64,000 bases of DNA from an uncultured Aquitalea sp. (GTDB lineage: Bacteria; Pseudomonadota; Gammaproteobacteria; Burkholderiales; Chromobacteriaceae): NCBI RefSeq assembly GCF_945957525.1, contig NZ_CAMFLA010000002.1, forward strand, positions 62,001 through 126,000, in the 5' to 3' direction. Below are positions 1 through 64,000 of the stretch, one piece after another (the stretch's first letter is position 1; every line of letters starts with the position of its first letter). Both the position numbers and the translations under genes were made by a program. The notes beneath the pieces were generated by a model, which was not told the origin of the DNA, ran no database searches, and saw only the letters and a list, made by a program, of their open reading frames with translations.

Positions 1-773
1 AAACCATCATCGTCACCGGCGCCGGCACCGGTATCGGTGCGGCCTGCGTGGAAAGGTTTACCGAAGAGGGCGCGCGGCTGGTGCTGATAGGCCGTCGCGC
101 CGCGCCCTTGCAGGCGCTGGCGTCCCGCTGCGATGGCCTTGCACTGGCCGGCGATGCCGCCAGCAGCGCGGACTGGGCGGATTTCATGCCGCACATCATG
201 GCGCGGTTTGGCGGCGTGGACGGTCTGGTGGCCTGTGCCGGTGGGCTAGGCGAGGGCGCTGCGGAAGTGGTGGACGACGTTTCGTGGCATCAAGCCTTGC
301 AGGCCAACCTGGGTACGGCGTTTGCCAGTGCGCGGGCGTGTCTGCCGGCGTTGCGGGAAAGCGGAGGCGCTATGGTGCTGTTGGCTTCCATCGCGGCGTT
401 GGCGGCGGGGCCGGAGGTGTGCGCCTACGTCACTGGCAAACATGCGTTGCTGGGTTTGATGCGTTCACTGGCGGTGGACTACGGGCCGCAGGGGGTGCGG
501 GTGAATGCGGTTTGCCCGGGTTGGGTGCGCACGCCGATGGCGGATGCGGAAATGGCGCCGTTGATGACGCGTCATGGCGACAGTCTGGAGGCGGCATATC
601 GCAGGGTAACGGCGGATGTGCCGCTGCGTCGGCCGGCCGAGGCGCATGAAATCGCGGCGATCTGCCGTTTTCTCTTGTCGACCGAGTCCTCCATCATCCA
701 TGGGGCCGCTATCGTGGCCGATGGGGGCTCCAGCATTGTCGATGTGCCAACGCTGGCGTTCAGCCATTTGTGA
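1..773 (+). CDS. SDR family oxidoreductase (5' end cut by window edge)
   Basis: NAD(P)-dependent short-chain dehydrogenase. The reading frame is open from base 3, and the first visible residues contain the Rossmann glycine motif (VTGAGTGIGAA), so only a few N-terminal residues lie outside the window; the GTG at 48 is internal. The active-site YxxxK is visible as YVTGK, preceded by the catalytic-serine strand (LLASIAA), and the C terminus has the usual GAAIVADGG stretch. The substrate cannot be read from sequence. A strong hairpin follows the stop. The convergent neighbour is another SDR but is only distantly similar. Family assignment is firm; the physiological role is unknown. Confidence 0.9.
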   Translation, partial: TIIVTGAGTGIGAACVERFTEEGARLVLIGRRAAPLQALASRCDGLALAGDAASSADWADFMPHIMARFGGVDGLVACAGGLGEGAAEVVDDVSWHQALQANLGTAFASARACLPALRESGGAMVLLASIAALAAGPEVCAYVTGKHALLGLMRSLAVDYGPQGVRVNAVCPGWVRTPMADAEMAPLMTRHGDSLEAAYRRVTADVPLRRPAEAHEIAAICRFLLSTESSIIHGAAIVADGGSSIVDVPTLAFSHL

Positions 774-796
774 GGTCGCCCAATCCGGCGCGGCAA

Positions 797-833
797 AACA
801 ACAAGGCCCTTGCCAAGCAAGGGCCTTGTTGTT
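797..833. terminator. Bidirectional hairpin terminator between two SDR genes
   Basis: A perfect 16-bp stem (797-812 pairs with 818-833) with a 5-nt loop lies between two convergent genes. The outer arms are A/T rich, so it can act on both strands. Arms read AACAACAAGGCCCTTG and its complement. Confidence 0.85.
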
Positions 834-955
834 GTCGGGGCTTAGAGCGGCTGACAGATGCCTTGATGTTGCGTTGCGCCGTCCTGCCGGCCGCGAGCAC
901 GGCCAGCGTCGGCGCGCCTTGGTTCAGGGCCTCTGCGAGGTGTTGTTAGCGGCTC

Positions 956-1756
956 TTAGTCCAGCGTGGTTTCCGGCAGCGTGGCGCCGCCGTCCACGAT
1001 CAGCGTCTGGCCGGTGATGTAGCCGGCCGAGTCCGAAGCGAGAAACACCATGGCCGAGGCGATGTCGGCGGGCTCGCCCAGCCGGCCCAGCGGCACGGCT
1101 CGCCCGATGGCGGCGTTCAGCGCCTCATCGCCCAGATTACCCATGGCCGGTGTGCGGATCATGCCGGGCTCCACGCCGTTGACGGTAATGCCTTGCGAAG
1201 CCAGCTCCAGCGCCGCGGCGCGGATGAAGCCGTTGACGCCGGCCTTGGACGCCGCGTAATGGCTGAGCCCGGGGTAGGCCACGCGCGGTCCGGTCACCGA
1301 GGAGGTGGCCAGAATCCGCCCGCCCGGACGGGGCAGCAAGGGCCGTGCCGCCTGCGTCAGCCAGAACAATGCGGCCAGATTGACGTCCAGCGTGCGGCGC
1401 AGGGTGGCTTCATCTAACTCTTCCAGCGGCCTTAGCGGGAAATAGCCGGCGTTGTGCACCAGGATGTCCAGTCGACCGCCCAGTTGCGCCGCTTGCGCCG
1501 GCAGCGCCAGGCATTGCTCTCGACTGGCCAGATCCGCCGGCAGCGCCAGCGCGCGCGCGCCTGCCGCCCGCAGGGCTTCGGCGGCGGCTTCCGCCTTGTC
1601 GGCTTGCAGGTCGGCAATCGCCACCTGCGCGCCGTGGGCGGCGAAAGCGCGGCAGATGCCCAAGCCTATGCCTTGCGCGCCGCCGGTGACCAGCACCGTG
1701 CGGCCGCTGAAGTCGGCGCGCAGCCCGCAGTCGCGCAATAAACCGGCGCGGCTCAT
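956..1756 (-). CDS. SDR family oxidoreductase (FabG-like)
   Basis: Complete 266-residue classical SDR. Cofactor motif TGGAQGIG near residue 25, NAG motif (HNAGYFP) mid-protein, catalytic Ser in ATSSVTG, YxxxK as YAASK, and the C-terminal GQTLIVDGG typical of FabG-like enzymes. The start codon overlaps the stop of the moaF reading frame by 4 bases (ATGA), so the two were probably one translationally coupled operon. The substrate is not predictable. It converges on the first SDR across a strong hairpin. Confidence 0.9.
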   Translation of the reverse strand: MSRAGLLRDCGLRADFSGRTVLVTGGAQGIGLGICRAFAAHGAQVAIADLQADKAEAAAEALRAAGARALALPADLASREQCLALPAQAAQLGGRLDILVHNAGYFPLRPLEELDEATLRRTLDVNLAALFWLTQAARPLLPRPGGRILATSSVTGPRVAYPGLSHYAASKAGVNGFIRAAALELASQGITVNGVEPGMIRTPAMGNLGDEALNAAIGRAVPLGRLGEPADIASAMVFLASDSAGYITGQTLIVDGGATLPETTLD

Positions 1757-2571
1757 GTCAGTTGGTGCCGGGTGAGGTTGAGCACTTGCGCGCTGGCGCC
1801 TACCGCAAAATTAGACAGCGCGCCGAAATCACCACCTTGATAGCCGACGATTTTGCCGTCGGTCTTGCCTTGCGCAAGATCGATCAGCACCACGCCCAGC
1901 GTGGGGATGATTTTCTCTCGCCAGACAAACAGGTACAGGGCTTCGGCCAACTTGATGTAGTGGCATCGATCCACGTCGGCCAGGCCTTGCTCTACGCCCT
2001 GCAGGCATTGCCAGGCATAAAAATTGTTGTTGAGGTAAACATGTTCGTAGCACTCGGTGCGGCTGTAGCGATACTGATTGCGCATGCCCACCAATTCGGT
2101 GGTGGCATGGTGCAAGGCGTCGTCTTGCGCCGGCGGGCGGCCAACCACGCCGTGGACGAAGTCGGCTTGCACGGCGGTCAGCTCCATGCCGCGCGCCACG
2201 CGGGTAAACGGGTCGATGCGGGTGTCAGCCTCGTCCGGCATGCGGCCGTCGACAAGGGTGAACAGCCCGCGCGCCGCATCCAGCACCACAGATACCGAGG
2301 CGCCAACCGGCGCGGGCGGCAGGAAATCGATCAGATAGATGCCCTCCCGCAAACTGGTGACGCGGCTGTCGGCCTCCAGCGGCGCCGAACCCGGCGCGGT
2401 CCAGCAGAGCTAGTCATTGCTCAGCAGTTGCAGCCGATAGCATTCGCCGCCTTCGGCAAACAGCTCAAAGGCGCGGCCGGTCAGCTCGTGACGGGCAGGC
2501 AAGGTGTTGTTGTCCGGGGCGAAGCCATCAGCCAGCGCGCCTACCTGAATGAAAACAGGTTGTTGGGTCAT
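1753..2571 (-). pseudogene. moaF: moaF-like gene split by an in-frame amber codon
   Basis: The N-terminal part (start ATG at 2571, MTQQPVFIQVGALADGF) and the C-terminal part (REGIYLIDF to the stop at 1753) resemble MoaF, a two-domain protein named for molybdenum-cofactor genes though its reaction is not established. Both parts are in the same frame and are separated only by one TAG at 2410-2412. The residues after the TAG (LCWTAPGS...) continue plausibly as MoaF sequence, so there is no frameshift. It is either a recent nonsense mutation, a sequencing error or amber readthrough. The downstream SDR overlaps the end by 4 bases. One copy of the GTTGGCCGAA motif (minus strand, 1942-1951) lies inside. 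Confidence 0.75.
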
Positions 2572-2943
2572 GTGCGGGTCTCCTTGTGTGCGAAAGCGCG
2601 TCCGCCGCTGCAAGGCGGGCAGGGCAACAAGCGCTGCCAGCACTGTATGCGTCGCCGCCGGGCCGGCCCATCGTCCGGAGGGATGAGGCCGGTTTGCCGG
2701 ATTGCGACCCGTGTTTGCGGCGGCGCGGCGTGGGCGTTGCCAAGTCATCGGATGATTCATACAATGCCGCCGCTCATGGCGTAGTGCGCCCGCCGCTTGC
2801 GGCGAGCGAGTCAGAATGGAATATCCCGACGCCGCCTCGGTGCAGGCGCGCATCCCGACGGACCTCGGTCCCCGCTGTCGCCCGAGCCGCCCGGTCTTGC
2901 CGGTGCGGTCGCTTCCCCACAAGTCATCCTGAATGAGAAAAAA
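2572..2943. other. Divergent intergenic region, moaF / bmp
   Basis: 372 bases between the divergent moaF and bmp starts. No credible gene was seen. It is GC-rich with several short inverted repeats and must hold both promoters, which I could not place with confidence. Confidence 0.5.
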
Positions 2944-3945
2944 ATGAAAACCACCATGTCATGCCTGACGGGCCTTGCGCTGTCCGTCGCTGCTGTTTGC
3001 GTCCAGGCCAAGGACTTCGCTCCGGCAGTTATCTATGATCAGGCCGGCAAGTTCGACAAGAGCTTCAACGAGGCCGCCTTCAATGGCGCAGAGCGTTTCC
3101 GCAAGGAAACCGGCCTTGCCTATCGCGAAGGGCAGGTCAGCAACGACGCGCAAAAAGAGCAGATGCTGCGCAATATGGCGCGCAAGGGCGCGGACATTGT
3201 GGTGGCCGTGGGTTTCGCCTATACCCAGCCGGTGGAAACCGTGGCCAAAGAATTCCCCAAGGTGAAGTTCACCCTGATCGATGCCGTGGCCAAGGGCACC
3301 AATGTGCAGAGCATCGCCTTCAAGGAGCAGGAAGGCTCCTTCCTGGTAGGCATGCTGGCGGCCATGAAGAGCAAGAGCGGCAAGGTGGGTTACATCGGCG
3401 GCATGGACGTGCCGCTGATTCGCGCCTTTGGTTGCGGCTATGCGCAGGGCGCGCGTTACGCCAGACCCAAGGCCGAACTGATGCAGAACATGATCGGTAC
3501 TACTCACGCCGCCTTCAACGACCCCTCGCGCGGCGCGGAACTAGCCAAAAGTCAGCTTGACCGTGGCGCAGACGTCATTTTTGCTGCAGCGGCGCTCTCC
3601 AATATGGGCGTGATCCAGTCGGTGAAAACGGGCAAGGCGCTGTATGTGGGCGTGGACAGCAATCAGAATTACCTCGCCCCGGGCGTGGTGCTGACCTCCA
3701 TGGTCAAGCGGGTGGACAACGCGGTGTACCAGACGCTGATGGACGCGAAAAAAGGCAGCTGGAAGCCGGAAGTAAAACTGATGGGCCTGAAGGAGGGCGG
3801 CGTGGATTGGGCGCTGGATCAGTACAATCGCCCGCTGGTAACGCCGCAAATGGAAAAGACCGTGCAGCAGGCGCGTCAGGACATCATCAGCGGCAAGATC
3901 AAGGTGGTGGACTACCGCGTGGCCAACAGCTGCCCGGTAAAGTGA
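2944..3945 (+). CDS. BMP family periplasmic nucleoside-binding protein, copy 1
   Basis: 333-residue basic membrane protein (BMP/PnrA) family solute-binding protein. It starts at the ATG at 2944, which gives a clean signal peptide ending VQA before KDFAPAV; no lipobox cysteine is evident, so it is probably a soluble periplasmic protein. Family features include YDQAGKFDKSFNEAAFNG, FKEQEGSFLVGMLAA and GGMDVPLIRAFGCGY. It closely resembles the protein at 6464-7468, which sits directly upstream of the transporter genes, so this is a duplicated binding protein likely feeding the same permease. Expected ligands are purine or other nucleosides; that is inferred from the family. Confidence 0.9.
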   Translation: MKTTMSCLTGLALSVAAVCVQAKDFAPAVIYDQAGKFDKSFNEAAFNGAERFRKETGLAYREGQVSNDAQKEQMLRNMARKGADIVVAVGFAYTQPVETVAKEFPKVKFTLIDAVAKGTNVQSIAFKEQEGSFLVGMLAAMKSKSGKVGYIGGMDVPLIRAFGCGYAQGARYARPKAELMQNMIGTTHAAFNDPSRGAELAKSQLDRGADVIFAAAALSNMGVIQSVKTGKALYVGVDSNQNYLAPGVVLTSMVKRVDNAVYQTLMDAKKGSWKPEVKLMGLKEGGVDWALDQYNRPLVTPQMEKTVQQARQDIISGKIKVVDYRVANSCPVK

Positions 3946-3986
3946 TGCCGTTGAGGCTCGCCGCTTGACGCCATCCGGCGGCCAGG

Positions 3987-3996
3987 GTTGGCCGAA
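3987..3996 (+). repeat. GTTGGCCGAA motif, intergenic copy
   Basis: Exact copy of the 10-mer found 18 times in the window, here between the bmp stop and a terminator hairpin. Confidence 0.8.
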
Positions 3997-4015
3997 GGCA
4001 GTCGGAACCCGCAAG

Positions 4016-4043
4016 AAAGCCATCCCTCGGGATGGCTTTTTTT
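4016..4043. terminator. Terminator between convergent bmp and rlmJ
   Basis: Stem AAAGCCATCC with GGATGGCTTT, 4-nt loop CTCG, followed by a run of T. It suits the bmp transcript and, because of the leading A run, also the opposite strand. Confidence 0.85.
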
Positions 4044-4067
4044 ATGCGCGGTAGAGGGGGATGCGGC

Positions 4068-4916
4068 TCAGATGTCGCCGCCGGTCTCCAGCACGAAACG
4101 CGCCTTGTCGTCGCGGCCCAGCGTTTTCACCAGCCAGGGCATGACCTCGCGCAGCGTGGCGGGCAGGGTCCAGGGCGCATTCAGGATGAACATGCCGCTG
4201 CCGTACATGCCAAAGCCGTCGGCGGCCGGCGCCTCTACGTGCAACTCGGCGCGCACCCAGTTTTTGGCATCCAGCTTCTGCAAGGCCTTGGGCAGCTCTT
4301 TCATCTCCGCGCGCTGCAGGCAGGGGTACCACACCGCATACACGCCGGTGGCGAAACGCTTCAGGCTTTCTTTCAGCGCGGTGACCACGTGCTGATAGTC
4401 GCGCTTGTCTTCATAGGGCGGGTCGATCAGCACCAGGCCGCGGCGCGGCGGCGGCGGCAGGATCGCCTTGATGCCCTCGAAACCATTGGCTTGCTGTATC
4501 TGCACCCGGCGGCCCTGGCCGGCGAAAGTCTGGTCAAGCAGAGCGAAGTCGGTGGGATGCAGTTCGAACAGGCGCAGCTTGTCGCGCTCAGGCATCACGT
4601 CGGCGGCGCACCAGGGGGAGCCGGGGTAGTAACGCAGCTTGCCGTCGGGGTTGATCTTGCGCACCACTTCCACATAGGCGGCCACCGCCGGTGGCAGGTC
4701 GTCGCGATCCCACAGTCGGGCGATGCCGGTTTCGAACTCGGCATTGCGCGTGGCGTAGCCCTCTTGCAGGGAATAACCGCCGGCGCCGGCGTGGGTGTCG
4801 ATATACCAGTAAGGCTTTTCTTTCTGCCCCAGATAATTGAGCAGTTCGATCTCGATCAGGTGTTTGAGCACGTCGGCGTGGTTGCCGGCGTGAAAGGCGT
4901 GGCGGTAGCTCAGCAT
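4068..4916 (-). CDS. rlmJ: 23S rRNA (adenine2030-N6)-methyltransferase RlmJ
   Basis: 282-residue SAM-dependent methyltransferase that modifies A2030 of 23S rRNA. It starts at MLSYRHAFHAGNHADVLKH, the conserved RlmJ N terminus, and has the catalytic DPPY motif in LIDPPYEDKRDY. An in-frame extension upstream of 4916 has no family resemblance and was rejected. It lies just downstream of truC on the same strand, about 180 bases apart, so two RNA-modification genes are neighbours here. Confidence 0.93.
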   Translation of the reverse strand: MLSYRHAFHAGNHADVLKHLIEIELLNYLGQKEKPYWYIDTHAGAGGYSLQEGYATRNAEFETGIARLWDRDDLPPAVAAYVEVVRKINPDGKLRYYPGSPWCAADVMPERDKLRLFELHPTDFALLDQTFAGQGRRVQIQQANGFEGIKAILPPPPRRGLVLIDPPYEDKRDYQHVVTALKESLKRFATGVYAVWYPCLQRAEMKELPKALQKLDAKNWVRAELHVEAPAADGFGMYGSGMFILNAPWTLPATLREVMPWLVKTLGRDDKARFVLETGGDI

Positions 4917-5097
4917 GGTGTGGTCTTGATGGGCAATGGCGAATTGTAGCGCAGAAACAGCCGCTCCCCGCTCCGCGCGCGTCTGGCGGCGGGGCTGGGC
5001 CAGGCTTGGAACCGCTGGGAAACCTCGCAGACCCCCTGAGCCAAGACGCGCCAGCGCAGGCAGTACATGGCGTGCGACGAGGGGGTGCAGCGCAGGA

Positions 5098-5880
5098 TCA
5101 GGGCTTTGTTGGTGGGTCCTGGTCGGCAGCCCCATCGGCTGGAGACAGCCAGCCTTCGGCCAACGTTGCTTCCCAAGCGAAACGGCGCACGATGCCGGCA
5201 AAGTCGCCGTCCAGCGGCGCGCGCAGGGTGAGGCGTTCGCCGCTGTAAGGATGGGTGAACGCGGTTTCCACGCAAGCCAGCAGCATGCGCCGGCTGTCCA
5301 GATGCTCGGCAAAGTAGCGATTGTGCACGCCCTTGCCGTAGGTGGCATCGCCGATGATGGGGTGGGCGATGTGCTTGAGATGCCGGCGCAACTGGTGGCG
5401 GCGGCCGGTAAGCGGGCTCAGCGCCATCAGCGCGTAACGACTGGCGGGGTAGCGGTCCACCATGACCGGCAACTCCACGTTCGCCAGCGTGCGGTAGTCG
5501 GTCACGGCCGACTGCGCTTCGGCGCCGGCTCTGTCGCCTCGCCATTCGCGGTCGTCGCGTTGGCGGGTGAGCGCGTGGTCGATGCGACCTGCCGCCGGCG
5601 GATGGCCGCGAACCACCGCCAGGTAGGTCTTGTCGATTTTCTGTTGCTCGAATAGGGCACCCATTTCGCGGGCCGCATCCTTGTCCAGCGCAAAAAGCAA
5701 GATGCCCGACGTGCCCTTGTCCAGCCGGTGGGCGGCGTAAACGTGTTGCCCGATCTGGTCGCGCAGCATTTGCACGGCGAAGCGGGTTTCGTGGCGGTCG
5801 ATTTCGGAGCGGTGCACCAAAAGCCCTGCGGGCTTGTGGATGGCGATCAGCCGCTCGTCGCGGTAAAGAATGGGCAGCAT
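5098..5880 (-). CDS. truC: tRNA pseudouridine(65) synthase TruC
   Basis: 260-residue RluA-family pseudouridine synthase, the same length as E. coli TruC, which makes pseudouridine 65 in tRNA-Ile and tRNA-Asp. It starts at MLPILYRDERLIAIHKPAG. The catalytic Asp is in AHRLDKGTSG, and the late motif TGRRHQLRRHLKHIAHPIIGD matches TruC rather than RluC or RluD. A C-terminal tail rich in Asp and Pro varies in the family. One GTTGGCCGAA motif (minus strand, 5155-5164) lies near the 3' end. Confidence 0.9.
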   Translation of the reverse strand: MLPILYRDERLIAIHKPAGLLVHRSEIDRHETRFAVQMLRDQIGQHVYAAHRLDKGTSGILLFALDKDAAREMGALFEQQKIDKTYLAVVRGHPPAAGRIDHALTRQRDDREWRGDRAGAEAQSAVTDYRTLANVELPVMVDRYPASRYALMALSPLTGRRHQLRRHLKHIAHPIIGDATYGKGVHNRYFAEHLDSRRMLLACVETAFTHPYSGERLTLRAPLDGDFAGIVRRFAWEATLAEGWLSPADGAADQDPPTKP

Positions 5881-6463
5881 GGACGGGGTTTGCAGGGCAG
5901 GGGCGGCGATTGTAGGCCTATCGGCCTGGCTTGGGTAGCGGCAAGGTGTGGCGTGAATGCCGCAACGTGGCTGAATCGCTACAGCTTTATATGAAGAAAT
6001 CCGACCGGTTTGTCGGAGATCAGCAAGTAAGGGACCAGGAGTGGAGATACTTGGCCGCGCTGTCTTCTGCTGCATAAGCAGATTGTCATATCCTGTTGCG
6101 TGACGTGCTATAACGCCATGGCTGTGCCGGTAAACCCCTCTTCCTGTTGCAAAAAACGCCTTGGCTTGTCAAGCGAGGTATGGCTTTGCGACAAGGTATT
6201 TCAAAGTGGAGAGGAAATGGTTTACAGCATTTTTTCACGTCATTACAATTCGCCGCGCTCACCATGAACGGCGTCCCGACAACGACGACGACCGACGGTT
6301 CCGCTGAGGGTGCCGGAACCGATGGCCGGGCCAGTTTCAGGGCGTACCGGCGCATGCCATCCGCGGCCGGCGCGCCCAGCCGGAAGACAGGGGCTTCCTG
6401 CCCGCGAGCGGGCTACCGTCCGTTTGCGCGGATTAACCAACAAAACCAAGAGTTGATATAGAG
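5881..6463. other. Long intergenic region and probable structured leader of bmp copy 2
   Basis: 583 bases between truC (leftward) and bmp copy 2 (rightward) with no convincing gene. The rightward half contains a perfect 8-bp stem, CGGTTCCG at 6296-6303 with CGGAACCG at 6314-6321 (10-nt loop), then further GC-rich self-complementary stretches (6390-6415). This suggests a long structured 5' leader. I recognise no known riboswitch consensus. Confidence 0.45.
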
Positions 6464-7468
6464 ATGAACATCCAATTGAAACGCGTAAGCGTCGCTGTGG
6501 CTATGTCCATGCTGGCCGGCGCGGCCATCGCCAAGGACTTCACCCCTGCCGTGGTCTACGACCAGGCCGGCAAATACGACAAGAGCTTCAACGAAGCCGC
6601 CTTCAACGGCGCAGAGCGCTTCAAGAAGGAATTCAAGATCAGCTATCGCGAAGGCACCATCGCTTCCGAAGCCCAGAAAGAACAGCTGCTGCGCAACCTG
6701 GCGCGCAAGGATGCCGATCTGGTGGTGTCCGTAGGCTTCTCCTTCACCCAGGCCGTGGAAACCGTGGCCAAGGAATTCCCCAAGGTGAAGTTCACCATCA
6801 TCGACTCCGTGGCCAAGGGCCCGAACGTACAGAGCATCGTGTTCAAGGAACAGGAAGGCTCCTTCCTGGTGGGCATGGCCGCCGCCATGGCGTCCAAGTC
6901 GGGCAAGGTGGGCTTTATCGGCGGCATGGATGTGCCGCTGATCCGCGCTTTCGGCTGCGGTTACGTGCAGGGCGTGAAGTACGTGAACAAGAAGGATGAA
7001 GTCATCCAGAACATGACCGGCACCACCCCGCAGGCCTTCAACGACCCGGCGCGCGGCACCGAACTGGCCAAGAGCCAGTTTGATCGCGGCGTCGACGTGG
7101 TGTTCGCCGCCGCCGGCGGCACGGGTCTTGGCGTGTTGCAAGCCGCCAAGACTGCCGGCAAGTATTCCGTGGGCGTGGACAGCAACCAGAACCACTTGTA
7201 TCCGGGCTCTGTGCTGACCTCCATGGTCAAGCGCGTGGACAATGCCGTGTACGACGCCTTCAAGTCCGCCAAGGACGGCAGCTGGAAGCCTGAAGTGAAG
7301 GTGATGGGCCTGAAGGAAGGCGGCGTGGATTGGGCGCTGGACGCCAACAACCGCAAGCTGGTCTCCGCCGACATGGAGAAAAAGATCAATGCCGCCAAGA
7401 AGGACATCATCGGCGGCAAGATCAAGGTCGTGGACTACCGCGCCGGCAACAGCTGCCCGGTGCAATAA
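6464..7468 (+). CDS. BMP family periplasmic nucleoside-binding protein, copy 2
   Basis: 334-residue BMP/PnrA family binding protein with a signal peptide (cleavage near AIA before KDFTPAV). It is near-identical in layout to copy 1, sharing KEFPKVKFT, SIVFKEQEGSFLVGMAAA, GGMDVPLIRAFGCGY and GLKEGGVDWALD. It is the first gene of the nucleoside importer operon; a strong hairpin after its stop would let most transcripts end here and yield more binding protein than transporter. The ligand class (purine nucleosides) is inferred from the family. Confidence 0.92.
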   Translation: MNIQLKRVSVAVAMSMLAGAAIAKDFTPAVVYDQAGKYDKSFNEAAFNGAERFKKEFKISYREGTIASEAQKEQLLRNLARKDADLVVSVGFSFTQAVETVAKEFPKVKFTIIDSVAKGPNVQSIVFKEQEGSFLVGMAAAMASKSGKVGFIGGMDVPLIRAFGCGYVQGVKYVNKKDEVIQNMTGTTPQAFNDPARGTELAKSQFDRGVDVVFAAAGGTGLGVLQAAKTAGKYSVGVDSNQNHLYPGSVLTSMVKRVDNAVYDAFKSAKDGSWKPEVKVMGLKEGGVDWALDANNRKLVSADMEKKINAAKKDIIGGKIKVVDYRAGNSCPVQ

Positions 7469-7508
7469 ATCCGAGGCATGACGCGTCCCTGAGTCCGCTT
7501 CGGGGAAC

Positions 7509-7547
7509 AACAGGCACGATGGCGCTGGCTATCGTGCCTGTTTGATT
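7509..7547 (+). terminator. Attenuating terminator between binding protein and ABC genes
   Basis: A perfect 12-bp stem (AACAGGCACGAT, 7509-7520, pairs with 7531-7542) with a 10-nt loop, followed by TTTGATTCT. The short T tract suggests partial readthrough, a common way to lower expression of downstream transporter genes. Confidence 0.75.
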
Positions 7548-7589
7548 CTATGGGCGGCGGGGATTCTTGAAACCGGGGAAACATTACGC

Positions 7590-9116
7590 ATGACCGAGTT
7601 CGCCATCGAGCTGATTGGCATCAGCAAACGTTTCGGCACGGTGCTGGCCAACAGCGATGTGTCGATGAAGATCGCCAGGGGCTCCATCCACGGCATCATC
7701 GGTGAGAACGGCGCGGGCAAATCCACCCTGATGAGCATTCTGTACGGCTATTACCAGGCCGACAGCGGCGACATCAAGGTCAACGGGCAGGACGTCCGCA
7801 TCCGCAACAGCCAGGAAGCCATCAATCTGGGCATCGGCATGGTGCATCAGCATTTTATGCTGGTGGACACCTTTACCGTGCTGGAAAACATCGTACTGGG
7901 CGCCGAAGGCGGCCTGGTGCTGCAGCAGGGCATGGAACAGGCGCGCGAGCACCTGAAACAGCTCAACCGCGACTACTCACTGGAAGTGGACCCGGACGCC
8001 GTGGTGGGCGATCTGGGTGTGGGCTTGCAGCAGCGCGTGGAAATCCTCAAGGCGCTGTACCGCGGCGCCGACGTGCTGATTCTGGACGAACCCACTGCCG
8101 TGCTCACGCCGCAGGAAGCCGACCATCTGTTCCGCATCCTGCGCGCGCTCAAGGAGCAGGGCAAGACGGTGATCCTTATCACCCACAAGCTGCGTGAGGT
8201 GATGGACATTACCGACGGTGTCACCGTGATGCGCGCCGGCACGGTGGTAGGCAATGTAGTGACCGCCGACGTGGACAAGGAAAAGCTGGCCGACCTGATG
8301 GTGGGCCGCAAGGTCACGCTGAAAGTGGACAAGGCCGCCGCCAAACCCGGCGCTGCGGTGCTGGACGTGCGCGGCCTGGGGCTGACCGACGAACGCGGCG
8401 TGAAGCTGCTGGACAAGCTGGACTTCCAGGTGCGCGCCGGCGAAATCGTCGGCATCGCCGGCGTGTCGGGCAACGGTCAGTCTGAATTGCTGGAAGTGCT
8501 GGCCGGCATGCTGGAGCCTACCGAGGGCGAGATCCGTTACAAGGGCGAAGATCTGGCGAAAACGCGCTCAGGTTTGCCGAAGGCCGCCGCCTGGCGCCGC
8601 AAGGGCATTGCCCATGTGCCGGAAGACCGTTCGCGCGAGGGCTTGGTAAAGGCGTTCTCCACCTTCGAAAACGCCATTCTGGGTTACCAGGGCGACAAGA
8701 GCCTGAGCCGCCGCGGTTTGTTTTCGCGCAAGGCGCTGCTGGCGCGCACGCGCGAGTTCATCAGCCAGTTCGACATCCGGCCGGGCAACCCGCTGCTGCG
8801 CGTGGGCCTGCTGTCCGGCGGCAACCAGCAGAAGGTGGTGCTGGCGCGCGAAATCCACGCCAATCCGGACTTGCTGCTGATTGGCCAGCCGACGCGCGGC
8901 GTTGATATCGGCGCGATCGAATTCATTCACAAACGCCTGGTGCAATTGCGCGACCAAGGCAAAGCCATTCTGCTGGTGTCGGTAGAGCTGGACGAAATTC
9001 TGGCGCTGTCCGACCGCATCCTGGTGATGGCGGGTGGTCAGATCACGGGCGAAGTATCGGCGGAAGAAGCCGATACCGTCTCGCTGGGTCTGTTGATGGG
9101 GGGGCACAAGCATTGA
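7590..9116 (+). CDS. Nucleoside ABC transporter ATP-binding protein (two NBDs)
   Basis: 508-residue ATPase with two fused nucleotide-binding domains, as in RbsA and NupA/YufO. The first domain has Walker A GENGAGKST, signature LGVGLQQRVE and Walker B VLILDEPT. The second has a degenerate Walker A (GVSGNGQSE), a strong signature LSGGNQQKV and a weak Walker B (LLIGQPTRG), the usual asymmetry in this class. The ATG at 7590 is preferred over an upstream in-frame codon that lies close to the hairpin. It energises uptake for the two permeases that follow without gaps. Confidence 0.92.
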   Translation: MTEFAIELIGISKRFGTVLANSDVSMKIARGSIHGIIGENGAGKSTLMSILYGYYQADSGDIKVNGQDVRIRNSQEAINLGIGMVHQHFMLVDTFTVLENIVLGAEGGLVLQQGMEQAREHLKQLNRDYSLEVDPDAVVGDLGVGLQQRVEILKALYRGADVLILDEPTAVLTPQEADHLFRILRALKEQGKTVILITHKLREVMDITDGVTVMRAGTVVGNVVTADVDKEKLADLMVGRKVTLKVDKAAAKPGAAVLDVRGLGLTDERGVKLLDKLDFQVRAGEIVGIAGVSGNGQSELLEVLAGMLEPTEGEIRYKGEDLAKTRSGLPKAAAWRRKGIAHVPEDRSREGLVKAFSTFENAILGYQGDKSLSRRGLFSRKALLARTREFISQFDIRPGNPLLRVGLLSGGNQQKVVLAREIHANPDLLLIGQPTRGVDIGAIEFIHKRLVQLRDQGKAILLVSVELDEILALSDRILVMAGGQITGEVSAEEADTVSLGLLMGGHKH

Positions 9117-10219
9117 AATTCGGACAACCGTCCACGTTGCCGCGCTGGGCGCAACTTACCGTACTGCCGGCGCTTAACCTGATGGCCGCGCTGCTGGTGA
9201 CCGGTCTGGTGACCTGGTTTATCGGCGAAGACCCGTGGGAATGTCTCAAATTGCTGGTGCACGGCGCATTCGGCTACGGCGAAGGCATAGGCTACACGCT
9301 GTTCTACACCACAGGCTTCATCTTCACCGGCCTTGCGGTAGCCACGGCCTTTCATGCCGGGCTGTTCAACATCGGCGGCGAAGGGCAGGCGTATCTGGCC
9401 GGCCTCGGCGTCACGCTGGTGGTGCTGGCGTTCGATCACACCTTGCCGCCGATAGTGCTGGTGCCGCTGTGCATCCTCGCCGCCATGGGCTTTGGCGCTG
9501 CCTGGGCTTTCATCCCGGGCTGGCTGCAGGCGCGTCGCGGCAGCCACATCGTGGTCACCACCATCATGTTCAACTTCATCGCCTATTCGCTGATGTTGTA
9601 CCTGATTGGTCATCATCTGATCGAAGCCGGTTCGCAAAACCCCACCACGCGCGAGTTTGGCCAGAACGCCTGGATTCCGGCGCTGCACCAAGTGGCCGCC
9701 GGTATGGGCGTCACCCTGCCCAGCACGCCGCTCAACCTCACTTTCGTGATGGCGCTGCTGGCTTGCGCTTTGTTCTACCTCATCGTGTGGCATAGCCGCT
9801 GGGGCTTCCAGCTGCGCACGGTCGGCGTGAATGAAAGCGCCGCCCGCTATGCCGGCATGGATGTAGGTAAAACCATCATCATCGCCATGTGCGTGTCCGG
9901 CGCCTTGTCCGGCTTTGCCGCCATCAACGAATTGCTGGGCTCCACGCACCGCATGAACGTTGCCTTCACCAACGGCGTGGGTTTTGTCGGCATCGCCGTG
10001 GCGCTGATGGGGCGCAACCATCCGGTGGGCATCATCCTGTCGGCCTTGCTGTTCGGCGCGCTGACGCAGGGCGGTCTGGAGCTGTCGTTTGAGAAGCCGG
10101 TCATCACCCGCGAGATGATCATCTTCATCCAGGGCCTGATCATCCTCTTCTGCGGCGCGCTGGAAAACCTTTTCGAGCCCTTCATCGCCGGCCTGTTCAA
10201 GCGCAAGGACGACAAGTAA
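9113..10219 (+). CDS. Nucleoside ABC transporter permease 1
   Basis: 368-residue inner-membrane permease of the BPD_transp_2 family (NupP/YufP type), with about 9-10 hydrophobic segments and the family stretch FHAGLFNIGGEGQ. It starts at a TTG that overlaps the ATPase stop (TTGA), which implies translational coupling. The C terminus is Lys/Arg rich (FKRKDDK), as expected for a cytoplasmic end. Confidence 0.9.
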   Translation: MKFGQPSTLPRWAQLTVLPALNLMAALLVTGLVTWFIGEDPWECLKLLVHGAFGYGEGIGYTLFYTTGFIFTGLAVATAFHAGLFNIGGEGQAYLAGLGVTLVVLAFDHTLPPIVLVPLCILAAMGFGAAWAFIPGWLQARRGSHIVVTTIMFNFIAYSLMLYLIGHHLIEAGSQNPTTREFGQNAWIPALHQVAAGMGVTLPSTPLNLTFVMALLACALFYLIVWHSRWGFQLRTVGVNESAARYAGMDVGKTIIIAMCVSGALSGFAAINELLGSTHRMNVAFTNGVGFVGIAVALMGRNHPVGIILSALLFGALTQGGLELSFEKPVITREMIIFIQGLIILFCGALENLFEPFIAGLFKRKDDK

Positions 10220-11182
10220 ATGGAACAGTTATTCAGTCTGCTTGATTCCACCATTCGTGTGGCCACGCCGCTGATTCTGGCGGCCATGGCCGGCATGTTC
10301 TCCGAACGCTCAGGCGTGGTGGACATCGGTCTGGAAGGCAAGATGCTGATTGCCGCCTTTGCCTCGGCGGCGGCGGCCTTCACCACCGGTTCGCCGTGGA
10401 TCGGCATGCTGGCCGGCATCATGGCCTCGGTGAGCATGGCCATGGTGCATGCCTTCGTATCGGTAACTTATAACGGCAACCAGCTCATTTCCGGCATGGC
10501 CATCAACACCATTGCCTCCGGCATCACGCCAGTGCTGGGGCTGGCCTGGTTCCAGCAGGGCGGCAACTCGCCGCAACTGCCGGACGAAGCGCGCTTCCAT
10601 GAAATCACGCTGCCGTTTGCCGATGCGCTGCGCGATGTGCCGGTGCTGGGGCAGGTGTACAGCAAGCTTATTTCCGGTCACAGCATTCTGGTGTACCTCA
10701 CTGTGCTGATCATTCCGCTGGTGAGCTGGGTGGTGTACAAGAGCCGCTTCGGCCTGCGCCTGCGCGCAGTCGGCGAGAACCCGCACGCGGCGGATACCGC
10801 CGGCGTATCGGTGGCGCGCGTGCGCTACATCAGCCTGTTCTGGGGGGGCGTGCTGTGCGGTATGGCTGGTACCTTCCTGTCGGTGTACCAAACCGGTTCC
10901 TTCATCAAGGAAATGACCGCCGGCAAGGGCTTCCTTGCGCTGGCGGCGCTGATCTTCGGCAAATGGCGTCCGGTGCCGGCAGTGATTGGCTGCCTGTTGT
11001 TCGCTTTTGCCGACGCTGTGCAGATTCGTCTGGAAGGCGTGGCCATCCCCGGCATTGGCCAGATTCCCTCGCAAGCCATCAGCGTGATTCCTTACGTGCT
11101 GACAGTGCTGCTGCTGGCTGGTTTTGTCGGCCGCGCGGTGGCGCCCAAGGCCATTGGCGTGCCTTTCGTCAAATCGCGCTGA
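10220..11182 (+). CDS. Nucleoside ABC transporter permease 2
   Basis: 320-residue second BPD_transp_2 permease (NupQ/YufQ type) with FSERSGVVDIGLEGKMLI near the N terminus and multiple membrane helices. The ATG follows the previous stop with no gap (TAAATG). It ends just before a strong terminator and is the last gene of the importer operon. Confidence 0.9.
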   Translation: MEQLFSLLDSTIRVATPLILAAMAGMFSERSGVVDIGLEGKMLIAAFASAAAAFTTGSPWIGMLAGIMASVSMAMVHAFVSVTYNGNQLISGMAINTIASGITPVLGLAWFQQGGNSPQLPDEARFHEITLPFADALRDVPVLGQVYSKLISGHSILVYLTVLIIPLVSWVVYKSRFGLRLRAVGENPHAADTAGVSVARVRYISLFWGGVLCGMAGTFLSVYQTGSFIKEMTAGKGFLALAALIFGKWRPVPAVIGCLLFAFADAVQIRLEGVAIPGIGQIPSQAISVIPYVLTVLLLAGFVGRAVAPKAIGVPFVKSR

Positions 11183-11206
11183 GCGGCATGGCGTTCATGC
11201 AGCATC

Positions 11207-11232
11207 AAGGCCGGCCATGCCGGCCTTTTTCT
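11207..11232 (+). terminator. Terminator of the nucleoside ABC operon
   Basis: 9-bp perfect stem AAGGCCGGC / GCCGGCCTT with a 3-nt loop, followed by TTTTTCTT. Confidence 0.88.
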
Positions 11233-11344
11233 TGCGCCCGGGCTGGCTGTCCTTTCTGCTTGCGCTACACTGTGGAACACGGCCATGCATGGAAGACGGC
11301 GGGCTGGGCGGGGGACTCACAATAACAAAAGAGGAGTTGCGGGC

Positions 11345-12025
11345 ATGCTGCTTGCCATGCTGTCGCTGGTGACAATGGGCATTGTCATTTCATTGCTGGC
11401 CTACTACCTGGGAGATCGATTCGCACGGTTTCCGGGCGGCGAATGGGATGGCGGCCATGGAGAATTCACCACGAGCGGAAGACTGTCTTCGGCCGACTCT
11501 TGGGCCAATCGCGCCTGGCCGGCGATCCGCGACCGCGTGCAGTTTCCACCGCTTTATCTGCCGGCCCAGCAAGTGGCCAGCCGGCTCAATCCGGGCAAAG
11601 TGTATCTGGTGGACCCGGCCAATCTGTCCTGCACCTGCAATTACTTTCTCATACGCGGCGCGCGCGCGGCCATCGGCAGCAAGGAGCGGTTGTGCCGCCA
11701 TTTGCGCAATGTGTACGCCAGCCAGGGCAATCCCAGCGCGCTGATCCGCATGGTGCTGCTGGATGACGCGCACTACGGCGAAACCGATCAGCTATGGTCT
11801 GGCGAAGTGGACGGCATCCCGGTCGTGATTGCCTGGCGCGAGGGCGATCCCTGGGTGGCGGTCTACACCCGCGCCAGCATTACCAATGGCGAGCCGGACT
11901 TTCAGCGTTATGTTTTCCATCTGGACAACGCCGCCTGGGGCGAAGGCCGCATTCCGCGCGCCAATGCGCAATCCATCCGCCAGATGCTGGCAGACTGGTT
12001 TGCCGACCCGCATCTGGCGGCCTGA
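11345..12025 (+). CDS. Membrane-anchored protein with SWIM-like zinc motif, unknown function
   Basis: 226 residues. The ATG at 11345 is preceded by AGAGGAG at a usable distance. Residues 1-22 form one transmembrane helix, and the rest is a soluble domain. Residues 96-119 carry Cys96-x-Cys98, then 18 residues, then Cys117-x-His119, which matches the CxC...CxH pattern of SWIM zinc fingers. I do not recognise the remaining domain. It is flanked by terminators, so it is probably monocistronic. SWIM domains elsewhere bind DNA or proteins; a membrane-tethered version would be unusual. The motif is seen; its function is inference. Confidence 0.7.
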   Translation: MLLAMLSLVTMGIVISLLAYYLGDRFARFPGGEWDGGHGEFTTSGRLSSADSWANRAWPAIRDRVQFPPLYLPAQQVASRLNPGKVYLVDPANLSCTCNYFLIRGARAAIGSKERLCRHLRNVYASQGNPSALIRMVLLDDAHYGETDQLWSGEVDGIPVVIAWREGDPWVAVYTRASITNGEPDFQRYVFHLDNAAWGEGRIPRANAQSIRQMLADWFADPHLAA

Positions 12026-12037
12026 GTCGCAGGACCC

Positions 12038-12047
12038 TTCGGCCAAC
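12038..12047 (-). repeat. GTTGGCCGAA motif, intergenic copy
   Basis: Exact minus-strand copy, 12 bases after the stop of the SWIM-like gene. No hairpin is formed here. Confidence 0.8.
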
Positions 12048-12111
12048 CTTCATCCAGCTTCAACCTTGATGTGCTAGAACGGAAGCATCCCCGCTCTGAC
12101 AGGATGCCGGT

Positions 12112-12915
12112 TTGACGCTGATCACCCGACTGTTCGCCCTATTGCTGGCTTGTTCTGTCGCCATGCCTTTGTTGGCTCGCGCGGACGGGCCGCCATTGCC
12201 GCTCACCATCTATACCGATGAATGGCCGCCGCTGAGCTATGTCGACAACGACGAAGCCAAGGGCATGGCGGTGGAGTTGGTCAACCTCTTGCAACAGCGC
12301 CTGCAGACCAGCTGGCCGGTCCAGCTGATGCCATGGGCGCGGGCTTACAGTTACCTGCTGACCCGCTCCAACGTGATGCTGTTTGTCATGGGGCGCAATC
12401 CGGAGCGGGAGCGCCTGATGACGCTGGTGGGACCGGTGGCCACCTCCACCATCATGCTTTATACCCGCAAAGGCGAAGCCCAGCGCTTGCGCTCGCGCGG
12501 GGCGGGCTTGTCCGAGCTGCCGCTGAGCGGTTTTCGCAGCAGCATTTTCGTGGCGGTGGCTCGCAAGCATGGTTTCGTCAATATTCTGGAAAGCGCTGAT
12601 TCCGCGCAGTCGGTGCGGCAGTTGATGTCGCATCGCGTGGACCTCTGGTCGGAGGGCGACAGCGTGGTGGACAGCGTGCTGCAAAAGATGGGTCTGCCGG
12701 CCGGCAGCGTGGAGCCGGTCATGCCGCTGGAACAAGTGGATCTCTATCTGGCGTTTTCCAGAGGCACGCCGCGCAGCGTGGTGATTGCCTGGGAGAAAGC
12801 CTTGCGCGCAGCCAAGCAGGATGGCAGCTACGCGGCGTTGTACCGGCGCTGGTTGCCCAGTGCGCCCATGCCGATGACTGTAGAACGGGCGGGCCTGGAA
12901 CCGGTTTCTGATTGA
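12112..12915 (+). CDS. Periplasmic substrate-binding protein (SBP family 3)
   Basis: 267 residues starting at a TTG, with a signal peptide ending around LARA before DGPPLPLTIYTDEWPPLSYVD, the typical opening of amino-acid-binding type 3 proteins. No permease or ATPase is adjacent. Such orphan proteins in Neisseriales and pseudomonads are often annotated as transporter substrate-binding domain proteins without a known ligand. ERERLMTLVGPVA is in keeping with the family. Confidence 0.8.
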   Translation: MTLITRLFALLLACSVAMPLLARADGPPLPLTIYTDEWPPLSYVDNDEAKGMAVELVNLLQQRLQTSWPVQLMPWARAYSYLLTRSNVMLFVMGRNPERERLMTLVGPVATSTIMLYTRKGEAQRLRSRGAGLSELPLSGFRSSIFVAVARKHGFVNILESADSAQSVRQLMSHRVDLWSEGDSVVDSVLQKMGLPAGSVEPVMPLEQVDLYLAFSRGTPRSVVIAWEKALRAAKQDGSYAALYRRWLPSAPMPMTVERAGLEPVSD

Positions 12916-13022
12916 AACACTGGTTAACATTATTTCAAGCCGCCCACGCTGGCGTCATTTCGCGTTAACGCGCACAATTCGGCCATGATCGACGCCCCTC
13001 GCGGGCCAAGGAGTCCATAGTC

Positions 13023-13688
13023 ATGAAAAAAATCGTTAGCTCCCTCGTGATCGTCGCATTCGGCGCCGCCAGCCTTAGCGGTTGCGCCAACATGAACGAC
13101 ACCCAGAAAACCACCGGTACCGGCGCCGCTATCGGCGCGGGCGTCGGCGCGGTGCTGGGCGCCATCACCGCTGGCGGCCATACCGGTCGCAGCGCCGCCA
13201 CTGGCGCCGCCATCGGCGCAGCCTTGGGCGCAGGCGGCGGCTACCTGTGGTCGCAGCACATGCAAAAGCAGAAGGAAGCCATGGAGCAAGCCTCCAAGGG
13301 CACCGGCGTCAGTGTGAGCCAGACCAACGACAATCAGTTGAAACTGAATATCCCGAGCGACGTGTCCTTCGACACTGGTCGTTACGACATCAAGCCCAAT
13401 CTGCGCCCGGTGCTGGAACGCTTCGCCACCACGCTGCAGCAGAACCCGGTCACCACCGTGCGCATCATCGGTCATACCGACAACACCGGCACCGACGCCA
13501 TCAACGACCCGCTGTCGGTGAATCGCGCCAAGGCCACGCGCGACTATCTGGTGGCGCGCGGCATCAGCATGAACCGCATCGCCATTGATGGTCGCGGTTC
13601 GCATGAGCCCATTGCCGACAACAGCACCGCTTCCGGTCGCGCCGCCAACCGTCGCGTGGAGATCTTTGTGGGTGAATCGGCGCAGTAA
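13023..13688 (+). CDS. OmpA family lipoprotein with glycine zipper (YiaD-like)
   Basis: 221 residues. The signal peptide ends in the lipobox LSGC, with Cys21 as the lipidated residue. Residues about 32-85 form a glycine-zipper hydrophobic region (GAAIGAGVGAVLGAITAGG), and residues about 105-218 form an OmpA-like peptidoglycan-binding domain (SFDTGRYDIKPNLRPVLERFA, IIGHTDNTG, SVNRAKATRDYL, RRVEIFV). It probably tethers the outer membrane to peptidoglycan. A clean terminator follows the stop. Confidence 0.92.
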   Translation: MKKIVSSLVIVAFGAASLSGCANMNDTQKTTGTGAAIGAGVGAVLGAITAGGHTGRSAATGAAIGAALGAGGGYLWSQHMQKQKEAMEQASKGTGVSVSQTNDNQLKLNIPSDVSFDTGRYDIKPNLRPVLERFATTLQQNPVTTVRIIGHTDNTGTDAINDPLSVNRAKATRDYLVARGISMNRIAIDGRGSHEPIADNSTASGRAANRRVEIFVGESAQ

Positions 13689-13708
13689 GCGCGCCTTCCT
13701 GCTTGATG

Positions 13709-13738
13709 AAAACCCTGCCCGTCGGGCAGGGTTTTTTC
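13709..13738 (+). terminator. Terminator of the OmpA lipoprotein gene
   Basis: Stem AACCCTGCCC / GGGCAGGGTT, 3-nt loop GTC, then a T6 run. Confidence 0.9.
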
Positions 13739-13848
13739 TTGCGTGCCGCCGGCCTGCGGCAGACTTGATAAGCAAATGCCTTTTTCTTGGTTCTGTCTTG
13801 CCGGATGCGGCTTTACAGTGGCCTCATCCATAGAAGAGGGCGAGCGAC

Positions 13849-14157
13849 ATGAAAGCCATGATCATAGGCGGCGACAAAGTGGACACCACTCGTCGCGCTT
13901 TGCTGGAATCCGGTTTCGCCGACATCGTTCACTGGACGGGCCGGAAAACCAACGACCTGCGCCGTCAGGTGCCGGGCGATATCGACCACATCGTCATCAT
14001 GCTGGACTACTGCAATCACAATCTCGCCAAGCGCATGCGCGATGTGGCGCGCGAGCAGCGCATCGGTCTGTCCTATGTTGGCCGAAGGCAGCAGGCGGAC
14101 CGCGCCGGCAGCGGCGCCGTGCTGAAGGGGGCGCTGGGCGTGCTGTCCGCGCATTGA
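13849..14157 (+). CDS. DUF2325 domain-containing protein
   Basis: 102 residues with a good ribosome site (AGAGGGCGAGCGAC before ATG). The sequence MKAMIIGGDKVD, then GFADIVHWTGRK and HIVIMLDYCNHNLAKRMR match the small DUF2325 family, common in Neisseriales and of unknown function. Tyr, Cys and His cluster in LDYCNHNL. A GTTGGCCGAA motif lies within (14077-14086). Confidence 0.85.
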   Translation: MKAMIIGGDKVDTTRRALLESGFADIVHWTGRKTNDLRRQVPGDIDHIVIMLDYCNHNLAKRMRDVAREQRIGLSYVGRRQQADRAGSGAVLKGALGVLSAH

Positions 14158-14228
14158 GCACAGGTTCGCAGCAACCATCGTCCTGGGCTGAAGGGGCGAT
14201 CAGCATTCCCGGCAGCAGATGAATAGGC

Positions 14229-14264
14229 AAAAGCCAGATCCGGCCACGGTCGATCTGGCTTTTT
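14229..14264. terminator. Bidirectional terminator between DUF2325 gene and ssuF
   Basis: 12-bp perfect stem AAAAGCCAGATC / GATCTGGCTTTT with an 11-nt loop and T run. It serves the rightward gene and the end of the leftward ssu operon. Confidence 0.85.
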
Positions 14265-14340
14265 ACGTTTGCTCCAACCTTGCCCGGCCGCGCTGGGCCT
14301 GGAAGGTTGAACGGGCCAGTCCGAGGGCCGGCCCGTGGTT

Positions 14341-14556
14341 TTACAACGTGGCGATGGAAACTTCGGTGGATTTGACGAAGGCAATCACTTCCGAGCCCAC
14401 TTTCAGGCCCAGTTCTTTTACCGAACGGGTAGTGATGACCGAGGTGACAATGCCGGAGGCGGTTTGCACGTCTACTTCAGACAGTACTGGGCCTTCGATG
14501 ATCTCCTTGATCTCGCCCTTGAATTGATTGCGCACATTGATGGATTTGATGCTCAT
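14341..14556 (-). CDS. ssuF: Molbindin-type protein SsuF (TOBE/Mop domain)
   Basis: 71 residues forming one Mop/TOBE domain: MSIKSINVRNQFKGEIKEI, then VLSEVDVQTASGIVTSVIT, then LKVGSEVIAFVKSTEVSI. It is the last gene of the ssu operon, where Pseudomonas putida carries ssuF, also a molbindin-like protein, needed there for some sulfonate use. Proteins of this fold bind molybdate or related oxyanions. It could instead be a general molbindin caught in the operon. Confidence 0.85.
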   Translation of the reverse strand: MSIKSINVRNQFKGEIKEIIEGPVLSEVDVQTASGIVTSVITTRSVKELGLKVGSEVIAFVKSTEVSIATL

Positions 14557-14573
14557 GGTGTTCTCCTGATGGG

Positions 14574-15362
14574 TTACAGCGCCCAGTGCAGACGGGCGAA
14601 TTCGATATCGCGTTCTGGCGCGGGGGCAGGGGTTTCGCCGGCGAGCGGGCCTTGCAGCACGCGTTGCAGCAGGTAGTGTTCCAGCCGGACAAAATCGGGG
14701 TGAGAGCTGTTGCGTTGGCGGGGGAGATCCACCGGCAGATCTACCGCCACCTTGCCGTTTTCCAGCAGGATCACCCGGTCGGCCAGTGTGACGGCCTCGC
14801 TGACATCGTGGGTCACCAGCACGGCGGTGCCGCCGTGCGATAGCCATAGCGACTCGATCAGCGCCTGCATTTCCAGCCGCGTCAGCGCGTCCAGCGCGCC
14901 CAGCGGTTCGTCCAGCAACAGCAATTGCGGCTGATGCACCAGGGCGCGCGCCAGCGCGACGCGCTGGCGCTGACCGCCGGACAGGCGGCTGGGCCATTCG
15001 TGGGCGCGCTCTTCCAGCCCCACCTCGCGCAAGGCGTCCAGCGCCTGTGCGATGGAATCGGCCGGCAAGCCCAGCGCCACGTTCTGCAGTACGGTTTTCC
15101 AGGGTAGCAGTCGCGAATCCTGGAACATCAGCCGGGTGCGCGCTGCGCCAGGCGCATGCAACTGGCCGCCATCGGCCCGGTCCAGCCCGGCCAGCAGTCG
15201 CAGCAGTGTGCTTTTGCCGCAGCCGGAGCGGCCGACGATGGCGACGAACTGGCCTTGCGGAATATGCAGGTTGATGGCTTGCAGCACCTGACGTTGGCCG
15301 AAGCGGCGGTCGACGTTGCTCAGACGGATATCCTTGTCCAGCGGACGGTCATCGGGTTTCAT
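14574..15362 (-). CDS. ssuB: Aliphatic sulfonate ABC transporter ATP-binding protein SsuB
   Basis: 262 residues. Walker [10 protein letters not shown], signature [15 protein letters not shown], Walker [13 protein letters not shown] and switch His in LVTHDVSEA. It starts at the ATG at 15362 ([10 protein letters not shown]), 13 bases after the ssuC stop. It is the ATPase of the sulfonate importer with SsuC and SsuA. Confidence 0.93.
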
Positions 15363-15375
15363 GGTGGTTTTCCGG

Positions 15376-16161
15376 TTACAAGGCGGTTTGCAAGGCGGGG
15401 TGCCAGGCCAGCAGCCGGCGCTCCAGCAGCCGCACGCTGATGTCCACGCCCTTGCCCAGCAAGGCGTACAGCAGGATGGACAGCACAACGATGTCGGTTT
15501 GCAGGAATTCGCGGGCATTGGAGGCTAGGTAGCCGATGCCGCTGTTGGCGGCCAGTGTTTCCGCCACGATAAGGATGATCCAGGCAATGCCCAGCGCGTA
15601 ACGGACGCCCACCATGATGCTGGGCAGCGCACCCGGCAGAATCACATGGCGAAACAGCGGCCAGCCGCGCAGGCCGTAGCTGCGCGCCATCTCCACCAGG
15701 CCCGGGTCCAGCGTGCGGATGCCGTGCCAGGTATTGAGATACACAGGAAACAGGGTGCCAAAGGCCACCAGAAACAGCTTGGCGGTTTCGTCAATGCCAA
15801 ACCACAGGATCACCAGCGGCAGGATGGCCAGCGGGGGGATATTGCGCAGCATCTGCAAGGTGGTGTCCAGCAGAGTTTCGCCCAGTCGCGACAGGCCGCT
15901 GATCAGTCCCAGCGCCAGACCCAGACTGGCGCCGATGGCGAAGCCGATACCGGCGCGGACAAAGCTCACCCACAAATGTCGGGCCAGTTCGCCGCTGGCG
16001 GCAAGCGTCCAGCCGGCTTCCAGAACATGCCAGGGCGAAGGCAGTACCCGGCTGTTGAGCCATCCTTCAGCGGCTGCCAGCTGCCAGGCCAGCACGATGA
16101 CGGCCGGTGCGAGCCAGGGCAGCAGCTGGCGTTTCAGGGAGGCGATGCGGAATGCGCTCAT
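15376..16161 (-). CDS. ssuC: Aliphatic sulfonate ABC transporter permease SsuC
   Basis: 261 residues, start [16 protein letters not shown]. About six membrane helices and the EAA-type loop ([23 protein letters not shown] spans it) characteristic of BPD permeases. It is placed between ssuD and ssuB as in the canonical operon. Confidence 0.92.
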
Positions 16162-16171
16162 GCGGTTCTCC

Positions 16172-17311
16172 TCAGGCAGCGGCGGCCGGGCTGGGCGCAT
16201 GCTGATTGGCCATGATTTCGCCAAACGGGCTGTGAAAACCCGCGCTTGCGGCGGCCTTGCCTTTGCCCGGCAAGTGCGGGAACAACAACTCCGCCACGCG
16301 GTAGGCTTCGTCTAGGTGTGGATAGCCGGAAAACACGAAGGTATCGATGCCCAGCTCGGCATATTCCTGCATGCGTCTGGCGACGGTGGGGCCGTCTCCC
16401 ACCAGCGCCGTACCCGCCCCGCCGCGCACCAAGCCAATGCCGGCCCACAAATTGGGCGAGATTTCCAGCTTGTCGCGTTGGCCGCCATGCAAGGCCGCCA
16501 TGCGGCGCTGGCCTTCCGAGTCGGCGCGGGACAGGGTTTGCTGGGCGCGTGCGATGGTGTCGTCGTCCAGCTTGCTGATCAGCGCGTTGGCCGCAGCCCA
16601 GGCCGCTTCGTTGGTTTCACGCACGATCACATGCAGGCGGATGCCGAAGCGCACCGTGCGGCCATGACGGGCGGCGCGCTCGCGAACATCGGCAATCTTG
16701 CGCGCCACTTCGGCTGGCGGCTCGCCCCAGCTGAGGTACACCTCTACATGCTCGGCGGCCAGATCATGCGCGGCGTTGGAGGAGCCGCCGAAGTAGAGCG
16801 GCGGCCAAGGCTTGCTCACCGGCGGGAACAACAGCTGCGCGTCTTTCACCTGGATGTGCTTGCCGTCCAGATCCACTTTTTCGCCAGCCATCACCCCTTT
16901 CCATATGGTAAGAAATTCAGCCGCAGCCTCGTAGCGTTCATCGTGCTGGAGCCAGCTGCCGTCGCCGGCCAGTTCCACCGGATCGCCGCCGGCTACCACG
17001 TTGACCAGCAAGCGGCCATTGGAGTGACGATCAAAACTGGCCGCCATGCGGGCCGCCACCGTGGGCGACATGATGCCGGGCCGCACCGCCACCAGAAACT
17101 TCAGCTGGCGGGTGAGCGGGACCAGGCTGGCGGCCGTCACCCACGGGTCTTCGCAAGATCGGCCGGTGGGAATCAGCGCGCCGTCGAAACCCAGGCTGTC
17201 GGCAGCGCGGGCGATTTGGGCGAGGTAATCGTGGTCCACCGTGCGCGCGCCCTCGGCGCTGCCCAGATAGCGGCCGTCGCCGTGGGTGGGGAAAAACCAG
17301 AAAACTTGCAT
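16172..17311 (-). CDS. ssuD: FMNH2-dependent alkanesulfonate monooxygenase SsuD
   Basis: 379-residue luciferase-like monooxygenase that oxidises C1-type alkanesulfonates to aldehydes and sulfite, using FMNH2 from Ssu[19 protein letters not shown] at the N terminus, [10 protein letters not shown] and [16 protein letters not shown] are characteristic SsuD stretches. The length matches the E. coli enzyme (381). The C terminus (about residues 355-379) is Ala/His rich and variable. Confidence 0.94.
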
Positions 17312-17340
17312 GGTGTGTGTCCTTGTTGTCCTGGCGGCGG

Positions 17341-18285
17341 TCAGCGCGCGCCGGCCGGTTTCCAGGCGATGTCTTTCACCTGGATGGCCTTGGGGATCAA
17401 GCCGAGCCCATAGAAGGCATCGGCCACTTTTTGCTGTTCGGCCAGCACCTGCGGCTTGAGGTAGCTGACGCTGTAGTCCGGATGGCGACTGAGCACGCCT
17501 TCAAAGGTGGACGCATCCAAGCCGGAATAGCCCGCCAGCGTTGCGGCAATCTGTTTGGTGTCGCCGGAGAGCTGTTTGTTGTTTTCTGTCAGGGCTTTGA
17601 AGACGGTGTCGATGACTTGCGGATTGGCTTCGGCAAACTTGCGCGAGGCCAGATAGAAGGTATTGTTGCTGCTCAGGCCCTTGCCGGTGGTCAGTACGCG
17701 GACATGGCCGGCGTGCTGAGCGGCGGCGTAGTAGGGGTCCCAGATGGTCCAGGCGTCGACATTGCCGCGCTCAAAGGCGGCGCGCGCTTCCGACGGCGAC
17801 AGGTACACCGGGGTGATGTCCTTGTAAGCGATGCCGGCTTTGGCCAGCGCGCTGACGGTGAGGAAGTGTGCGCTGGAGCCCTTGGTGAAGGCAATGCACT
17901 TGCCCTTGAGATCGGCCAGCTTGCGGATGGGCGAGTTCTCCGCCACCAGGATGGCGGAGGATTCCGGCTTGGCCGGCTCTTGCCCGATATAGACGATATC
18001 GGCGCCTGCGGCTTGGGCGAATACCGGCGGCGAATCGCCGGTCATGCCGATGCTGAGGCTGCCGGCATTGATGGCTTCCAGAATCGGCGGACCGGCCTGG
18101 AATTCATACCATTTCACGCTGACGCCCAGTGGCTGCAGCTTTTTTTCCAGCGTGCCTTGCGCTTTCAGCGACAACAGATTGATGGCGCTTTTCTGATAGC
18201 CGATATTGAGGTCCACCGCCAGCGCCGAGGCGGAGACGCCCAGCGCCAGCCAGCCGGCGGTAAGCAGAGTTGTCAGTCGTTTCAT
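17341..18285 (-). CDS. ssuA: Aliphatic sulfonate-binding periplasmic protein SsuA
   Basis: 314 residues. Start at 18285 ([11 protein letters not shown]) gives a signal peptide with cleavage near ALA before [13 protein letters not shown]1/SsuA-type features: [44 protein letters not shown] (a longer stretch), and [13 protein letters not shown]. It delivers sulfonates to SsuC. Confidence 0.92.
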
Positions 18286-18304
18286 GCGGGGTTTCCTTGC
18301 AGGT

Positions 18305-18892
18305 TTACAGGCTGATGCGGCTGATAACGTGACGGGTGTCAGCATCGCGGCGCGCGCGCGGCGGGGTAAGCGGCAGCTGTTCGATGAAGTCCTGAGCCGC
18401 CTGAGTCAGGCGCAGGTCCAGTTCTTCGGCCAACAGCGCCTCGCCGCCATCGCCTTTGCCGATTTGCGAATCGATGGCAAACACACCCTGATGAATGTCG
18501 CTGGCCTTGAGCGCCGCCAGCACCGGTTTGATGGCGTAGTCCACGGCCAGTAGGTGGCCGGGAGACCCGCCGCTGGCCAGCGGCAGCACGGGCTTGCCGG
18601 CGAAGCCGCCTTCGGGGATCAGATCCAACATCACTTTCAGTGCGCCGGCATAGGCGGCCTTGTAGACCGGGCTGGCAATGATGATGCCGTCTGCGGCTTT
18701 CACCTTCTGCTGGAAATCTTGTACGGTAGGATGGGCAAAGTCGGCGTAGATCAGCGCATCCGGCGGGAAATCGTAAATCGTCACCAGTCGGGTTTCGATG
18801 TCTTGCTCTTGCAGCAGGCCGCTTACCTTATCGATCAGCTTCGCAGTCCTTGACTGACGGCTGGGGCTGCCGGAGATGGCCAGTACTTTCAT
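18305..18892 (-). CDS. ssuE: NAD(P)H-dependent FMN reductase SsuE
   Basis: 195 residues, flavodoxin-like fold: AISGSPSRQSRTAKL at the N terminus, then IIIASPVYKAAYAGALK and PLASGGSPGHLLAVDYA, all SsuE hallmarks. First gene of ssuEADCBF; its upstream gap of about 240 bases to the divergent cyclase gene must hold the sulfur-regulated promoter, though I could not place a Cbl or CysB site. A GTTGGCCGAA motif (18425-18434, minus) lies near the 3' end. Confidence 0.92.
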   Translation of the reverse strand: MKVLAISGSPSRQSRTAKLIDKVSGLLQEQDIETRLVTIYDFPPDALIYADFAHPTVQDFQQKVKAADGIIIASPVYKAAYAGALKVMLDLIPEGGFAGKPVLPLASGGSPGHLLAVDYAIKPVLAALKASDIHQGVFAIDSQIGKGDGGEALLAEELDLRLTQAAQDFIEQLPLTPPRARRDADTRHVISRISL

Positions 18893-19133
18893 GATGGTTC
18901 AGCTCGGTGGGTGAGAGCGCATACCGTACCAGCAGCCCCCTTGGCGGCAGAACCAAGTATTTCTGCTAATCAAATTCGCAAATGGAATGGAAACTGCCAC
19001 GGGCGGGGCGGTGCGTCAGCTCCCCGCCGCTTAATGCCGACGTTGTACGGCGGAGCGGCGGCGGTTACCATGATCGGCCTTGCGCCTTCTGCGCATGGTT
19101 TTTAATCTTGCAAGCCTAGCTCTGACGTACGCC

Positions 19134-20306
19134 ATGATGAAACCCGACATGCCAACTCTGCTGCTATCGCTGATGGTGACCAGCGGCGTGCTGGCGATCG
19201 CGGTGCTGGCGGTGGCGCTGAGAACCCGCACCCATCGCGGCTTGCTGACCTGGGGTATCGGCCTGCTGTTCAACGCACTGTCCTACCCGGCCTTTGGCCT
19301 GCGTACCGTCGGCTTGCTGAAAATCTCCATTCTTTCGGCCAACGTGCTTACTGCGCTGACAATGTCGCTGCACGCTATCGCCATCTCCAGCTTTCAACGA
19401 CACCGGGCCAATCCGCCGCGGTTTTCCCTCATGTACGGCCTGGCGGTAGCCAATGCCTTGTTGGCCTGGTGGTTCATGGACAATGACTACTGGCGCAACC
19501 TCTCGGTGTCGGCGACGCAAAGCGGCCTCGCCTTGTTCCTGTTGTGCCAGAGCTTTGCGCCCGGTCTGCGGGAGCCGCGCGTCACCGGGCGCTGGGTGGT
19601 AATCACAGGTTGCATCATTCTGGTGACGGTCTTTGCCGTCAGAACCGGCATGATGTTGGGCAACGGCAATTGGGTTCCCTATTTCAGTGTGCCGATGAAC
19701 GTGCAGATCATCTCCTATCTGGCGGTGTTGACCGTGCTGCTGCTCAATACCATGGGTTTCGTGCTGATGCAGATGGAACACGCGCTTTCACAGCAACAGG
19801 CGCTGGCCACGCACGACGCCCTGACCGGCGTGTTCAACCGGGCCGCCTTGATGGATGCCCTCAAGCTGGCTGGGGCGCGAGCGCGAAGAGAGCAAAAGCC
19901 GCTCGCCATCCTGATGATCGACCTGGATCGCTTCAAGGATGTGAACGACAATCATGGCCACCTGACTGGCGACCGGGTATTGCGCGACGTTGCCGGCCGC
20001 ATTGCCGATCGCCTGCGCGGCTCCGACATCCTGGCGCGCTACGGCGGAGAGGAGTTCATTGCAGTGCTGCCGGATACCGATGGCGAGGGCGCGCTGGCGG
20101 TGGCCAATGACATCCTGCGAGAAGTGCGGGAAAGACCGGTGCGGGTGGAGCAGCAGACCATCCCGGTGACGGTGAGCCTTGGCGTCAGCGCGATTACGCC
20201 TGGTGCAGGCGAAGCGGAACTGGATTTTGAAGAGCTGATCGCCCGTAGCGACAGCGCCATGTATGCGGCCAAGCGCGGCGGACGCAATCGCATTGTGTTG
20301 GTTTGA
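19134..20306 (+). CDS. Membrane-bound diguanylate cyclase (GGDEF)
   Basis: About 390 residues from the ATG at 19134; no ribosome site marks the start, and an earlier TTG at 19080 is possible. Roughly six to seven transmembrane helices fill the N-terminal 230 residues, then a GGDEF domain (THDALTGVFNRAALMDALK, IDLDRFKDVND). The active-site motif is intact as GGEEF, and an RxxD inhibitory site (RGSD) sits five residues before it, so an active c-di-GMP synthase with product feedback is expected. The membrane part resembles a MASE-type sensor, with unknown signal. A motif copy lies at 19334-19343. Confidence 0.88.
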   Translation: MMKPDMPTLLLSLMVTSGVLAIAVLAVALRTRTHRGLLTWGIGLLFNALSYPAFGLRTVGLLKISILSANVLTALTMSLHAIAISSFQRHRANPPRFSLMYGLAVANALLAWWFMDNDYWRNLSVSATQSGLALFLLCQSFAPGLREPRVTGRWVVITGCIILVTVFAVRTGMMLGNGNWVPYFSVPMNVQIISYLAVLTVLLLNTMGFVLMQMEHALSQQQALATHDALTGVFNRAALMDALKLAGARARREQKPLAILMIDLDRFKDVNDNHGHLTGDRVLRDVAGRIADRLRGSDILARYGGEEFIAVLPDTDGEGALAVANDILREVRERPVRVEQQTIPVTVSLGVSAITPGAGEAELDFEELIARSDSAMYAAKRGGRNRIVLV

Positions 20307-20354
20307 GTTGCGCATGGACGGCAACGCGTCTAAGGGCCTGCGCCGGCAGCCATC

Positions 20355-20385
20355 AAACGCCCTGACTGCAGGGCGTTTTGTTTTT
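20355..20385 (+). terminator. Terminator of the diguanylate cyclase gene
   Basis: Stem AAACGCCCTG / CAGGGCGTTT, 4-nt loop, then TGTTTTT. Confidence 0.88.
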
Positions 20386-20519
20386 CCAGGTGAAATCCAG
20401 GTTGGAGCTGGCATAAAGACATGAGCTTTGATCTTGTCGCTACAGCTGGCGATGTTGGGCGGTTTACCATGAGTTGTTCGGTAATTTCCCTTTAGAGATT
20501 AGAGAAAAGGAGGGTGGCA

Positions 20520-20693
20520 ATGAGACCTTTCCTGAAACCCATCTGCATCGTGGCCAGCATGTTGCTGTTAGGGTCCGCGTCCCCTGGTCCGGCGGTTTCC
20601 CATCAGTTACAAACGAACATCGGGCCGGAAGCCGCCAGGCAGCCCCATGTCCTGAAGCAACTCAAAAGGCTGACCCCGGCGCGGGTGCGATGA
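20520..20693 (+). CDS. Small putative secreted peptide, unknown
   Basis: 57 residues. It is chosen because a near-perfect Shine-Dalgarno (AAAGGAGGG) sits 7 bases before the ATG. The N terminus looks like a signal peptide (MRPFLKPICIVASMLLLGSA), leaving a short basic mature part (HVLKQLKRLTPARVR at the end). Base composition is like the core genome. The stop overlaps the next small ORF by 4 bases, and a terminator follows both. I recognise no family; it may be a genuine small gene or a truncated one. Confidence 0.45.
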   Translation: MRPFLKPICIVASMLLLGSASPGPAVSHQLQTNIGPEAARQPHVLKQLKRLTPARVR

Positions 20694-20827
20694 GCCTGGC
20701 GGAGTTCTGGCTGGCCGAAAGGTGGGTTGCGGCTTGTTTCCACCAGCGGCTACCTCCTGTGTGGTCTACCTTGAGGAGGCATAACCGTTTCATTCCTTCG
20801 TTTGTTCTCTCCAAGTCGAGCCCTTGA
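20690..20827 (+). CDS. Small ORF coupled to the peptide gene, unknown
   Basis: 45 residues beginning MSLAEFWLAERWVAACFHQR, overlapping the previous stop as ATGA. It ends exactly where a terminator hairpin begins. Rich in Trp, Arg and Phe; no recognisable family. Support is the coupling and the terminator only. Confidence 0.3.
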   Translation: MSLAEFWLAERWVAACFHQRLPPVWSTLRRHNRFIPSFVLSKSSP

Positions 20828-20857
20828 ACCCGTCCATGGTGGGATGGGTTCTTTTTT
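20827..20857 (+). terminator. Terminator after the small gene pair
   Basis: Stem AACCCGTCC / GGATGGGTT (one G-T pair), 6-nt loop, followed by CTTTTTT. Confidence 0.75.
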
Positions 20858-21002
20858 CCTGTGGTCTTCCGGTCGTAACCTGCTACGTGGCCCTCACCCC
20901 AAGCTAGTGACAGTCATTCTGCTGGCGTCGCAGGCTTATCAATGTTGTCAGTGATCGGTGTTGGTCAGCACTTAATCTCCTCCGCCGTATTGCTGCCCAT
21001 GT

Positions 21003-21263
21003 CTAGTAAGGGCGCGCTTCAGACGAGGAGGGGCGGTGGGTGGTTACGGACGAGCGCGCATCAAGCGTCGACGTCCCTTGCTTGGCGCATGGCAAATCAG
21101 CCTGGCGGCAAAAACAGGGCTTCAGGCAGATAGAATGGAGGGTGTGGAGATGGGCAAAGATGCCTCCAACAACCACGAGGCAGGTCAGTGTTGCGAAAAT
21201 TATTGACAAATCAAGGACATGTGGTGATAATGGCTCTTCCTCTTCAGGGTGGCTCAGCTGCAA
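21003..21263 (-). CDS. Possible small membrane protein, weak
   Basis: 86-codon frame starting at a TTG, with an acidic N terminus (HPEEEEPLSPH) followed by one hydrophobic segment (IIFATLTCLVVVGGIFA) and a Cys-rich tail. It overlaps a good promoter on the other strand. No family recognised; it may be spurious. Confidence 0.22.
   Translation of the reverse strand: MQLSHPEEEEPLSPHVLDLSIIFATLTCLVVVGGIFAHLHTLHSICLKPCFCRQADLPCAKQGTSTLDARSSVTTHRPSSSEARPY
21203..21231 (+). promoter_or_regulatory. Sigma-70 promoter upstream of the infA relic
   Basis: TTGACA at 21203-21208 and GATAAT at 21226-21231 with 17-base spacing, close to consensus. The next rightward coding sequence is the infA relic. Confidence 0.65.
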
Positions 21264-21378
21264 GCTACCTGCCTCGCCTTGGTTGCTGTCGTGTCGTACA
21301 GCATTTTTCGATCTGGTCTACAAAGTCATCAAAGATTCCAATGTGCGTTTGAGCATTTTGGGTGCTGTCTTTTCCCGT

Positions 21379-21643
21379 ATGACTGCCTTGTCAAATGAAG
21401 ATATGATCAAGCTGGAGGGTGTTGTTGTCGGAATGCTGCCGGAATCCCGCTTCGCGTTCGGCTTGATAACAATACCGAGGCACTGGCTTATGGCTCTGGC
21501 AAGATGAAGCCGCGCCGTGTTCGTGTGACTGAGAGGGTCTTGTTGCTGAAATGTTGCCATATGATTTTGCCACGGGGCGGGTCAATTTATGGTATTCAAC
21601 AGCCAAACAAATACAACCTACGGCAAAATGTAGTAGGCATTAA
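21379..21643 (+). pseudogene. infA: infA (translation initiation factor IF-1) relic with a one-base deletion
   Basis: From the ATG at 21379 one frame reads NEDMIKLEGVVVGMLPESRF. It then loses homology, and the other frame continues RVRLDNNTEALAYGSGKMK, then RRVRVTERV, then EMLPYDFATGRVNL. Together they match IF-1 end to end (OB fold, RVxLDN, SGKMxxxRxRV, PYDxxxGR). The frames join at about 21453, where one base appears to be missing. The 3' end is approximate. Many betaproteobacteria carry a second infA beside a csp gene, as here. It is a pseudogene unless the deletion is a sequencing error. Confidence 0.8.
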
Positions 21644-21679
21644 TAGCTGCGCATGATAAGCGGGCTGTAAGGAAAATAA

Positions 21680-21859
21680 TTGAAAGTAAGTGAGTTGAAA
21701 ATGGGTGATAAAATCACTCAGTGTATAGAGAATTCTATAATTGCATTTGAAGTAATGGCGGTTAAGCAAATTGGTCGTCGTTTCGTGGTTACCTTTAATT
21801 CTGCTTTTGGCACTGAAACCGCAAGTTATCAAGGTGATGCCTGTATCCCTACGGCGTAA
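21680..21859 (+). CDS. Small orphan protein, unknown
   Basis: 59 residues from a TTG with AAGGA 6 bases upstream (MKVSELKMGDKITQ), or 52 from the ATG at 21701. The composition is AT-rich, unlike the core. A perfect terminator starts 4 bases after the stop, which supports real transcription ending here. The sequence (IAFEVMAVKQIGRRFVVTFN) suggests a small beta-rich domain; I recognise no family. Confidence 0.45.
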   Translation: MKVSELKMGDKITQCIENSIIAFEVMAVKQIGRRFVVTFNSAFGTETASYQGDACIPTA

Positions 21860-21862
21860 AGC

Positions 21863-21890
21863 AAAAACCTGCCTTGTGGCAGGTTTTTAC
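21863..21890 (+). terminator. Terminator of the 59-residue gene
   Basis: Perfect 11-bp stem AAAAACCTGCC / GGCAGGTTTTT, loop TTGT. Confidence 0.88.
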
Positions 21891-21904
21891 TAACAAATCA
21901 TATC

Positions 21905-21938
21905 CAATAAAAAAGCCCCGTTTGGGGCTTTTTTATTG
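21905..21938. terminator. Terminator of csp (bidirectional)
   Basis: Perfect 15-bp stem CAATAAAAAAGCCCC / GGGGCTTTTTTATTG, 4-nt loop; T runs on both strands. It closes the leftward csp gene. Confidence 0.9.
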
Positions 21939-21950
21939 CCAGCGAATTGC

Positions 21951-22154
21951 TTAGAGCGGCTGGATGGCGGTTGCCGCCGGGCCTTTTTGGCCCATTGCCT
22001 TGGTGAAGCTAACTTTCTGACCTTCGTGAAGGGACTTGAAGCCGTCAACACGAATTTCGGAGAAGTGGGCGAAAAGGTCGTCGCCGCCATTGTCCGGAGT
22101 GATAAAGCCAAAACCCTTGGCGTCATTGAAAAATTTAACGGTACCAGTTTCCAT
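21951..22154 (-). CDS. Cold-shock protein, CspA family
   Basis: 67 residues starting [21 protein letters not shown]1 (KGFGFI) and RNP2 (DLFAHFS) are present, and the length is canonical. It binds single-stranded RNA/DNA and probably melts mRNA structure. The 5' leader is about 130 bases from the predicted start of transcription, as is usual for cold-inducible csp mRNAs. A longer N terminus (MESIM...) is possible but not family-like. Confidence 0.93.
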
Positions 22155-22294
22155 GATGGACTCCATGAATTGATTAACGGCAATGTGAATGCCAAACAGC
22201 ATGATAGTCAAGGAATAGATATGGAAACAAAGCAGACCAACAGGGTGGGCAACGAGGCATCAATAGATATGGCACTTGAAAATCTTGCTACACC

Positions 22295-22323
22295 TTTATA
22301 CAGGGTTATTCCCATCGAGTCAA
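22295..22323 (-). promoter_or_regulatory. Sigma-70 promoter of csp
   Basis: On the minus strand, TTGACT (22318-22323) and TATAAA (22295-22300) with 17-base spacing. It predicts a long leader of roughly 130 bases before the csp start. Confidence 0.7.
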
Positions 22324-22915
22324 TTTTTTGATTTTGAGCAATATTGTCTTAGCCCGCCTGGCGGGGTTACGCTGTGGGTGAACTGCTCAGGGGATGAGGG
22401 ATGGATGGCCCCTCCGTTCACCTCGTTCATGCCTTCAAAGATCAGCTTGTACTCCTTGCCAGTCTGGGTCAGTGCCTCGATGGTAGCTCAGCGCCAATGC
22501 TGGCGCTCCGTTCAGTCCAGCAAGATGTTGGCCGGTGACAGGTCGCGCAGATCCATCTCGATTCCCATGTCGCCGACACGAGTCACCCGGCTAGCGATGC
22601 CGCCGCCAGGATTGCGCTAGTCTCCGACGTGAGAAGTCCAGAGTGGCGCCTGGCTCATAGACTCACTGGTCCAGCACCATGGAAATAAATTTGCTGCCCT
22701 AGTATCTACAGAATAGCCCAACCAGAACGCCTACATCGAATATTTTAACGGGCGCAATCCCCACCTGACCATCTCGATGACTCTGGAAACGAGATCAAAC
22801 CAGTTCTTACCTAGATCAATTTTGATGAAGTATATGGCAGCAGTGTTTTTATATACATATAAAATTGATAGTAAACATCTGTCACGCTATAACGGAAGAG
22901 TCGAAAGTTATCTAA
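22324..22915. other. Gene-free stretch with decayed fragments
   Basis: About 590 bases with no intact gene. The minus strand at 22515-22620 still reads like protein (RVTRVGDMGIEMDLRDL) with a stop at its end, but I cannot name it. An IS3-type transposase scrap follows at 22717. The last 120 bases are AT-rich. Confidence 0.5.
22717..22758 (+). mobile_element. IS3-family transposase remnant
   Basis: The frame reads PNQNAYIEYFNGRN, matching the conserved PxQNAYIERFN motif around the last catalytic Glu of IS3-family OrfB. Flanking codons contain stops. This is only a scrap of the element. Confidence 0.6.
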
Positions 22916-23578
22916 TCAGAGCTCGATATCTTGGTTGATTTGCTCAGCCGAAGGAGTAGGATTGATCAGAATCGCAAAAATAATTTTCTGCATTGTTGTA
23001 ATCAGCTTGTCTCGATCATAAATGAAACCATTGAATACCACGCCACGGATGCAGCCGGCAATTGAAGTTACTAGAACTAAGACCTCTTCACGACTGACTC
23101 GCTTCATCCTGTATTCATTTGCATCAATATAACGATCGACGACATCAAAAATACCCTCAGCTAAGGCAATGCGTCCATCGACCAATCTAGGGTCCTGATC
23201 CATCGCCCAACCGATGGGGGCAAGAATGCGCCGCCATTTTTCCTCGGGCAAATATTCGCTCAGCAGTCGAGCAATAAACTCATTAATGAGGGCATCTGCT
23301 GACACCAAGCAGGGGTCGGCGCTTTTTAAATAACTAACCAATCGCTCCACTGTGGCGTCATGATAATGCACTATCATGGAATTTATTATTGAGTCTTTGT
23401 TTGAAAAGTATTGATAAATAGTCCCGGTGGAGAATCCGGAAGTTTCGGCTAGCTTATTGGTATTGAATCCTTCAAGACCGAATTTATCCAATACCCTCTC
23501 AACCGCTTGGTAAATAATTTTAATTGTACGAGACGACCGCTCTTGTTTTGGTCTCTTTCTCACAGCACCTCCAATCAA
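22916..23578 (-). CDS. TetR family transcriptional regulator
   Basis: 220 residues. A TetR N-terminal helix-turn-helix is clear (NTNKLAETSGFSTGTIYQYF). The C-terminal ligand domain is of unknown specificity. It is the last gene on the minus strand after the fimbrial genes and two unknown genes, 62 bases from its neighbour, so it may be co-transcribed with them or have its own promoter. It is a candidate regulator of the fimbrial operon. Confidence 0.88.
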   Translation of the reverse strand: MIGGAVRKRPKQERSSRTIKIIYQAVERVLDKFGLEGFNTNKLAETSGFSTGTIYQYFSNKDSIINSMIVHYHDATVERLVSYLKSADPCLVSADALINEFIARLLSEYLPEEKWRRILAPIGWAMDQDPRLVDGRIALAEGIFDVVDRYIDANEYRMKRVSREEVLVLVTSIAGCIRGVVFNGFIYDRDKLITTMQKIIFAILINPTPSAEQINQDIEL

Positions 23579-23640
23579 CTAGCATAAAAAATTATCCCTG
23601 CATGATTATTTATAGGCCGCATAGCGTTTTTAAGAGAAAT

Positions 23641-24078
23641 TTAAGTTCGTAAAGAATCAATATACCTTAACAATCCCACCACTACCCACTCAATATCCAG
23701 CAGCAATGCCGATATTTTTTGATAATTTTTCATTTCCAGTTCAAAAATAAAATTGCTAAATGAACCTGCGGAATCAACAGCAAACTTAAAATCACCGGAC
23801 GGATTCGGCTCTACAATCAGGCTATTGAATTTTCCTAGTACTTCTGTTACTTCGTAAATAGAGCAATTTATCACCAAGGCAGCCTTTCCTCCTTCATTCA
23901 GGCTGTCAGTCTTGGTAATATGCAACTCGCGCTCTGTCGATGTTAGCAGCTCGCACAAATCGATCAGACTCAAATCATTACGCCTGTAGTCGTTTATTGA
24001 AAACAAAATTTTCCTTAATTGGAATGCATAAGCCCCCAGAGTGCTGCAAGTAGAAAAATTTAACACAGACAAAGACAT
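23641..24078 (-). CDS. Hypothetical protein between fimbrial genes and TetR
   Basis: 145 residues, AT-rich codons, no signal peptide. Mixed alpha/beta with hydrophobic strands (AALVINCSIYEVTEVLGKF, ISALLLDIEWVVVGLLRY). No recognised domain. Position and strand suggest co-expression with the adjacent 98-residue gene. Confidence 0.55.
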   Translation of the reverse strand: MSLSVLNFSTCSTLGAYAFQLRKILFSINDYRRNDLSLIDLCELLTSTERELHITKTDSLNEGGKAALVINCSIYEVTEVLGKFNSLIVEPNPSGDFKFAVDSAGSFSNFIFELEMKNYQKISALLLDIEWVVVGLLRYIDSLRT

Positions 24079-24126
24079 GATATCTCCTGCAATAAAATTA
24101 CTGCCTCACCGCATAGGCAGCAGAAT

Positions 24127-24423
24127 CTACAGTCTCTTTAAGATTTCTGGTATGCATTTCATGATTAAATTTCGCTCAAATGGAAATATAATCAAAGTGC
24201 CATTGCTGGAGTCAAAAAGATTGATGGCACCATGCATTACATCGACAGCTTTTTGCATGTTCTTTCTGGCAAGGCCGAACCGAAAAACACTCAGTGCATG
24301 TGAAAAGACACTCTGCAAAACTCTGATTTCCTCAATATCATCAAAAGCATTTTCTGATAGCAAGATTCTGTTCAAATGGCCTGACATTTCAGATGAAGGC
24401 ATCAACTCGCTGCTATTCATCAC
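24127..24423 (-). CDS. Hypothetical protein downstream of the fimbrial adhesin
   Basis: 98 residues, probably helical and cytoplasmic (NAFDDIEEIRVLQSVFSHAL). No recognised family. It lies 97 bases after the adhesin stop and 48 bases before the next unknown gene on the same strand. Confidence 0.5.
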   Translation of the reverse strand: MMNSSELMPSSEMSGHLNRILLSENAFDDIEEIRVLQSVFSHALSVFRFGLARKNMQKAVDVMHGAINLFDSSNGTLIIFPFERNLIMKCIPEILKRL

Positions 24424-24520
24424 TTTTTCACCAATGCTAGATTATTCATAAACAACCAGATAATACAAAGCATCCAGCGCAAGAAAATCTTCTTCTTCCA
24501 GCCTGACAATGATAGCTACT

Positions 24521-25474
24521 CTATTGATAGCTGAATGTAAGCGTGCTGACGCCACGCACAATGCCAGCTGTAGCATCTCCACGGGAGTAATATCGAACCA
24601 TGAGTGGAATATTGCTCAAATTGGCAGAGGAGCCGAGCAAAAACTGATTGGCATTTCCATTGGCAGAGGAGTCTGGTCCATAAGTGATAGGTTTTCCATT
24701 ATATAAAATTTGCAAACCTACATTGGTTGCAGTAGAGGAGGGTGCCAGTGACAAAACATCACTAGTATTCGCCGGATTCGATGCATCTGTAAAAGTCACA
24801 TAAACATTAGTGCCTGCATTGCAGCTTAACGGAATACTCCCACTAGTTGTTCCTGCCGTTGCCCCAGCACTTATCAGATCTCTAGTGCCGACATCCGGCA
24901 AGGAAATAGTTACAGCCTTATTGGCAACAGCGCATGAAGTTAAACCATTTACAATGGTTCCACTTACCAAGGTCTCATTAACAGATATTGTGGGCGCGCA
25001 GCTAGATGAAAAGCTATAGTCAACATTCGGCATGCTGGTTAAGGAGCCCGATCCAACTGTCCCTACCACAATGAGATCGGCATCCACCCAAAATTGAGCA
25101 CTACCCGACCCGCTAGCCGCCAATGTAAAATCGTAGCCACTAACTGGATCAGCTTCATAACCTCCTCCAATCATGGTCGTCGACTTATACATAATGCCCA
25201 CGCCCGGAATATTGGTTTGATAAACATCTTTATAGCCAGGCACCAGTGTACCGTTTACTGTCGATGTTTTTCTTACCGAACATCCAGCCATCGAGTTATA
25301 GCGAAACGACCCTACCAGATACGTGGACGCTACGACGCTTCCCAGCTTTTTGTTAGCCGGGATATCTAGCGATGCACCAAAATTGAGTGGATTAATTCCA
25401 ATCAATGACATCGTTCCCGCACAGACAGGAGGAATGCCAACCAAAACAAACAATATAAAAATCACTTTATGCAC
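24521..25474 (-). CDS. Fimbrial tip adhesin (two-domain)
   Basis: About 317 residues from the GTG at 25474, chosen because GGTGGGAGGG lies just upstream; a TTG at 25492 is also in frame. Signal peptide MHKVIFILFVLVGIPPVCAG. The N-terminal 180 residues look like a receptor-binding domain. The C-terminal part is a pilin domain with a Cys pair (LTSCAVANKAVTISLPDVG ... LSC) and a final beta strand VSTLTFSYQ for donor-strand exchange. It is the last structural gene of the chaperone-usher operon, the normal place for an adhesin. Confidence 0.8.
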   Translation of the reverse strand: MHKVIFILFVLVGIPPVCAGTMSLIGINPLNFGASLDIPANKKLGSVVASTYLVGSFRYNSMAGCSVRKTSTVNGTLVPGYKDVYQTNIPGVGIMYKSTTMIGGGYEADPVSGYDFTLAASGSGSAQFWVDADLIVVGTVGSGSLTSMPNVDYSFSSSCAPTISVNETLVSGTIVNGLTSCAVANKAVTISLPDVGTRDLISAGATAGTTSGSIPLSCNAGTNVYVTFTDASNPANTSDVLSLAPSSTATNVGLQILYNGKPITYGPDSSANGNANQFLLGSSANLSNIPLMVRYYSRGDATAGIVRGVSTLTFSYQ

Positions 25475-25509
25475 ATCACCCTCCCACCTCAAAGTAAACT
25501 ACTGTCAAA

Positions 25510-28095
25510 TCAGTTCGCATATTCAGTAATGCATTGCGTATGAATATTTGACAGCCGGTTTTTATCCACTTTATCCGGCAACTGATAACTAAAGCTGCAT
25601 TGCTGATCCTTGCCCGCGCCCCAGCTGGCGGTCAGCGTTTTACCTTCCATGCCGCGCAGGAAGGCCCGTCCGCCCTGTCCAATCATGGTCACGCTATCCT
25701 GGTCGGCAGTACTGATGTTTGCTCCCATGGGCAACAGACGACCGTCAGGTTGACGCAGCGTCACGACCACTGGCTTGCCCTGCTCGGTCGCAAACTTCAT
25801 CAGCACGATGGCCCCCGCTCGCGGCGCATCCACTTGCATGGTGGCCTGCAAGGCCACATCCTGCGGCATGTCTTTAGGGTCCAGCATGATTTCGTTGCGA
25901 CGATAGGGCATCAGGCTGGGCACTACGGCATAGCCGTCCTTGTTGACGCGCACCCCGTTGCTATTGCCCACCACAGCCCCCTCAGCTCCAGGCGCTTCGA
26001 TCACGGCAATCGACTCTCCCAGCGATTGGGCGGCGGTAATGCCGCCGGGGTGGAATACCAGCGCACCATTGATGCCGGCATTCAACTGCGAACGCCCGCC
26101 ATTGCTGCTCGCCCCCGCGCTGACGGTGGCGCCTGAAGAAGCATATTGCAGGCTGCCACCGCCACTGCTGCTGGTATTGCCATTGCTGCTCTGGTTGGTA
26201 TTGGCATAAGCGTTGTAGCTGAGGTTGTGCAGCTCGCCGGTAGTGCCACTCAGATTGAGCTGGGTATTGCTGCTGTGATCACTACTGCTGGTATGGCTTG
26301 CACTGAGCGTCGGCGCGTAAGGTTCGCGTCCCAGGGGTAGCGTCAGGCTCAGGTTGTACTGATTGACATTACGTCCTTGAGCATCATGCATGCGGCTTGC
26401 GGACAGGCTGTAGCTCATCCACTTCAAGCTATTGCCGTAACCAATCTGATAGGTAAGATCTCGTCCGCCCTGATTCCAGTAATCCTGCGTGCTGCCACTC
26501 AGGAACAGCTGGCCCCAGCCCTCACGCAGCGGCTGATTGACATTGATCTGGAAGCGGTTTTTGGTGCGATAGACCACACCATTCTGGTTGATCAGGTTGA
26601 CGTAGTCGCGAAACTCCAGATAACCCGAGGTGGAATAGCGATATGCAGCCACCGTAAAATTCGTGCGGGTCATTTCCAGTAGCTTGCTATACGTCACCCG
26701 GTAACTCTGCCCGCTCATTTCCCCACTACCATCTGGAGTGTAGGGTAGATCACTGGCCCAAGACTGGGTGACATCCAGTGCCAGCGCCCCCAGCCCGGTG
26801 TTGACACCAATACCGAACAGGCCAGTCTGATAATGCTCGGCCGCCAGCGCCCCGCCATACAGTGTTAGGTTATTGCCTAGGCCACGCTGATAGGAGGCCT
26901 GCACAAAATCTGGCAGTTTCTGTAAGCTGCTATCGCGCCATTGCCCTGCTGTAAATGAATAGCGTGATTGACCAGGCCGCAACAGCTGCGGCACAGCGGC
27001 ATAAGGCACTACAAACTTGCGGACACGCCCGTCCGCCTCAGTAATTGTGACTTCCAGATCACCAGAAAAACCGGTGCTGTAAAGGTCGTCAATACTGAAC
27101 TCGCCCGGCGATACAACATTTTCATAGATCAGATTGCCGTTCTGGCGGATGGATACCTTGGCATTACTTTCCGCCACTCCCCGCACCACCGGGGCATAGC
27201 CTTGCATGGAGTCCGGCAGCATGCGGTCATCGGAATTCAGCTGCAGGCCACGGTATGGCACACTGCTGAACAGCTCCCCCGGTGTGAGGTAATCACCGAT
27301 AGTCAGCACCGATTTCCAGTCAGTGATATCACGCTGGGCATACACCGCGGTGGTCTGAAATTCGTTCTGGCTCGTACTATTGCTACTTTCTGCACGAGAA
27401 AATGAGCCGTTATAGCGCAAGCGCCAAAGTCCGATATTGAGGCCGGCATTGGCTGCAGCAAAATACTGCGTGGCTGTGCCGGCCACGCCGTTGTCGTAAC
27501 GGTAGGCGTTGGCATTGTAGTTAAGGAAGCCGGCGAAGGGTGCCCCGGCATCCCAGTATTGCGGATCGACATAACCGCGCACTTGAGCACGCAAGTACTT
27601 TTGCGGAATGCTGACATCCAGCCGTAAATCGGCACTGTTGAATGTGGCATAGGCCGCCGGCACCATACTGGCAATATCAAGGCACTGCGGGGACGGCATG
27701 CCCTCTACCAGGTTGGTATCCCTGAGCTTGCTGAAATCCACGCCCATTTCATCCAGCATGGCTCGGGAAAAGCAAGGCCGCACCTTCTGCTCAGCCATGT
27801 CCTGCATTGTTACTTCCCGGCTGCCAATCCAGTTGTTGTTGACGAAAACATCAACACGGTAGCGACCGGGCAATGTAGCACCGGCACGGTTAAAGCGCGA
27901 CAGATCAACCGCTTGCCTCCCGCCCTGATCAATAAAGACGGGGTTGAATTGCACATCATTCAATGCCAGCTTGCCTGCCGCCTCCACTTCGGCCTGTGCG
28001 GCATGACTGGCGAATGCACTACATAGCAGCAGGCTTAAACGTGTAGCAATCCAGCGCCCAGCAGGCGCTTGCATCTGCTTCTGTTTCTGTTTCAT
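25510..28095 (-). CDS. Outer-membrane usher protein (FimD/PapC family)
   Basis: 861 residues. N-terminal signal peptide, then the periplasmic chaperone-binding domain (FNPVFI... VDLSRFNRAG), a 24-strand barrel with plug (YRGLQLNSDDRMLPDSMQGY, APVVRGVAESNAKVSIRQNG), and C-terminal beta domains (GRLLPMGANI). The length is typical for an usher. The start overlaps the chaperone stop by 4 bases (ATGA). It assembles and secretes pilins delivered by the chaperone. Confidence 0.93.
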   Translation of the reverse strand: MKQKQKQMQAPAGRWIATRLSLLLCSAFASHAAQAEVEAAGKLALNDVQFNPVFIDQGGRQAVDLSRFNRAGATLPGRYRVDVFVNNNWIGSREVTMQDMAEQKVRPCFSRAMLDEMGVDFSKLRDTNLVEGMPSPQCLDIASMVPAAYATFNSADLRLDVSIPQKYLRAQVRGYVDPQYWDAGAPFAGFLNYNANAYRYDNGVAGTATQYFAAANAGLNIGLWRLRYNGSFSRAESSNSTSQNEFQTTAVYAQRDITDWKSVLTIGDYLTPGELFSSVPYRGLQLNSDDRMLPDSMQGYAPVVRGVAESNAKVSIRQNGNLIYENVVSPGEFSIDDLYSTGFSGDLEVTITEADGRVRKFVVPYAAVPQLLRPGQSRYSFTAGQWRDSSLQKLPDFVQASYQRGLGNNLTLYGGALAAEHYQTGLFGIGVNTGLGALALDVTQSWASDLPYTPDGSGEMSGQSYRVTYSKLLEMTRTNFTVAAYRYSTSGYLEFRDYVNLINQNGVVYRTKNRFQINVNQPLREGWGQLFLSGSTQDYWNQGGRDLTYQIGYGNSLKWMSYSLSASRMHDAQGRNVNQYNLSLTLPLGREPYAPTLSASHTSSSDHSSNTQLNLSGTTGELHNLSYNAYANTNQSSNGNTSSSGGGSLQYASSGATVSAGASSNGGRSQLNAGINGALVFHPGGITAAQSLGESIAVIEAPGAEGAVVGNSNGVRVNKDGYAVVPSLMPYRRNEIMLDPKDMPQDVALQATMQVDAPRAGAIVLMKFATEQGKPVVVTLRQPDGRLLPMGANISTADQDSVTMIGQGGRAFLRGMEGKTLTASWGAGKDQQCSFSYQLPDKVDKNRLSNIHTQCITEYAN

Positions 28096-28904
28096 GGCGA
28101 AACCAATCCCGTAGTGACACTGGGTGCAGCCCGAGCGGCGCCACCTTCCAGCCCGACCAGTCCCTGATGCACAACAACGGCACCATAGTCATTGATACTT
28201 TCGTAACGCAGCTTCAACTCGCCAGCAGGGTGGCTCTTCAGGTCTTTGAAAACGAAATCGTAGCTACCGCCCGGCGGCACCATCCCGCTATCGGACTCCA
28301 GCTCGCGCCCCGTCACAGGTAGAAGCACGCGGTTTACCGTCACGTGATAAGGCGAGGCATTAACGGCATGTAACAGATAACCTTTGCCAGCCGCTTGTGG
28401 ACGAATACTCCAGGACAGCCTCTCTGCAGCCTCTTCCGGCGTGCCGGGCAAGCCTGCGGGGCGATAGAACAGCTTGAGACGCGAACGAAACGCCACCTGC
28501 ATATAGTTGCGCGGCTCGCTGCCCGCCTTGGGCATGGGGGGGATATCCAAGACATTAAGCCAAAATATGGACTCTTTATCTTTAGGCTGATCCTGTCCGA
28601 CAAAGGCAATACGTAATGACTGCCCTTTATCCGGATCAATACGGGAAATCGGCGGCAAAATAATAAAGGGTGTATCAGCTGAGCTTGGGCTGGATTTGTC
28701 ATTGCCACGGTCAGCCCAAGCTTGAACCAAGGCAGGCTCCTTGCCAGGATTATTCACCTTGATGGTTATCTCGCGATCCTGTTCGCGATAAATGACACGA
28801 GTGCCTGACAGCACCACGCCAGCCGATACTGTATCAACAGTAAGAAGGCCAATAGTCCCAAACAAGACAATTGCCCCGTATATTGTCTGATTTCTCATTT
28901 CCAA
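28092..28904 (-). CDS. Periplasmic fimbrial chaperone (PapD family)
   Basis: 270 residues with an N-terminal signal segment. The G1 strand start GVVLSGTRVIYREQDREI and the subunit-anchoring stretch FWLNVLDIPP are classical PapD-family features. It has an unusually long C terminus (GLEGGAARAAPSVTTG). It stabilises pilins by donor-strand complementation and hands them to the usher. Confidence 0.92.
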   Translation of the reverse strand: MEMRNQTIYGAIVLFGTIGLLTVDTVSAGVVLSGTRVIYREQDREITIKVNNPGKEPALVQAWADRGNDKSSPSSADTPFIILPPISRIDPDKGQSLRIAFVGQDQPKDKESIFWLNVLDIPPMPKAGSEPRNYMQVAFRSRLKLFYRPAGLPGTPEEAAERLSWSIRPQAAGKGYLLHAVNASPYHVTVNRVLLPVTGRELESDSGMVPPGGSYDFVFKDLKSHPAGELKLRYESINDYGAVVVHQGLVGLEGGAARAAPSVTTGLVSP

Positions 28905-28927
28905 GCCTGCTTTTGTAAGGTTGTCTG

Positions 28928-28955
28928 GCTGACCACACCGAATGGCATGGTCAGC
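28928..28955 (-). promoter_or_regulatory. Intercistronic hairpin after the major pilin gene
   Basis: 8-bp stem GCTGACCA / TGGTCAGC with a 12-nt loop between the pilin stop and the chaperone start, without a T tract. It probably stabilises the 3' end of the pilin mRNA or attenuates the rest, giving an excess of pilin. Confidence 0.55.
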
Positions 28956-28972
28956 ACCAAGCAGCTTGTTAA

Positions 28973-29500
28973 TTACGGATATGCAATCGTGTATTGAACG
29001 CTGGTGGCCACCGTGCCGGCCGTTGCGGCACCGCCTGCGGCAATGTATTGAGCGTAATAGCTCATGGTGGCCTTGCCGCCGCTCACGGCCACTACTTGCG
29101 AATTGGCATTGTTGTTCAGGTTAATGGCCTTCATGGTGTCGCTCAGCAGCTGCACCTCGACATTGGTGGCCGAGCCACTTGCAGTGCTGTTCAACAGATT
29201 GCCGGTAGCCGTATTAATAGTCGGGCCGGCTTCAAAGTTGGTTTGCGCCTTGGCTACACCTGCAGGGCAGCCAGTGAGACTGATAGAAAACGGGGTAGCA
29301 CCTGCAGTGGCACCTGCAGTAGCTAGCGTGGTAGTACCTACAGTCGGCAAGGTGACCGATATATTCTTGCCGGCAGTTCCGGCCGGTGTACAGGTATTTG
29401 CCGTTACATTGCCGGCGATATTAATAGTGCCATCGCTTGCCAAGGCGGTTGCCGAATAAAGAGATACCCCGGCCAGTAGGCCAAGTGCAATTTTTTTCAT
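28973..29500 (-). CDS. Major fimbrial subunit (FimA-like pilin)
   Basis: 175 residues. Signal peptide MKKIALGLLAGVSLYSATALA, then a pilin domain with two Cys (ANTCTPAG and SLTGCPAG), Ala/Thr/Gly-rich loops and the terminal donor strand SVQYTIAYP. It is the first gene of the operon pilin-chaperone-usher-adhesin. Confidence 0.92.
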   Translation of the reverse strand: MKKIALGLLAGVSLYSATALASDGTINIAGNVTANTCTPAGTAGKNISVTLPTVGTTTLATAGATAGATPFSISLTGCPAGVAKAQTNFEAGPTINTATGNLLNSTASGSATNVEVQLLSDTMKAINLNNNANSQVVAVSGGKATMSYYAQYIAAGGAATAGTVATSVQYTIAYP

Positions 29501-29524
29501 GCTTTAGACTCCGAGATTAATGCC

Positions 29525-29539
29525 ACCAATGGCATTGGT
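29525..29539. promoter_or_regulatory. Perfect palindrome in the pilin leader
   Basis: ACCAATGGCATTGGT, 7-bp arms around one base, about 25 bases before the pilin start codon. It could be an operator or an RNA hairpin near the ribosome site. Confidence 0.5.
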
Positions 29540-29643
29540 AGGCATGTATTTAATAAATAACAGACGCATCAACAGAAATATAAAAACCTGTCGTTGAGGC
29601 TATGGAAGTCGCCTACTTAATTACGTTTATGGTCATGTGTCAC

Positions 29644-29656
29644 ATTGGTGACCAAT
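29644..29656. promoter_or_regulatory. Second ATTGGT/ACCAAT palindrome upstream of the pilin gene
   Basis: ATTGGTGACCAAT, 6-bp arms around one G, with the same half-sites in opposite order, about 119 bases from the first. A repeated half-site suggests a dimeric regulator. Confidence 0.45.
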
Positions 29657-29767
29657 AAGAAATTAAGGGGCATAAATCGAGTTAAAATTACCCCGATCTA
29701 TTGCTGTTAATTATATAGATGCGGAGGCTGATTAAATACTCGCGTTATTTAGTTAAAGTCAAAACAA

Positions 29768-29980
29768 GTGACACAAAACCCATACTTCGAACGGTGTTAT
29801 TTGAAACAGGTCGTCAGTCGGCCTGTAAGCAAAAAATTACTAGCCAATCCCACTTTTTTTATTAAAAAAATTGTTAAATGTTATAAGCAAGGATGGCGAA
29901 ATGACATCCGCTTCAAAGTCATGCTGCTGGCTACCATGTATTTATTTTTTTTTCAACTCGCAAATAATTGGCCTGCCTAG
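29768..29980 (+). CDS. Small basic hypothetical protein, weak
   Basis: 70 residues from a GTG, Lys-rich, with a hydrophobic C-terminal segment (VMLLATMYLFFFQLA). It is AT-rich and diverges from the pilin gene. No ribosome site is convincing and no family is recognised. It may be the remnant of a longer gene cut by later insertions. Confidence 0.3.
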   Translation: MTQNPYFERCYLKQVVSRPVSKKLLANPTFFIKKIVKCYKQGWRNDIRFKVMLLATMYLFFFQLANNWPA

Positions 29981-30375
29981 GCACCTGAATGGCCAGTTGA
30001 CGCCTGCCTGAAAGTCGTGCGCTCAAGGGCTAAGATGCCAAGCCGACGTACTCGCCATGTCTCAATGCATGGTTGAGGCAGTAGCAGTTCAATATCGGAA
30101 CGGGGCGTTGTATCAATAGAAACCCCTGACGAGCAGGAGTGTACGGAGGGGTGACGAACACCATGTGTTTGATGGCACAGCCAGAGAAGCTTGCCGCTCG
30201 GGAATGCAGAGAACAGTGTTGGGTGCCAGCAAGTACAAGAAAGTTGGCAATGACAAGCTTGCTGGAGCGAGGTACTAAGAGCGGCTAACAATAATGGCCA
30301 GAACAAGTTGGTGCCAAGCCTTGTCAGACGGGCATGAGATGTCAACTTGTCACCCAGGAAACTGGGGCGTGTACT
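29981..30375. other. Unassigned stretch left of the IS256-family element
   Basis: About 395 bases. One long frame on the minus strand (29977-30414) runs across the IS end and has no recognisable family, so I treat it as chance or a decayed gene. Nothing else was seen. Confidence 0.4.
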
Positions 30376-31683
30376 GAATTTTGTGTAAACGGACATTTGG
30401 CAGGAAACTGCCACCTAGTCTGGAGACACAATGAGCTCGAAGAAACACGACGTACCTGACACACTACTGGACAGCTTGCTGGCCAATTACCAGAAGCCCG
30501 GAGACCTCATCGGTGAGAACGGCCTACTCAAGCAGCTGACCAAGCTGCTGGTCGAGAAAGCACTGGATGCCGAGATGGCCGCACACCTTGGTCATAGCAA
30601 ACACGAGCCGGTGCTCAATCCGGCCGGCAACACCCGGAACGGTAAGAGCCGCAAGACCCTCAAGGGCGAGTTCGGCGAACTGCCTATCGAGGTACCACGT
30701 GACCGCCAGGGCACCTTCGAGCCACAACTCATCCCCAAGCACCAGACCCGCTGGACCGGCTTCGACGACAAAGTCATCTCGCTTTACGCCCGAGGGATGG
30801 CTGTTCGAGAAATCCAGGCCCATCTGGAAGAGATGTATGGCACAGAGGTCTCCCCCAGCCTGATTTCCTCCATCACAGATGCTGTCAGCGAGGAGGTCAA
30901 AGCCTGGCAGGCTCGCCCTCTCGACTCGGTCTATCCGATCATCTACCTTGACTGCATCCACGTGAAAGTACGTGAGGGGGCTGTACGTGTGAAGGCCGTC
31001 TATCTCGCCATCGGTATTACCCTAGCTGGAGAGAAGGAGGTTCTGGGGATGTGGCTGGCTCAGACGGCAGGGGCCAAGTTCTGGCTACAGGTCGTGACCG
31101 AGCTGCGTAACCGGGGCGTACAGGACATCTTTATCGCCTGCGTCGATGGCCTGATGGGTTTCCCGGAGGCTATCGAGGCGGTCTTCCCGAAAGCAGCCGT
31201 GCAGTTGTGCATCGTGCACATGGTACGGCACAGCCTGAACTACGTGTCGTGGAAGCGGCGTGCTGAAGTAGCCGCCGACCTGAAGCGAATCTACCAATCT
31301 GCGACCCTCGACGAAGCTGAGCAGCGGCTAGGTGAGTTTGAGGCCAAATGGGATGAGGAGTATTTGCCGATTGGTCAGTCCTGGCGGCGCAACTGGGCTC
31401 GGTTGACGCCGTTCTTCGACTACCCGCCGGAGATCAGGAAAGTGATCTACACCACCAATGCCATCGAGTCGGTGAATATGAGCCTGCGAAAGCTGACGAA
31501 GAATCGGGGCTCGTTCCCGAGTGATGAGGCGTTGCTGAAACTGTTCTACCTGGCGCTGAGGAACATCAGCCAGAAGTGGACCATGCCGATTCGGGATTGG
31601 AAGGCAGCGCTGACTCGCTTTACCATTCAGTTCGAGGAGCGCATTCCATAGGCGTAACCCAAACCCCGTTTACACAAAAATTC
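30376..31683 (+). mobile_element. Intact IS256-family insertion sequence
   Basis: About 1.3 kb with imperfect terminal inverted repeats: GAATTTTGTGTAAACGG on the left (from 30376) and, as reverse complement, GAATTTTTGTGTAAACGG on the right (to 31683). The single transposase fills the interior. I could not find an obvious 8-bp target duplication at these boundaries, so the exact ends may be a few bases out. Confidence 0.85.
30431..31651 (+). CDS. IS256-family (mutator type) transposase
   Basis: 406 residues, full length for the family. DDE residues sit in contexts IIYLDCIHVKVREG and FIACVDGLMGFPEAI, with the late Glu near NAIESVN. The family signature TTNAIESVNMSLRKLTKNRG is intact, as is LCIVHMVRHS. 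No frameshift, so it is probably active. Confidence 0.95.
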   Translation: MSSKKHDVPDTLLDSLLANYQKPGDLIGENGLLKQLTKLLVEKALDAEMAAHLGHSKHEPVLNPAGNTRNGKSRKTLKGEFGELPIEVPRDRQGTFEPQLIPKHQTRWTGFDDKVISLYARGMAVREIQAHLEEMYGTEVSPSLISSITDAVSEEVKAWQARPLDSVYPIIYLDCIHVKVREGAVRVKAVYLAIGITLAGEKEVLGMWLAQTAGAKFWLQVVTELRNRGVQDIFIACVDGLMGFPEAIEAVFPKAAVQLCIVHMVRHSLNYVSWKRRAEVAADLKRIYQSATLDEAEQRLGEFEAKWDEEYLPIGQSWRRNWARLTPFFDYPPEIRKVIYTTNAIESVNMSLRKLTKNRGSFPSDEALLKLFYLALRNISQKWTMPIRDWKAALTRFTIQFEERIP

Positions 31684-31803
31684 GGGCAGGCCTCAGAGGC
31701 TGAGGAAATCGTGACAGCCGCTGCTTCTCATGCCACTTCATCTCGTGGTGAGGGCCGTCCCCGTTTGGATGATCGGGCGGCTCTGACAGCTCTTAGTATT
31801 CGT

Positions 31804-31834
31804 CAGGGCTGCGTATGTAGCGAACGCAGCCCTG
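31804..31834. terminator. Hairpin downstream of the PAS-MCP gene
   Basis: 10-bp stem CAGGGCTGCG / CGCAGCCCTG with an 11-nt loop, about 10 bases after the leftward MCP stop. There is no T tract, so terminator activity is uncertain. Confidence 0.4.
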
Positions 31835-31843
31835 CTTGGCGCA

Positions 31844-33169
31844 TTAAGACGAAACGCCCCGCTCATTGGCTATCTGTTGAATTGCTGTTACGACTGAGTC
31901 AGCACCTGACCGGATCTGGAAGATTACTTCTCCAACCTTGCTAACGTGTTCAACACTTGCCCTCGCCTTGGTAGAGATATCAGCCATGCTATCGACCGCC
32001 AAAGCGGTGCTTGCTTGGATATTGCTAACCATTCCTGAAATCTGGCTGGTTGACGCCGTAGTACGCTCGGCCAGCTTCCTTACCTCATCAGCCACCACCG
32101 CAAAGCCTCGACCGGTTTCACCTGCTCGAGCCGCTTCAATTGCTGCATTCAGTGCCAGCAGGTTTGTCTGGTCTGCGATGTCCTTGATGGTCTGAACAAT
32201 ACTCCCAATCTGCTGAGAATCAGCACCTAGGCGTGTAACATTCTCCCCGGCTTGGCCAATGTCGCTCTCCATGGCCTCGATCTCACCCACCGCGGTCTGA
32301 ACACTGGCGACACCTTCATCTGCCCAGTGTCGGGTTTGCTGGGAGGTGTTAAATGCAAAGACTGCGCTGTCTTGTTCTTGCTTGTGCCGCTTCACCGAAG
32401 TAGTGATATCGGTAGAAAACTTCACTACTGATATCACCTTACCTTGCTCATCAAGTACGGGGTTGTAGGTTGCTTCCAGCCAACGTTCGGAGCCGTCGCG
32501 AGCAATGCGCAGGATCTGTCCAGAAAAAAACTGCCCGTCTCTCAGGTTGCTCCAAAGCCGACTGTACTCATCACTGTTTACAAAGGAGGGCGGGCACAGT
32601 TGTCGATGATGATGGCCGATCAGATCTCCTGCGGAGTAGCCCATGGTATTCAGGAAGTTTTGATTGACGGCGGTAATCGTGCCATCTGGAGTGAACTCAA
32701 TAACTGCCATCGAGCGGTCAATGGCATTTAGCATTGCCTGACTTTTCAGGCTTGCAAGGACTTTTTCGGTAATGTTGCTGGCAAATTTGATGAAGCCAGT
32801 TACTTTGCCGTCTTTATCTTTGATCGGGTTGTAGGTGGCCTCAAGCCATACAGGATTGCCATCCTTCTTGATGCGTTTGATCTGGCCTGAAAACTGCTGA
32901 CCATTGCGTAAGCTGCTCCAGAACTGCTCATACTCACGGGATGCCGTGTATGACTTCTCGCAAAAGGTTCTGTGGTGCAAGCCTTTTATGTCGGCCAACG
33001 ATTCATAACCCATAACGCTGACGAAGTTGGGATTGGCTTCTACCACATTTCCGGTCATATCAAACCGTACAATGGCAGTGGATCGACTAACAGCATCGAG
33101 AATGGCCTGAAGCTCATGATTTTCATGGCTGAGGTGGGTGATGGTCTCGTGCAACTTTCGATTGAACAT
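31844..33169 (-). CDS. Soluble chemoreceptor with two PAS domains (BdlA-like)
   Basis: 441 residues without a transmembrane segment. Two PAS domains in tandem (about residues 15-135 and 136-260; each carries a WLEATYNP stretch), followed by a methyl-accepting signalling domain with the conserved hairpin tip ([20 protein letters not shown]). This PAS-PAS-MCP layout without membrane anchor is that of P. aeruginosa BdlA, a biofilm-dispersal regulator, and of some Aer-like redox sensors. The function here is inferred from architecture only. It lies between an IS element and IS scraps. Confidence 0.88.
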
Positions 33170-33602
33170 GCGGAGATCTCCCCGAGGAGGTGAAAATCAA
33201 GTAAAAACTATTGAGTCATGTCTACTTATAGCCTCTCGGTTAGTTCTTCGGCAAGGGTTTCATTGAATCACCCCTCCTTTTCTAGCAGTCTGTTGAAAAA
33301 CTCATCAGTCGGGCGCATTCCTGCATCTACTTGCTTATGACGCCGCTTCTGCCTGTTCCCAAGAGCTACTTTTCCGGCCAATTCAAGCTGAAATCTGTCA
33401 TCGAATGGGCTTTGGCTGCGGATTTCGCGTTATTTGTGTTCTTACGCAAGCTCCGGACGCAATCTCGCCAATGTTCGCAGCCGTGGTAGGTTGTATGGTT
33501 TGGTACTGGTGCTGGTGCGGGACGTTATCTTGTTTCTGCATGTGTACGGCAAGCGGGCGTGGGTCAGCACGGCCTTGGGGGGCAGTGCTATGCCGGCAAG
33601 CG
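33170..33602. other. Intergenic region with an IS-like end
   Basis: About 430 bases. At about 33290 the sequence CAGTCTGTTGAAAAAC resembles the outer end of IS1182/IS5-type elements. No intact gene seen. The MCP promoter should lie at the left side. It marks the right border of the accessory region. Confidence 0.4.
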
Positions 33603-34076
33603 TCAGGCACCCATCTGGCTTTGCGTGTAATTCTCCAGACCAATGAGGTCGATCAGTTTGAGCTGCTTTTCCAGGAAGTAAGCGTGATCCATTTCGGTGT
33701 CGTCCAGCTGGGTAACCAGCATGTCGCGGGTCACGTAATCCTTGGCGGCTTCGCATTGCGCGATGCCCTTTTTCAGTGCGGCGGACACTTTGTATTCCAC
33801 GGCGAGGTCGGCCTGCAGCATGGCTGGCACGCTATTGCCGATGTTCAGCGCCTCGCGGGTGGCCATGTCCGGCGTGCCTTGCAGGAAGAGGATGCGCTGC
33901 ATGATGGCCTTGGCGTGCTGGCGTTCGTGCTCGGCTTCGTGCAGGGCATGTTCCGCCAGCTTGCCCAGCCCCAGGTCGTGGTACATCTCACCGTGAAGCC
34001 AATATTGGTCGATGGCGGTCAGTTCGCCCATTAGCAGTTGGTTGAGCAGCGTGATGATGTTGTTGTCGCCTTGCAT
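33603..34076 (-). CDS. bfr: Bacterioferritin
   Basis: 157 residues, standard length. Ferroxidase ligands are in place by alignment to E. coli Bfr: Glu18 in GELTAIDQY, Glu51 and His54 in HERQH, Glu94 in DLAVEY, and ExxH in TEMDH. The position of the haem ligand Met52 is Arg (HERQHA rather than DEMKHA), so this subunit probably cannot bind haem by itself, as in the haem-free partner of two-subunit bacterioferritins. It stores iron in the cytoplasm. Confidence 0.93.
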   Translation of the reverse strand: MQGDNNIITLLNQLLMGELTAIDQYWLHGEMYHDLGLGKLAEHALHEAEHERQHAKAIMQRILFLQGTPDMATREALNIGNSVPAMLQADLAVEYKVSAALKKGIAQCEAAKDYVTRDMLVTQLDDTEMDHAYFLEKQLKLIDLIGLENYTQSQMGA

Positions 34077-34147
34077 GGGGATGTCCTGTTTTTTGATAAA
34101 GGGTATTCGGCAGAATCGCAGCTTGCCGGCGACAAATCAAGACGAGA

Positions 34148-34168
34148 ACGCCCCGCTGGACGGGGCGT
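34148..34168 (-). terminator. Hairpin after tyrS
   Basis: 8-bp stem ACGCCCCG / CGGGGCGT with a 5-nt loop, between tyrS and bfr, both leftward; the T tract is weak. A GTTTGCCGAA variant sits next to it (34189-34198). Confidence 0.6.
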
Positions 34169-34204
34169 CGGATTTCTTCTTCGACCAGGTTTGCCGAAGG
34201 CGGC

Positions 34205-35479
34205 TTATTCCCAGCGGATCAGCGCGTACAGCTTCTTGCCGCGCTTGAGCAGGGTGTATTCGCCAAACAGGCGGTCGGCGTCGCCGAAACGGTATTCCAG
34301 GCTGTCGGCCTTGACGCCGTTGATGCTGACCGCGCCGCTCTGGATGAAGGTGCGTGCCTCGCTCTTGGATTTGGCCAGACCGCCGGCGGCCAGTGCGTCG
34401 ATCAGATTATCGGCGTCGCGCGGCAGAGCGAGAGAAGGCAGGCCGTCTTGCGCCAGTTGGGCGAAGTCGTCGGCGGTGAGGCTGGTCAGGTCATTGCTGA
34501 ACAGGCTGGCGGTGATGCGTTGGGCAGCTTCCAGCGCTGTTTTGCCATGCACCAGCTCGGTCACCTGTTCGGCGAGGATGCGCTGGCCTTCCGGCTTGCC
34601 TTCACGGGTTTTGTCGGCCTCTTCGATGGCGGCGATCTCGGCCACGGACAGGAAGGAGAAGTAGCGCAGGAATTTGTAGACGTCGGCGTCGGCGGTACCC
34701 AGCCAGAACTGGTAAAAGGCGTAAGGCGAGGTCTTTTTGGCGTCCAGCCAGATAGTGCCGGACTCGGTCTTGCCGAATTTGGTGCCGTCGGCCTTGGTGA
34801 CCAGCGGCATGGTCAGGCCGAAGACTTGCTGCTGGTTCAGGCGGCGGGTGAGGTCGGTGCCGGCGGTGATGTTGCCCCACTGGTCGGAACCGCCGATCTG
34901 CAGCTTGCAGCCCAGGCGCTTATTCAGTTCGGCGAAGTCGTAGCCTTGCAGCAGGCTGTAGGAGAACTCGGTGTAGGAAATGCCCTGGTCGTCGCGGTTG
35001 ATGCGCTGCTGCACGGCTTCTTTCTTGATCATGGCGTTGACGGAGAAATGTTTGCCGATGTCGCGCAGGAATTCCAGTGCGCCCATGCTGCCGAACCAGT
35101 CGTAGTTGTTGGCCATGACTGCGGCGTTCTCGCCTTCAAAGGTGAGGAAGGGAGCCACCTGGGCGCGAATCTTGTCCACCCAGCCGGCGATGACGTCGGG
35201 CGTGTTGAGCTTGCGTTCGGTGGCCTTGAAGCTGGGATCGCCAATCATGCCGGTGGCGCCGCCCACCAGAGCGACGGGTTGGTGGCCGGCTTGCTGGAAG
35301 CGACGCAGCATGAGGATGGGCACCAGACTGCCGATGTGCAGACTGTCGGCAGTGGGATCGAAGCCGCAATACAGGGTGATCTGTTCCCGTGCCATTAGCT
35401 CGGACAGGGCCGCTGCGTCAGTGGTTTGCGCGATCAGCCCGCGTGCTTCCAGATCTTCCATCAGTGATGCTTGCTTCAT
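34205..35479 (-). CDS. tyrS: Tyrosyl-tRNA synthetase
   Basis: 424 residues, identical in length to E. coli TyrS. Class I motifs are HIGSL (HIGH) and KFGKTESG (KMSKS), and a C-terminal S4 RNA-binding domain is present ([13 protein letters not shown]). The start at 35479 ([10 protein letters not shown]) follows GGAGAGGG; an in-frame ATG seven codons earlier is less well placed. Confidence 0.96.
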
Positions 35480-35798
35480 TACCCTCTCCGACACATTCAT
35501 GAATGGGACTGCCGTTTCGCGCCAAGAAGTTTGTCTTCGCGCCGTCGCGACAGCAGTCGCCGCAAAAGCGTCAATACTACCGCAAAACCCTCTTTCTGCC
35601 GACTCTTAGGCTGTGGCGCTTTACGCTTGTTAACCGCTTGGCCATTGTCTGAGCGGGGCGATCTGGTCCAAACTGACGGTTTCATCTGAATATCGCCAAT
35701 GCCAGCCCATTCGCGTGTTGCCCTTAGCGGCGTGCGCGCTCGGTTTTGCATGGCGCCTTGTTGGCGAAGTGATTCATCTTGTATGCGAGGTTGGCCGA
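35480..35798. other. Divergent intergenic region, tyrS / cytochrome b561
   Basis: About 320 bases with no credible gene. It must hold the leftward tyrS promoter and the rightward cytochrome promoter; neither could be placed. Confidence 0.4.
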
Positions 35799-35799
35799 A
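35790..35799 (+). repeat. GTTGGCCGAA motif overlapping a start codon
   Basis: The last A of the motif is the first base of the ATG of the cytochrome b561 gene, so the motif lies between the ribosome site and the start. Confidence 0.8.
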
Positions 35800-36458
35800 T
35801 GGCGAGCAAGATCAAGGTTTGGGATTTGCCCACGCGTTTGTTTCATTGGAGCCTGGCGGCGCTGTTCGGCGGCATGTGGTTTACCGGTGAGCAGGGTGGG
35901 GACTGGCTGCATTATCACGTGCTATGCGGCGAGGCGATCGGCGGGCTGCTGCTTTTTCGCCTGGTGTGGGGTGTGGCAGGCAGCGACACCGCGCGTTTCA
36001 GTCAGTTCATCAAGGGGCCAGCGGCCATTCGTCGCTATCTGAAGGGCGAAATGACCGAGGCGGAGCAGCCGGGTCACAATCCGCTGGGCGGCCTCATGGT
36101 GCTGGCCTTGTTGCTGGCTCTGTTGGCGCAGGTGGTGAGCGGCCTGTTTGCTACCGATGTCGATAGTTATCTGTTTGACGGCCCGCTGGCCAAGCTGGTT
36201 GCCAGCGGCGCGTCGGAATCCATCACCGCCTTGCATAAGGGCTTCTTCAATGTGCTGTTGGCGTTGGTGGGTTTGCACGTGGCCGCCATCCTGGCTTACC
36301 GCTTCATCAAGGGCAAAAATCTGGTCAAGCCGATGATTACCGGCCGCAAGCAGGTGGAGGGCGAAGCGACTGCGCTGCGTTTTCGCCCGGCCTGGCTGGG
36401 CCTGGCGACACTGATAGTGACGGGCGGAGGGGTAATGTTGTTGCTGTCGCGTTTGTAA
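35799..36458 (+). CDS. Cytochrome b561 family membrane protein
   Basis: 219 residues, four main transmembrane helices. The N terminus KVWDLPTRLFHWSLAALF is the classic start of Ni/Fe-hydrogenase-type cytochrome b / b561 proteins. Haem-ligand His candidates: LFHWS, HYHVL, ALHKG and GLHVA. It probably passes electrons from the quinol pool to periplasmic c-type cytochromes, and two cytochrome c' genes lie just downstream in convergent orientation. The start was chosen at MASKIKV; a longer frame lacks support. Confidence 0.9.
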   Translation: MASKIKVWDLPTRLFHWSLAALFGGMWFTGEQGGDWLHYHVLCGEAIGGLLLFRLVWGVAGSDTARFSQFIKGPAAIRRYLKGEMTEAEQPGHNPLGGLMVLALLLALLAQVVSGLFATDVDSYLFDGPLAKLVASGASESITALHKGFFNVLLALVGLHVAAILAYRFIKGKNLVKPMITGRKQVEGEATALRFRPAWLGLATLIVTGGGVMLLLSRL

Positions 36459-36475
36459 ATTGCGAACGCACCATG

Positions 36476-36501
36476 AAAAAGCCGGCGAATGCCGGCTTTT
36501 T
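36476..36501. terminator. Bidirectional terminator, cytochrome b561 / cytochrome c'
   Basis: Perfect 11-bp stem AAAAAGCCGGC / GCCGGCTTTTT, loop GAAT, between convergent genes. Confidence 0.92.
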
Positions 36502-36531
36502 CAATGGGGTGCTGCTTGTTGGGGCGCTTGT

Positions 36532-36969
36532 TTAGCGTTCCGGGCCGCGGAAGCTGTCGTGACAGGCTTTGCAGCTTTGGGCTACCACGCCGTAACTCTT
36601 CTTGATGGCCGCCAGGTCGCCACTGCGGGCGGTGCTGGAGAGGTCGTTGACCGACTTCAGGAAGTTGTCCTTGGCGCTCTGGAACTTGGCCGGCTGGCTC
36701 CAGATTTCCGGTTTGGCGCGGCTCTTGCCGTCGATGCTGCCTTGCGGGAAGTGATTGAACGGCTCGGCGGACAGTTGCTTCAGTGTGTCGGCCTGTTTAA
36801 TGAAGGCGTCTTTATTGTAGGGGTCTCGGTCGCGTACAACCATGCCCATCGGTTCGAAGGCGCGCAGGATTTTCTTGAAGCTCTGGGTGCGGACTTCGGT
36901 CGGGCTGTCGGCCATGGCGGCAGGGATGGCAAGGGCGGTCAGCAGTAGGGCGGCGAGGATTTTTTTCAT
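36532..36969 (-). CDS. Cytochrome c' (class II), copy 1
   Basis: 145 residues with signal peptide (cleavage after AMA, DSPTEV follows). C-terminal haem site CKACH in QSCKACHDSFR, as in class II four-helix cytochromes. Periplasmic; possible roles are NO binding or electron transfer. A paralogue lies directly upstream on the same strand, 83 bases away. Confidence 0.92.
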   Translation of the reverse strand: MKKILAALLLTALAIPAAMADSPTEVRTQSFKKILRAFEPMGMVVRDRDPYNKDAFIKQADTLKQLSAEPFNHFPQGSIDGKSRAKPEIWSQPAKFQSAKDNFLKSVNDLSSTARSGDLAAIKKSYGVVAQSCKACHDSFRGPER

Positions 36970-37052
36970 AGTGGCGATATTGTGTGCGGCGTTGGCGAAG
37001 AAGGCTCCCCGGTGAGTGGGGAGCCAGTCTGTTTCAGCAAGGGGCTAGTTTA

Positions 37053-37493
37053 TCAGTCCTTGCGGAAGGCGTCGTGACAGGCCTTGCAGGTTTTTTGCAC
37101 TGCGCCGAACTGCGCCTTGATGGCGGAGAGGTCGCCGGTTGCAGCCACTTGTTTCAGTTTGGCGGTTTCGGCTTTGTGAGTGTCTACGGCTTTTTGCCAA
37201 TCGGCGGGCTTGCTCCAGATTTCCGGCTTGGCGTCGGTTTCTTTGGCGGTTTTGCCGGCGGCGGTGCCTGGCGTGAAGTATTGCCAAGGTTGCTGGGCCA
37301 GCTCATCCAGGTGCGAGGCCAGCCTGGCGAACTCATCCTTGTTGTAAGCCACGTCGCCCTTGGCCATTTTGCCCATGGCGCCGACGTCTTTCTTGTACTG
37401 CTTGAATACATTCTGGCGGGCGGAGACGGGCTCGGCGGCGAAAGTCTGGCCGGCGGCCAGGACCAGCAGAGCGAAGAGCAGGATTTTCTTCAT
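37053..37493 (-). CDS. Cytochrome c' (class II), copy 2
   Basis: 146 residues from the ATG at 37493 (MKKILLFALLVLAAGQTFAA), preceded by AAGGAG. Haem site CKACH in KTCKACHDAFR at the C terminus. It is clearly paralogous to copy 1, including the PEIWSKPADWQKA stretch. The pair probably arose by tandem duplication. Confidence 0.92.
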   Translation of the reverse strand: MKKILLFALLVLAAGQTFAAEPVSARQNVFKQYKKDVGAMGKMAKGDVAYNKDEFARLASHLDELAQQPWQYFTPGTAAGKTAKETDAKPEIWSKPADWQKAVDTHKAETAKLKQVAATGDLSAIKAQFGAVQKTCKACHDAFRKD

Positions 37494-37582
37494 GAGGGGC
37501 TCCTTACAAGTGAGGGATGGATCAGTAAAAAATCGTATCACGCGAGCATGAACCCTTGAGACGGTTTATCCCTCGGAAAAAT

Positions 37583-37599
37583 CCCTTAAGTGTTAAGGG
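37583..37599. promoter_or_regulatory. 17-bp perfect palindrome in the cytochrome c' / zur gap
   Basis: CCCTTAAGTGTTAAGGG: 7-bp arms around GTG, between the divergent cytochrome c' and zur genes. Possible operator for either gene; the regulator is unknown. Confidence 0.45.
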
Positions 37600-37611
37600 T
37601 TGTTGTGTGTG

Positions 37612-37628
37612 ATGTTATACAGTAACAT
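37612..37628. promoter_or_regulatory. Zur-type operator upstream of zur
   Basis: ATGTTATACAGTAACAT: ATGTTA and TAACAT arms around TACAG. It closely matches the Zur box pattern (TGTTATA-TATAACA) of proteobacteria and lies 17 bases before the zur start, so the operon is probably repressed by its own product under zinc excess. Confidence 0.75.
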
Positions 37629-37644
37629 TTGAGACGAATTATCA

Positions 37645-38094
37645 ATGGAGCGAACCCGCATGGAGCGAGACGTCTACCTGCAGTCGGCCGAAGCGCATTG
37701 TGAGCGGCTGGGTTGCAAGCTCACGGCGCTGCGCCGGCGCGTGCTGGAGCTGGTGCTGGAGTACGACGGCGTGGTGAAGGCTTACCAGGTGCTGGCCGAT
37801 CTGCAAAAAGAGCGCGGTGTGGCCGCGCCGCCTACCGTGTACCGCGCGCTGGATTTTTTGGTGGAGCAGGGCTTGCTGCACCGGGTGGACGCGCTGAACG
37901 GATTTGTCGTCTGCAATCATTTCGAGTGCAGCCATGAGAGTCTGATTCTGGTGTGCGAGGACTGTGGCCGCGTGGAAGAACTGGACGCAGGGCAGGGCCT
38001 GGCCGCCGTTCGCGACGCCGCCGGCGCGGTCGCTTTCAACATCAAGCCGCAGAATCTGGTTCTGGCCGGCACTTGCAGAGCATGTCACGCATGA
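37645..38094 (+). CDS. zur: Zinc uptake regulator Zur (Fur family)
   Basis: 149 residues from 37645; a start at 37660 with GGAGC upstream is also possible. Fur-family winged helix (LTALRRRVLELVLEYDG, PPTVYRALDFLVEQGL), zinc ligands CNHFECSH and two CxxC pairs (CEDC, CRAC at the C terminus). The znu genes downstream and the operator upstream identify it as Zur rather than Fur. Its stop overlaps the next start (ATGA). Confidence 0.9.
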   Translation: MERTRMERDVYLQSAEAHCERLGCKLTALRRRVLELVLEYDGVVKAYQVLADLQKERGVAAPPTVYRALDFLVEQGLLHRVDALNGFVVCNHFECSHESLILVCEDCGRVEELDAGQGLAAVRDAAGAVAFNIKPQNLVLAGTCRACHA

Positions 38095-39008
38095 AAAAAA
38101 CCATCGTCAACCTGTTTACCGGTTTTCTGGGCGTGGGCAAGACCACGGCCCTGCGCCACTTGATCGCCAATCGCCCGGTCAATGAGAAATGGGCGGTCAT
38201 CGTCAATGAGTTTGGCGAGGTGGGCATAGACGGCGCGGCCCTGATGAACGACGAACTGCCGGTGGCGGAAATCGCCGGTGGCTGTCTGTGCTGCGTGGCC
38301 GGCCCGCAAATGACCGCTACCGTGGCCACCCTGTTGCGCCGCGAGCGGCCGGACCGTCTGTTGATCGAGGCCAGCGGCCTTGCGCATGCCGCCGGCGTTA
38401 TCGATGAGCTTCGCACGCCGCCGCTGGGCGATGCTTTGGAAGTGGGCGCGGTGCTGACGCTGGTGGACCCGCGCCAGTTTGTCAACCCGGATTATCTGCG
38501 TCAGCCATTGTACCGCGATCAGGTGGCCATTGCCGATGTGCTAGTGGCCAACAAGGTGGACATGGCCGATATGGAGACGCTGCAGGCCTTCCGCGAACAG
38601 GCGGGCAAGCTGTTTCCGCCCAAGTCGAGAGTGGCGGAAGTGCTGAATGGCCAACTGCAGGCGGACTGGCTGAATGACGCAGTCACCCTCAAGCCGCGCT
38701 ACCGCCCGGCCGTGCCGGTGGATGCCGCCAGTCAGTGGGATTCACAAGGCTGGACCTTCCCGCCGGAGCAATCCTTCAGCGGTGAGGCCTTAACGCAGTT
38801 TTTTGATGGTTTGCCGAAGGCGGTGCCGGGGTTGGTGCGAGCCAAGGGCGTGTTTCGCGTGCTGGATACCTGGGTGTGGCTCAACTGGGCTGAGGGTCAG
38901 TGGGGTGCCAATCAGGTGTCCTGGCGGCGTGACAGCCGTTTCGAGCTGATTGCCGGCGCTTTTGACGCCGAAGCCATCGAGCGCGAACTTCAGGCCTGCT
39001 TCGAGTAA
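38091..39008 (+). CDS. COG0523 G3E GTPase, putative zinc chaperone
   Basis: 305 residues from the ATG at 38091. CobW-like GTPase: Walker A LGVGKTTALRH, metal motif CLCC in AGGCLCCVAG, NKVD in VANKVDMAD. A CobW C-terminal domain follows. Position in a Zur-regulated operon points to the zinc-allocating (ZigA/ZagA type) subgroup rather than cobalamin or nitrile hydratase maturation. Confidence 0.88.
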   Translation: MKKTIVNLFTGFLGVGKTTALRHLIANRPVNEKWAVIVNEFGEVGIDGAALMNDELPVAEIAGGCLCCVAGPQMTATVATLLRRERPDRLLIEASGLAHAAGVIDELRTPPLGDALEVGAVLTLVDPRQFVNPDYLRQPLYRDQVAIADVLVANKVDMADMETLQAFREQAGKLFPPKSRVAEVLNGQLQADWLNDAVTLKPRYRPAVPVDAASQWDSQGWTFPPEQSFSGEALTQFFDGLPKAVPGLVRAKGVFRVLDTWVWLNWAEGQWGANQVSWRRDSRFELIAGAFDAEAIERELQACFE

Positions 39009-39017
39009 GGAACGGAC

Positions 39018-39218
39018 ATGTCGCAACATCAGCATCAACACGGCCATGACGATCATGGCCATCATCATCACGAAGCGCATCAGCATCTGACATCGTCCAA
39101 TTTCCGCATGCCTTTCAGCTTGCTGGCGATGTCGGTGGCGGAGCGCTTGTTGCTGTCGGCCGCCGGGCTGGGGGTGCTGTGGCTGGCCGTGCTTTGGGCA
39201 CTGCGGGAGGCAGCATGA
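39018..39218 (+). CDS. Small His-rich membrane protein in the zinc operon
   Basis: 66 residues with AAGGAA upstream. The first 24 residues contain 11 His (QHQHQHGHDDHGHHHHEAHQH spans it), then one transmembrane helix (LLLSAAGLGVLWLAVLWAL). It overlaps the znuC start by 4 bases. It is probably a zinc-binding membrane peptide that buffers or hands over zinc; that role is inferred from composition and operon. I know no named family. Confidence 0.8.
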   Translation: MSQHQHQHGHDDHGHHHHEAHQHLTSSNFRMPFSLLAMSVAERLLLSAAGLGVLWLAVLWALREAA

Positions 39219-39958
39219 GGCTGGCGCTGGATAACGTCACGGTGTCCTATCAGCGGCATCCGGCGGTGCATCATGTCAGCGGCGGTTTTGCCATGGGCGA
39301 GGCTACCGCCATCTTCGGCCCCAACGGCGCCGGCAAGAGCACCTTGCTCAAAGCCATGGTGGGCGCGCTCAAGCCGGATCAGGGGAAGGTGACGATGGAG
39401 GGCATGAGCCGCAAGGATATCGCCTATCTGCCGCAGCAGTCGGAAATCGACCGCAGTTTGCCGGTAACCGTGCTGGAACTGGTAGCCACCGGTTTGTGGC
39501 ACCAGAGCGGGCCCTTCGGCAAGCTTGGCCGGCCGGGCATGGGCCGCGCGCTGGATGCGCTGGAGCAGGTGGGGCTGGCGGATTTTGCGCCGCGCACCAT
39601 CGCCGCCTTGTCCAGCGGGCAATTCCAGCGGGTGTTGTTCGCCCGCATCCTGTTGCAGGACGCGCGAGTAATCCTGCTGGACGAGCCCTTCAACGCGATG
39701 GACGCCAAGACAACGCACGATTTGTTGCAGCTGGTGAAGCGCTGGCAGCAAGAGGGGCGCACCGTTATCGCCGTGCTGCACGATGAAGAGCAGGTGCGGC
39801 AGTACTTTCCGCACACCTTGTTGTTGGCGCGCGAGGTGGTTGCCTGGGGCGATACCCGCAACGTGCTGACGGTCGACAAGCTGCGCCGCGCGGTGGAAAC
39901 GGCGGCCCACTGGCAAGCGCGCGCGCCCATTTGTCAGACCGAAGGAGTCGAGGCGTGA
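39215..39958 (+). CDS. znuC: Zinc ABC transporter ATP-binding protein ZnuC
   Basis: 247 residues. Walker A FGPNGAGKST, signature LSSGQFQRVLFARIL, Walker B VILLDEPFNAMD, switch His in AVLHDEEQV. Starts at the ATG overlapping the His-rich peptide stop. Confidence 0.92.
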   Translation: MRLALDNVTVSYQRHPAVHHVSGGFAMGEATAIFGPNGAGKSTLLKAMVGALKPDQGKVTMEGMSRKDIAYLPQQSEIDRSLPVTVLELVATGLWHQSGPFGKLGRPGMGRALDALEQVGLADFAPRTIAALSSGQFQRVLFARILLQDARVILLDEPFNAMDAKTTHDLLQLVKRWQQEGRTVIAVLHDEEQVRQYFPHTLLLAREVVAWGDTRNVLTVDKLRRAVETAAHWQARAPICQTEGVEA

Positions 39959-40833
39959 TGCAACATTTGTACGAACTGCTGGTGTCGCCCTTTGTCGACT
40001 TCGCCTTCATGCGCCGTGCGCTGGTGGGCTGCCTCGCGCTGGCGCTGGGCTCGGGGCCCATCGGACTGTTTCTGGTGATGCGCCGCATGAGCCTGATGGG
40101 CGACGCCATGAGCCATGCCGTACTGCCCGGTGCGGCGGTGGGCTTCATGCTGGCTGGCCTCAGTCTGCCGGCCATGAGTCTGGGCGGTTTCTTTGCCGGC
40201 GTGCTGGTGGCAGCGCTGTCGGGTCTGGCCACCCGCTATGCCGGGGTGAAGGAAGATGCCAGTTTTGCCGGCTTCTATCTGCTGTCGCTGTCCATTGGTG
40301 TGCTGCTGGTGTCCCGCAGCGGCAACAACGTGGACCTGATGCATATCCTGTTTGGCTCGGTGCTGGCGGTGGATGATGCCGCGCTGTTGCTGGTAGCCAT
40401 TGTCGCCACCATTACGCTGGTGGCCTTGTCGGTGATCTATCGCCCCTTGCTGCTGGAAAGCCTGGACCCGGTATTCCTGCGTTCGGTAGGTGCGCGCGGC
40501 GGCATCTGGCACATGGCATTCCTGATGCTGGTGGTGCTGAATCTGGTGGCGGGTTTTCAGGCCTTGGGCACATTGATGGCTGTAGGCCTGATGATGCTGC
40601 CGGCCATTACCGCGCGGCTTTGGTCGGACAGCGTTGAGGGCATGCTGGCGGTGGCGGTAGGCGTGGCTTTTGCCAGTGGGCTTGGCGGCTTGCTGTTGTC
40701 TTATCACTTCGAACTCCCATCCGGGCCGGCCATCATCCTGCTGGCCGGGCTGGTGTACATCGTTTCCCTGCTGTTTGCGCCGGTAGGCGGTGCTTTGCCG
40801 CGCTACATCCGCGCGCGCCATCTCGAATCCTGA
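39958..40833 (+). CDS. znuB: Zinc ABC transporter permease ZnuB
   Basis: 291 residues, ABC-3 family with about eight helices: MRRMSLMGDAMSHAVLPGAA is a conserved family stretch, as is GTLMAVGLMMLPAITARL. The ATG at 39958 overlaps the znuC stop by one base (TGATG). Confidence 0.92.
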   Translation: MQHLYELLVSPFVDFAFMRRALVGCLALALGSGPIGLFLVMRRMSLMGDAMSHAVLPGAAVGFMLAGLSLPAMSLGGFFAGVLVAALSGLATRYAGVKEDASFAGFYLLSLSIGVLLVSRSGNNVDLMHILFGSVLAVDDAALLLVAIVATITLVALSVIYRPLLLESLDPVFLRSVGARGGIWHMAFLMLVVLNLVAGFQALGTLMAVGLMMLPAITARLWSDSVEGMLAVAVGVAFASGLGGLLLSYHFELPSGPAIILLAGLVYIVSLLFAPVGGALPRYIRARHLES

Positions 40834-40843
40834 AAGGACTCTC

Positions 40844-41731
40844 ATGAACAAGATTGCCTTGGGCCTGATGCTGGCCAGTTTGACCCTGCCCGCTTGGGCG
40901 GCGAAGTTGCCCGTTGTTGCCAGTTTCACTGTGGTGGCTGATCTCACCCGGCAGATCGGCGGGGATCGGGTGGATGTCTCCACGCTGGTGGGCCCGGATG
41001 GCGATGCGCATGTATTCCAACCCAGTCCGGCGGATGTGAAGCGCGTTGCCGGCGCCAAAGTGTTTGTGGTGAATGGCCTTGGCATGGAAGGCTGGATGAC
41101 GCGTTTGACCAAGGCGTCCAGCTTCAAGGGTGTGCTGGTGGAAGCTGGCAAGGGCGTGAAAACCATCAAGGCGTCGGCCGAAGAGGGTGAGGGGCACGGC
41201 CATGACACCATGGACCCCCACGCCTGGCATGATCCGCAGCGCGTGCAGGTGTATATCCGCAATATTGCCGACGGCCTGATCAAGGCCGACCCCGCCGGCA
41301 AGGCGGAGTACGACAAGCGTGCGGCAGACTTCTCTGCGCGAGTGAAGCAGTTGGATGATTGGGCGGCCCAGCGCTTTGCCGCCGTGCCGTCCGCGCGCCG
41401 CAAGATGCTGACCACGCATGACGCCTTCGGCTATCTGGGCAATCGTTACGGCATTCGCCTGCTGGCCATTCAGGGCGTCAGCACCGAGGCGGAGGCCTCG
41501 GCCAAGGGCGTGGCCCAGTTGGTGCGGCAAGTGCGCAAGGAGCAGGTGGACGCCGTATTCATGGAAAACATGAGCGACAAGCGTCTGCTGGAGCAGTTGT
41601 CGAAAGAGGCGGGCGTGAAGGTGGGCGGCAAGCTGTATGCCGATGCGCTGTCGCCGGCCAAGGGTCCGGCCGCCACCTGGCAGGACATGTTCCGTTATAA
41701 CGTGGACACGATTCTGAAGTCGGTAAAGTAA
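40844..41731 (+). CDS. znuA: Zinc-binding periplasmic protein ZnuA
   Basis: 295 residues from the ATG at 40844 (AAAGGA upstream). Signal peptide ending AWA. Metal ligands as in cluster A-I proteins: His in DAHVFQPSPAD, His in MDPHAWHDP, His in TTHDAFGYL and a late acidic site. The His/Glu-rich loop (EEGEGHGHD) is short compared with enterobacterial ZnuA. Last gene of the operon. A stem (41740-41747 with 41758-41765) follows but lacks a T tract. Confidence 0.92.
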   Translation: MNKIALGLMLASLTLPAWAAKLPVVASFTVVADLTRQIGGDRVDVSTLVGPDGDAHVFQPSPADVKRVAGAKVFVVNGLGMEGWMTRLTKASSFKGVLVEAGKGVKTIKASAEEGEGHGHDTMDPHAWHDPQRVQVYIRNIADGLIKADPAGKAEYDKRAADFSARVKQLDDWAAQRFAAVPSARRKMLTTHDAFGYLGNRYGIRLLAIQGVSTEAEASAKGVAQLVRQVRKEQVDAVFMENMSDKRLLEQLSKEAGVKVGGKLYADALSPAKGPAATWQDMFRYNVDTILKSVK

Positions 41732-41783
41732 GCCCGGTGGCTGAGCGTTGCGCCCCTCGCTCAGCAAGGGCAAGGGCGCTCGG

Positions 41784-42452
41784 CTAGCCCAGCGCCAGTG
41801 TCGCCAGCCGGTAAACTCCCATGCCGGCCACGGCCAGCCCCGCGATCAGCCGGACTGGCCGTTTTTGCATCCAGAGGCGCAAGGTGTCGGCGAAAACGCC
41901 CATCAGCAGCAGATTGGGCAATGTGCCCAAACCAAAGGCCAGCATCATCAGCGCACCTTGGGGGGCGGAGCCGGTAGCCAGAGCCGACAGGGATGCACTG
42001 TAGACCAGACCGCAGGGCAGCCAGCCCCATAGCGCGCCGGCCAGCAGCGCGGCTGGCCAGTGGCGGATGGGGAGCAGTCGGGCGGTAAGTGGCTGGATGC
42101 GGCGCCACACTGGGCGGCCCAGCGATTCCATGTTGGTGATGGCGCGGGAGAGCCCCGCCAGGTACAGGCCCATGGCGATCAGCATCAGGTTGGCCAGCAC
42201 CAGGAGCGCAGTTTGCGCCGGGTTTGCCGCCAGCAGGGTCAGCCCGGCCCCGGCGAGGCCGGCCAGCAGCGCGCCGATCAGCACATAACTGCCGATGCGG
42301 CCGGCATTGTAGGCCAGCATGATGGTCCAGCGACGCTGATGAGGAGGAAGGTTGAGCGTCAGCGCGGCGACAATGCCGCCGCACATGCCCATGCAATGGC
42401 CGCCGCCGAGCAGGCCGGCAAGGAAAACCACCCAGAAGCTGGTTTCGATCAT
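41784..42452 (-). CDS. UreH/DsbD-like transmembrane protein (sulfite exporter TauE/SafE-type annotation)
   Basis: 222 residues from MIETSFWVVFLAG. About six helices with the metal-like motif GGGHCMGMCGGI in the first and WGWLPCGLVYS in a later helix, the signature of the DsbD_2 (UreH-like) family. Members often accompany cytochrome oxidase or metal-handling genes. The partner here is unclear. Confidence 0.85.
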   Translation of the reverse strand: MIETSFWVVFLAGLLGGGHCMGMCGGIVAALTLNLPPHQRRWTIMLAYNAGRIGSYVLIGALLAGLAGAGLTLLAANPAQTALLVLANLMLIAMGLYLAGLSRAITNMESLGRPVWRRIQPLTARLLPIRHWPAALLAGALWGWLPCGLVYSASLSALATGSAPQGALMMLAFGLGTLPNLLLMGVFADTLRLWMQKRPVRLIAGLAVAGMGVYRLATLALG

Positions 42453-42759
42453 TGGCGTGTCTGTTGTGTAAATCCCTATTCTAACAGAGGGTGCCACAGG
42501 ACAGATTGCCTCATTTTTCAGCGAAAATTGACAAGGTAATGTCGTGAAAGAGCCAAATTCTGTTTGGCATTTCGTTTGCTGTGCATCTAGAAAAAATATA
42601 GGCAAGTTCCGATCGTTCTATCTGGTAAAACAGATTGATACCTCGGAAAATGCACAATCGTTTCGGCAACAACGGGGACGGCCAAGCATAGGCCGCGTTG
42701 CCGGAATTTCAAAAGTGTAACGACCAAGATGGAAAACTGGGGAAACAGTGAGGAAACCA
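42453..42759. other. Divergent intergenic region
   Basis: About 300 AT-rich bases between the DsbD-like gene and the enoyl-CoA hydratase gene, holding both promoters. A TTGACA at about 42528 lacks a well-spaced -10. No gene seen. Confidence 0.4.
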
Positions 42760-43539
42760 ATGGCCAAGTATTTGACGCTAGAACGCCTGGGCCAGTCAGC
42801 AATCATTACCATCAACAACCCTCCTGCCAATCTGTGGAATCCCGACAGCCTGCGTGAGTTGGCAGTCATCGTCCGGGGTTTGCATGACGACGCGACTGTG
42901 CGTTCCGTGGTGATAACCGGCGCTGGCGAGGCCTTTTTTTCGGCAGGCGCTGATCTGAAGCTGTTCACAACTGGCGACCGCGAAACTGCGGCGGCCTTTC
43001 TGGATGCCTTCCACGATGCTTTTGCCGCGATTCGCGCTTATCCGGGCGTAACCGTGGCCGCCATTAACGGCTATGCGTTGGGCGGCGGTCTGGAGTGCGC
43101 GCTGATGTGCGACTACATGGTGGCGGAGCGAGGAGCGCGGCTGGGTTTGCCCGAGGGCAAGGTAGGCTTGATTCCCAGTGCTGGCGGCACCAAGACCCTG
43201 GCCGACAAGGTAGGGCGCGCATGGGCCAAGCGCATCGTGCTAGGTGGCGAGATTGTAACGGCGGAGAAGGCTTTCGAGATTGGCCTGGTCGAAGAGATTG
43301 TCGATTCCGGGTTTGCCAAGATAGTCGCCGTCAGCCTGGCCAACAAGGTGAGCGCGCAGGGGCCGGAGGCCGTGAGCGCTGCGCATGCCTTGATCGATGG
43401 CAGCGCTGAGCGAACGCTGGAAGCGCATCTGCAACTAGAGCGCGAAGCGGCGCTGGCCCTGATTGGCGGCGATGAGCAGAAAGAGGGCGTGGCGGCTTTT
43501 CTCGGCAAACGCGCGCCAAAGTGGGCGGATGAAGACTGA
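42760..43539 (+). CDS. Enoyl-CoA hydratase
   Basis: 259 residues from the ATG at 42760, with GAGG 8 bases upstream. Crotonase fold: oxyanion loop SAGADLKLF, catalytic Glu region GGGLECALMCDY and LGLPEGKVGLIPSAGG. It hydrates 2-enoyl-CoA in fatty-acid breakdown or a related pathway. A second in-frame start (GTG at 42748) is less likely. Confidence 0.9.
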   Translation: MAKYLTLERLGQSAIITINNPPANLWNPDSLRELAVIVRGLHDDATVRSVVITGAGEAFFSAGADLKLFTTGDRETAAAFLDAFHDAFAAIRAYPGVTVAAINGYALGGGLECALMCDYMVAERGARLGLPEGKVGLIPSAGGTKTLADKVGRAWAKRIVLGGEIVTAEKAFEIGLVEEIVDSGFAKIVAVSLANKVSAQGPEAVSAAHALIDGSAERTLEAHLQLEREAALALIGGDEQKEGVAAFLGKRAPKWADED

Positions 43540-43570
43540 ACAAAAAGGCCAGACCAACGGGGTAATAAAA

Positions 43571-43596
43571 AAAGGGATGCCGGATGGCATCCCTTT
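43571..43596. terminator. Bidirectional terminator
   Basis: 11-bp stem AAAGGGATGCC / GGCATCCCTTT, loop GGAT, between the convergent enoyl-CoA hydratase and parvulin genes; flanked by A and T runs. Confidence 0.88.
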
Positions 43597-43615
43597 GTTT
43601 TTGCCGTGATCCGGA

Positions 43616-44401
43616 TTATTGCTGGATCTTGGCCTGGGCTTTCAGGTCGCCCACGAATTTTTCCACTCGCGCGCCCATCAGGCGTTGCGCCAGTTGCGGC
43701 TTGGCCTCATCCAGCGACGGTACATTGCGCTGGGTGCGGATGCCGTCCAGCTTGATCACGTGCCAGCCGTACTCGGTTTTTACCGGGGTGGCGGTAACCT
43801 GACCCTTGCTCAGCTTGGCGAGGGCTTCGGCAAACGGGGCAACGAAGGTGCCCGGCTCTTGCCAGTCCAGATCGCCGCCGTTCTGCTTGCTGCCCGGATC
43901 AAGAGACTTTTCCTTGGCCAGGGTTTCAAAAGCCTTGCCCTTGCGCAGGGATTCGATGATGGCCTTGGCTTCAGCCTCGGTTTTCACCAGGATGTGGCGG
44001 GCGTGGTACTGCTTGGTTTCCGGTACGGAAGCTACCAGCTTGTCGTATTCGGCCTTGATCTGGTCGTCGGTAACCGGATTGGCTTTCTGGAAGTCCTTGA
44101 TCACGCGATTGGCCAGCGCCATCGCTTGCATGTTTTCCATTTCGGCCTTGAAGTCCGGGGTCTTGTCCAGGCCCTTCTTCACGGCTTCCTGACGCAACAC
44201 TTCGGCGGTGATCAGCTGATCCTTCACCATGTCGGCCATTTTCGGGTCGGCAGTCTGGCCTTGGCCTTGGTCCTGCATCATTTTCACCACGGCGTCGATG
44301 CGCGCCTGGGAAATTTCAGCGCCATTCACGGACGGACCGGCGGCGAAGGAGGAGGTGCTCAGGGCAACCAGCAGGGCGCTGGCCAGCAGGGTCTTGCGCA
44401 T
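43616..44401 (-). CDS. Periplasmic parvulin-type peptidyl-prolyl isomerase, copy 1
   Basis: 261 residues with signal peptide (cleavage after SFA). Central SurA-like N-terminal helices, then a parvulin domain (YHARHILVKTEAEAKAII, GGDLDWQEPGTF, TEYGWHVIKLDGI). A folding helper in the periplasm. It is downstream of a paralogue with the same architecture. Confidence 0.93.
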   Translation of the reverse strand: MRKTLLASALLVALSTSSFAAGPSVNGAEISQARIDAVVKMMQDQGQGQTADPKMADMVKDQLITAEVLRQEAVKKGLDKTPDFKAEMENMQAMALANRVIKDFQKANPVTDDQIKAEYDKLVASVPETKQYHARHILVKTEAEAKAIIESLRKGKAFETLAKEKSLDPGSKQNGGDLDWQEPGTFVAPFAEALAKLSKGQVTATPVKTEYGWHVIKLDGIRTQRNVPSLDEAKPQLAQRLMGARVEKFVGDLKAQAKIQQ

Positions 44402-44437
44402 GTTTGATTCCTGTTCGTTCGTGTTGTCGGGTGTTGC

Positions 44438-45226
44438 TTACTGGATCTTGGCTTTGGCGCGCAGATCTTCCACGGCCTTGTTCACATACTCTTCCTGCAG
44501 TTGACGCAGGATTTGCGGCTTGACTTCGGACAGCGGCGGCAGTTGGGCGTCGCGGATCTCCATCACCTTGAACACGTGCCAGCCCATGCGGGTTTGCATC
44601 GGCTTGGTGGTGTATTGGTTCTTGCCCAGCGGCTTCAGCACTTCGGCCAGCGGTTGTTCCATGCGGGAGAGGTTGCCCCAGCCCATGTCGCCGCCGGTTT
44701 GCTTGGCGGATGGGTCGAGCGAGCGGGTCTTGGCCAGTTCTTCAAACTTGCCACCCTTCTTCAGCGCATCGATCACTTTTTGCGCCTCGACTTCGCTGCC
44801 TACGACGATCTGGGCGGCGTGAACGTCCTTGGTGCCGGCGAATTTGCCCTGGGTTTCCTTGTAGCGCGCGTCTACCTGCGCGTCGGAAATGTTGCTTTCC
44901 TTGATCAGGTCGGCAAACAGCGCTTCGCGCAGCATGTCCTGGCGCACTTCGTCCATGCGCTTGGTGAATGCGGGTTGCTTGTCCAGGCTGCGGCGCTGGG
45001 CTTCCTGCAGTACCAGTTCGCGGCTGACCAGCGTGTCTTTCACTTGCTGGCGAAGGGCGGGGGAGTCCTGGACGTTGCCGCCGCTGTTCTGGATTACGAC
45101 GTTGACTGCGGCGTCGAGGTCGGCCTTGTCGATGGCTTTGCCGTTGACCACGGCGACGGATTCGGCCATGACCGGGAGGCTGATGGCGGAGGCCAGCAGC
45201 AGGGCTGCGATGCGAGAGTGCTTCAT
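44438..45226 (-). CDS. Periplasmic parvulin-type peptidyl-prolyl isomerase, copy 2
   Basis: 262 residues, signal peptide ending PVMA. Parvulin domain with VHAAQIVVGSEVEAQKVI, GGDMGWGNLSRME and TRMGWHVFKVMEI; the first His of the usual RHIL motif is replaced (AAQIV), so catalysis may be weaker. Tandem duplicate of copy 1. Part of the leftward yciB-yciI-bolA-ppi-ppi gene run. Confidence 0.92.
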   Translation of the reverse strand: MKHSRIAALLLASAISLPVMAESVAVVNGKAIDKADLDAAVNVVIQNSGGNVQDSPALRQQVKDTLVSRELVLQEAQRRSLDKQPAFTKRMDEVRQDMLREALFADLIKESNISDAQVDARYKETQGKFAGTKDVHAAQIVVGSEVEAQKVIDALKKGGKFEELAKTRSLDPSAKQTGGDMGWGNLSRMEQPLAEVLKPLGKNQYTTKPMQTRMGWHVFKVMEIRDAQLPPLSEVKPQILRQLQEEYVNKAVEDLRAKAKIQ

Positions 45227-45251
45227 GTTATCCCCTGGTTATTTCTGCAAT

Positions 45252-45518
45252 TCAGATTTCTTCGGGTGTCAGCGCGCGGATGGCCAGCGCGTGAACCCGG
45301 GTCTTCATCAACTCGCCCAGCGTGTCGTACACCAGGCGATGGCGCGCCACGCGCGAAAGCCCGGCAAAACGGCCGCTGACGATGGTGAGCGTATAGTGTC
45401 CGCCGCCGGAGCGGGCGCCGGCATGGCCTGCATGCTCTGCGCTGTCGTCATCGAGCTGGATGTGTTCGGGCGCCAGTGCGGTCAGAGCCTGCTCAAGCAG
45501 CGCTACGGTGTCGCTCAT
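45252..45518 (-). CDS. BolA family protein
   Basis: 88 residues. BolA core ([25 protein letters not shown], split here) with the conserved [13 protein letters not shown]. It acts with monothiol glutaredoxins in iron-sulfur handling. It overlaps the YciI gene by 4 bases. Confidence 0.88.
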
Positions 45519-45817
45519 GCGGGAAAAACCTTGCGGAAAGGCTTGACGTCCACTTCGGCGTAGACGCCAGCGGATACATAGGGATCGGCGGCAGCCCAGG
45601 CTTGCGCGGCTTCGAGGGATTCAAACTCAGCCACGATCAGGCTGCCGGTGAATCCGGCCGGGCCGGGGTCGATGCTGTCGATGGCCGGGCAGGGACCGGC
45701 CAGCACCAGGCGGCCGGCTTCCTGCAGGGCTTGCAGACGGGCGAGGTGTTCCGGGCGCGCGGCAAGACGATTGGCCAGAGAGCCGGGGTGGTCCTTGCCA
45801 TTGATGATGTACAGCAT
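45515..45817 (-). CDS. yciI: YciI family protein
   Basis: 100 residues, dimeric alpha/beta barrel fold: [20 protein letters not shown], with the His-Asp pair typical of the family (KDHPGS and the [13 protein letters not shown] region). Reaction unknown. It sits 2 bases after yciB. Confidence 0.9.
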
Positions 45818-45819
45818 GT

Positions 45820-46353
45820 TTATTTCTTTTCCTCAATGTATTTGGAAAGGAACAGGCTTTGGCCGACGACGAACAGCACCATCAGTCCTAGGCCGCCGAA
45901 CAGCTTGAAGTTCACCCAGATGTCGCGGTCGAAGTGGAAAGCGACAAACAGGTTGAGCGCGCCCATGCCGGCGAAAAATGCTATCCACGACAGAGTCAGC
46001 CTGCGCCATACCGGCGCAGGCAGTTCCAATTGCTGACCCATGAGCAGCTTGAGACCGTTGCGTCCGGCCAGCTCGCTGACCAGCAGGGCACCGCCCATCA
46101 GCCAGTACATCACAGTGGGCTTCCAGATGATGAAGCGATCGTCGTGAAAGATCAGTGTGGCCGCGCCCAGCAACAGGCAGATGCCCAGGCTGATCCACTG
46201 CATGGTGTCGATCTTGCGATGACGGATCCAGGTCCAGGCAAACAGGATGACGGTGGCGGCGATCAGAACCTTGGTGGCAAGGAAGATGTCGTGGTTGAGC
46301 CAGTATGCTGCAAAGAACAGCACAATGGGCAGGAAGTCTGTTAACAATTTCAT
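45820..46353 (-). CDS. yciB: Inner-membrane septation protein YciB
   Basis: 177 residues from [17 protein letters not shown]. Five helices, the family hallmark [11 protein letters not shown] and the end [21 protein letters not shown]. Linked to envelope synthesis and division. First gene of the leftward run. Confidence 0.93.
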
Positions 46354-46414
46354 GCGGCAGATTATGGGGGCAGCCTGCCGGCAATACAAGCCGCCGGCAG
46401 GAGAGAAATCAGGC

Positions 46415-47356
46415 TCAGGCCTTGCCTTGTTTGACGATGCTCATGGCGGTGGCCACCAGCGAACTGACGTCGGCGGCATTGGCCGGCAGCAGAATGGTGT
46501 TGCCTTCCTTCGCCAGTTGGCCGAAGGCCGCCACATATTGTTCCGCCACCTTCAGGTTGACGGCTTCGAGACCACCGTCCTGCTTCACGGCCCCCGCCAC
46601 GCGGGCGATGGCGTCGGCGGTGGCGTCGGCCACCAGTCGCAGGGCTTCGGCTTCGCCCTGCGCCTTGTTGATGGCGGCCTGGCGCGAGCCTTCGGAGTTA
46701 TTGATGGTGGCCTGCATTTCCCCCTGGGATTTCTGGATGGCCGCCTCGCGCGCGCCGGTTGCCAGGTTGATCTGCTCCATCTTAAGACCTTCGGACTGGG
46801 CGATGCGGGCGCGTTTTTCCCGTTCGGCGGTGATCTGCGCCTGCATGGCGTGCAGGATGTCTTGTGGCGGCACCAGATCCTTGATTTCGTAGCGCAGCAC
46901 TTTCACGCCCCAATTGATGGCGGCTTCGTCCAGCGCGGCCACCACCGTCTGGTTGATTTCATCGCGCTCTTCGAAGGTTTTGTCCAGCTCCATCTTGCCG
47001 ATGACCGAGCGCAAGGTGGTTTGGGCCAGCTGGGTGATGGCAATAATGTAGTCGCTGGTGCCGTAGGAGGCGCGCTGGGGGTCGGTAATCTGGAAGTAGA
47101 GGATGCCGTCCACTTTCAGTTGGGTGTTGTCGCGCGTGATGCAGATCTGGCTGGGCACATCCAGCGGGATTTCCTTCAGGCTGTGGCGATAGGCCAAGCG
47201 GTCGACAAAGGGGATGATGATGTTCAGGCCGGGCGTCAGGGTGGCGTGATAACGGCCAAGACGCTCAATGATGAAGGCGTGCTGTTGCGGTACCACCTTG
47301 ACCGATTTGATGATGAAGACAAGGACGGCAAGAAAGAGAATAAGGGCGAATTCCAT
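46415..47356 (-). CDS. qmcA: SPFH/stomatin-like protein (QmcA, paraslipin)
   Basis: 313 residues: N-terminal membrane helix (ALILFLAVLVFIIKSV), SPFH domain (VPQQHAFIIERLGRYH, TLTPGLNIIIPFVDR), then a long Ala/Glu-rich coiled coil. It forms membrane scaffolds and pairs with the NfeD protein encoded just upstream. A GTTGGCCGAA motif lies at 46517-46526. Confidence 0.93.
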   Translation of the reverse strand: MEFALILFLAVLVFIIKSVKVVPQQHAFIIERLGRYHATLTPGLNIIIPFVDRLAYRHSLKEIPLDVPSQICITRDNTQLKVDGILYFQITDPQRASYGTSDYIIAITQLAQTTLRSVIGKMELDKTFEERDEINQTVVAALDEAAINWGVKVLRYEIKDLVPPQDILHAMQAQITAEREKRARIAQSEGLKMEQINLATGAREAAIQKSQGEMQATINNSEGSRQAAINKAQGEAEALRLVADATADAIARVAGAVKQDGGLEAVNLKVAEQYVAAFGQLAKEGNTILLPANAADVSSLVATAMSIVKQGKA

Positions 47357-47359
47357 GGT

Positions 47360-47785
47360 CTAGCGTCTCTCCGGAGGCTGGGTGCTGAGAATGAAAAGGT
47401 TGCCGTCGCGGCGGATGATCCAGCCCTGTTCGGCGTCGGGCGCATCATGGCCGAAGCGTGCGTCCCATTCCGTGCCGCGATAGTGGACGCGCAACAGGCC
47501 GGTAGCGTCGCGTCGCAGAACGCGCACGCTTTGTCCGATATCCGGGTCGTCAAGTTCCGCAGAGGGGGATGGGAGCCGTCGTCGTTTCCACCAGGACACA
47601 AGGCAAACACCCGCCGCGCCAGCGATGCTGGCGGCAATGAATTGAGGGATGTCGCTCAGCCCGATCAGCGCGGCGAGGCCGCCAATGGATAAAGCCAGCG
47701 CTACCACCAGCAAATAGAATGTGCCGGTCATGAACTCGGCGATCAATGCGAACAGCGCGCCGACAAACCATGTGACGAGGGTCAA
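47360..47785 (-). CDS. NfeD-like membrane protein
   Basis: 141 residues from a TTG at 47785 with AGGA upstream; the longer open frame is not family-like. Two or three helices (TWFVGALFALIAEFM, FYLLVVALALSIGGLAALIG), then a C-terminal OB-fold (GQSVRVLRRDATGLLRVHYRG, GWIIRRDGNLFIL). Standard partner of the SPFH protein. Confidence 0.85.
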   Translation of the reverse strand: MTLVTWFVGALFALIAEFMTGTFYLLVVALALSIGGLAALIGLSDIPQFIAASIAGAAGVCLVSWWKRRRLPSPSAELDDPDIGQSVRVLRRDATGLLRVHYRGTEWDARFGHDAPDAEQGWIIRRDGNLFILSTQPPERR

Positions 47786-47867
47786 GTGGGTAATCCTGTC
47801 ATGACAACCGGAATATTGTGCGGTAGTCGGCCGCGCGCGGCAAGGAAGGCCGGTGCCGGCGCTGGTT

Positions 47868-47996
47868 TTAGGTGTGGTCGATATCGGGCAGATAGTGCGA
47901 CAGGCGGGCGGACGCTTCCGGGGCGAGCCAGAATTTGTCCAGCACCAGCCAGAGGGTTTCTGCAATCAGCGTTGCCGAGACGAGAAAGAGCGTCAT
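47868..47996 (-). CDS. 42-residue small membrane protein, unknown
   Basis: Reads MTLFLVSATLIAETLWLVLD then KFWLAPEASARLSHYLPDID. Supported by CAGGAG 8 bases before the ATG and by the membrane-helix-like N terminus. It lies upstream of the nfeD-qmcA pair on the same strand. No known family. Confidence 0.5.
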   Translation of the reverse strand: MTLFLVSATLIAETLWLVLDKFWLAPEASARLSHYLPDIDHT

Positions 47997-48119
47997 GATT
48001 GTCGCTCCTGTGGTGGGTGATGATTTCAGACTAGACCGCGCAGCGGCTTTTGTCCTGTGTGGCGCGAGGCAAAAGGTTTACCATGCAGGCCGGTATATAA
48101 GAATTGTGTGACAGCTTGC

Positions 48120-48722
48120 ATGTATCAATTGGCAGCGCCCTGCAAGGCGGAAATCGATATCAAGAAAAGCCGCTTTCTCGCCTATCTCTACCCGGTGGAA
48201 AACCGCCAGCAGGCCATGGCGCATTTGCAGGCCCTGCGCGAGCGCTACCCCGACGCCCGGCACTACTGTAGCGTTTTGCTCACGCAGGGGGATAGTATGC
48301 TGGACGACGACGGAGAGCCCTCCGGCACAGCAGCCAGGCCGATGTACAACGTACTGTCGCACAAGTCGCTGGTGAATGTGTTGGCCGTGGTCGTGCGGTA
48401 TTTTGGCGGCGTGAAGCTGGGTGCCGGCGGGCTGGTGCGGGCCTATACCCAAGCAGTGAACGAGGCGCTGACGCAAGCCGTTTTGCAGCCGGTGGTGCTG
48501 ATGGCGGTGATCGAGGCGCGGACGGGGTTTGCCGAAGAGTCCCGTCTGAGAAGGCATTGCGCCGACGCGGATGTCGTTGTGCTGGGCGCGCGGTACGGCG
48601 AGGATGTGGTGCTCACCCTGCAGTTGCCGGCGGATGCGATTGATAGCGCCACAAGCCGCTTGCGCGACCTGATGGCGGGTGATGTATATTTCATGACGGA
48701 TGCAACTGTCGGGGGCGGCTGA
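48120..48722 (+). CDS. YigZ/IMPACT family protein
   Basis: About 200 residues. The IMPACT domain is clear: EIDIKKSRFLAYLYPVEN, DARHYCSVLL, DDDGEPSGTAARPM, LVNVLAVVVRYFGGVKLGAGGL. Related to translation-linked regulators; the bacterial function is poorly defined. No ribosome site marks the start; GTG at 48108 is possible. Confidence 0.88.
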   Translation: MYQLAAPCKAEIDIKKSRFLAYLYPVENRQQAMAHLQALRERYPDARHYCSVLLTQGDSMLDDDGEPSGTAARPMYNVLSHKSLVNVLAVVVRYFGGVKLGAGGLVRAYTQAVNEALTQAVLQPVVLMAVIEARTGFAEESRLRRHCADADVVVLGARYGEDVVLTLQLPADAIDSATSRLRDLMAGDVYFMTDATVGGG

Positions 48723-48839
48723 AGATCAGCGCTTCGCTGGCTGCGGCGTTCAATACCGACTATCAAGAATGCAACTCCGGGACGTGCGACGCTTTGACGT
48801 CTGCTTTCCGGCTACAACGGGCAAACAGGGGAGAGGTTT

Positions 48840-49769
48840 ATGTCGCAGCAGCAATTTCGACTGGTGACGCGCAGCGATTTCGACGGACTGGTGTGCGCGG
48901 TCCTGCTCAACGAGTTGGGCCTGGTGAACGACATCAAATTCGTGCATCCCAAGGATATGCAGGACGGCAAGGTGGAGATCAGTGATCGCGACATTACCAC
49001 CAATCTGCCTTATGTGCCGGGCGTGCATCTGGCGTTTGATCACCATCTGTCCGAAACCCTGCGCAACAAGCAGCAGGACAATCACATCATCGACCCCGCT
49101 GCGCCGTCGGCGGCGCGGGTGGTGTACGACTATTACGGCGGCAAGAAAACCTTCCCCAGAATCAGCGATGAAATGATGGCCGCGGTGGACAAGGCCGATT
49201 CTGCGCAGTTTTCCCGCGAGGAAATCCTGAATCCGGAAGGCTGGGTGCTGCTTAACTACTTGATGGATGCCCGCACTGGGCTTGGGCGATTCAAGAACTT
49301 CACTGTCAGCAACTATCAGTTGATGATGGACCTGATTCGGTACTGCCGGGATCACAGCATTGATGAAATCCTGGCCCTGCCGGACGTGAAAGAGCGGGTG
49401 GATCTGTATTCGGAATACCAGGTGCAGGCCAAAGAGCAGATTGAGCGCTGCGCCAAGGTGTATGGCAATCTGGTGCTGCTCAATCTGCTGCGCGAGGAAA
49501 CCATCTACCCGGCCAACCGCTTCTTGATTTATGCCCTGTTTCCGGAGTGCAATATCTCCATCCACATGATGTGGGGGCTAAACCGGCAAAATATTGTCTT
49601 TGCCTGCGGCAAATCCATTATCGATCGCTCCTCGCGCACCAATGTCGGCGCACTGATGCTGCAGTACGGCGGGGGTGGTCACGAGGCGGCCGGTACCTGT
49701 CAGGTCAATCTCGATCAGTACGAAGACATTCGCGACGAATTGATTTCCCGTATCCGCGCGCAAGGCTGA
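48840..49769 (+). CDS. DHH/DHHA1 family phosphoesterase
   Basis: 309 residues with GGGGAGAGG upstream. Metal motifs: TRSDFDGLVCAVL near the N terminus, AFDHHLSE (DHH) and a second Asp in VDKADSAQF; C-terminal DHHA1 nucleotide-binding stretch GGGGHEAAGTCQV. Fits oligoribonuclease/NrnA-like or exopolyphosphatase-like enzymes; the substrate is uncertain. Confidence 0.88.
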   Translation: MSQQQFRLVTRSDFDGLVCAVLLNELGLVNDIKFVHPKDMQDGKVEISDRDITTNLPYVPGVHLAFDHHLSETLRNKQQDNHIIDPAAPSAARVVYDYYGGKKTFPRISDEMMAAVDKADSAQFSREEILNPEGWVLLNYLMDARTGLGRFKNFTVSNYQLMMDLIRYCRDHSIDEILALPDVKERVDLYSEYQVQAKEQIERCAKVYGNLVLLNLLREETIYPANRFLIYALFPECNISIHMMWGLNRQNIVFACGKSIIDRSSRTNVGALMLQYGGGGHEAAGTCQVNLDQYEDIRDELISRIRAQG

Positions 49770-49784
49770 GCCTGTCCTGCCTGA

Positions 49785-49825
49785 CAAAAGGTTGGCCGAA
49801 GCAATCGCTTCGGCCAACCTTTTTG
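49785..49825 (+). terminator. Terminator built from an inverted pair of the GTTGGCCGAA motif
   Basis: Stem AAAAGGTTGGCCGAAGC (to 49802) with GCTTCGGCCAACCTTTT, 4-nt loop AATC, then T-rich sequence. Both arms carry one full motif copy (49791-49800 plus, 49809-49818 minus). This is the arrangement used by Neisseria uptake-sequence terminators. Confidence 0.92.
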
Positions 49826-49884
49826 TTTTGCGCAAGCGGCTTGCTTGTGGCTTCTCCGGCAGCCTGCGCCAGTCCGGTGAAGGT

Positions 49885-50550
49885 TCAGCCGCGCAACTGT
49901 TTCAGCAGCGGCAAGGCTTCGTGCAGATCGCGACAGACCGCCAGGGTGCCGGCGCTGTCTTCGCTGGTGGGAGTGAGGATGTCCGGCACCATGATGACGC
50001 GCATGCCGGCCGCTTGCGCCGCGCGCACGCCATATACCGAGTCTTCCAGTACGACGCATTGCGCGGGCGCCACATCCAGCAAGGCCGCCGCGGCCAGATA
50101 GATGTCCGGCGCGGGTTTGGTGTTGGCAACCTCGTCGCCGGCCACGGTATGGCGGAAGAAGCGCTGCAGCCCGGTGCGCGCCAGCTTCAGGTCGCACAAT
50201 TCGCGCTGGGTGGAGGTGGCTACCGCCCGCGGCAAAACGGTGTCTTCCGCCCATTGCAACACATCGAAAATGCCGGGTTTCACGCGTAATTCGCCATGAG
50301 CGAGCAGGCGGCGATAATGGCGCCGGCAGCTTGCGCTCAGCGTTTCAGCGAGGGAGCGATCCTGAAAGTGCCCGGCAATGAAATCCACGCACTTGTGTAC
50401 GGACAGGCCCACCATACCGAGGATGAGCGCCTCGTCGATGGGTTGGCCGACTTCCTCGGCCGCCAGGCGCCAGGCATCGCCGCTAACGCTTTCGGTGTCG
50501 ATCATCAGGCCGTCCATATCAAACAACAGGGCGGTGAAGGGTGCTTGCAT
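49885..50550 (-). CDS. HAD-family phosphatase (beta-phosphoglucomutase-like)
   Basis: 221 residues. HAD motif I FDMDGLMIDTES, motif II around VATSTQRELC, motif III Lys in NTKPAPDIYLAAA, motif IV VVLEDSVYGVRAA. The cap domain lies after motif I, as in the YniC/PGMB group, which dephosphorylates sugar phosphates. Its promoter region is shared with the divergent ParA-like gene. Confidence 0.9.
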   Translation of the reverse strand: MQAPFTALLFDMDGLMIDTESVSGDAWRLAAEEVGQPIDEALILGMVGLSVHKCVDFIAGHFQDRSLAETLSASCRRHYRRLLAHGELRVKPGIFDVLQWAEDTVLPRAVATSTQRELCDLKLARTGLQRFFRHTVAGDEVANTKPAPDIYLAAAALLDVAPAQCVVLEDSVYGVRAAQAAGMRVIMVPDILTPTSEDSAGTLAVCRDLHEALPLLKQLRG

Positions 50551-50680
50551 GGCTTGTCCTTGTGTACGGCTGCAGCCGCAGTGTGTGGTGAAGCAGTATG
50601 CCAGATAAATTGCCGGCTGCCGGCCCGGCGTCGCCTCGCTCTGGTATAGTGGGTCGTCCTACGCTCGATGGAGAGTCTGC

Positions 50681-51364
50681 GTGCAGTCCGTGTTAGTAGC
50701 CAACCCCAAGGGGGGCAGCGGCAAATCTACTTTGGCGACTAATCTCGCCGGGTACTTTGCCAGTTCCGGCCGCAAGGTCATGTTGGGCGACGTTGATCGT
50801 CAACAATCCTCACTCAGGTGGTTGGCCGAAAGAGACGCGGCCTTGCCGCCCATCGTTGGCTGGGAGATAGAGCCCGGCGCGCCGGCCAAACCGCCCAAGG
50901 GCACCGAGATGGTGATTCTCGACAGCGGGGCTGGTTTGCACGGCAAAAAGCTGGCGGCGCTGGTGTCCCGTGTGGAGCGCATTCTGGTGCCGATTCAGCC
51001 GTCTCCCTTCGACATGTGGGCGAGCGGAGAGTTTTTCGAGCAGCTGCTGGCGGAAAAGGCCGTGCGCAAGAACAAGGTTTTCATGGCGGTAGTGGGCATG
51101 CGGGTGGATCCGCGCACCCGCTCGGCCAAGGAGCTGGAACGTTTTCTTGAAAGTCACGATGTGCCGGTGCTCAGTTGGCTGCGCGACACTCAGCTGTATG
51201 TGCAGGCTGCCGCCAACGGTATGACCCTGTTTGATTTGCCCGCCTCCCGCACGGCCAAGGATCGCGAGGCCTGGAAGCCCATTTTGCACTGGTTGGGCGA
51301 GCCGGCCGCCACAGCCGTCGCGGCAGATTCCGGCAAAGACCCGGAGTGTTGGTTTGATAAATAA
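50681..51364 (+). CDS. ParA/MinD-family ATPase (orphan)
   Basis: 227 residues from a GTG. Deviant Walker A KGGSGKSTLATN, then a shortened switch region GDVDRQQSSLRWLAERD and LDSGAGLHGKKL. It lacks a neighbouring parB or DNA-binding gene. Such short orphan ParA-like proteins position cargo such as chemoreceptors, pili or polysaccharide machinery. A chemoreceptor lies 1.3 kb downstream, which is suggestive only. A motif copy lies at 50821-50830. Confidence 0.85.
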   Translation: MQSVLVANPKGGSGKSTLATNLAGYFASSGRKVMLGDVDRQQSSLRWLAERDAALPPIVGWEIEPGAPAKPPKGTEMVILDSGAGLHGKKLAALVSRVERILVPIQPSPFDMWASGEFFEQLLAEKAVRKNKVFMAVVGMRVDPRTRSAKELERFLESHDVPVLSWLRDTQLYVQAAANGMTLFDLPASRTAKDREAWKPILHWLGEPAATAVAADSGKDPECWFDK

Positions 51365-51386
51365 TCTTCATGTGAAGAAATAATGC

Positions 51387-51542
51387 TTGACGCGAAGATA
51401 GTTGCAGCGTAGCTTGTATCCGTAATTGCGTGCGGCCCGGACGGGCGACGCAGGTACCACTGCACACGGGAGCCTATACGGCTCCCGCGTTTATTTGGGG
51501 CCCCTGTGTTTTCTTAATGAATCCGTCCGAAGGAATTACCGC
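51387..51542 (+). promoter_or_regulatory. Promoter and structured leader of GMP reductase
   Basis: Candidate -35 TTGACG (51387) with TAGCTT at 51410 (17-base spacing). The following leader can fold into three hairpins: GCCCGGACGGGC (about 51435), GCAGGTACCACTGC (about 51450), and an 8-bp stem CGGGAGCC / GGCTCCCG (51467-51487) followed by CGTTTATTT. The last could act as an attenuator. I recognise no known riboswitch class. Confidence 0.5.
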
Positions 51543-52493
51543 ATGATCAACACCGAACTCAACTATGGCGATGTTTACCTCGTCCCCAAGAAAACCATCG
51601 TGGATAGTCGCAAGGAGTGCGATACCTCGGTGCAATTCGGGCCTCGTCGTTTCGACATGCCCATCTATCCTTCCAATATGAAATCCGTGGTGTCCGCCGA
51701 AACCTGCGAGGCTTTTGCTCGTCTGGGGTGGTTCTACACCATGCATCGCTTCAATGTGGACGCCGCCGCGTTTACCGCGGACATGCAGTCCAAGGGCTTG
51801 TTTGCTTCCATCAGCGTGGGCGTCAACGAAGATACGCATGAGCAACTCAATGCGCTCAAGGCCGCGGGCCTCACGCCGGAATACATCACGCTGGATATCG
51901 CCAATGCCTGGTGCGTCAAGGCCGAGCGCATGATCAAGCACATCAAGCAAACCTTCCCCGGCAGCTTCCTGATTGGCGGCAACGTGGCCACGGCAGAAGC
52001 GGCCCGCGATCTGGAAAACTGGGGTTGCGACGCCATCAAGGCCGGCATTGCCGGCGGTCGCGTCTGCATCACCAAGAACAAGACCGGCTTTCATCGCCCG
52101 ATGATCTCCACTGTGCGCGACTGTGCCTCTGCAGTCAGCGTGCCGGTGATCGCCGATGGCGGCATCGTGGAGCATGGCGACATGGCCAAGGCCATCGCTT
52201 GCGGCGCCAGCATGATCATGGCGGGCTCGCTGTTTGCGGGTTACGACGAGTCGGCGGGCGAAATCGTAGAAATCAATGGCAAGCACTACAAGGAGTACTT
52301 TGGCAGCGCCTCCCAGTTCAACAAGGGGGCTTATGTCAATGTGGAAGGCAAGAAAATCCTGGTGGAGTACAAAGGCAGCATTGGCAAATTGCTGCGCGAG
52401 TTGAAGGAAGATCTGCAATCGTCCGTCAGCTATGCAGGCGGTCGCGATCTGACCGCCTTGCGCGCCGTGCAGATGATTCAGGTGCATCGTTAA
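51543..52493 (+). CDS. guaC: GMP reductase
   Basis: 316 residues from the ATG at 51543. IMPDH/GMPR barrel: YGDVYLVPKKT, PSNMKSVVSAETCEAF, catalytic Cys in GRVCITKNKTGF, then VIADGGIVEHGDMAKAIACGA and MAGSLFAGYDESAGE. No CBS domains, which favours GMP reductase over IMP dehydrogenase. It converts GMP to IMP with NADPH in purine salvage, a fit with the nucleoside importer at 6-11 kb. Confidence 0.9.
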   Translation: MINTELNYGDVYLVPKKTIVDSRKECDTSVQFGPRRFDMPIYPSNMKSVVSAETCEAFARLGWFYTMHRFNVDAAAFTADMQSKGLFASISVGVNEDTHEQLNALKAAGLTPEYITLDIANAWCVKAERMIKHIKQTFPGSFLIGGNVATAEAARDLENWGCDAIKAGIAGGRVCITKNKTGFHRPMISTVRDCASAVSVPVIADGGIVEHGDMAKAIACGASMIMAGSLFAGYDESAGEIVEINGKHYKEYFGSASQFNKGAYVNVEGKKILVEYKGSIGKLLRELKEDLQSSVSYAGGRDLTALRAVQMIQVHR

Positions 52494-52515
52494 GCCATCT
52501 GGGCTGACAGACAAG

Positions 52516-52540
52516 AAAAACCCGCTGCGGCGGGTTTTTC
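52516..52540 (+). terminator. Terminator of guaC
   Basis: 10-bp stem AAAAACCCGC / GCGGGTTTTT, loop TGCG. Confidence 0.9.
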
Positions 52541-52667
52541 ATTTGCCGGAGTCAAAGGCTTGCGCTGGCCGCGGAATGTCTATGATGAAGTCAGTGAAAG
52601 CTTGTTAGAATGACGGGATTTGTATTTGCTTTTAAATAATTAAAAACTTTATAAGAAAATATATCAG

Positions 52668-54278
52668 ATGAAGATCAATCTGCCTGTCACCACTACAGAG
52701 CGCATGGTCGACCCGGTCAATCCCATCGTTACCAAAACCGATGTGAAGGGCGCCATTACCTATGCCAACCGGGCCTTCATCGACATCAGCGGCTTCGAAG
52801 AGGCGGAGCTGCTGGGCAAAAACCATAATATCGTGCGCCATCCGGACATGCCGCCAGAGGCTTTCGCCGATTTGTGGGACACCATCAAAACTGGCAAACC
52901 ATGGCGCGGGCTGGTGAAAAATCGCGCCAAGAACGGCGATTTTTATTGGGTGGAGGCTTATGTTACCCCGATCAGCGAGCATGGTCGCATTGTGGGCTAC
53001 ATGTCGGTGCGATCCGCACCGGAACGTGCCGAAGTCCAGGGGGCGGAGGCGCTTTACGCTGCCATTCGCGACAAGCGCGCCACTGTGCCGTCAACGCTGA
53101 AAAGCTATGCCAGTCGTTCGGATGTGCTGAAGATCGCCCCTTGGCTGGCTGGCGCCGGCAGCGTGCTGGCGATGGGCGCGCTGTTCTTGCCCGATACCAT
53201 GCAGCCGTTGCGCGAGATTGTCGGCATGGCTGGCAGTGCGCTGGCGCTGGGTGCCGGTGTTTGGGGCTGGGTGCGGGTGTGTAAGGCCATGCATGTGCTG
53301 AATGACCGGTTTCTGGATTTGCGGGAAGGCCGGCTGGACCATGCCGTGCTGGTGCGAGAGGGCGGCTTGATTGGCCAGGTGTTGGCCTCGCTGGAAGCGA
53401 TGCGCATTCATTTTCGTGCCACCATCGCCGATGTGATTCGCGCCGGCGGCGAAACCCACAAGCAAGCGGAGGCGCTCCGCATTGACATGCATTCTCTGGC
53501 GGTGCGCACGGGAGAGCAGCGTCACGGGCTGGATCAGATCAGCGTCAATATGGAGTCGCTCAGCATTGCAGTGCAAGAAGTGGTGAAGTTGGCCGAACGC
53601 AACCTGCAAGACTCCGCCGCCACTCAGCGTGTGGCGCAGGAGGGTAGGGAAACCATGAATGCCGCCACGCATGCGGCAGAGCGCGCGGTGGGAGTGGTCA
53701 CCGAATCGCGCAATGCGATGGCCGAACTGGACGAAGCGATGAGTCGCATCCGCACCATGACCACGCTGATTCGTGAAATCGCCGATCAGACCAATCTGCT
53801 GGCGCTCAACGCCGCTATCGAAGCGGCCCGGGCCGGTGAGATGGGGCGCGGCTTTGCCGTGGTGGCGGACGAAGTGCGCAAGTTGGCCGAACGCACTACC
53901 AACACCACGGACTCCATTGGCGGCATCGTGGCGGAAATCGGCCGCATCACCCAGACCGCGGTGGGCAGCATGGATGCTACGGTGACCGAGGTGGGCGAGG
54001 TGAATGGTCAGATCGGCCTGTCTTCGGCCAACCTGCAGGGGCTGATCGAAGCCGCGCAGTCTTCCAGCCGACAGGCGGAAGAACTGGCGCAGGAGATGAG
54101 CAGCAAGTCCGACTCCATCAATGTGATGGCTGCCGCGCTTGAGCAACTGAACGCCCTGTCGGAACAAAATCAGGAAACCACTCACTCCGTGGGCGAGAGC
54201 GCACGTCATTTGGCGGATACGGCGCTGGATCTGGAGCATCTCACGGAAGATTTCCGCAAGTGGAGCACGCGCAACTGA
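52668..54278 (+). CDS. Aer-like chemoreceptor (PAS + membrane hairpin + MCP)
   Basis: 536 residues. PAS domain (about 20-125) with the Aer-type [19 protein letters not shown] and [18 protein letters not shown]; two helices (about 160-205) forming a membrane hairpin; then an MCP signalling domain with tip [20 protein letters not shown]. Probably senses redox state through FAD, as Aer does. Three motif copies fall inside, two of them encoding KLAER. Confidence 0.92.
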
Positions 54279-54299
54279 GGTGCGGAGCCGAGTCGAGAA

Positions 54300-54329
54300 G
54301 GGCATGGTCTTGCGGCCATGCCCATTTTT
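54300..54329 (+). terminator. Terminator of the Aer-like gene
   Basis: 8-bp stem GGGCATGG / CCATGCCC with an 8-nt loop, then ATTTTTT. Confidence 0.85.
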
Positions 54330-54343
54330 TGCGACAAGAGGTT

Positions 54344-54790
54344 TCAGGCTGGCCGGCAGGCGACCCAAATGGAGGTTTCCAGCGCCATCACTGTCTCGCC
54401 GTGCTGGTTGACGGTGGTCCAGCTGAATCGCACTACGCCAAAATCCGGTCTGCTGCCGGAGCGGCGCTGATCCAGTACGGTGAGTTCCGCTGTCAGCGTG
54501 TCGCCGGGGCGGGTTGGGCGCGGCCAGCGCATCTTGTCGATGCCCATGCCGATCAGGCCGTTGGCTACGGTGGAGAGCTCGCTTTCCACGACCAGGCGCA
54601 TGGTGAGGCTGCTGGTGTGCCAGCCGGAGGCCGCCAGACCGTCGAAGAAGGTGTGGCGGGCTGCTTCCGGGTCGGTATGGAAGGGTTGGGGGTCGTACTG
54701 CTGCGCGAAACCGATGATGTCCGCCTCGCTGACAGTAACGCTGCCGGTGCTAAAGCGCCGGCCCGGGGTGAGGTCTTCGAAATAGAGCAT
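54344..54790 (-). CDS. MaoC-like dehydratase
   Basis: 148 residues, single hot-dog domain. YFEDLTPGRRFSTGSVTV, then the hydratase region FAQQYDPQPFHTDPEAA with catalytic Asp/His, and GLAASGWHTSSL. R-specific enoyl-CoA hydratase type; substrate unknown. It ends just after the chemoreceptor terminator, in convergent orientation. Confidence 0.88.
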   Translation of the reverse strand: MLYFEDLTPGRRFSTGSVTVSEADIIGFAQQYDPQPFHTDPEAARHTFFDGLAASGWHTSSLTMRLVVESELSTVANGLIGMGIDKMRWPRPTRPGDTLTAELTVLDQRRSGSRPDFGVVRFSWTTVNQHGETVMALETSIWVACRPA

Positions 54791-54859
54791 GGTGACGTCA
54801 ACGTAATGACAAAACGCCAGCCTACCGTTGGTGCGGTTTCAGGTCAAAGTCTTTGACGC

Positions 54860-57430
54860 TCACAGCCTGAGGGCGGTGATGAGATCGGCCTCCAGCGCCA
54901 GTACGGTCTTGTCGTCTTTCAAGCGCGGGCCTGAAATCAGGAAGGAGTCTTCCACGCGGCTGCCCAGCGTCATGATCTTGGCGGATTGCACGCTCAATTG
55001 ATAATCGGCCAGTACTTTGGCGATGCGGGCCAGCAGGCCGGGGCGGTCGCCGGCCACGATGGACAGCACAAAGAAGTTGTCGCGATCGTCCGGGCGAATG
55101 AGCACCTGCGGGGCTATCGGGAAGTGCTTCAGGTGCCGGCTGATGCGGCCGTTGCCCGGCATGGCGATGGGCGCTTCCTGTTTGAGGCATTCAGCCAGTT
55201 CGAACTCGATGAAATTGATCATGTCGCGATAGTCGCCGTCATGATGCTCGGGCACGAATACATGGAAGGTATCCAGCGCGTAGCCATGCCGAGTGGTGTA
55301 GACCCGCGCGTCGGCGATGCTGTAATTGGTGCGGCCGAAAAAGACGCAGATGCGGGCAAACAGTTCCGGCCGGTCCGGCGTGTAGACCAGCACCTGGATG
55401 CCTTCGCGATCATCCGACAGGCGTGCGCGCACCATGGGCGCGTCCACATTGACGAAACGGTTGAGGATGCGCGCGTGCCAGGCGATTTCCTTGGCTTCGT
55501 GCCGCAGGAAGTACACGGTGTCGAGCTGCGACCACAGGCGCTGCTCCACCCCTTCAGGCACGGCGTAAAGGCGCAGCAGGCTCAAGGCCTGCGATTTGCG
55601 TTCTTCCAGTTCCGAGTTCAGATCCACTTCACCGCCGCGCAACAGGAAGCGCAGCGTGGCGTGGTAGAGGTCTTCCAGCAACTTGGCTTTCCAGGCATTC
55701 CACACTTTGGGGCTGGTGCCGCGAATATCGGCTACCGTCAGCAGGTACAGGGCGGCGAGGCGACGCGGCGTGCGGGTCAGTTCGGCGAAGCGCTGGATGG
55801 TGTCCGGGTCGTAGATGTCCTGCTTTTGGGCAATGCTGGACATGGTGAGATGTTCGCCCACCAGCCACACCACCAGTTCGGTGTCTTCGGCCGACAACTC
55901 GTGCTGTTCGCAAAATTCGCGCGCATCGGCCTTGCCCAGTTGGGAGTGGTCGCCGCCCCGGCCTTTGGCGATGTCGTGAAACAGGCCCGCCACGTATAGT
56001 ACTTCCGGGCGCTCGAAGTCATTGATCAGGCGCGACAGGAAGGGGTATTCGTGATTGAAGGCGCTGATGGCGAAGCGGCGCAGATTGCGCACCACCATCA
56101 GGATGTGCTCGTCCACGGTATAGACATGAAACAGATCGTGCTGCATCTGGCCGATGATGCGGCCGAAGCCGGGCAGGTACTTGCCCAGCACGCCGTACAA
56201 ATTCATGCGGCGCAGGCAGCGAGTCAGGCCGGGTTCGCGCAGCATCTGCATGAAAAGGCGGCGGTTTTCCGGGTCCTTGCGGAAGCGCTCGTTGATATGG
56301 CTGCGGGCATGCCAGAGGGCACGCAGCATGCGTGGCGCAAATCCGGTGAGGTCTGGATGGCGCTGCAGCATCAAAAAGGCTTCAAGGATGGCCGAAGGCT
56401 GGGTTTCGAACACGTCGGGCCTGCGGATGCCGAGCATGCCGTTGACCGAGTAGAAATTGTCGTTGAGGTTTTGCGTAATGCGCGGCACTTGCGAGTACAA
56501 GCGGCCGCGCAGGTTGGGCAGCAGGATGCCGTTGAGCTGGCTGACAGTTTTCGCCGCACGGAAATACAGCTGCATCACTTGTTCGCTGGCGCGTTTGGCG
56601 GGTGTGTCTTCAAGACCCCAGGCTTTGCCCATCTGTTGTTGCAGATCGAAAATCAGTCTGTCTTCGCGGCGACGGGCCAGAATGTGCAAGTCGATGCGCA
56701 AGCGCTGCAGCTGGCGGTCGCTATGGCGGATCAGACGTGCTTCGGCGTGGGTGAGAATACCGCGCTCCGCCAGGGCGTTCCAGTCGTCGCCCAGGCCGAT
56801 GGCTTTGCTGATCCAGAGAATGGTGTGCAGATCGCGCAGGCCGCCGGGGCTTTCCTTGATGTTGGGTTCAAGGTTGTTGGTGACGCCAAAGTGTTTGGTA
56901 TGGCGTTGCTGTTGCTCCAGTGTCTTGCCTTCGTAAAAGGCTACCGGGTCGCGCTGGCAGTCAAGTTGCCGGATCAGGTTTTGCCAGGGGAGAACCGCAC
57001 CGGCGATGAGACGGTTTTCCAGCAGGTTGGTTTCAATGGTGATGTCTTTGGCTGCTTCGGTCAGGCATTCTGATGCGGAGCGCACGCTGTGGCCGACCTC
57101 CAGCCCGATGTCCCACATGCGGCCAATCAGCGCGGCGACCGACTCCTGCAGGAAAGCCGGGGCGTTTTCAGGCAGCAACACCAGAAGGTCGATATCGGAG
57201 CTGGGGAAGAGCTGGCCCCGGCCATAGCCGCCGACGGCGATCAGGCTGGCCTGATCGCCCAGCGCCGCCTCTCGCCACAGGGTCTGCAGCAACTCGTCCA
57301 CCGCTTCGCTGTGCTGTTGCAGGTAGTCTTGCGGATTGCGCTCTGACTGATACCTCGCAGCCAGCTCCTGGCGGCGTTGTGTCAGCTGCTTGCGCAGCGC
57401 GGCGGCGGAGTCGGCAGCGGCGGCGTCCAT
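54860..57430 (-). CDS. glnD: [Protein-PII] uridylyltransferase / uridylyl-removing enzyme GlnD
   Basis: 856 residues. Nucleotidyltransferase domain (GGYGRGQLFPSSDIDLLVL, split motif GG...DxD), an HD domain (VLYVAGLFHDIAKGRGGDHS) and two C-terminal ACT domains. It senses glutamine and modifies PII proteins. The start at MDAAAADS follows the lptG stop by one base, so it is the last gene of a leftward lptF-lptG-glnD run, an unusual operon partner. Confidence 0.95.
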   Translation of the reverse strand: MDAAAADSAAALRKQLTQRRQELAARYQSERNPQDYLQQHSEAVDELLQTLWREAALGDQASLIAVGGYGRGQLFPSSDIDLLVLLPENAPAFLQESVAALIGRMWDIGLEVGHSVRSASECLTEAAKDITIETNLLENRLIAGAVLPWQNLIRQLDCQRDPVAFYEGKTLEQQQRHTKHFGVTNNLEPNIKESPGGLRDLHTILWISKAIGLGDDWNALAERGILTHAEARLIRHSDRQLQRLRIDLHILARRREDRLIFDLQQQMGKAWGLEDTPAKRASEQVMQLYFRAAKTVSQLNGILLPNLRGRLYSQVPRITQNLNDNFYSVNGMLGIRRPDVFETQPSAILEAFLMLQRHPDLTGFAPRMLRALWHARSHINERFRKDPENRRLFMQMLREPGLTRCLRRMNLYGVLGKYLPGFGRIIGQMQHDLFHVYTVDEHILMVVRNLRRFAISAFNHEYPFLSRLINDFERPEVLYVAGLFHDIAKGRGGDHSQLGKADAREFCEQHELSAEDTELVVWLVGEHLTMSSIAQKQDIYDPDTIQRFAELTRTPRRLAALYLLTVADIRGTSPKVWNAWKAKLLEDLYHATLRFLLRGGEVDLNSELEERKSQALSLLRLYAVPEGVEQRLWSQLDTVYFLRHEAKEIAWHARILNRFVNVDAPMVRARLSDDREGIQVLVYTPDRPELFARICVFFGRTNYSIADARVYTTRHGYALDTFHVFVPEHHDGDYRDMINFIEFELAECLKQEAPIAMPGNGRISRHLKHFPIAPQVLIRPDDRDNFFVLSIVAGDRPGLLARIAKVLADYQLSVQSAKIMTLGSRVEDSFLISGPRLKDDKTVLALEADLITALRL

Positions 57431-57431
57431 G

Positions 57432-58508
57432 TCAGCGTCTTTCCTGTTTGAGGATGATGGCGATGCCGGCAAAGAGGAAAATCAGGGTCGGCAGGGTGGC
57501 GGACAGTACGGCGTTCCAGCTGTAGAGCAGCCCGAGGTGTCCGAACAGACGGTTGACGAAGTGAAAGCCGACGCCAAGGCAAATGCCGGAGAACAGGCGA
57601 ACGCCAAGCTGGCCATGCCGGCGCTGCTGTGGCGTGAACGCCAGCGCCACCAGCGCCATGGAAACGCAGGCCAGCGGATAAAACAGTTTGCTCCACAGGG
57701 CGATGTCGTAGCGCTGGGTTTGCTGTTTGTTGGCTTTAAGGTGGTCGATGTACTTGATCAGGCTGAGTGCGGACATTTGCTCCGGCACCACCAGCAGCAC
57801 ATTGAGAATGTCCGGCTCGATGATGGATTTCCACTCGTAATGATCGCGGCGCGCGCTTTCCATCCGATCGGCATAGAGATGGGTTTCCTTGACGTTGTCC
57901 AGCTTCCAGGTTTTGGTGTCGCGGTTGAAAACGCCGCGTTCGGCCAACCTTGTCTGCGTCAGGGTAAAGCTCTCGTCGTAGGTATAGATGCGCACGCCCA
58001 GCAGGGTGCTGTCGGGTAGCATCTCATGCACATTGATGATGTTGTTGTTGTCCTTCACCCAGATGCCGGAGCGGAACTCTTGCGCCACCATGGAGTGCAT
58101 AGCGGACAGCTTCATGCGCTCGGCCTGTTGCAGGGTGTAAGGGCTGACGAACTCGCCCAGTGTGATGGTCAATGCGGCAAAGCCGGTGCCGAAAATCAGC
58201 AGGGTGCGGGCAATCTGCCACAGCGTGATGCCGCAGGTGCGGATAACAGTGTATTCGCTGCTGGTGGCCAGTTGGGTCATGGCCACCATGCCGCCGATCA
58301 GCACAGCCAGCGGCATCAGTTCATAGGCATGCGCCGGGGCCTGCAGCAGGATGTAACCCAGCATTTTGCTGATGTTGTAGCTGCCCTGGTTGAGGTCAGG
58401 CACTTCGCGAATGATGTCGAAGAAGCCGTACAGGCCCAGTAGCGCGGCAAGGGTGAACAGGGTGGACTGGCTGAGCGCGCTGATGATGTAGCGATAGATC
58501 AGTTTCAT
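57432..58508 (-). CDS. lptG: LPS export permease LptG
   Basis: 358 residues, YjgP/YjgQ family: MKLIYRYIISALSQSTLFTLAALL, three N-terminal and three C-terminal helices flanking a periplasmic jellyroll domain. Works with LptF and LptB to move LPS from the inner membrane. It overlaps lptF by 4 bases. A motif copy lies at 57939-57948. Confidence 0.94.
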   Translation of the reverse strand: MKLIYRYIISALSQSTLFTLAALLGLYGFFDIIREVPDLNQGSYNISKMLGYILLQAPAHAYELMPLAVLIGGMVAMTQLATSSEYTVIRTCGITLWQIARTLLIFGTGFAALTITLGEFVSPYTLQQAERMKLSAMHSMVAQEFRSGIWVKDNNNIINVHEMLPDSTLLGVRIYTYDESFTLTQTRLAERGVFNRDTKTWKLDNVKETHLYADRMESARRDHYEWKSIIEPDILNVLLVVPEQMSALSLIKYIDHLKANKQQTQRYDIALWSKLFYPLACVSMALVALAFTPQQRRHGQLGVRLFSGICLGVGFHFVNRLFGHLGLLYSWNAVLSATLPTLIFLFAGIAIILKQERR

Positions 58509-59611
58509 CGGTCAGCGCCTCGCAACAACGATTTCATGGTGGTGGAGAAGTTGGCCGCGGGTTTGTCGCGGTATTTCAGCAGGAAGAGGGCAATCGCCAG
58601 TACGATGGCGTGCACCAGCAGAATGCTGGCCATGGGTACTTTGCCTTGCAAAATCCAGTTGCGTACCAAGGTTAGCGTGTTCTGGTACAGGAAGAATCCC
58701 ATGAGTGCGGCGATCAGGTTGTAGGTATGACCGCTGCGCGGATTGAAATAGGACAGGGGAATGGCTAGCAGCGCCAGCAGGATGCAGCTCAGCGGCATGG
58801 ATAGGCGCCAGGCCAGTTCTGATTTGTGCGACGGGTCTTTGCTGGCCAGCAATACCGACGTGGGCAAGGCTTGGCGATTGGTGGCCGGCGCCACCAGCTT
58901 TTGGCTGCCGCCAATCAGGACCGTGTAGCGCTTGAAGCTGCCAACTTCGTAGTCTGCCTGGCCGGGCTCGCCCACATAGCGCTTGCCGTCTTCCAGCACC
59001 AGCACGCGCTCGTTGTCCTGGTTGGCGGTGATGTAGCCGCGCTTGGCGAAGATGGTGGCCAGCTTGCCCTCGGTCATGTCCTGCATGAAGATATTGGTGG
59101 CCGCGCCATGCTCGCCGCTGTAGTCCTCGATGAAGTACACCTTGCTGGAGGAGGCGGATTCCTTGAATACGCCGGGCGAGATGGCGGAAATTTCCTCACG
59201 GCGCTTGATGATTTCCGCATAAGCCTGGCTGCGCTGCTCCGCCCAAGGGGCGACGAACAGCGAAATGCAGGCTACCAGCACGGCCAGCGGGATGGTGAAG
59301 CGCATCACAGGCCACACCCAGTCCTTGAGCGCGAGGCCGGAGGACAGCCATACGGCCATCTCATGATCCCGCCACAGACGGGTCATTACCACCATGACGC
59401 TGACAAATACCGTGAGAATCATCAGCAGGGGAAAGAGGCCGAGCGCCCAGAAGCCGATCAGCGCGGTGACCGCCTCGTTGGCGACCTGTCCTTCGGCGGC
59501 GCGGCCGAGCAGGTTGATGGCCTGAGTCGAGAGAATGATGGCGAGGAGCACGACGAACACGCCCAACGCGGTAAAAGTCAATTCTCGGGTCAGGCTTTTA
59601 CGAAAAACCAT
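58505..59611 (-). CDS. lptF: LPS export permease LptF
   Basis: 368 residues, YjgP/YjgQ family: VFRKSLTRELTFTALGVFVV, central periplasmic domain (YFIEDYSGEHGAATNIF), C-terminal helices with PLSYFNPRSGHTYNL. First gene of the leftward operon; its promoter faces pepA in the 205-base gap. Confidence 0.94.
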   Translation of the reverse strand: MVFRKSLTRELTFTALGVFVVLLAIILSTQAINLLGRAAEGQVANEAVTALIGFWALGLFPLLMILTVFVSVMVVMTRLWRDHEMAVWLSSGLALKDWVWPVMRFTIPLAVLVACISLFVAPWAEQRSQAYAEIIKRREEISAISPGVFKESASSSKVYFIEDYSGEHGAATNIFMQDMTEGKLATIFAKRGYITANQDNERVLVLEDGKRYVGEPGQADYEVGSFKRYTVLIGGSQKLVAPATNRQALPTSVLLASKDPSHKSELAWRLSMPLSCILLALLAIPLSYFNPRSGHTYNLIAALMGFFLYQNTLTLVRNWILQGKVPMASILLVHAIVLAIALFLLKYRDKPAANFSTTMKSLLRGADR

Positions 59612-59816
59612 TTATCTGTGCCTTTTTGACTTTTTATGACTTGCGTAGCGATAATTTGATTTGATAACTCTGAAACGCCGGTTTTGGCAAATTTCGGGAT
59701 AGACACACTTTCTGTCTTCGCCATCGGAAAGCAGGGCATTCCAGCCAATAGCCTGCAGGGTTGCAGGCCTGTCGGGAAGCGGAAAAACAGACACTCGCAC
59801 TACACGGGAGTACAAG

Positions 59817-61382
59817 ATGGAATTTAACATAAAAAGCGGCAGCCCGGAAAAGCAGCGCGTCGCCTGCGTCATCGTCGGCGTCTATGAATCGCGCAAGCTC
59901 ACTTTCGCCGCCGACCTGCTGGATCGCATCTCCAACGGCTTCATCAGCGACGTCATTCGCCGCGGCGACATGGAAGGCAAACTGGGCAGTACGCTGACCC
60001 TGCATTCGGTGCCGCATGCCCTGTGCGATCGCGTCATGCTGGTGGGCTTGGGCAAGGAACGCGACTTCCGCGCCAAGGAATACCGCGAGGCGGTACGCAG
60101 CTCGGTGCGCGCCCTCACGCAAACCTCCGCCACGGAGGCAGTCAGCTATCTGTCCGAACTCACGGTCAAGAAGCATGACGTGGAATGGATGATCGAGCAG
60201 GCCACCGTGGTAACGCTGGATGTGCTGTATCGCTTTGACCGCTTCAAGAGCAAGAGCGACGATCAGGCCAAAGAGCCGCGCAAACTGACGCTGGCAGTGC
60301 CCCGTCGCAGCGACTTGGCTGATGGCGAGAAGGGTCTGCTGCGCGGGCTGGCCATCGGCAACGGCATGAAGCTGGCCAAGGATCTTGGCAACCTGCCGCC
60401 GAATGTCTGCACCCCCACCTATCTTGCCGAAGAGGCTGGCCGCATCGCCGAGGCCTTCGGCGTCGGTCTCGAAGTGTATGATCGCGCCCAGATCGAAGAG
60501 CTTGGCATGGGTTCTTTCCTGTCCGTCGCGCGGGGCAGCGTGCAGGAACCACGGCTGATCGCGCTCAAGTATCAGGGCGCGAAAGACAAGAACGACAAAC
60601 CCATCGCCCTGGTGGGCAAGGGCATTACCTTTGATTCCGGCGGCATTTCCCTCAAGCCGGGCGAAGGCATGGATGAAATGAAGTACGACATGTGCGGCGC
60701 GGCCTCGGTCTTGGGCGCGTTCCGGGCCGTGGCGGAGATGAAACTGCCGATCAATCTGGTGGCCATCGTGCCCGCCTGCGAAAACATGCCGGCCGGCAAT
60801 GCCGTCAAGCCGGGCGATATCGTGACCAGCATGTCGGGCCAGACCATCGAAGTGCTCAATACCGATGCCGAAGGTCGTCTGATCCTGTGCGACGCGTTGA
60901 CGTTTGCCGAACGCTTCAGTCCCAGCACCGTGATTGACGTCGCCACCCTTACCGGCGCCTGCGTCATCGCCTTGGGTCATATCGCCACCGGCCTGTACAG
61001 CAATCAGGACAGCCTGGCGCGCGAACTACTCGCCGCCGGCGAGGAAGTGGCCGACCGCGCTTGGCACATGCCCCTGTGGGACGAATACCAAGAGCTGCTG
61101 AAGAGCCCGTTTGCCGACATGGCCAATATCGGTGGTCGCCCGGGCGGCAGCATCACCGCAGCCTGCTTCCTGTCGCGCTTTGCCAAGGCGTATGACTGGG
61201 CGCATCTGGACATCGCCGGCACGGCCTGGAAGAGCGGCAAGGACAAGGGCGCTACCGGTAGGCCGGTGCCGTTGCTGGTGCAATTCTTGCAAGACCGCGC
61301 CGACATCGCCCTGGGCAATGTGGTACGTCGCGGTCGCCCGCGTCGCGAGGCCCCGGAAGCGGTGGAAGATGACGCGGATTGA
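59817..61382 (+). CDS. pepA: Leucyl aminopeptidase PepA
   Basis: 521 residues, M17 family. Metal and catalytic motifs: GKGITFDSGGISLKPGEGM (Lys and Asp), MKYDMCGAASVLG, and the signature NTDAEGRLILCDAL. GGAG lies 8 bases upstream. The C-terminal tail VRRGRPRREAPEAVEDDAD is longer than in E. coli PepA. The pepA-holC order matches E. coli. Confidence 0.95.
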   Translation: MEFNIKSGSPEKQRVACVIVGVYESRKLTFAADLLDRISNGFISDVIRRGDMEGKLGSTLTLHSVPHALCDRVMLVGLGKERDFRAKEYREAVRSSVRALTQTSATEAVSYLSELTVKKHDVEWMIEQATVVTLDVLYRFDRFKSKSDDQAKEPRKLTLAVPRRSDLADGEKGLLRGLAIGNGMKLAKDLGNLPPNVCTPTYLAEEAGRIAEAFGVGLEVYDRAQIEELGMGSFLSVARGSVQEPRLIALKYQGAKDKNDKPIALVGKGITFDSGGISLKPGEGMDEMKYDMCGAASVLGAFRAVAEMKLPINLVAIVPACENMPAGNAVKPGDIVTSMSGQTIEVLNTDAEGRLILCDALTFAERFSPSTVIDVATLTGACVIALGHIATGLYSNQDSLARELLAAGEEVADRAWHMPLWDEYQELLKSPFADMANIGGRPGGSITAACFLSRFAKAYDWAHLDIAGTAWKSGKDKGATGRPVPLLVQFLQDRADIALGNVVRRGRPRREAPEAVEDDAD

Positions 61383-61791
61383 TTTTTACACCAATGTGGC
61401 GCAGCCGCAGGACTTCGCCTGCCGGCTGTCCGCCACGGTGTTTCGCAAAAAAGAGCGCCTGCTGGTCTGGCTGGACGACGAGCGGGCGCTCGACACTTTC
61501 AGCAACCGGTTGTGGTGCATGGACGATACCGCTTTCATCGCCCATTGCCGCCTGGGCGCTGCCGAAGCAGATGAGACGCTTATTTGGCTGACGGCGTCCC
61601 TGCCGGTTGACCTGCAGCATCCCGTGCTGCTGAATCTGGGGTCAAAATTACCCGCCAACCCGGACCATTTTTCTCGTATTCTGGAAATCGTCGGTAACGA
61701 TGAACACTCCCTCGCCGTGGCGCGGGAGCGATTTCGCGAATACCGGTCCCGCGGGTATGACATTCAACACCATGACATGAGCCAAAAGTGA
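61369..61791 (+). CDS. holC: DNA polymerase III chi subunit HolC
   Basis: 140 residues from MTRIDFYTNVAQPQDFACRL. The chi family pattern is present: VFRKKERLLVWLDDERALDTFS, RLWCMDDTAFIAHC, VLLNLGSKLP. It links the clamp loader to SSB. It overlaps the end of pepA by 14 bases, so translation is coupled. Confidence 0.92.
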   Translation: MTRIDFYTNVAQPQDFACRLSATVFRKKERLLVWLDDERALDTFSNRLWCMDDTAFIAHCRLGAAEADETLIWLTASLPVDLQHPVLLNLGSKLPANPDHFSRILEIVGNDEHSLAVARERFREYRSRGYDIQHHDMSQK

Positions 61792-61793
61792 CC

Positions 61794-64000
61794 ATGACCG
61801 AGTCGCCCAAGCCTGATCTGCCTTCCTGGGACGATCTGGACCTCCCCGTGCTGAGCGATGTGGTGGACGAGACGCACGTCCCCACGTTGAGCGAAGAGGC
61901 TCTGGATGTGCCCGAGTTTGACTTCTCCAGCGAGCTGGATGCCCTGCAGCAAAGCGTTGCCGTGCCTGAAACCGGCATGGCTGAGCTGGAAATCCCCGAA
62001 CTGACGCTGGAAGATCTGGATGTCAGTCCGCCGTCGCCGGGCGCGCTCGATCTGGGCACCTTGCCCTCACTGGACCTTTCCGTGCCGGTGGCCGGTGAGC
62101 TGACCCTGGACGATGTGCTGCCGGACCTGGGCAAGCCCGTGCGGGCGGAGCCTCCCGCAACGGCGCTGTTTCAGCCGCCCGCGCCGGTAGCGATTGCACA
62201 GTCGCTGCCGGAAATGCCGGCGGTGGCGGTAGATGGTTTTGAATTCACGTTGGACGAAGAGCCTGGGCAGACGGACTCCTTCGCCGGCATGCAAGTTAGC
62301 TGGGACGCGCCCGCTGAGCCTGCTGCTGCCGCGCCGGTAGAGTTGGTGCATCATGTGGCCGGCGAATCCAATGTGGCGGACGGCCTGGATCAGTTGCTTT
62401 CCAGCCTCAACGCGCTGCAAGGCGATGTGCCGCCGGAGGAGGCGGTAAATCACTTGCTGGCCGACGCGGAGCCTGGCGATGCTGTTTGGCCTGCACCGGA
62501 TAATGTCTTGTCGCTGCCGCATGTTGAGGCAAGCCATGAGGCGGCGCACGAGCTGGCCTCTGCCGGTTTTGCCGCGGAGATGCCTGAGGCTGCGGCCTCT
62601 ACGCCGGAAGAGGCATTGCCTGTCTTGTCGCTTGAGGCGCACGAGGCGGAATCAGTATTGCCGCCTCAAGCCGCGGCAGGCGAGCCGCCGGAGGTCGTGG
62701 CAGGGCGCCAGCCCGCCGCCGAAACCGCGCAGCTTGTGCCGGAAAGTCATGCCTTTTCGGAGTCTCACGCCGTTGCCGGCGACTTGCCGACGCTGGAGCA
62801 TGCTTTTGATGCCGGCGTTTCGGATATGCCCGCAGCCATCGAGCATATCTCCTTGGACAGTCTGCCCACCGGTGTGCTTGGCGGTGGTTTGGGACTGGCC
62901 GCGGCATACGAGGCGGAAGCGCCCACGTCCGCCGAGCCGGTGCTGCATCACCCGCTGGACGAGGTGCTGCGTGCTGCTGAGGCGACGTTGGCCGAAGAGC
63001 GGAAGGGTATGACACCCGTCCCCGCGGTCGATGCGCCAGATGAAGATGAATGGACGCCGGCCAGTGAGGTGGATCACCAAAGCGAAACCGAAGACCCTTT
63101 GCAAGAAGGCCTGCCGCAAACTGGTCTGGAGCGTCGCGTACCGGATAGCCTGAGTGCGCCGTCGCCGCAACTATTGCATCCGCCTCATCTGGATGCGGCT
63201 GCGCCTGTCGCGGAGGAGATGCGCGCCAGCGAGGAGTGGCCTGCCGCGCATGAAGTGGGGCGTGAAAACGAGGCTGAGACAGAAGCCGAGGCTGCGCCGC
63301 CTGCTCCCGTGTCGATGCAAGTGGATACCTTGTTTGGCGAATCGCCTTTCGCTAGCGAGCGTGCGGCTGCCTTGCAGGCGTCAAGCCCACTTGAGCCTGA
63401 GCATGCCTTGCCGGTTGCCGCAACACCGGATGCGTTACCGGTACTGAGCGAGGAACCGGCGCTGGACGCTGCCGTAGAGCTTGTGCCGCAAGACGCACCG
63501 GCTGAGGTTGAGGCACCGGCCACCCCGCAAGCCATGTTGGCCGAAATCGATGAGCCCGAGCCGCAAGCCTTGCCGATACTGACTGAAGAGGCGGCAAGCG
63601 ACCATGTGGACGAGCCGTTTGCGCTGGAGGCAGGTGTGCTGGCCGGGGGCGCGATGGCGCTGGCGGCAGCTGGCGTGGCCCAGGTGGCTGGTCAGGACGC
63701 TGTTGTGCAAACGGATACGGCGCGCAAGGGTGTTTCCGTGCTGAGCGTTTCCGCTATGAGTTCCCAAGCGACTTCAGCGCAGATGATGCAGCCGCAGTCG
63801 CAGGATCACACCATTGCAGTGGTGGACGAAAAGGCGCTGGTGGATGCCATGTATGAAAAACTGCTGCCGCGCATGAAGGTGGAGCTGACATTGTGGTTGC
63901 AGGACGCGCTGGAAATGCAGGCCAAGAGCATGCTGTCCGGCGTGATGCAGCAGCTCAAGGAAGATTACGACATGTTGTTTGGCGACACGCTGCGGGAGAG
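61794..64000 (+). CDS. Large acidic low-complexity protein (3' end beyond window)
   Basis: At least 735 codons, open from the ATG at 61794, two bases after holC, to the window edge. It is dominated by Glu, Ala, Pro, Leu and Val, with repeated short acidic phrases (LTLDDVL, EEALPVLS, LPVLSEEP, LPILTEEA), no signal peptide at the start and a short hydrophobic Ala/Gly stretch near residue 620. The last visible part looks folded and helical (ALVDAMYEKLLPRMKVELTLW). I recognise no family; it is reminiscent of FimV-like or scaffold proteins only in composition. Two GTTGGCCGAA copies encode LAE here. Confidence 0.7.
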   Translation, partial: MTESPKPDLPSWDDLDLPVLSDVVDETHVPTLSEEALDVPEFDFSSELDALQQSVAVPETGMAELEIPELTLEDLDVSPPSPGALDLGTLPSLDLSVPVAGELTLDDVLPDLGKPVRAEPPATALFQPPAPVAIAQSLPEMPAVAVDGFEFTLDEEPGQTDSFAGMQVSWDAPAEPAAAAPVELVHHVAGESNVADGLDQLLSSLNALQGDVPPEEAVNHLLADAEPGDAVWPAPDNVLSLPHVEASHEAAHELASAGFAAEMPEAAASTPEEALPVLSLEAHEAESVLPPQAAAGEPPEVVAGRQPAAETAQLVPESHAFSESHAVAGDLPTLEHAFDAGVSDMPAAIEHISLDSLPTGVLGGGLGLAAAYEAEAPTSAEPVLHHPLDEVLRAAEATLAEERKGMTPVPAVDAPDEDEWTPASEVDHQSETEDPLQEGLPQTGLERRVPDSLSAPSPQLLHPPHLDAAAPVAEEMRASEEWPAAHEVGRENEAETEAEAAPPAPVSMQVDTLFGESPFASERAAALQASSPLEPEHALPVAATPDALPVLSEEPALDAAVELVPQDAPAEVEAPATPQAMLAEIDEPEPQALPILTEEAASDHVDEPFALEAGVLAGGAMALAAAGVAQVAGQDAVVQTDTARKGVSVLSVSAMSSQATSAQMMQPQSQDHTIAVVDEKALVDAMYEKLLPRMKVELTLWLQDALEMQAKSMLSGVMQQLKEDYDMLFGDTLRE

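What the first reader, a model, noticed from the sequence alone, without database searches (positions are those of the whole stretch)
1942..63545. GTTGGCCGAA: a candidate DNA uptake-type genome signature
The 10-mer occurs 18 times: plus strand at 3987, 14077, 35790, 46517, 49791, 50821, 53588, 53882, 62987 and 63536; minus strand at 1942, 5155, 12038, 18425, 19334, 49809, 54023 and 57939. For random sequence about 0.1 copy is expected on both strands of 64 kb. Every copy of the 9-mer TTGGCCGAA found is preceded by G. Strands are balanced (10 to 8), copies fall in unrelated genes in different frames as well as in gaps, and one pair forms a terminator. That pattern fits an uptake sequence of the kind known in Neisseriaceae and Pasteurellaceae, and argues against strand-biased motifs such as Chi or KOPS. 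It lacks the CTG core of Neisseria DUS, and I know of no published description of this motif.
Basis: partly seen in the sequence, partly recalled or inferred. Interest (0 to 1): 0.88.

Follow-up and report, generated by a model that had tools for sequence, protein, structure and literature searches.

The report
DNA-uptake tag in Chromobacterium relatives
A 10-letter DNA tag sprinkled about 1,370 times through this bacterium's genome looks like a self-recognition label for taking up DNA, of a kind so far reported only in two other bacterial families, and sister genera carry one-letter dialects of it.

Summary
In detail: GTTGGCCGAA occurs 19 times in the window (0.23 expected) and 670+698 times in the 4.05-Mb genome (reversed control 21). 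It is strongly enriched in 8 of 61 genomes of its family. Sister genera carry one-letter dialects: GTTGGCCGCA in g10, GTTGGCCGAG in g4. Outside the family, among 386 genomes drawn from the order, no count exceeds 47 for AA or 52 for CA. Copies sit in genes on both strands and in gaps, exceed a synonymous-codon expectation about 19-fold, form some terminator-like inverted pairs, and are absent from a GC-poor fimbrial/transposase stretch. The genome encodes ComEC and a ComP orthologue whose only PDB matches are the three ComP entries. Best reading: an uptake-sequence system with ComP as receptor, in a family next to Neisseriaceae (inferred: Chromobacteriaceae). The 12-mer AGGTTGGCCGAA matches two neisserial dialects at 9 of 12 positions but has CCG where published dialects have CTG; its ComP lacks the C-terminal extension of Neisseria-type ComPs. 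Uptake is untested. A 2025 paper names Neisseriaceae and Pasteurellaceae as the only families known to do this (passage).

The parts
1942..1951 (-). GTTGGCCGAA copy, in gene 1753-2352(-), sense, Leu-Ala-Glu frame
3987..3996 (+). GTTGGCCGAA copy, not in a called gene
5155..5164 (-). GTTGGCCGAA copy, in gene, sense
12038..12047 (-). GTTGGCCGAA copy, not in a called gene
14077..14086 (+). GTTGGCCGAA copy, in gene, sense, frame 0
15293..15302 (+).
18425..18434 (-). GTTGGCCGAA copy, in gene, sense
19334..19343 (-). GTTGGCCGAA copy, antisense in a gene
35790..35799 (+). GTTGGCCGAA copy, overlapping the called start of a gene
46516..46525 (+). GTTGGCCGAA copy, antisense in a gene
49791..49800 (+). 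GTTGGCCGAA copy, left arm of the terminator-like hairpin
49809..49818 (-). GTTGGCCGAA copy, right arm of the terminator-like hairpin
49783..49827 (+). inverted motif pair plus U-run between convergent genes: terminator-like hairpin
50821..50830 (+). GTTGGCCGAA copy, overlapping the called start of a gene
53588..53597 (+). GTTGGCCGAA copy, in gene 52668-54278(+), sense
53882..53891 (+). GTTGGCCGAA copy, same gene, sense
54023..54032 (-). GTTGGCCGAA copy, same gene, antisense
57939..57948 (-). GTTGGCCGAA copy, in gene, sense
62987..62996 (+). GTTGGCCGAA copy, not in a called gene
63536..63545 (+). GTTGGCCGAA copy, not in a called gene
2452..2461 (-). second variant GTTTGCCGAA
8572..8581 (+). second variant GTTTGCCGAA
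17629..17638 (-). second variant GTTTGCCGAA
34189..34198 (+). second variant GTTTGCCGAA, inside the stretch that has no GTTGGCCGAA, just past the 3' end of the tyrosyl-tRNA synthetase gene
38809..38818 (+). second variant GTTTGCCGAA
43826..43835 (-). second variant GTTTGCCGAA
48527..48536 (+). second variant GTTTGCCGAA
60902..60911 (+). second variant GTTTGCCGAA
19344..35789 (.). 16.4-kb stretch without a GTTGGCCGAA copy, GC 0.526: chaperone-usher fimbrial operon and Mutator-family transposase, probably acquired DNA (inference)

Best explanation
GTTGGCCGAA (fuller form about A-G-GTTKGCCGAA-G) is a DNA uptake sequence. Inferred mechanism: during competence a type IV pilus carrying the minor pilin ComP binds duplex DNA that bears the motif, the pilus pulls it in, and ComEC passes one strand to the cytoplasm. 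DNA carrying the tag is taken up and recombined more often, so the tag accumulates on both strands throughout the genome, foreign islands lack it, and changes in ComP let the tag drift into dialects (AA, CA, AG at its last two letters). Shown here: abundance, dialects, lineage restriction, the ComP and ComEC genes. Inferred: binding, uptake, and ComP as the receptor.
For: Abundance and strand balance. 46 of 198 copies outside called genes; about 19-fold over synonymous-codon shuffles inside genes. Slightly even spacing, variance/mean 0.78 in 135 bins of 4 kb; no copy in the 5 bins below 55% GC, which include a fimbrial/transposase stretch. One-letter dialects: AA is the top 10-mer in stretches of G000, G036, G037, G044 and G045 and second in G047 (in the 20 kb of G035 only its 9-mer stands out); CA tops G059 and G056, AG tops G033; whole-genome counts. 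Among 399 genomes drawn from the order (13 of this family), the highest count outside the family is 52 for CA and 47 for AA. Inverted pairs in G000, 5 of 5 close pairs (window pair folds). G000 ComP: the only three PDB matches at E up to 10 are the ComP entries; Pfam ComP_DUS over its cut-off; last gene of a minor-pilin operon. A ComP profile from this family finds its top matches outside it in family f44, and 9 of 9 genomes of f44's genus g53 carry 247 to 4,285 copies of the neisserial DUS. ComP beta1-beta2 region 'N[TVA]D' in 16 of 17 motif-bearing genomes and 0 of 16 others. ComEC in 59 of 61.
Against: No uptake, binding or transformation data. ComP and ComEC are also present in genomes without the motif, so gene presence alone does not predict it; ComP was not found in the g3 stretches looked at. 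G044 carries the motif but not the N[TVA]D loop, and the loop contrast is confounded with ancestry. All 9 congeners of the window's genome lack the motif. Most in-gene copies are in one sense frame. A motif-free stretch of 17.9 kb with ordinary GC exists too. The AA count is mildly raised over its control in 5 of 9 g53 (Neisseria-type) genomes, 22-47 against 9-16, unexplained. PilQ, PilT, ComEA, DprA and ComM were not looked for. The structure of ComP could not be predicted.
Confidence: 0.82

Rival explanations
1. It is an uptake sequence, but the specific receptor is another pilin (for example the FimT/GspH-type pilin of the same operon, or the pilin leading the second minor-pilin operon at G000:C12) rather than ComP.
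For: ComP orthologues occur in motif-free genomes too. FimT-type pilins bind DNA in Legionella (recalled; FimT is compared with ComP in a passage of PMC12616744). The C12-type pilin scores above 190 bits in nine genomes, G000, G045-G048 and G050-G053, eight of them known to carry the motif (G052 was not counted for CA).
Against: The C12-type pilin stays below 70 bits in motif-rich G036, G037 and G044 and has no match to ComP structures. G035 and G036, with 579 and 2168 motif copies, show one minor-pilin operon, the one holding ComP, besides a major pilin and, in G036, a cluster that I read by eye as type II secretion pseudopilins. ComP is the known DUS receptor in Neisseriaceae (passages).
Confidence: 0.12
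2. The motif serves another chromosomal function (terminator arm, nucleoid or repair site, HIP1-like tag), unrelated to uptake.
For: Inverted pairs form terminator-like hairpins. No uptake data exist. Congeners that keep ComP and ComEC do without the motif.
Against: Only 5 close pairs among 198 copies. Strand balance 670/698 speaks against Chi- or KOPS-type polarity. One-letter dialects by genus and the ComP link are what an uptake system predicts.
Confidence: 0.05
3. Artefact of composition, codon pairs or a repeat family.
For: 95 of 152 in-gene copies encode Leu-Ala-Glu in one frame.
Against: 46 copies lie outside called genes and 47 are antisense. Flanks carry little shared sequence beyond about 3 bases on either side (at most 0.19 bits per position). 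The nine congeners have 11 to 36 copies.
Confidence: 0.01

Closest known systems
DNA uptake sequence (DUS) and ComP of Neisseriaceae (Frye et al. 2013, PMC3630211; passages read)
   Same: 10 to 12-mer, over a thousand copies, both strands, inverted pairs at terminators, dialects by lineage differing in one or few letters, ComP homologue. AGGTTGGCCGAA matches AG-mucDUS and AG-simDUS at 9 of 12 positions in register; random 12-mers reach 9 or more with p 0.006 to 0.008, allowing shifts up to 2 and both strands. -GAA and -GCA endings occur in both families.
   Different: CCG where the published dialects have CTG. ComP here lacks the C-terminal extension with extra cysteines seen in 9 of 9 g53 proteins, which I take to be the DD-region. 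A family in which the 2013 paper found no obvious DUS (Chromobacterium, Pseudogulbenkiania, Lutiella; also Laribacter) and no ComP in C. violaceum by BLAST; that the window's family is this one is my inference.
Uptake signal sequence (USS) of Pasteurellaceae
   Same: Abundant tag with two types, often as inverted repeats in terminators (passages of PMC12616744).
   Different: Unrelated core GCGG; predicted receptor is PpdA/ComN, not ComP.
HIP1, Chi, KOPS (recalled)
   Same: Over-represented short genomic motifs.
   Different: HIP1 is palindromic; Chi and KOPS are strand-polar (recalled); this motif is not palindromic and is balanced 670/698.

Membership tests
Neisserial DUS | Over-represented 10-12-mer, hundreds to thousands of copies on both strands | tested here: met
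   670 + 698 copies, control 21
Neisserial DUS | CTG at positions +6 to +8 and A at +10 in all dialects | tested here: not met
   CCG in all three dialects; the AG dialect also has G at +10
Neisserial DUS | Dialects differing by one or few bases between lineages | tested here: met
   AA, CA, AG endings
Neisserial DUS | Inverted pairs able to form terminators, in high numbers | tested here: inconclusive
   Present but few: 5 close pairs, all inverted, among 198 copies in 540 kb of G000; window pair folds. Close pairs in other genomes (9 in 100 kb of G059, 7 in 80 kb of G033) were counted without looking at orientation
Neisserial DUS | Enhances DNA binding, uptake and transformation | not testable with these tools
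   needs the bench
ComP | Sequence homology to ComP over the globular domain | tested here: met
   PDB 2m3k E 1.2e-10, 2nba, 5hz7 and nothing else; Pfam ComP_DUS 41.0 bits, cut-off 27.3. The g10 orthologue of G059 is below the cut-off, 22.7 bits
ComP | Two disulfides and a DD-region (PMC12061091, passages) | tested here: not met
   By sequence only: two invariant C-terminal cysteines; the C-terminal extension of the 9 g53 proteins is absent. It is also absent from the two other f44 proteins seen, G147 and G224
ComP | Sequence-specific binding to the genome's own motif | not testable with these tools
Pasteurellaceae USS | GCGG core | tested here: not met
   GTTGGCCGAA holds no GCGG on either strand

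The most novel reading that the evidence does not exclude
Uptake tagging by ComP is older than the split of Neisseriaceae and Chromobacteriaceae. The CTG core, taken as invariant, is the neisserial version of a wider C-Y-G core, and the ancestral system used a GTTGGCCGAA-like tag read by a ComP without DD-region. It has since been lost several times (for example in Chromobacterium and in most of the window's genus) and shifted into dialects through changes in ComP loops.
Probability: 0.45. Interest if true: 0.9.

Novelty: new variant of a known kind. Interest (0 to 1): 0.85.

Why it matters
Self-tagging of DNA for uptake has been reported from only two families (passage of PMC12616744), and the 2013 dialect paper dated DUS after the split from Chromobacterium (passage). 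A third family with three dialects, a related but shorter ComP, and near relatives that lack the tag while keeping ComP gives natural contrasts for how a receptor and thousands of genomic target sites change together. It also supplies receptors without the DD-region that is expected to give specificity in Neisseria (passage).

Tried and rejected
Receptor candidate G000:C12 (profile A1): looked good because of high scores in nine genomes, set aside because it is weak in G036, G037 and G044 and does not match ComP structures. Naming instead by inference: G028 contig 1 has 4,751,080 bases, which I recall as the size of C. violaceum ATCC 12472; PMC5985088 gives 4.75 Mb in one contig (passage); I did not find the exact figure in print (listings; 82, 83 passages). 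The exact-string search for the 10-mer found 29 papers, 20 listed, none about DNA uptake by its title; I opened none. K-mer counts in G002, G003, G005, G016, G024, G031, G038 and G041 (40 to 120 kb each) gave no 10-mer of comparable density.

ComP search: of 20 stretches fetched for it, 14 gave a ComP (the weakest G042, 85 bits); G013 and G015 gave none and G029, G030, G038, G049 only lower-scoring other pilins. These four and G219, G273, G282 were dropped before the tree. On that tree the AA ComPs are not one clade (5 changes), and long branches make several placements unsure.
Full report
OBSERVATION. All 19 copies of TTGGCCGAA are preceded by G. In the whole genome G000 (4,045,770 bases, 35 contigs; the window is C2:62001-126000) there are 670 forward and 698 reverse copies, and 9 + 12 of the reversed control. 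In 540 kb of this genome (window plus 24 stretches) I counted 198 copies where a third-order Markov model expects 2.05.

ANATOMY. Beyond the 10-mer, G follows in 80% of copies (T in 1%), A stands at -2 in 51% and G at -1 in 42%. Of the 30 one-mismatch variants only GTTTGCCGAA is strongly enriched (82 against 2.15); the next is 5.6-fold. With a simple gene caller of my own (480 genes, 80% of the bases), 46 of 198 copies are not inside a called gene, 105 are sense and 47 antisense; 95 are in one sense frame reading Leu-Ala-Glu. Shuffling synonymous codons gives 8.15 coding copies on average (largest 17 in 20 runs) against 152. An excess of one orientation in genes is also reported for DUS and USS (PMC2346458, passages). 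Spacing is slightly more even than random (variance/mean 0.78 in 135 bins of 4 kb); the 5 bins below 55% GC have no copy. Five pairs lie within 40 bases, all inverted. The window pair at 49791/49809 folds to -32.2 kcal/mol, z -7.7. The longest motif-free stretch of the window, 19344-35789, GC 0.526, holds a chaperone-usher fimbrial operon and a Mutator-family transposase, with a tyrosyl-tRNA synthetase gene towards its right end; one copy of the variant GTTTGCCGAA lies in it, at 34189. A longer motif-free stretch of ordinary GC exists elsewhere (17.9 kb at the edge of a fetched piece).

DISTRIBUTION AND DIALECTS. In the family (61 genomes, 10 genera) GTTGGCCGAA is strongly enriched in 8: G000 1368, G035 579, G036 2168, G037 1245, G044 1851, G045 1104, G046 183, G047 893; the two g4 genomes have 77 and 78, and the rest 8 to 62. 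The 9 congeners of G000 have 11 to 36. K-mer counts in fetched stretches showed that g10 uses GTTGGCCGCA (G059: 83 against 0.81 expected in 100 kb; G056: 59 against 0.54 in 80 kb) and g4 uses GTTGGCCGAG (G033: 59 against 0.72 in 80 kb). Whole-genome counts: CA 1871 to 2895 in the six g10 genomes drawn (the other seven were not counted whole); AG 1940 and 1590 in the two g4 genomes and at most 165 in the other 59. In 399 genomes drawn from the order (51 families, 13 genomes of this family), the highest count outside the family is 52 for CA and 47 for AA; AG was not counted order-wide. Two mild excesses are unexplained: AA and AG in G039 and G042 of g7, and AA in 5 of 9 g53 genomes, 22-47 against 9-16 for the control. 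Among 2.9 million viral contigs two hold the inverted AA pair (near records may be left out).

RECEPTOR. Pfam ComP_DUS matches pilins in 61 of 61 genomes, mostly several paralogues, so presence of that family alone says little. One orthologue group is ComP itself: the G036 protein's best matches are PDB 2nba, 2m3k and 5hz7, the G000 protein matches these three and nothing else at E up to 10, and a 19-row profile ranks them first, second and third. In G000 it lies at C9:75207-75596(+), last gene of a minor-pilin operon with GspH-type and PilX-type pilins, downstream of a gene that I recognise by eye as polA. The same profile searched over 399 genomes has its top matches outside the family in f44: 11 of 11 f44 genomes at 98 to 130 bits, with one f41 genome at 101 in between. 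Of these 11, the 9 of genus g53 have 247 to 4,285 copies of GCCGTCTGAA, the other two 2 and 4; 7 genomes of the window's family have 3 to 12. So f44 is Neisseriaceae (inferred) and carries the neighbouring ComP. ComEC is present in 59 of 61 (no match in G057 and in the 88%-complete G058).

COMP AND DIALECT. In 17 motif-bearing genomes 16 ComPs have N[TVA]D at the same place in the beta1-beta2 region (exception G044); none of 16 ComPs from genomes without the motif do. Motif-bearing here means a whole-genome count, except G056 (80-kb sample) and G054 (4 CA copies in 9 kb). The 16 were judged motif-free by AA and AG counts; CA was counted for five of them and k-mers for five, and one, G042, has the mild excess named above. 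The beta1-beta2 loop is one of two loops that contact DNA in published models of neisserial ComP (PMC12061091, passages); that this segment is that loop is my reading of the alignment. The contrast holds inside the window's genus: G000 ANTDAGKF against GNARADSF-type in 7 congeners, with which G000 ComP groups at support 98/95. All 8 CA ComPs end the next strand differently (7 LTQTG, 1 LLSTG) from the 2 AG ComPs ((D/N)ESGN) and the 7 AA ComPs ((D/N)QDGN); most motif-free ComPs also keep DQDG, and dialect is confounded with genus. The C-terminal extension with extra cysteines of the 9 g53 proteins is absent from these ComPs, and from those of G147 and G224 in f44.

RELATION TO DUS. AGGTTGGCCGAA, the form of 58 of the 198 copies, matches AG-mucDUS and AG-simDUS at 9 of 12 positions in the same register and strand. 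Random 12-mers reach 9 or more, over six dialects, both strands and shifts up to 2, with p 0.006 to 0.008 (dialect letters from passages, two of the eight dialects not used). The AG prefix was chosen after seeing the data. The published invariant CTG is CCG here. This favours shared descent over independent invention, without proving it.

NAMES. No tool named the family. Inference: f1 is Chromobacteriaceae, because G028 (g2) is a single contig of 4,751,080 bases (recalled as C. violaceum ATCC 12472; 4.75 Mb and one contig in PMC5985088, passage) and because its ComP is nearest to that of Neisseriaceae; the NCBI taxonomy puts Chromobacteriaceae in Neisseriales. If so, the ComP of G028 (Pfam 32.7 bits, cut-off 27.3; profile 158.9 bits) is one that BLAST missed in 2013, and the low motif counts in g2 agree with that paper.

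LITERATURE. Searches for the 10-mer (20 of 29 listed), for over-represented uptake sequences (40 of 113), for DUS with Chromobacteriaceae genera (15 of 80; 10 of 68), for uptake sequences in Betaproteobacteria (8 of 8) and for C. violaceum competence (12 of 79) listed no report of this motif by title and abstract start; the library lacks most subscription papers. [quoted passage not shown]

VERDICT. A real genome-wide tag with dialects, best explained as a ComP-linked uptake sequence in a third family. That it is an uptake sequence of some kind I put at about 0.93, with ComP as receptor at 0.82.

Noticed in passing
window 22919-31648: GC-poor, motif-free stretch with a chaperone-usher fimbrial operon (usher, PapD-type chaperone, FimA-type and tip-type fimbrial proteins), a TetR-type regulator and a Mutator-family transposase.
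   Followed up: partly
window 34500-35380: Part of the tyrosyl-tRNA synthetase gene is 77% identical in DNA to two N. gonorrhoeae records; these are records of 2.17 Mb, so chromosomes, held in the plasmid collection.
   Followed up: no
L033 6307-9642 (G000:C12): Second compact minor-pilin operon led by a PilE-like pilin; prepilin signals in similar order and spacing in G045, G047, G048, G059, G033, G031 and G016, no such cluster among the 18 prepilin signals of congener G003.
   Followed up: partly
G000 sample of 540 kb: Second variant GTTTGCCGAA enriched 38-fold (82 copies), not among the top 10-mers listed for the other AA genomes: possibly a shift in progress at position 4.
   Followed up: partly
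G038, L066-L070: Repeat family around AAGGTCTATGACGG (5 to 7 copies of its words in 100 kb, under 0.3 expected), unrelated to the uptake motif.
   Followed up: no
L039 9643-10600 (G044): Two adjacent ComP-like pilins; the ComP of this motif-rich genome lacks the N[TVA]D loop.
   Followed up: no
f41 genomes G184, G221, G254: ComP-profile matches of 94 to 101 bits in genomes with 0 to 3 copies of the neisserial DUS; their own over-represented motifs were not examined.
   Followed up: no
f44 g53 genomes G187, G257, G344, G372, G398: GTTGGCCGAA 22 to 47 times against 9 to 16 for the reversed control in Neisseria-type genomes; cause unknown.
   Followed up: no
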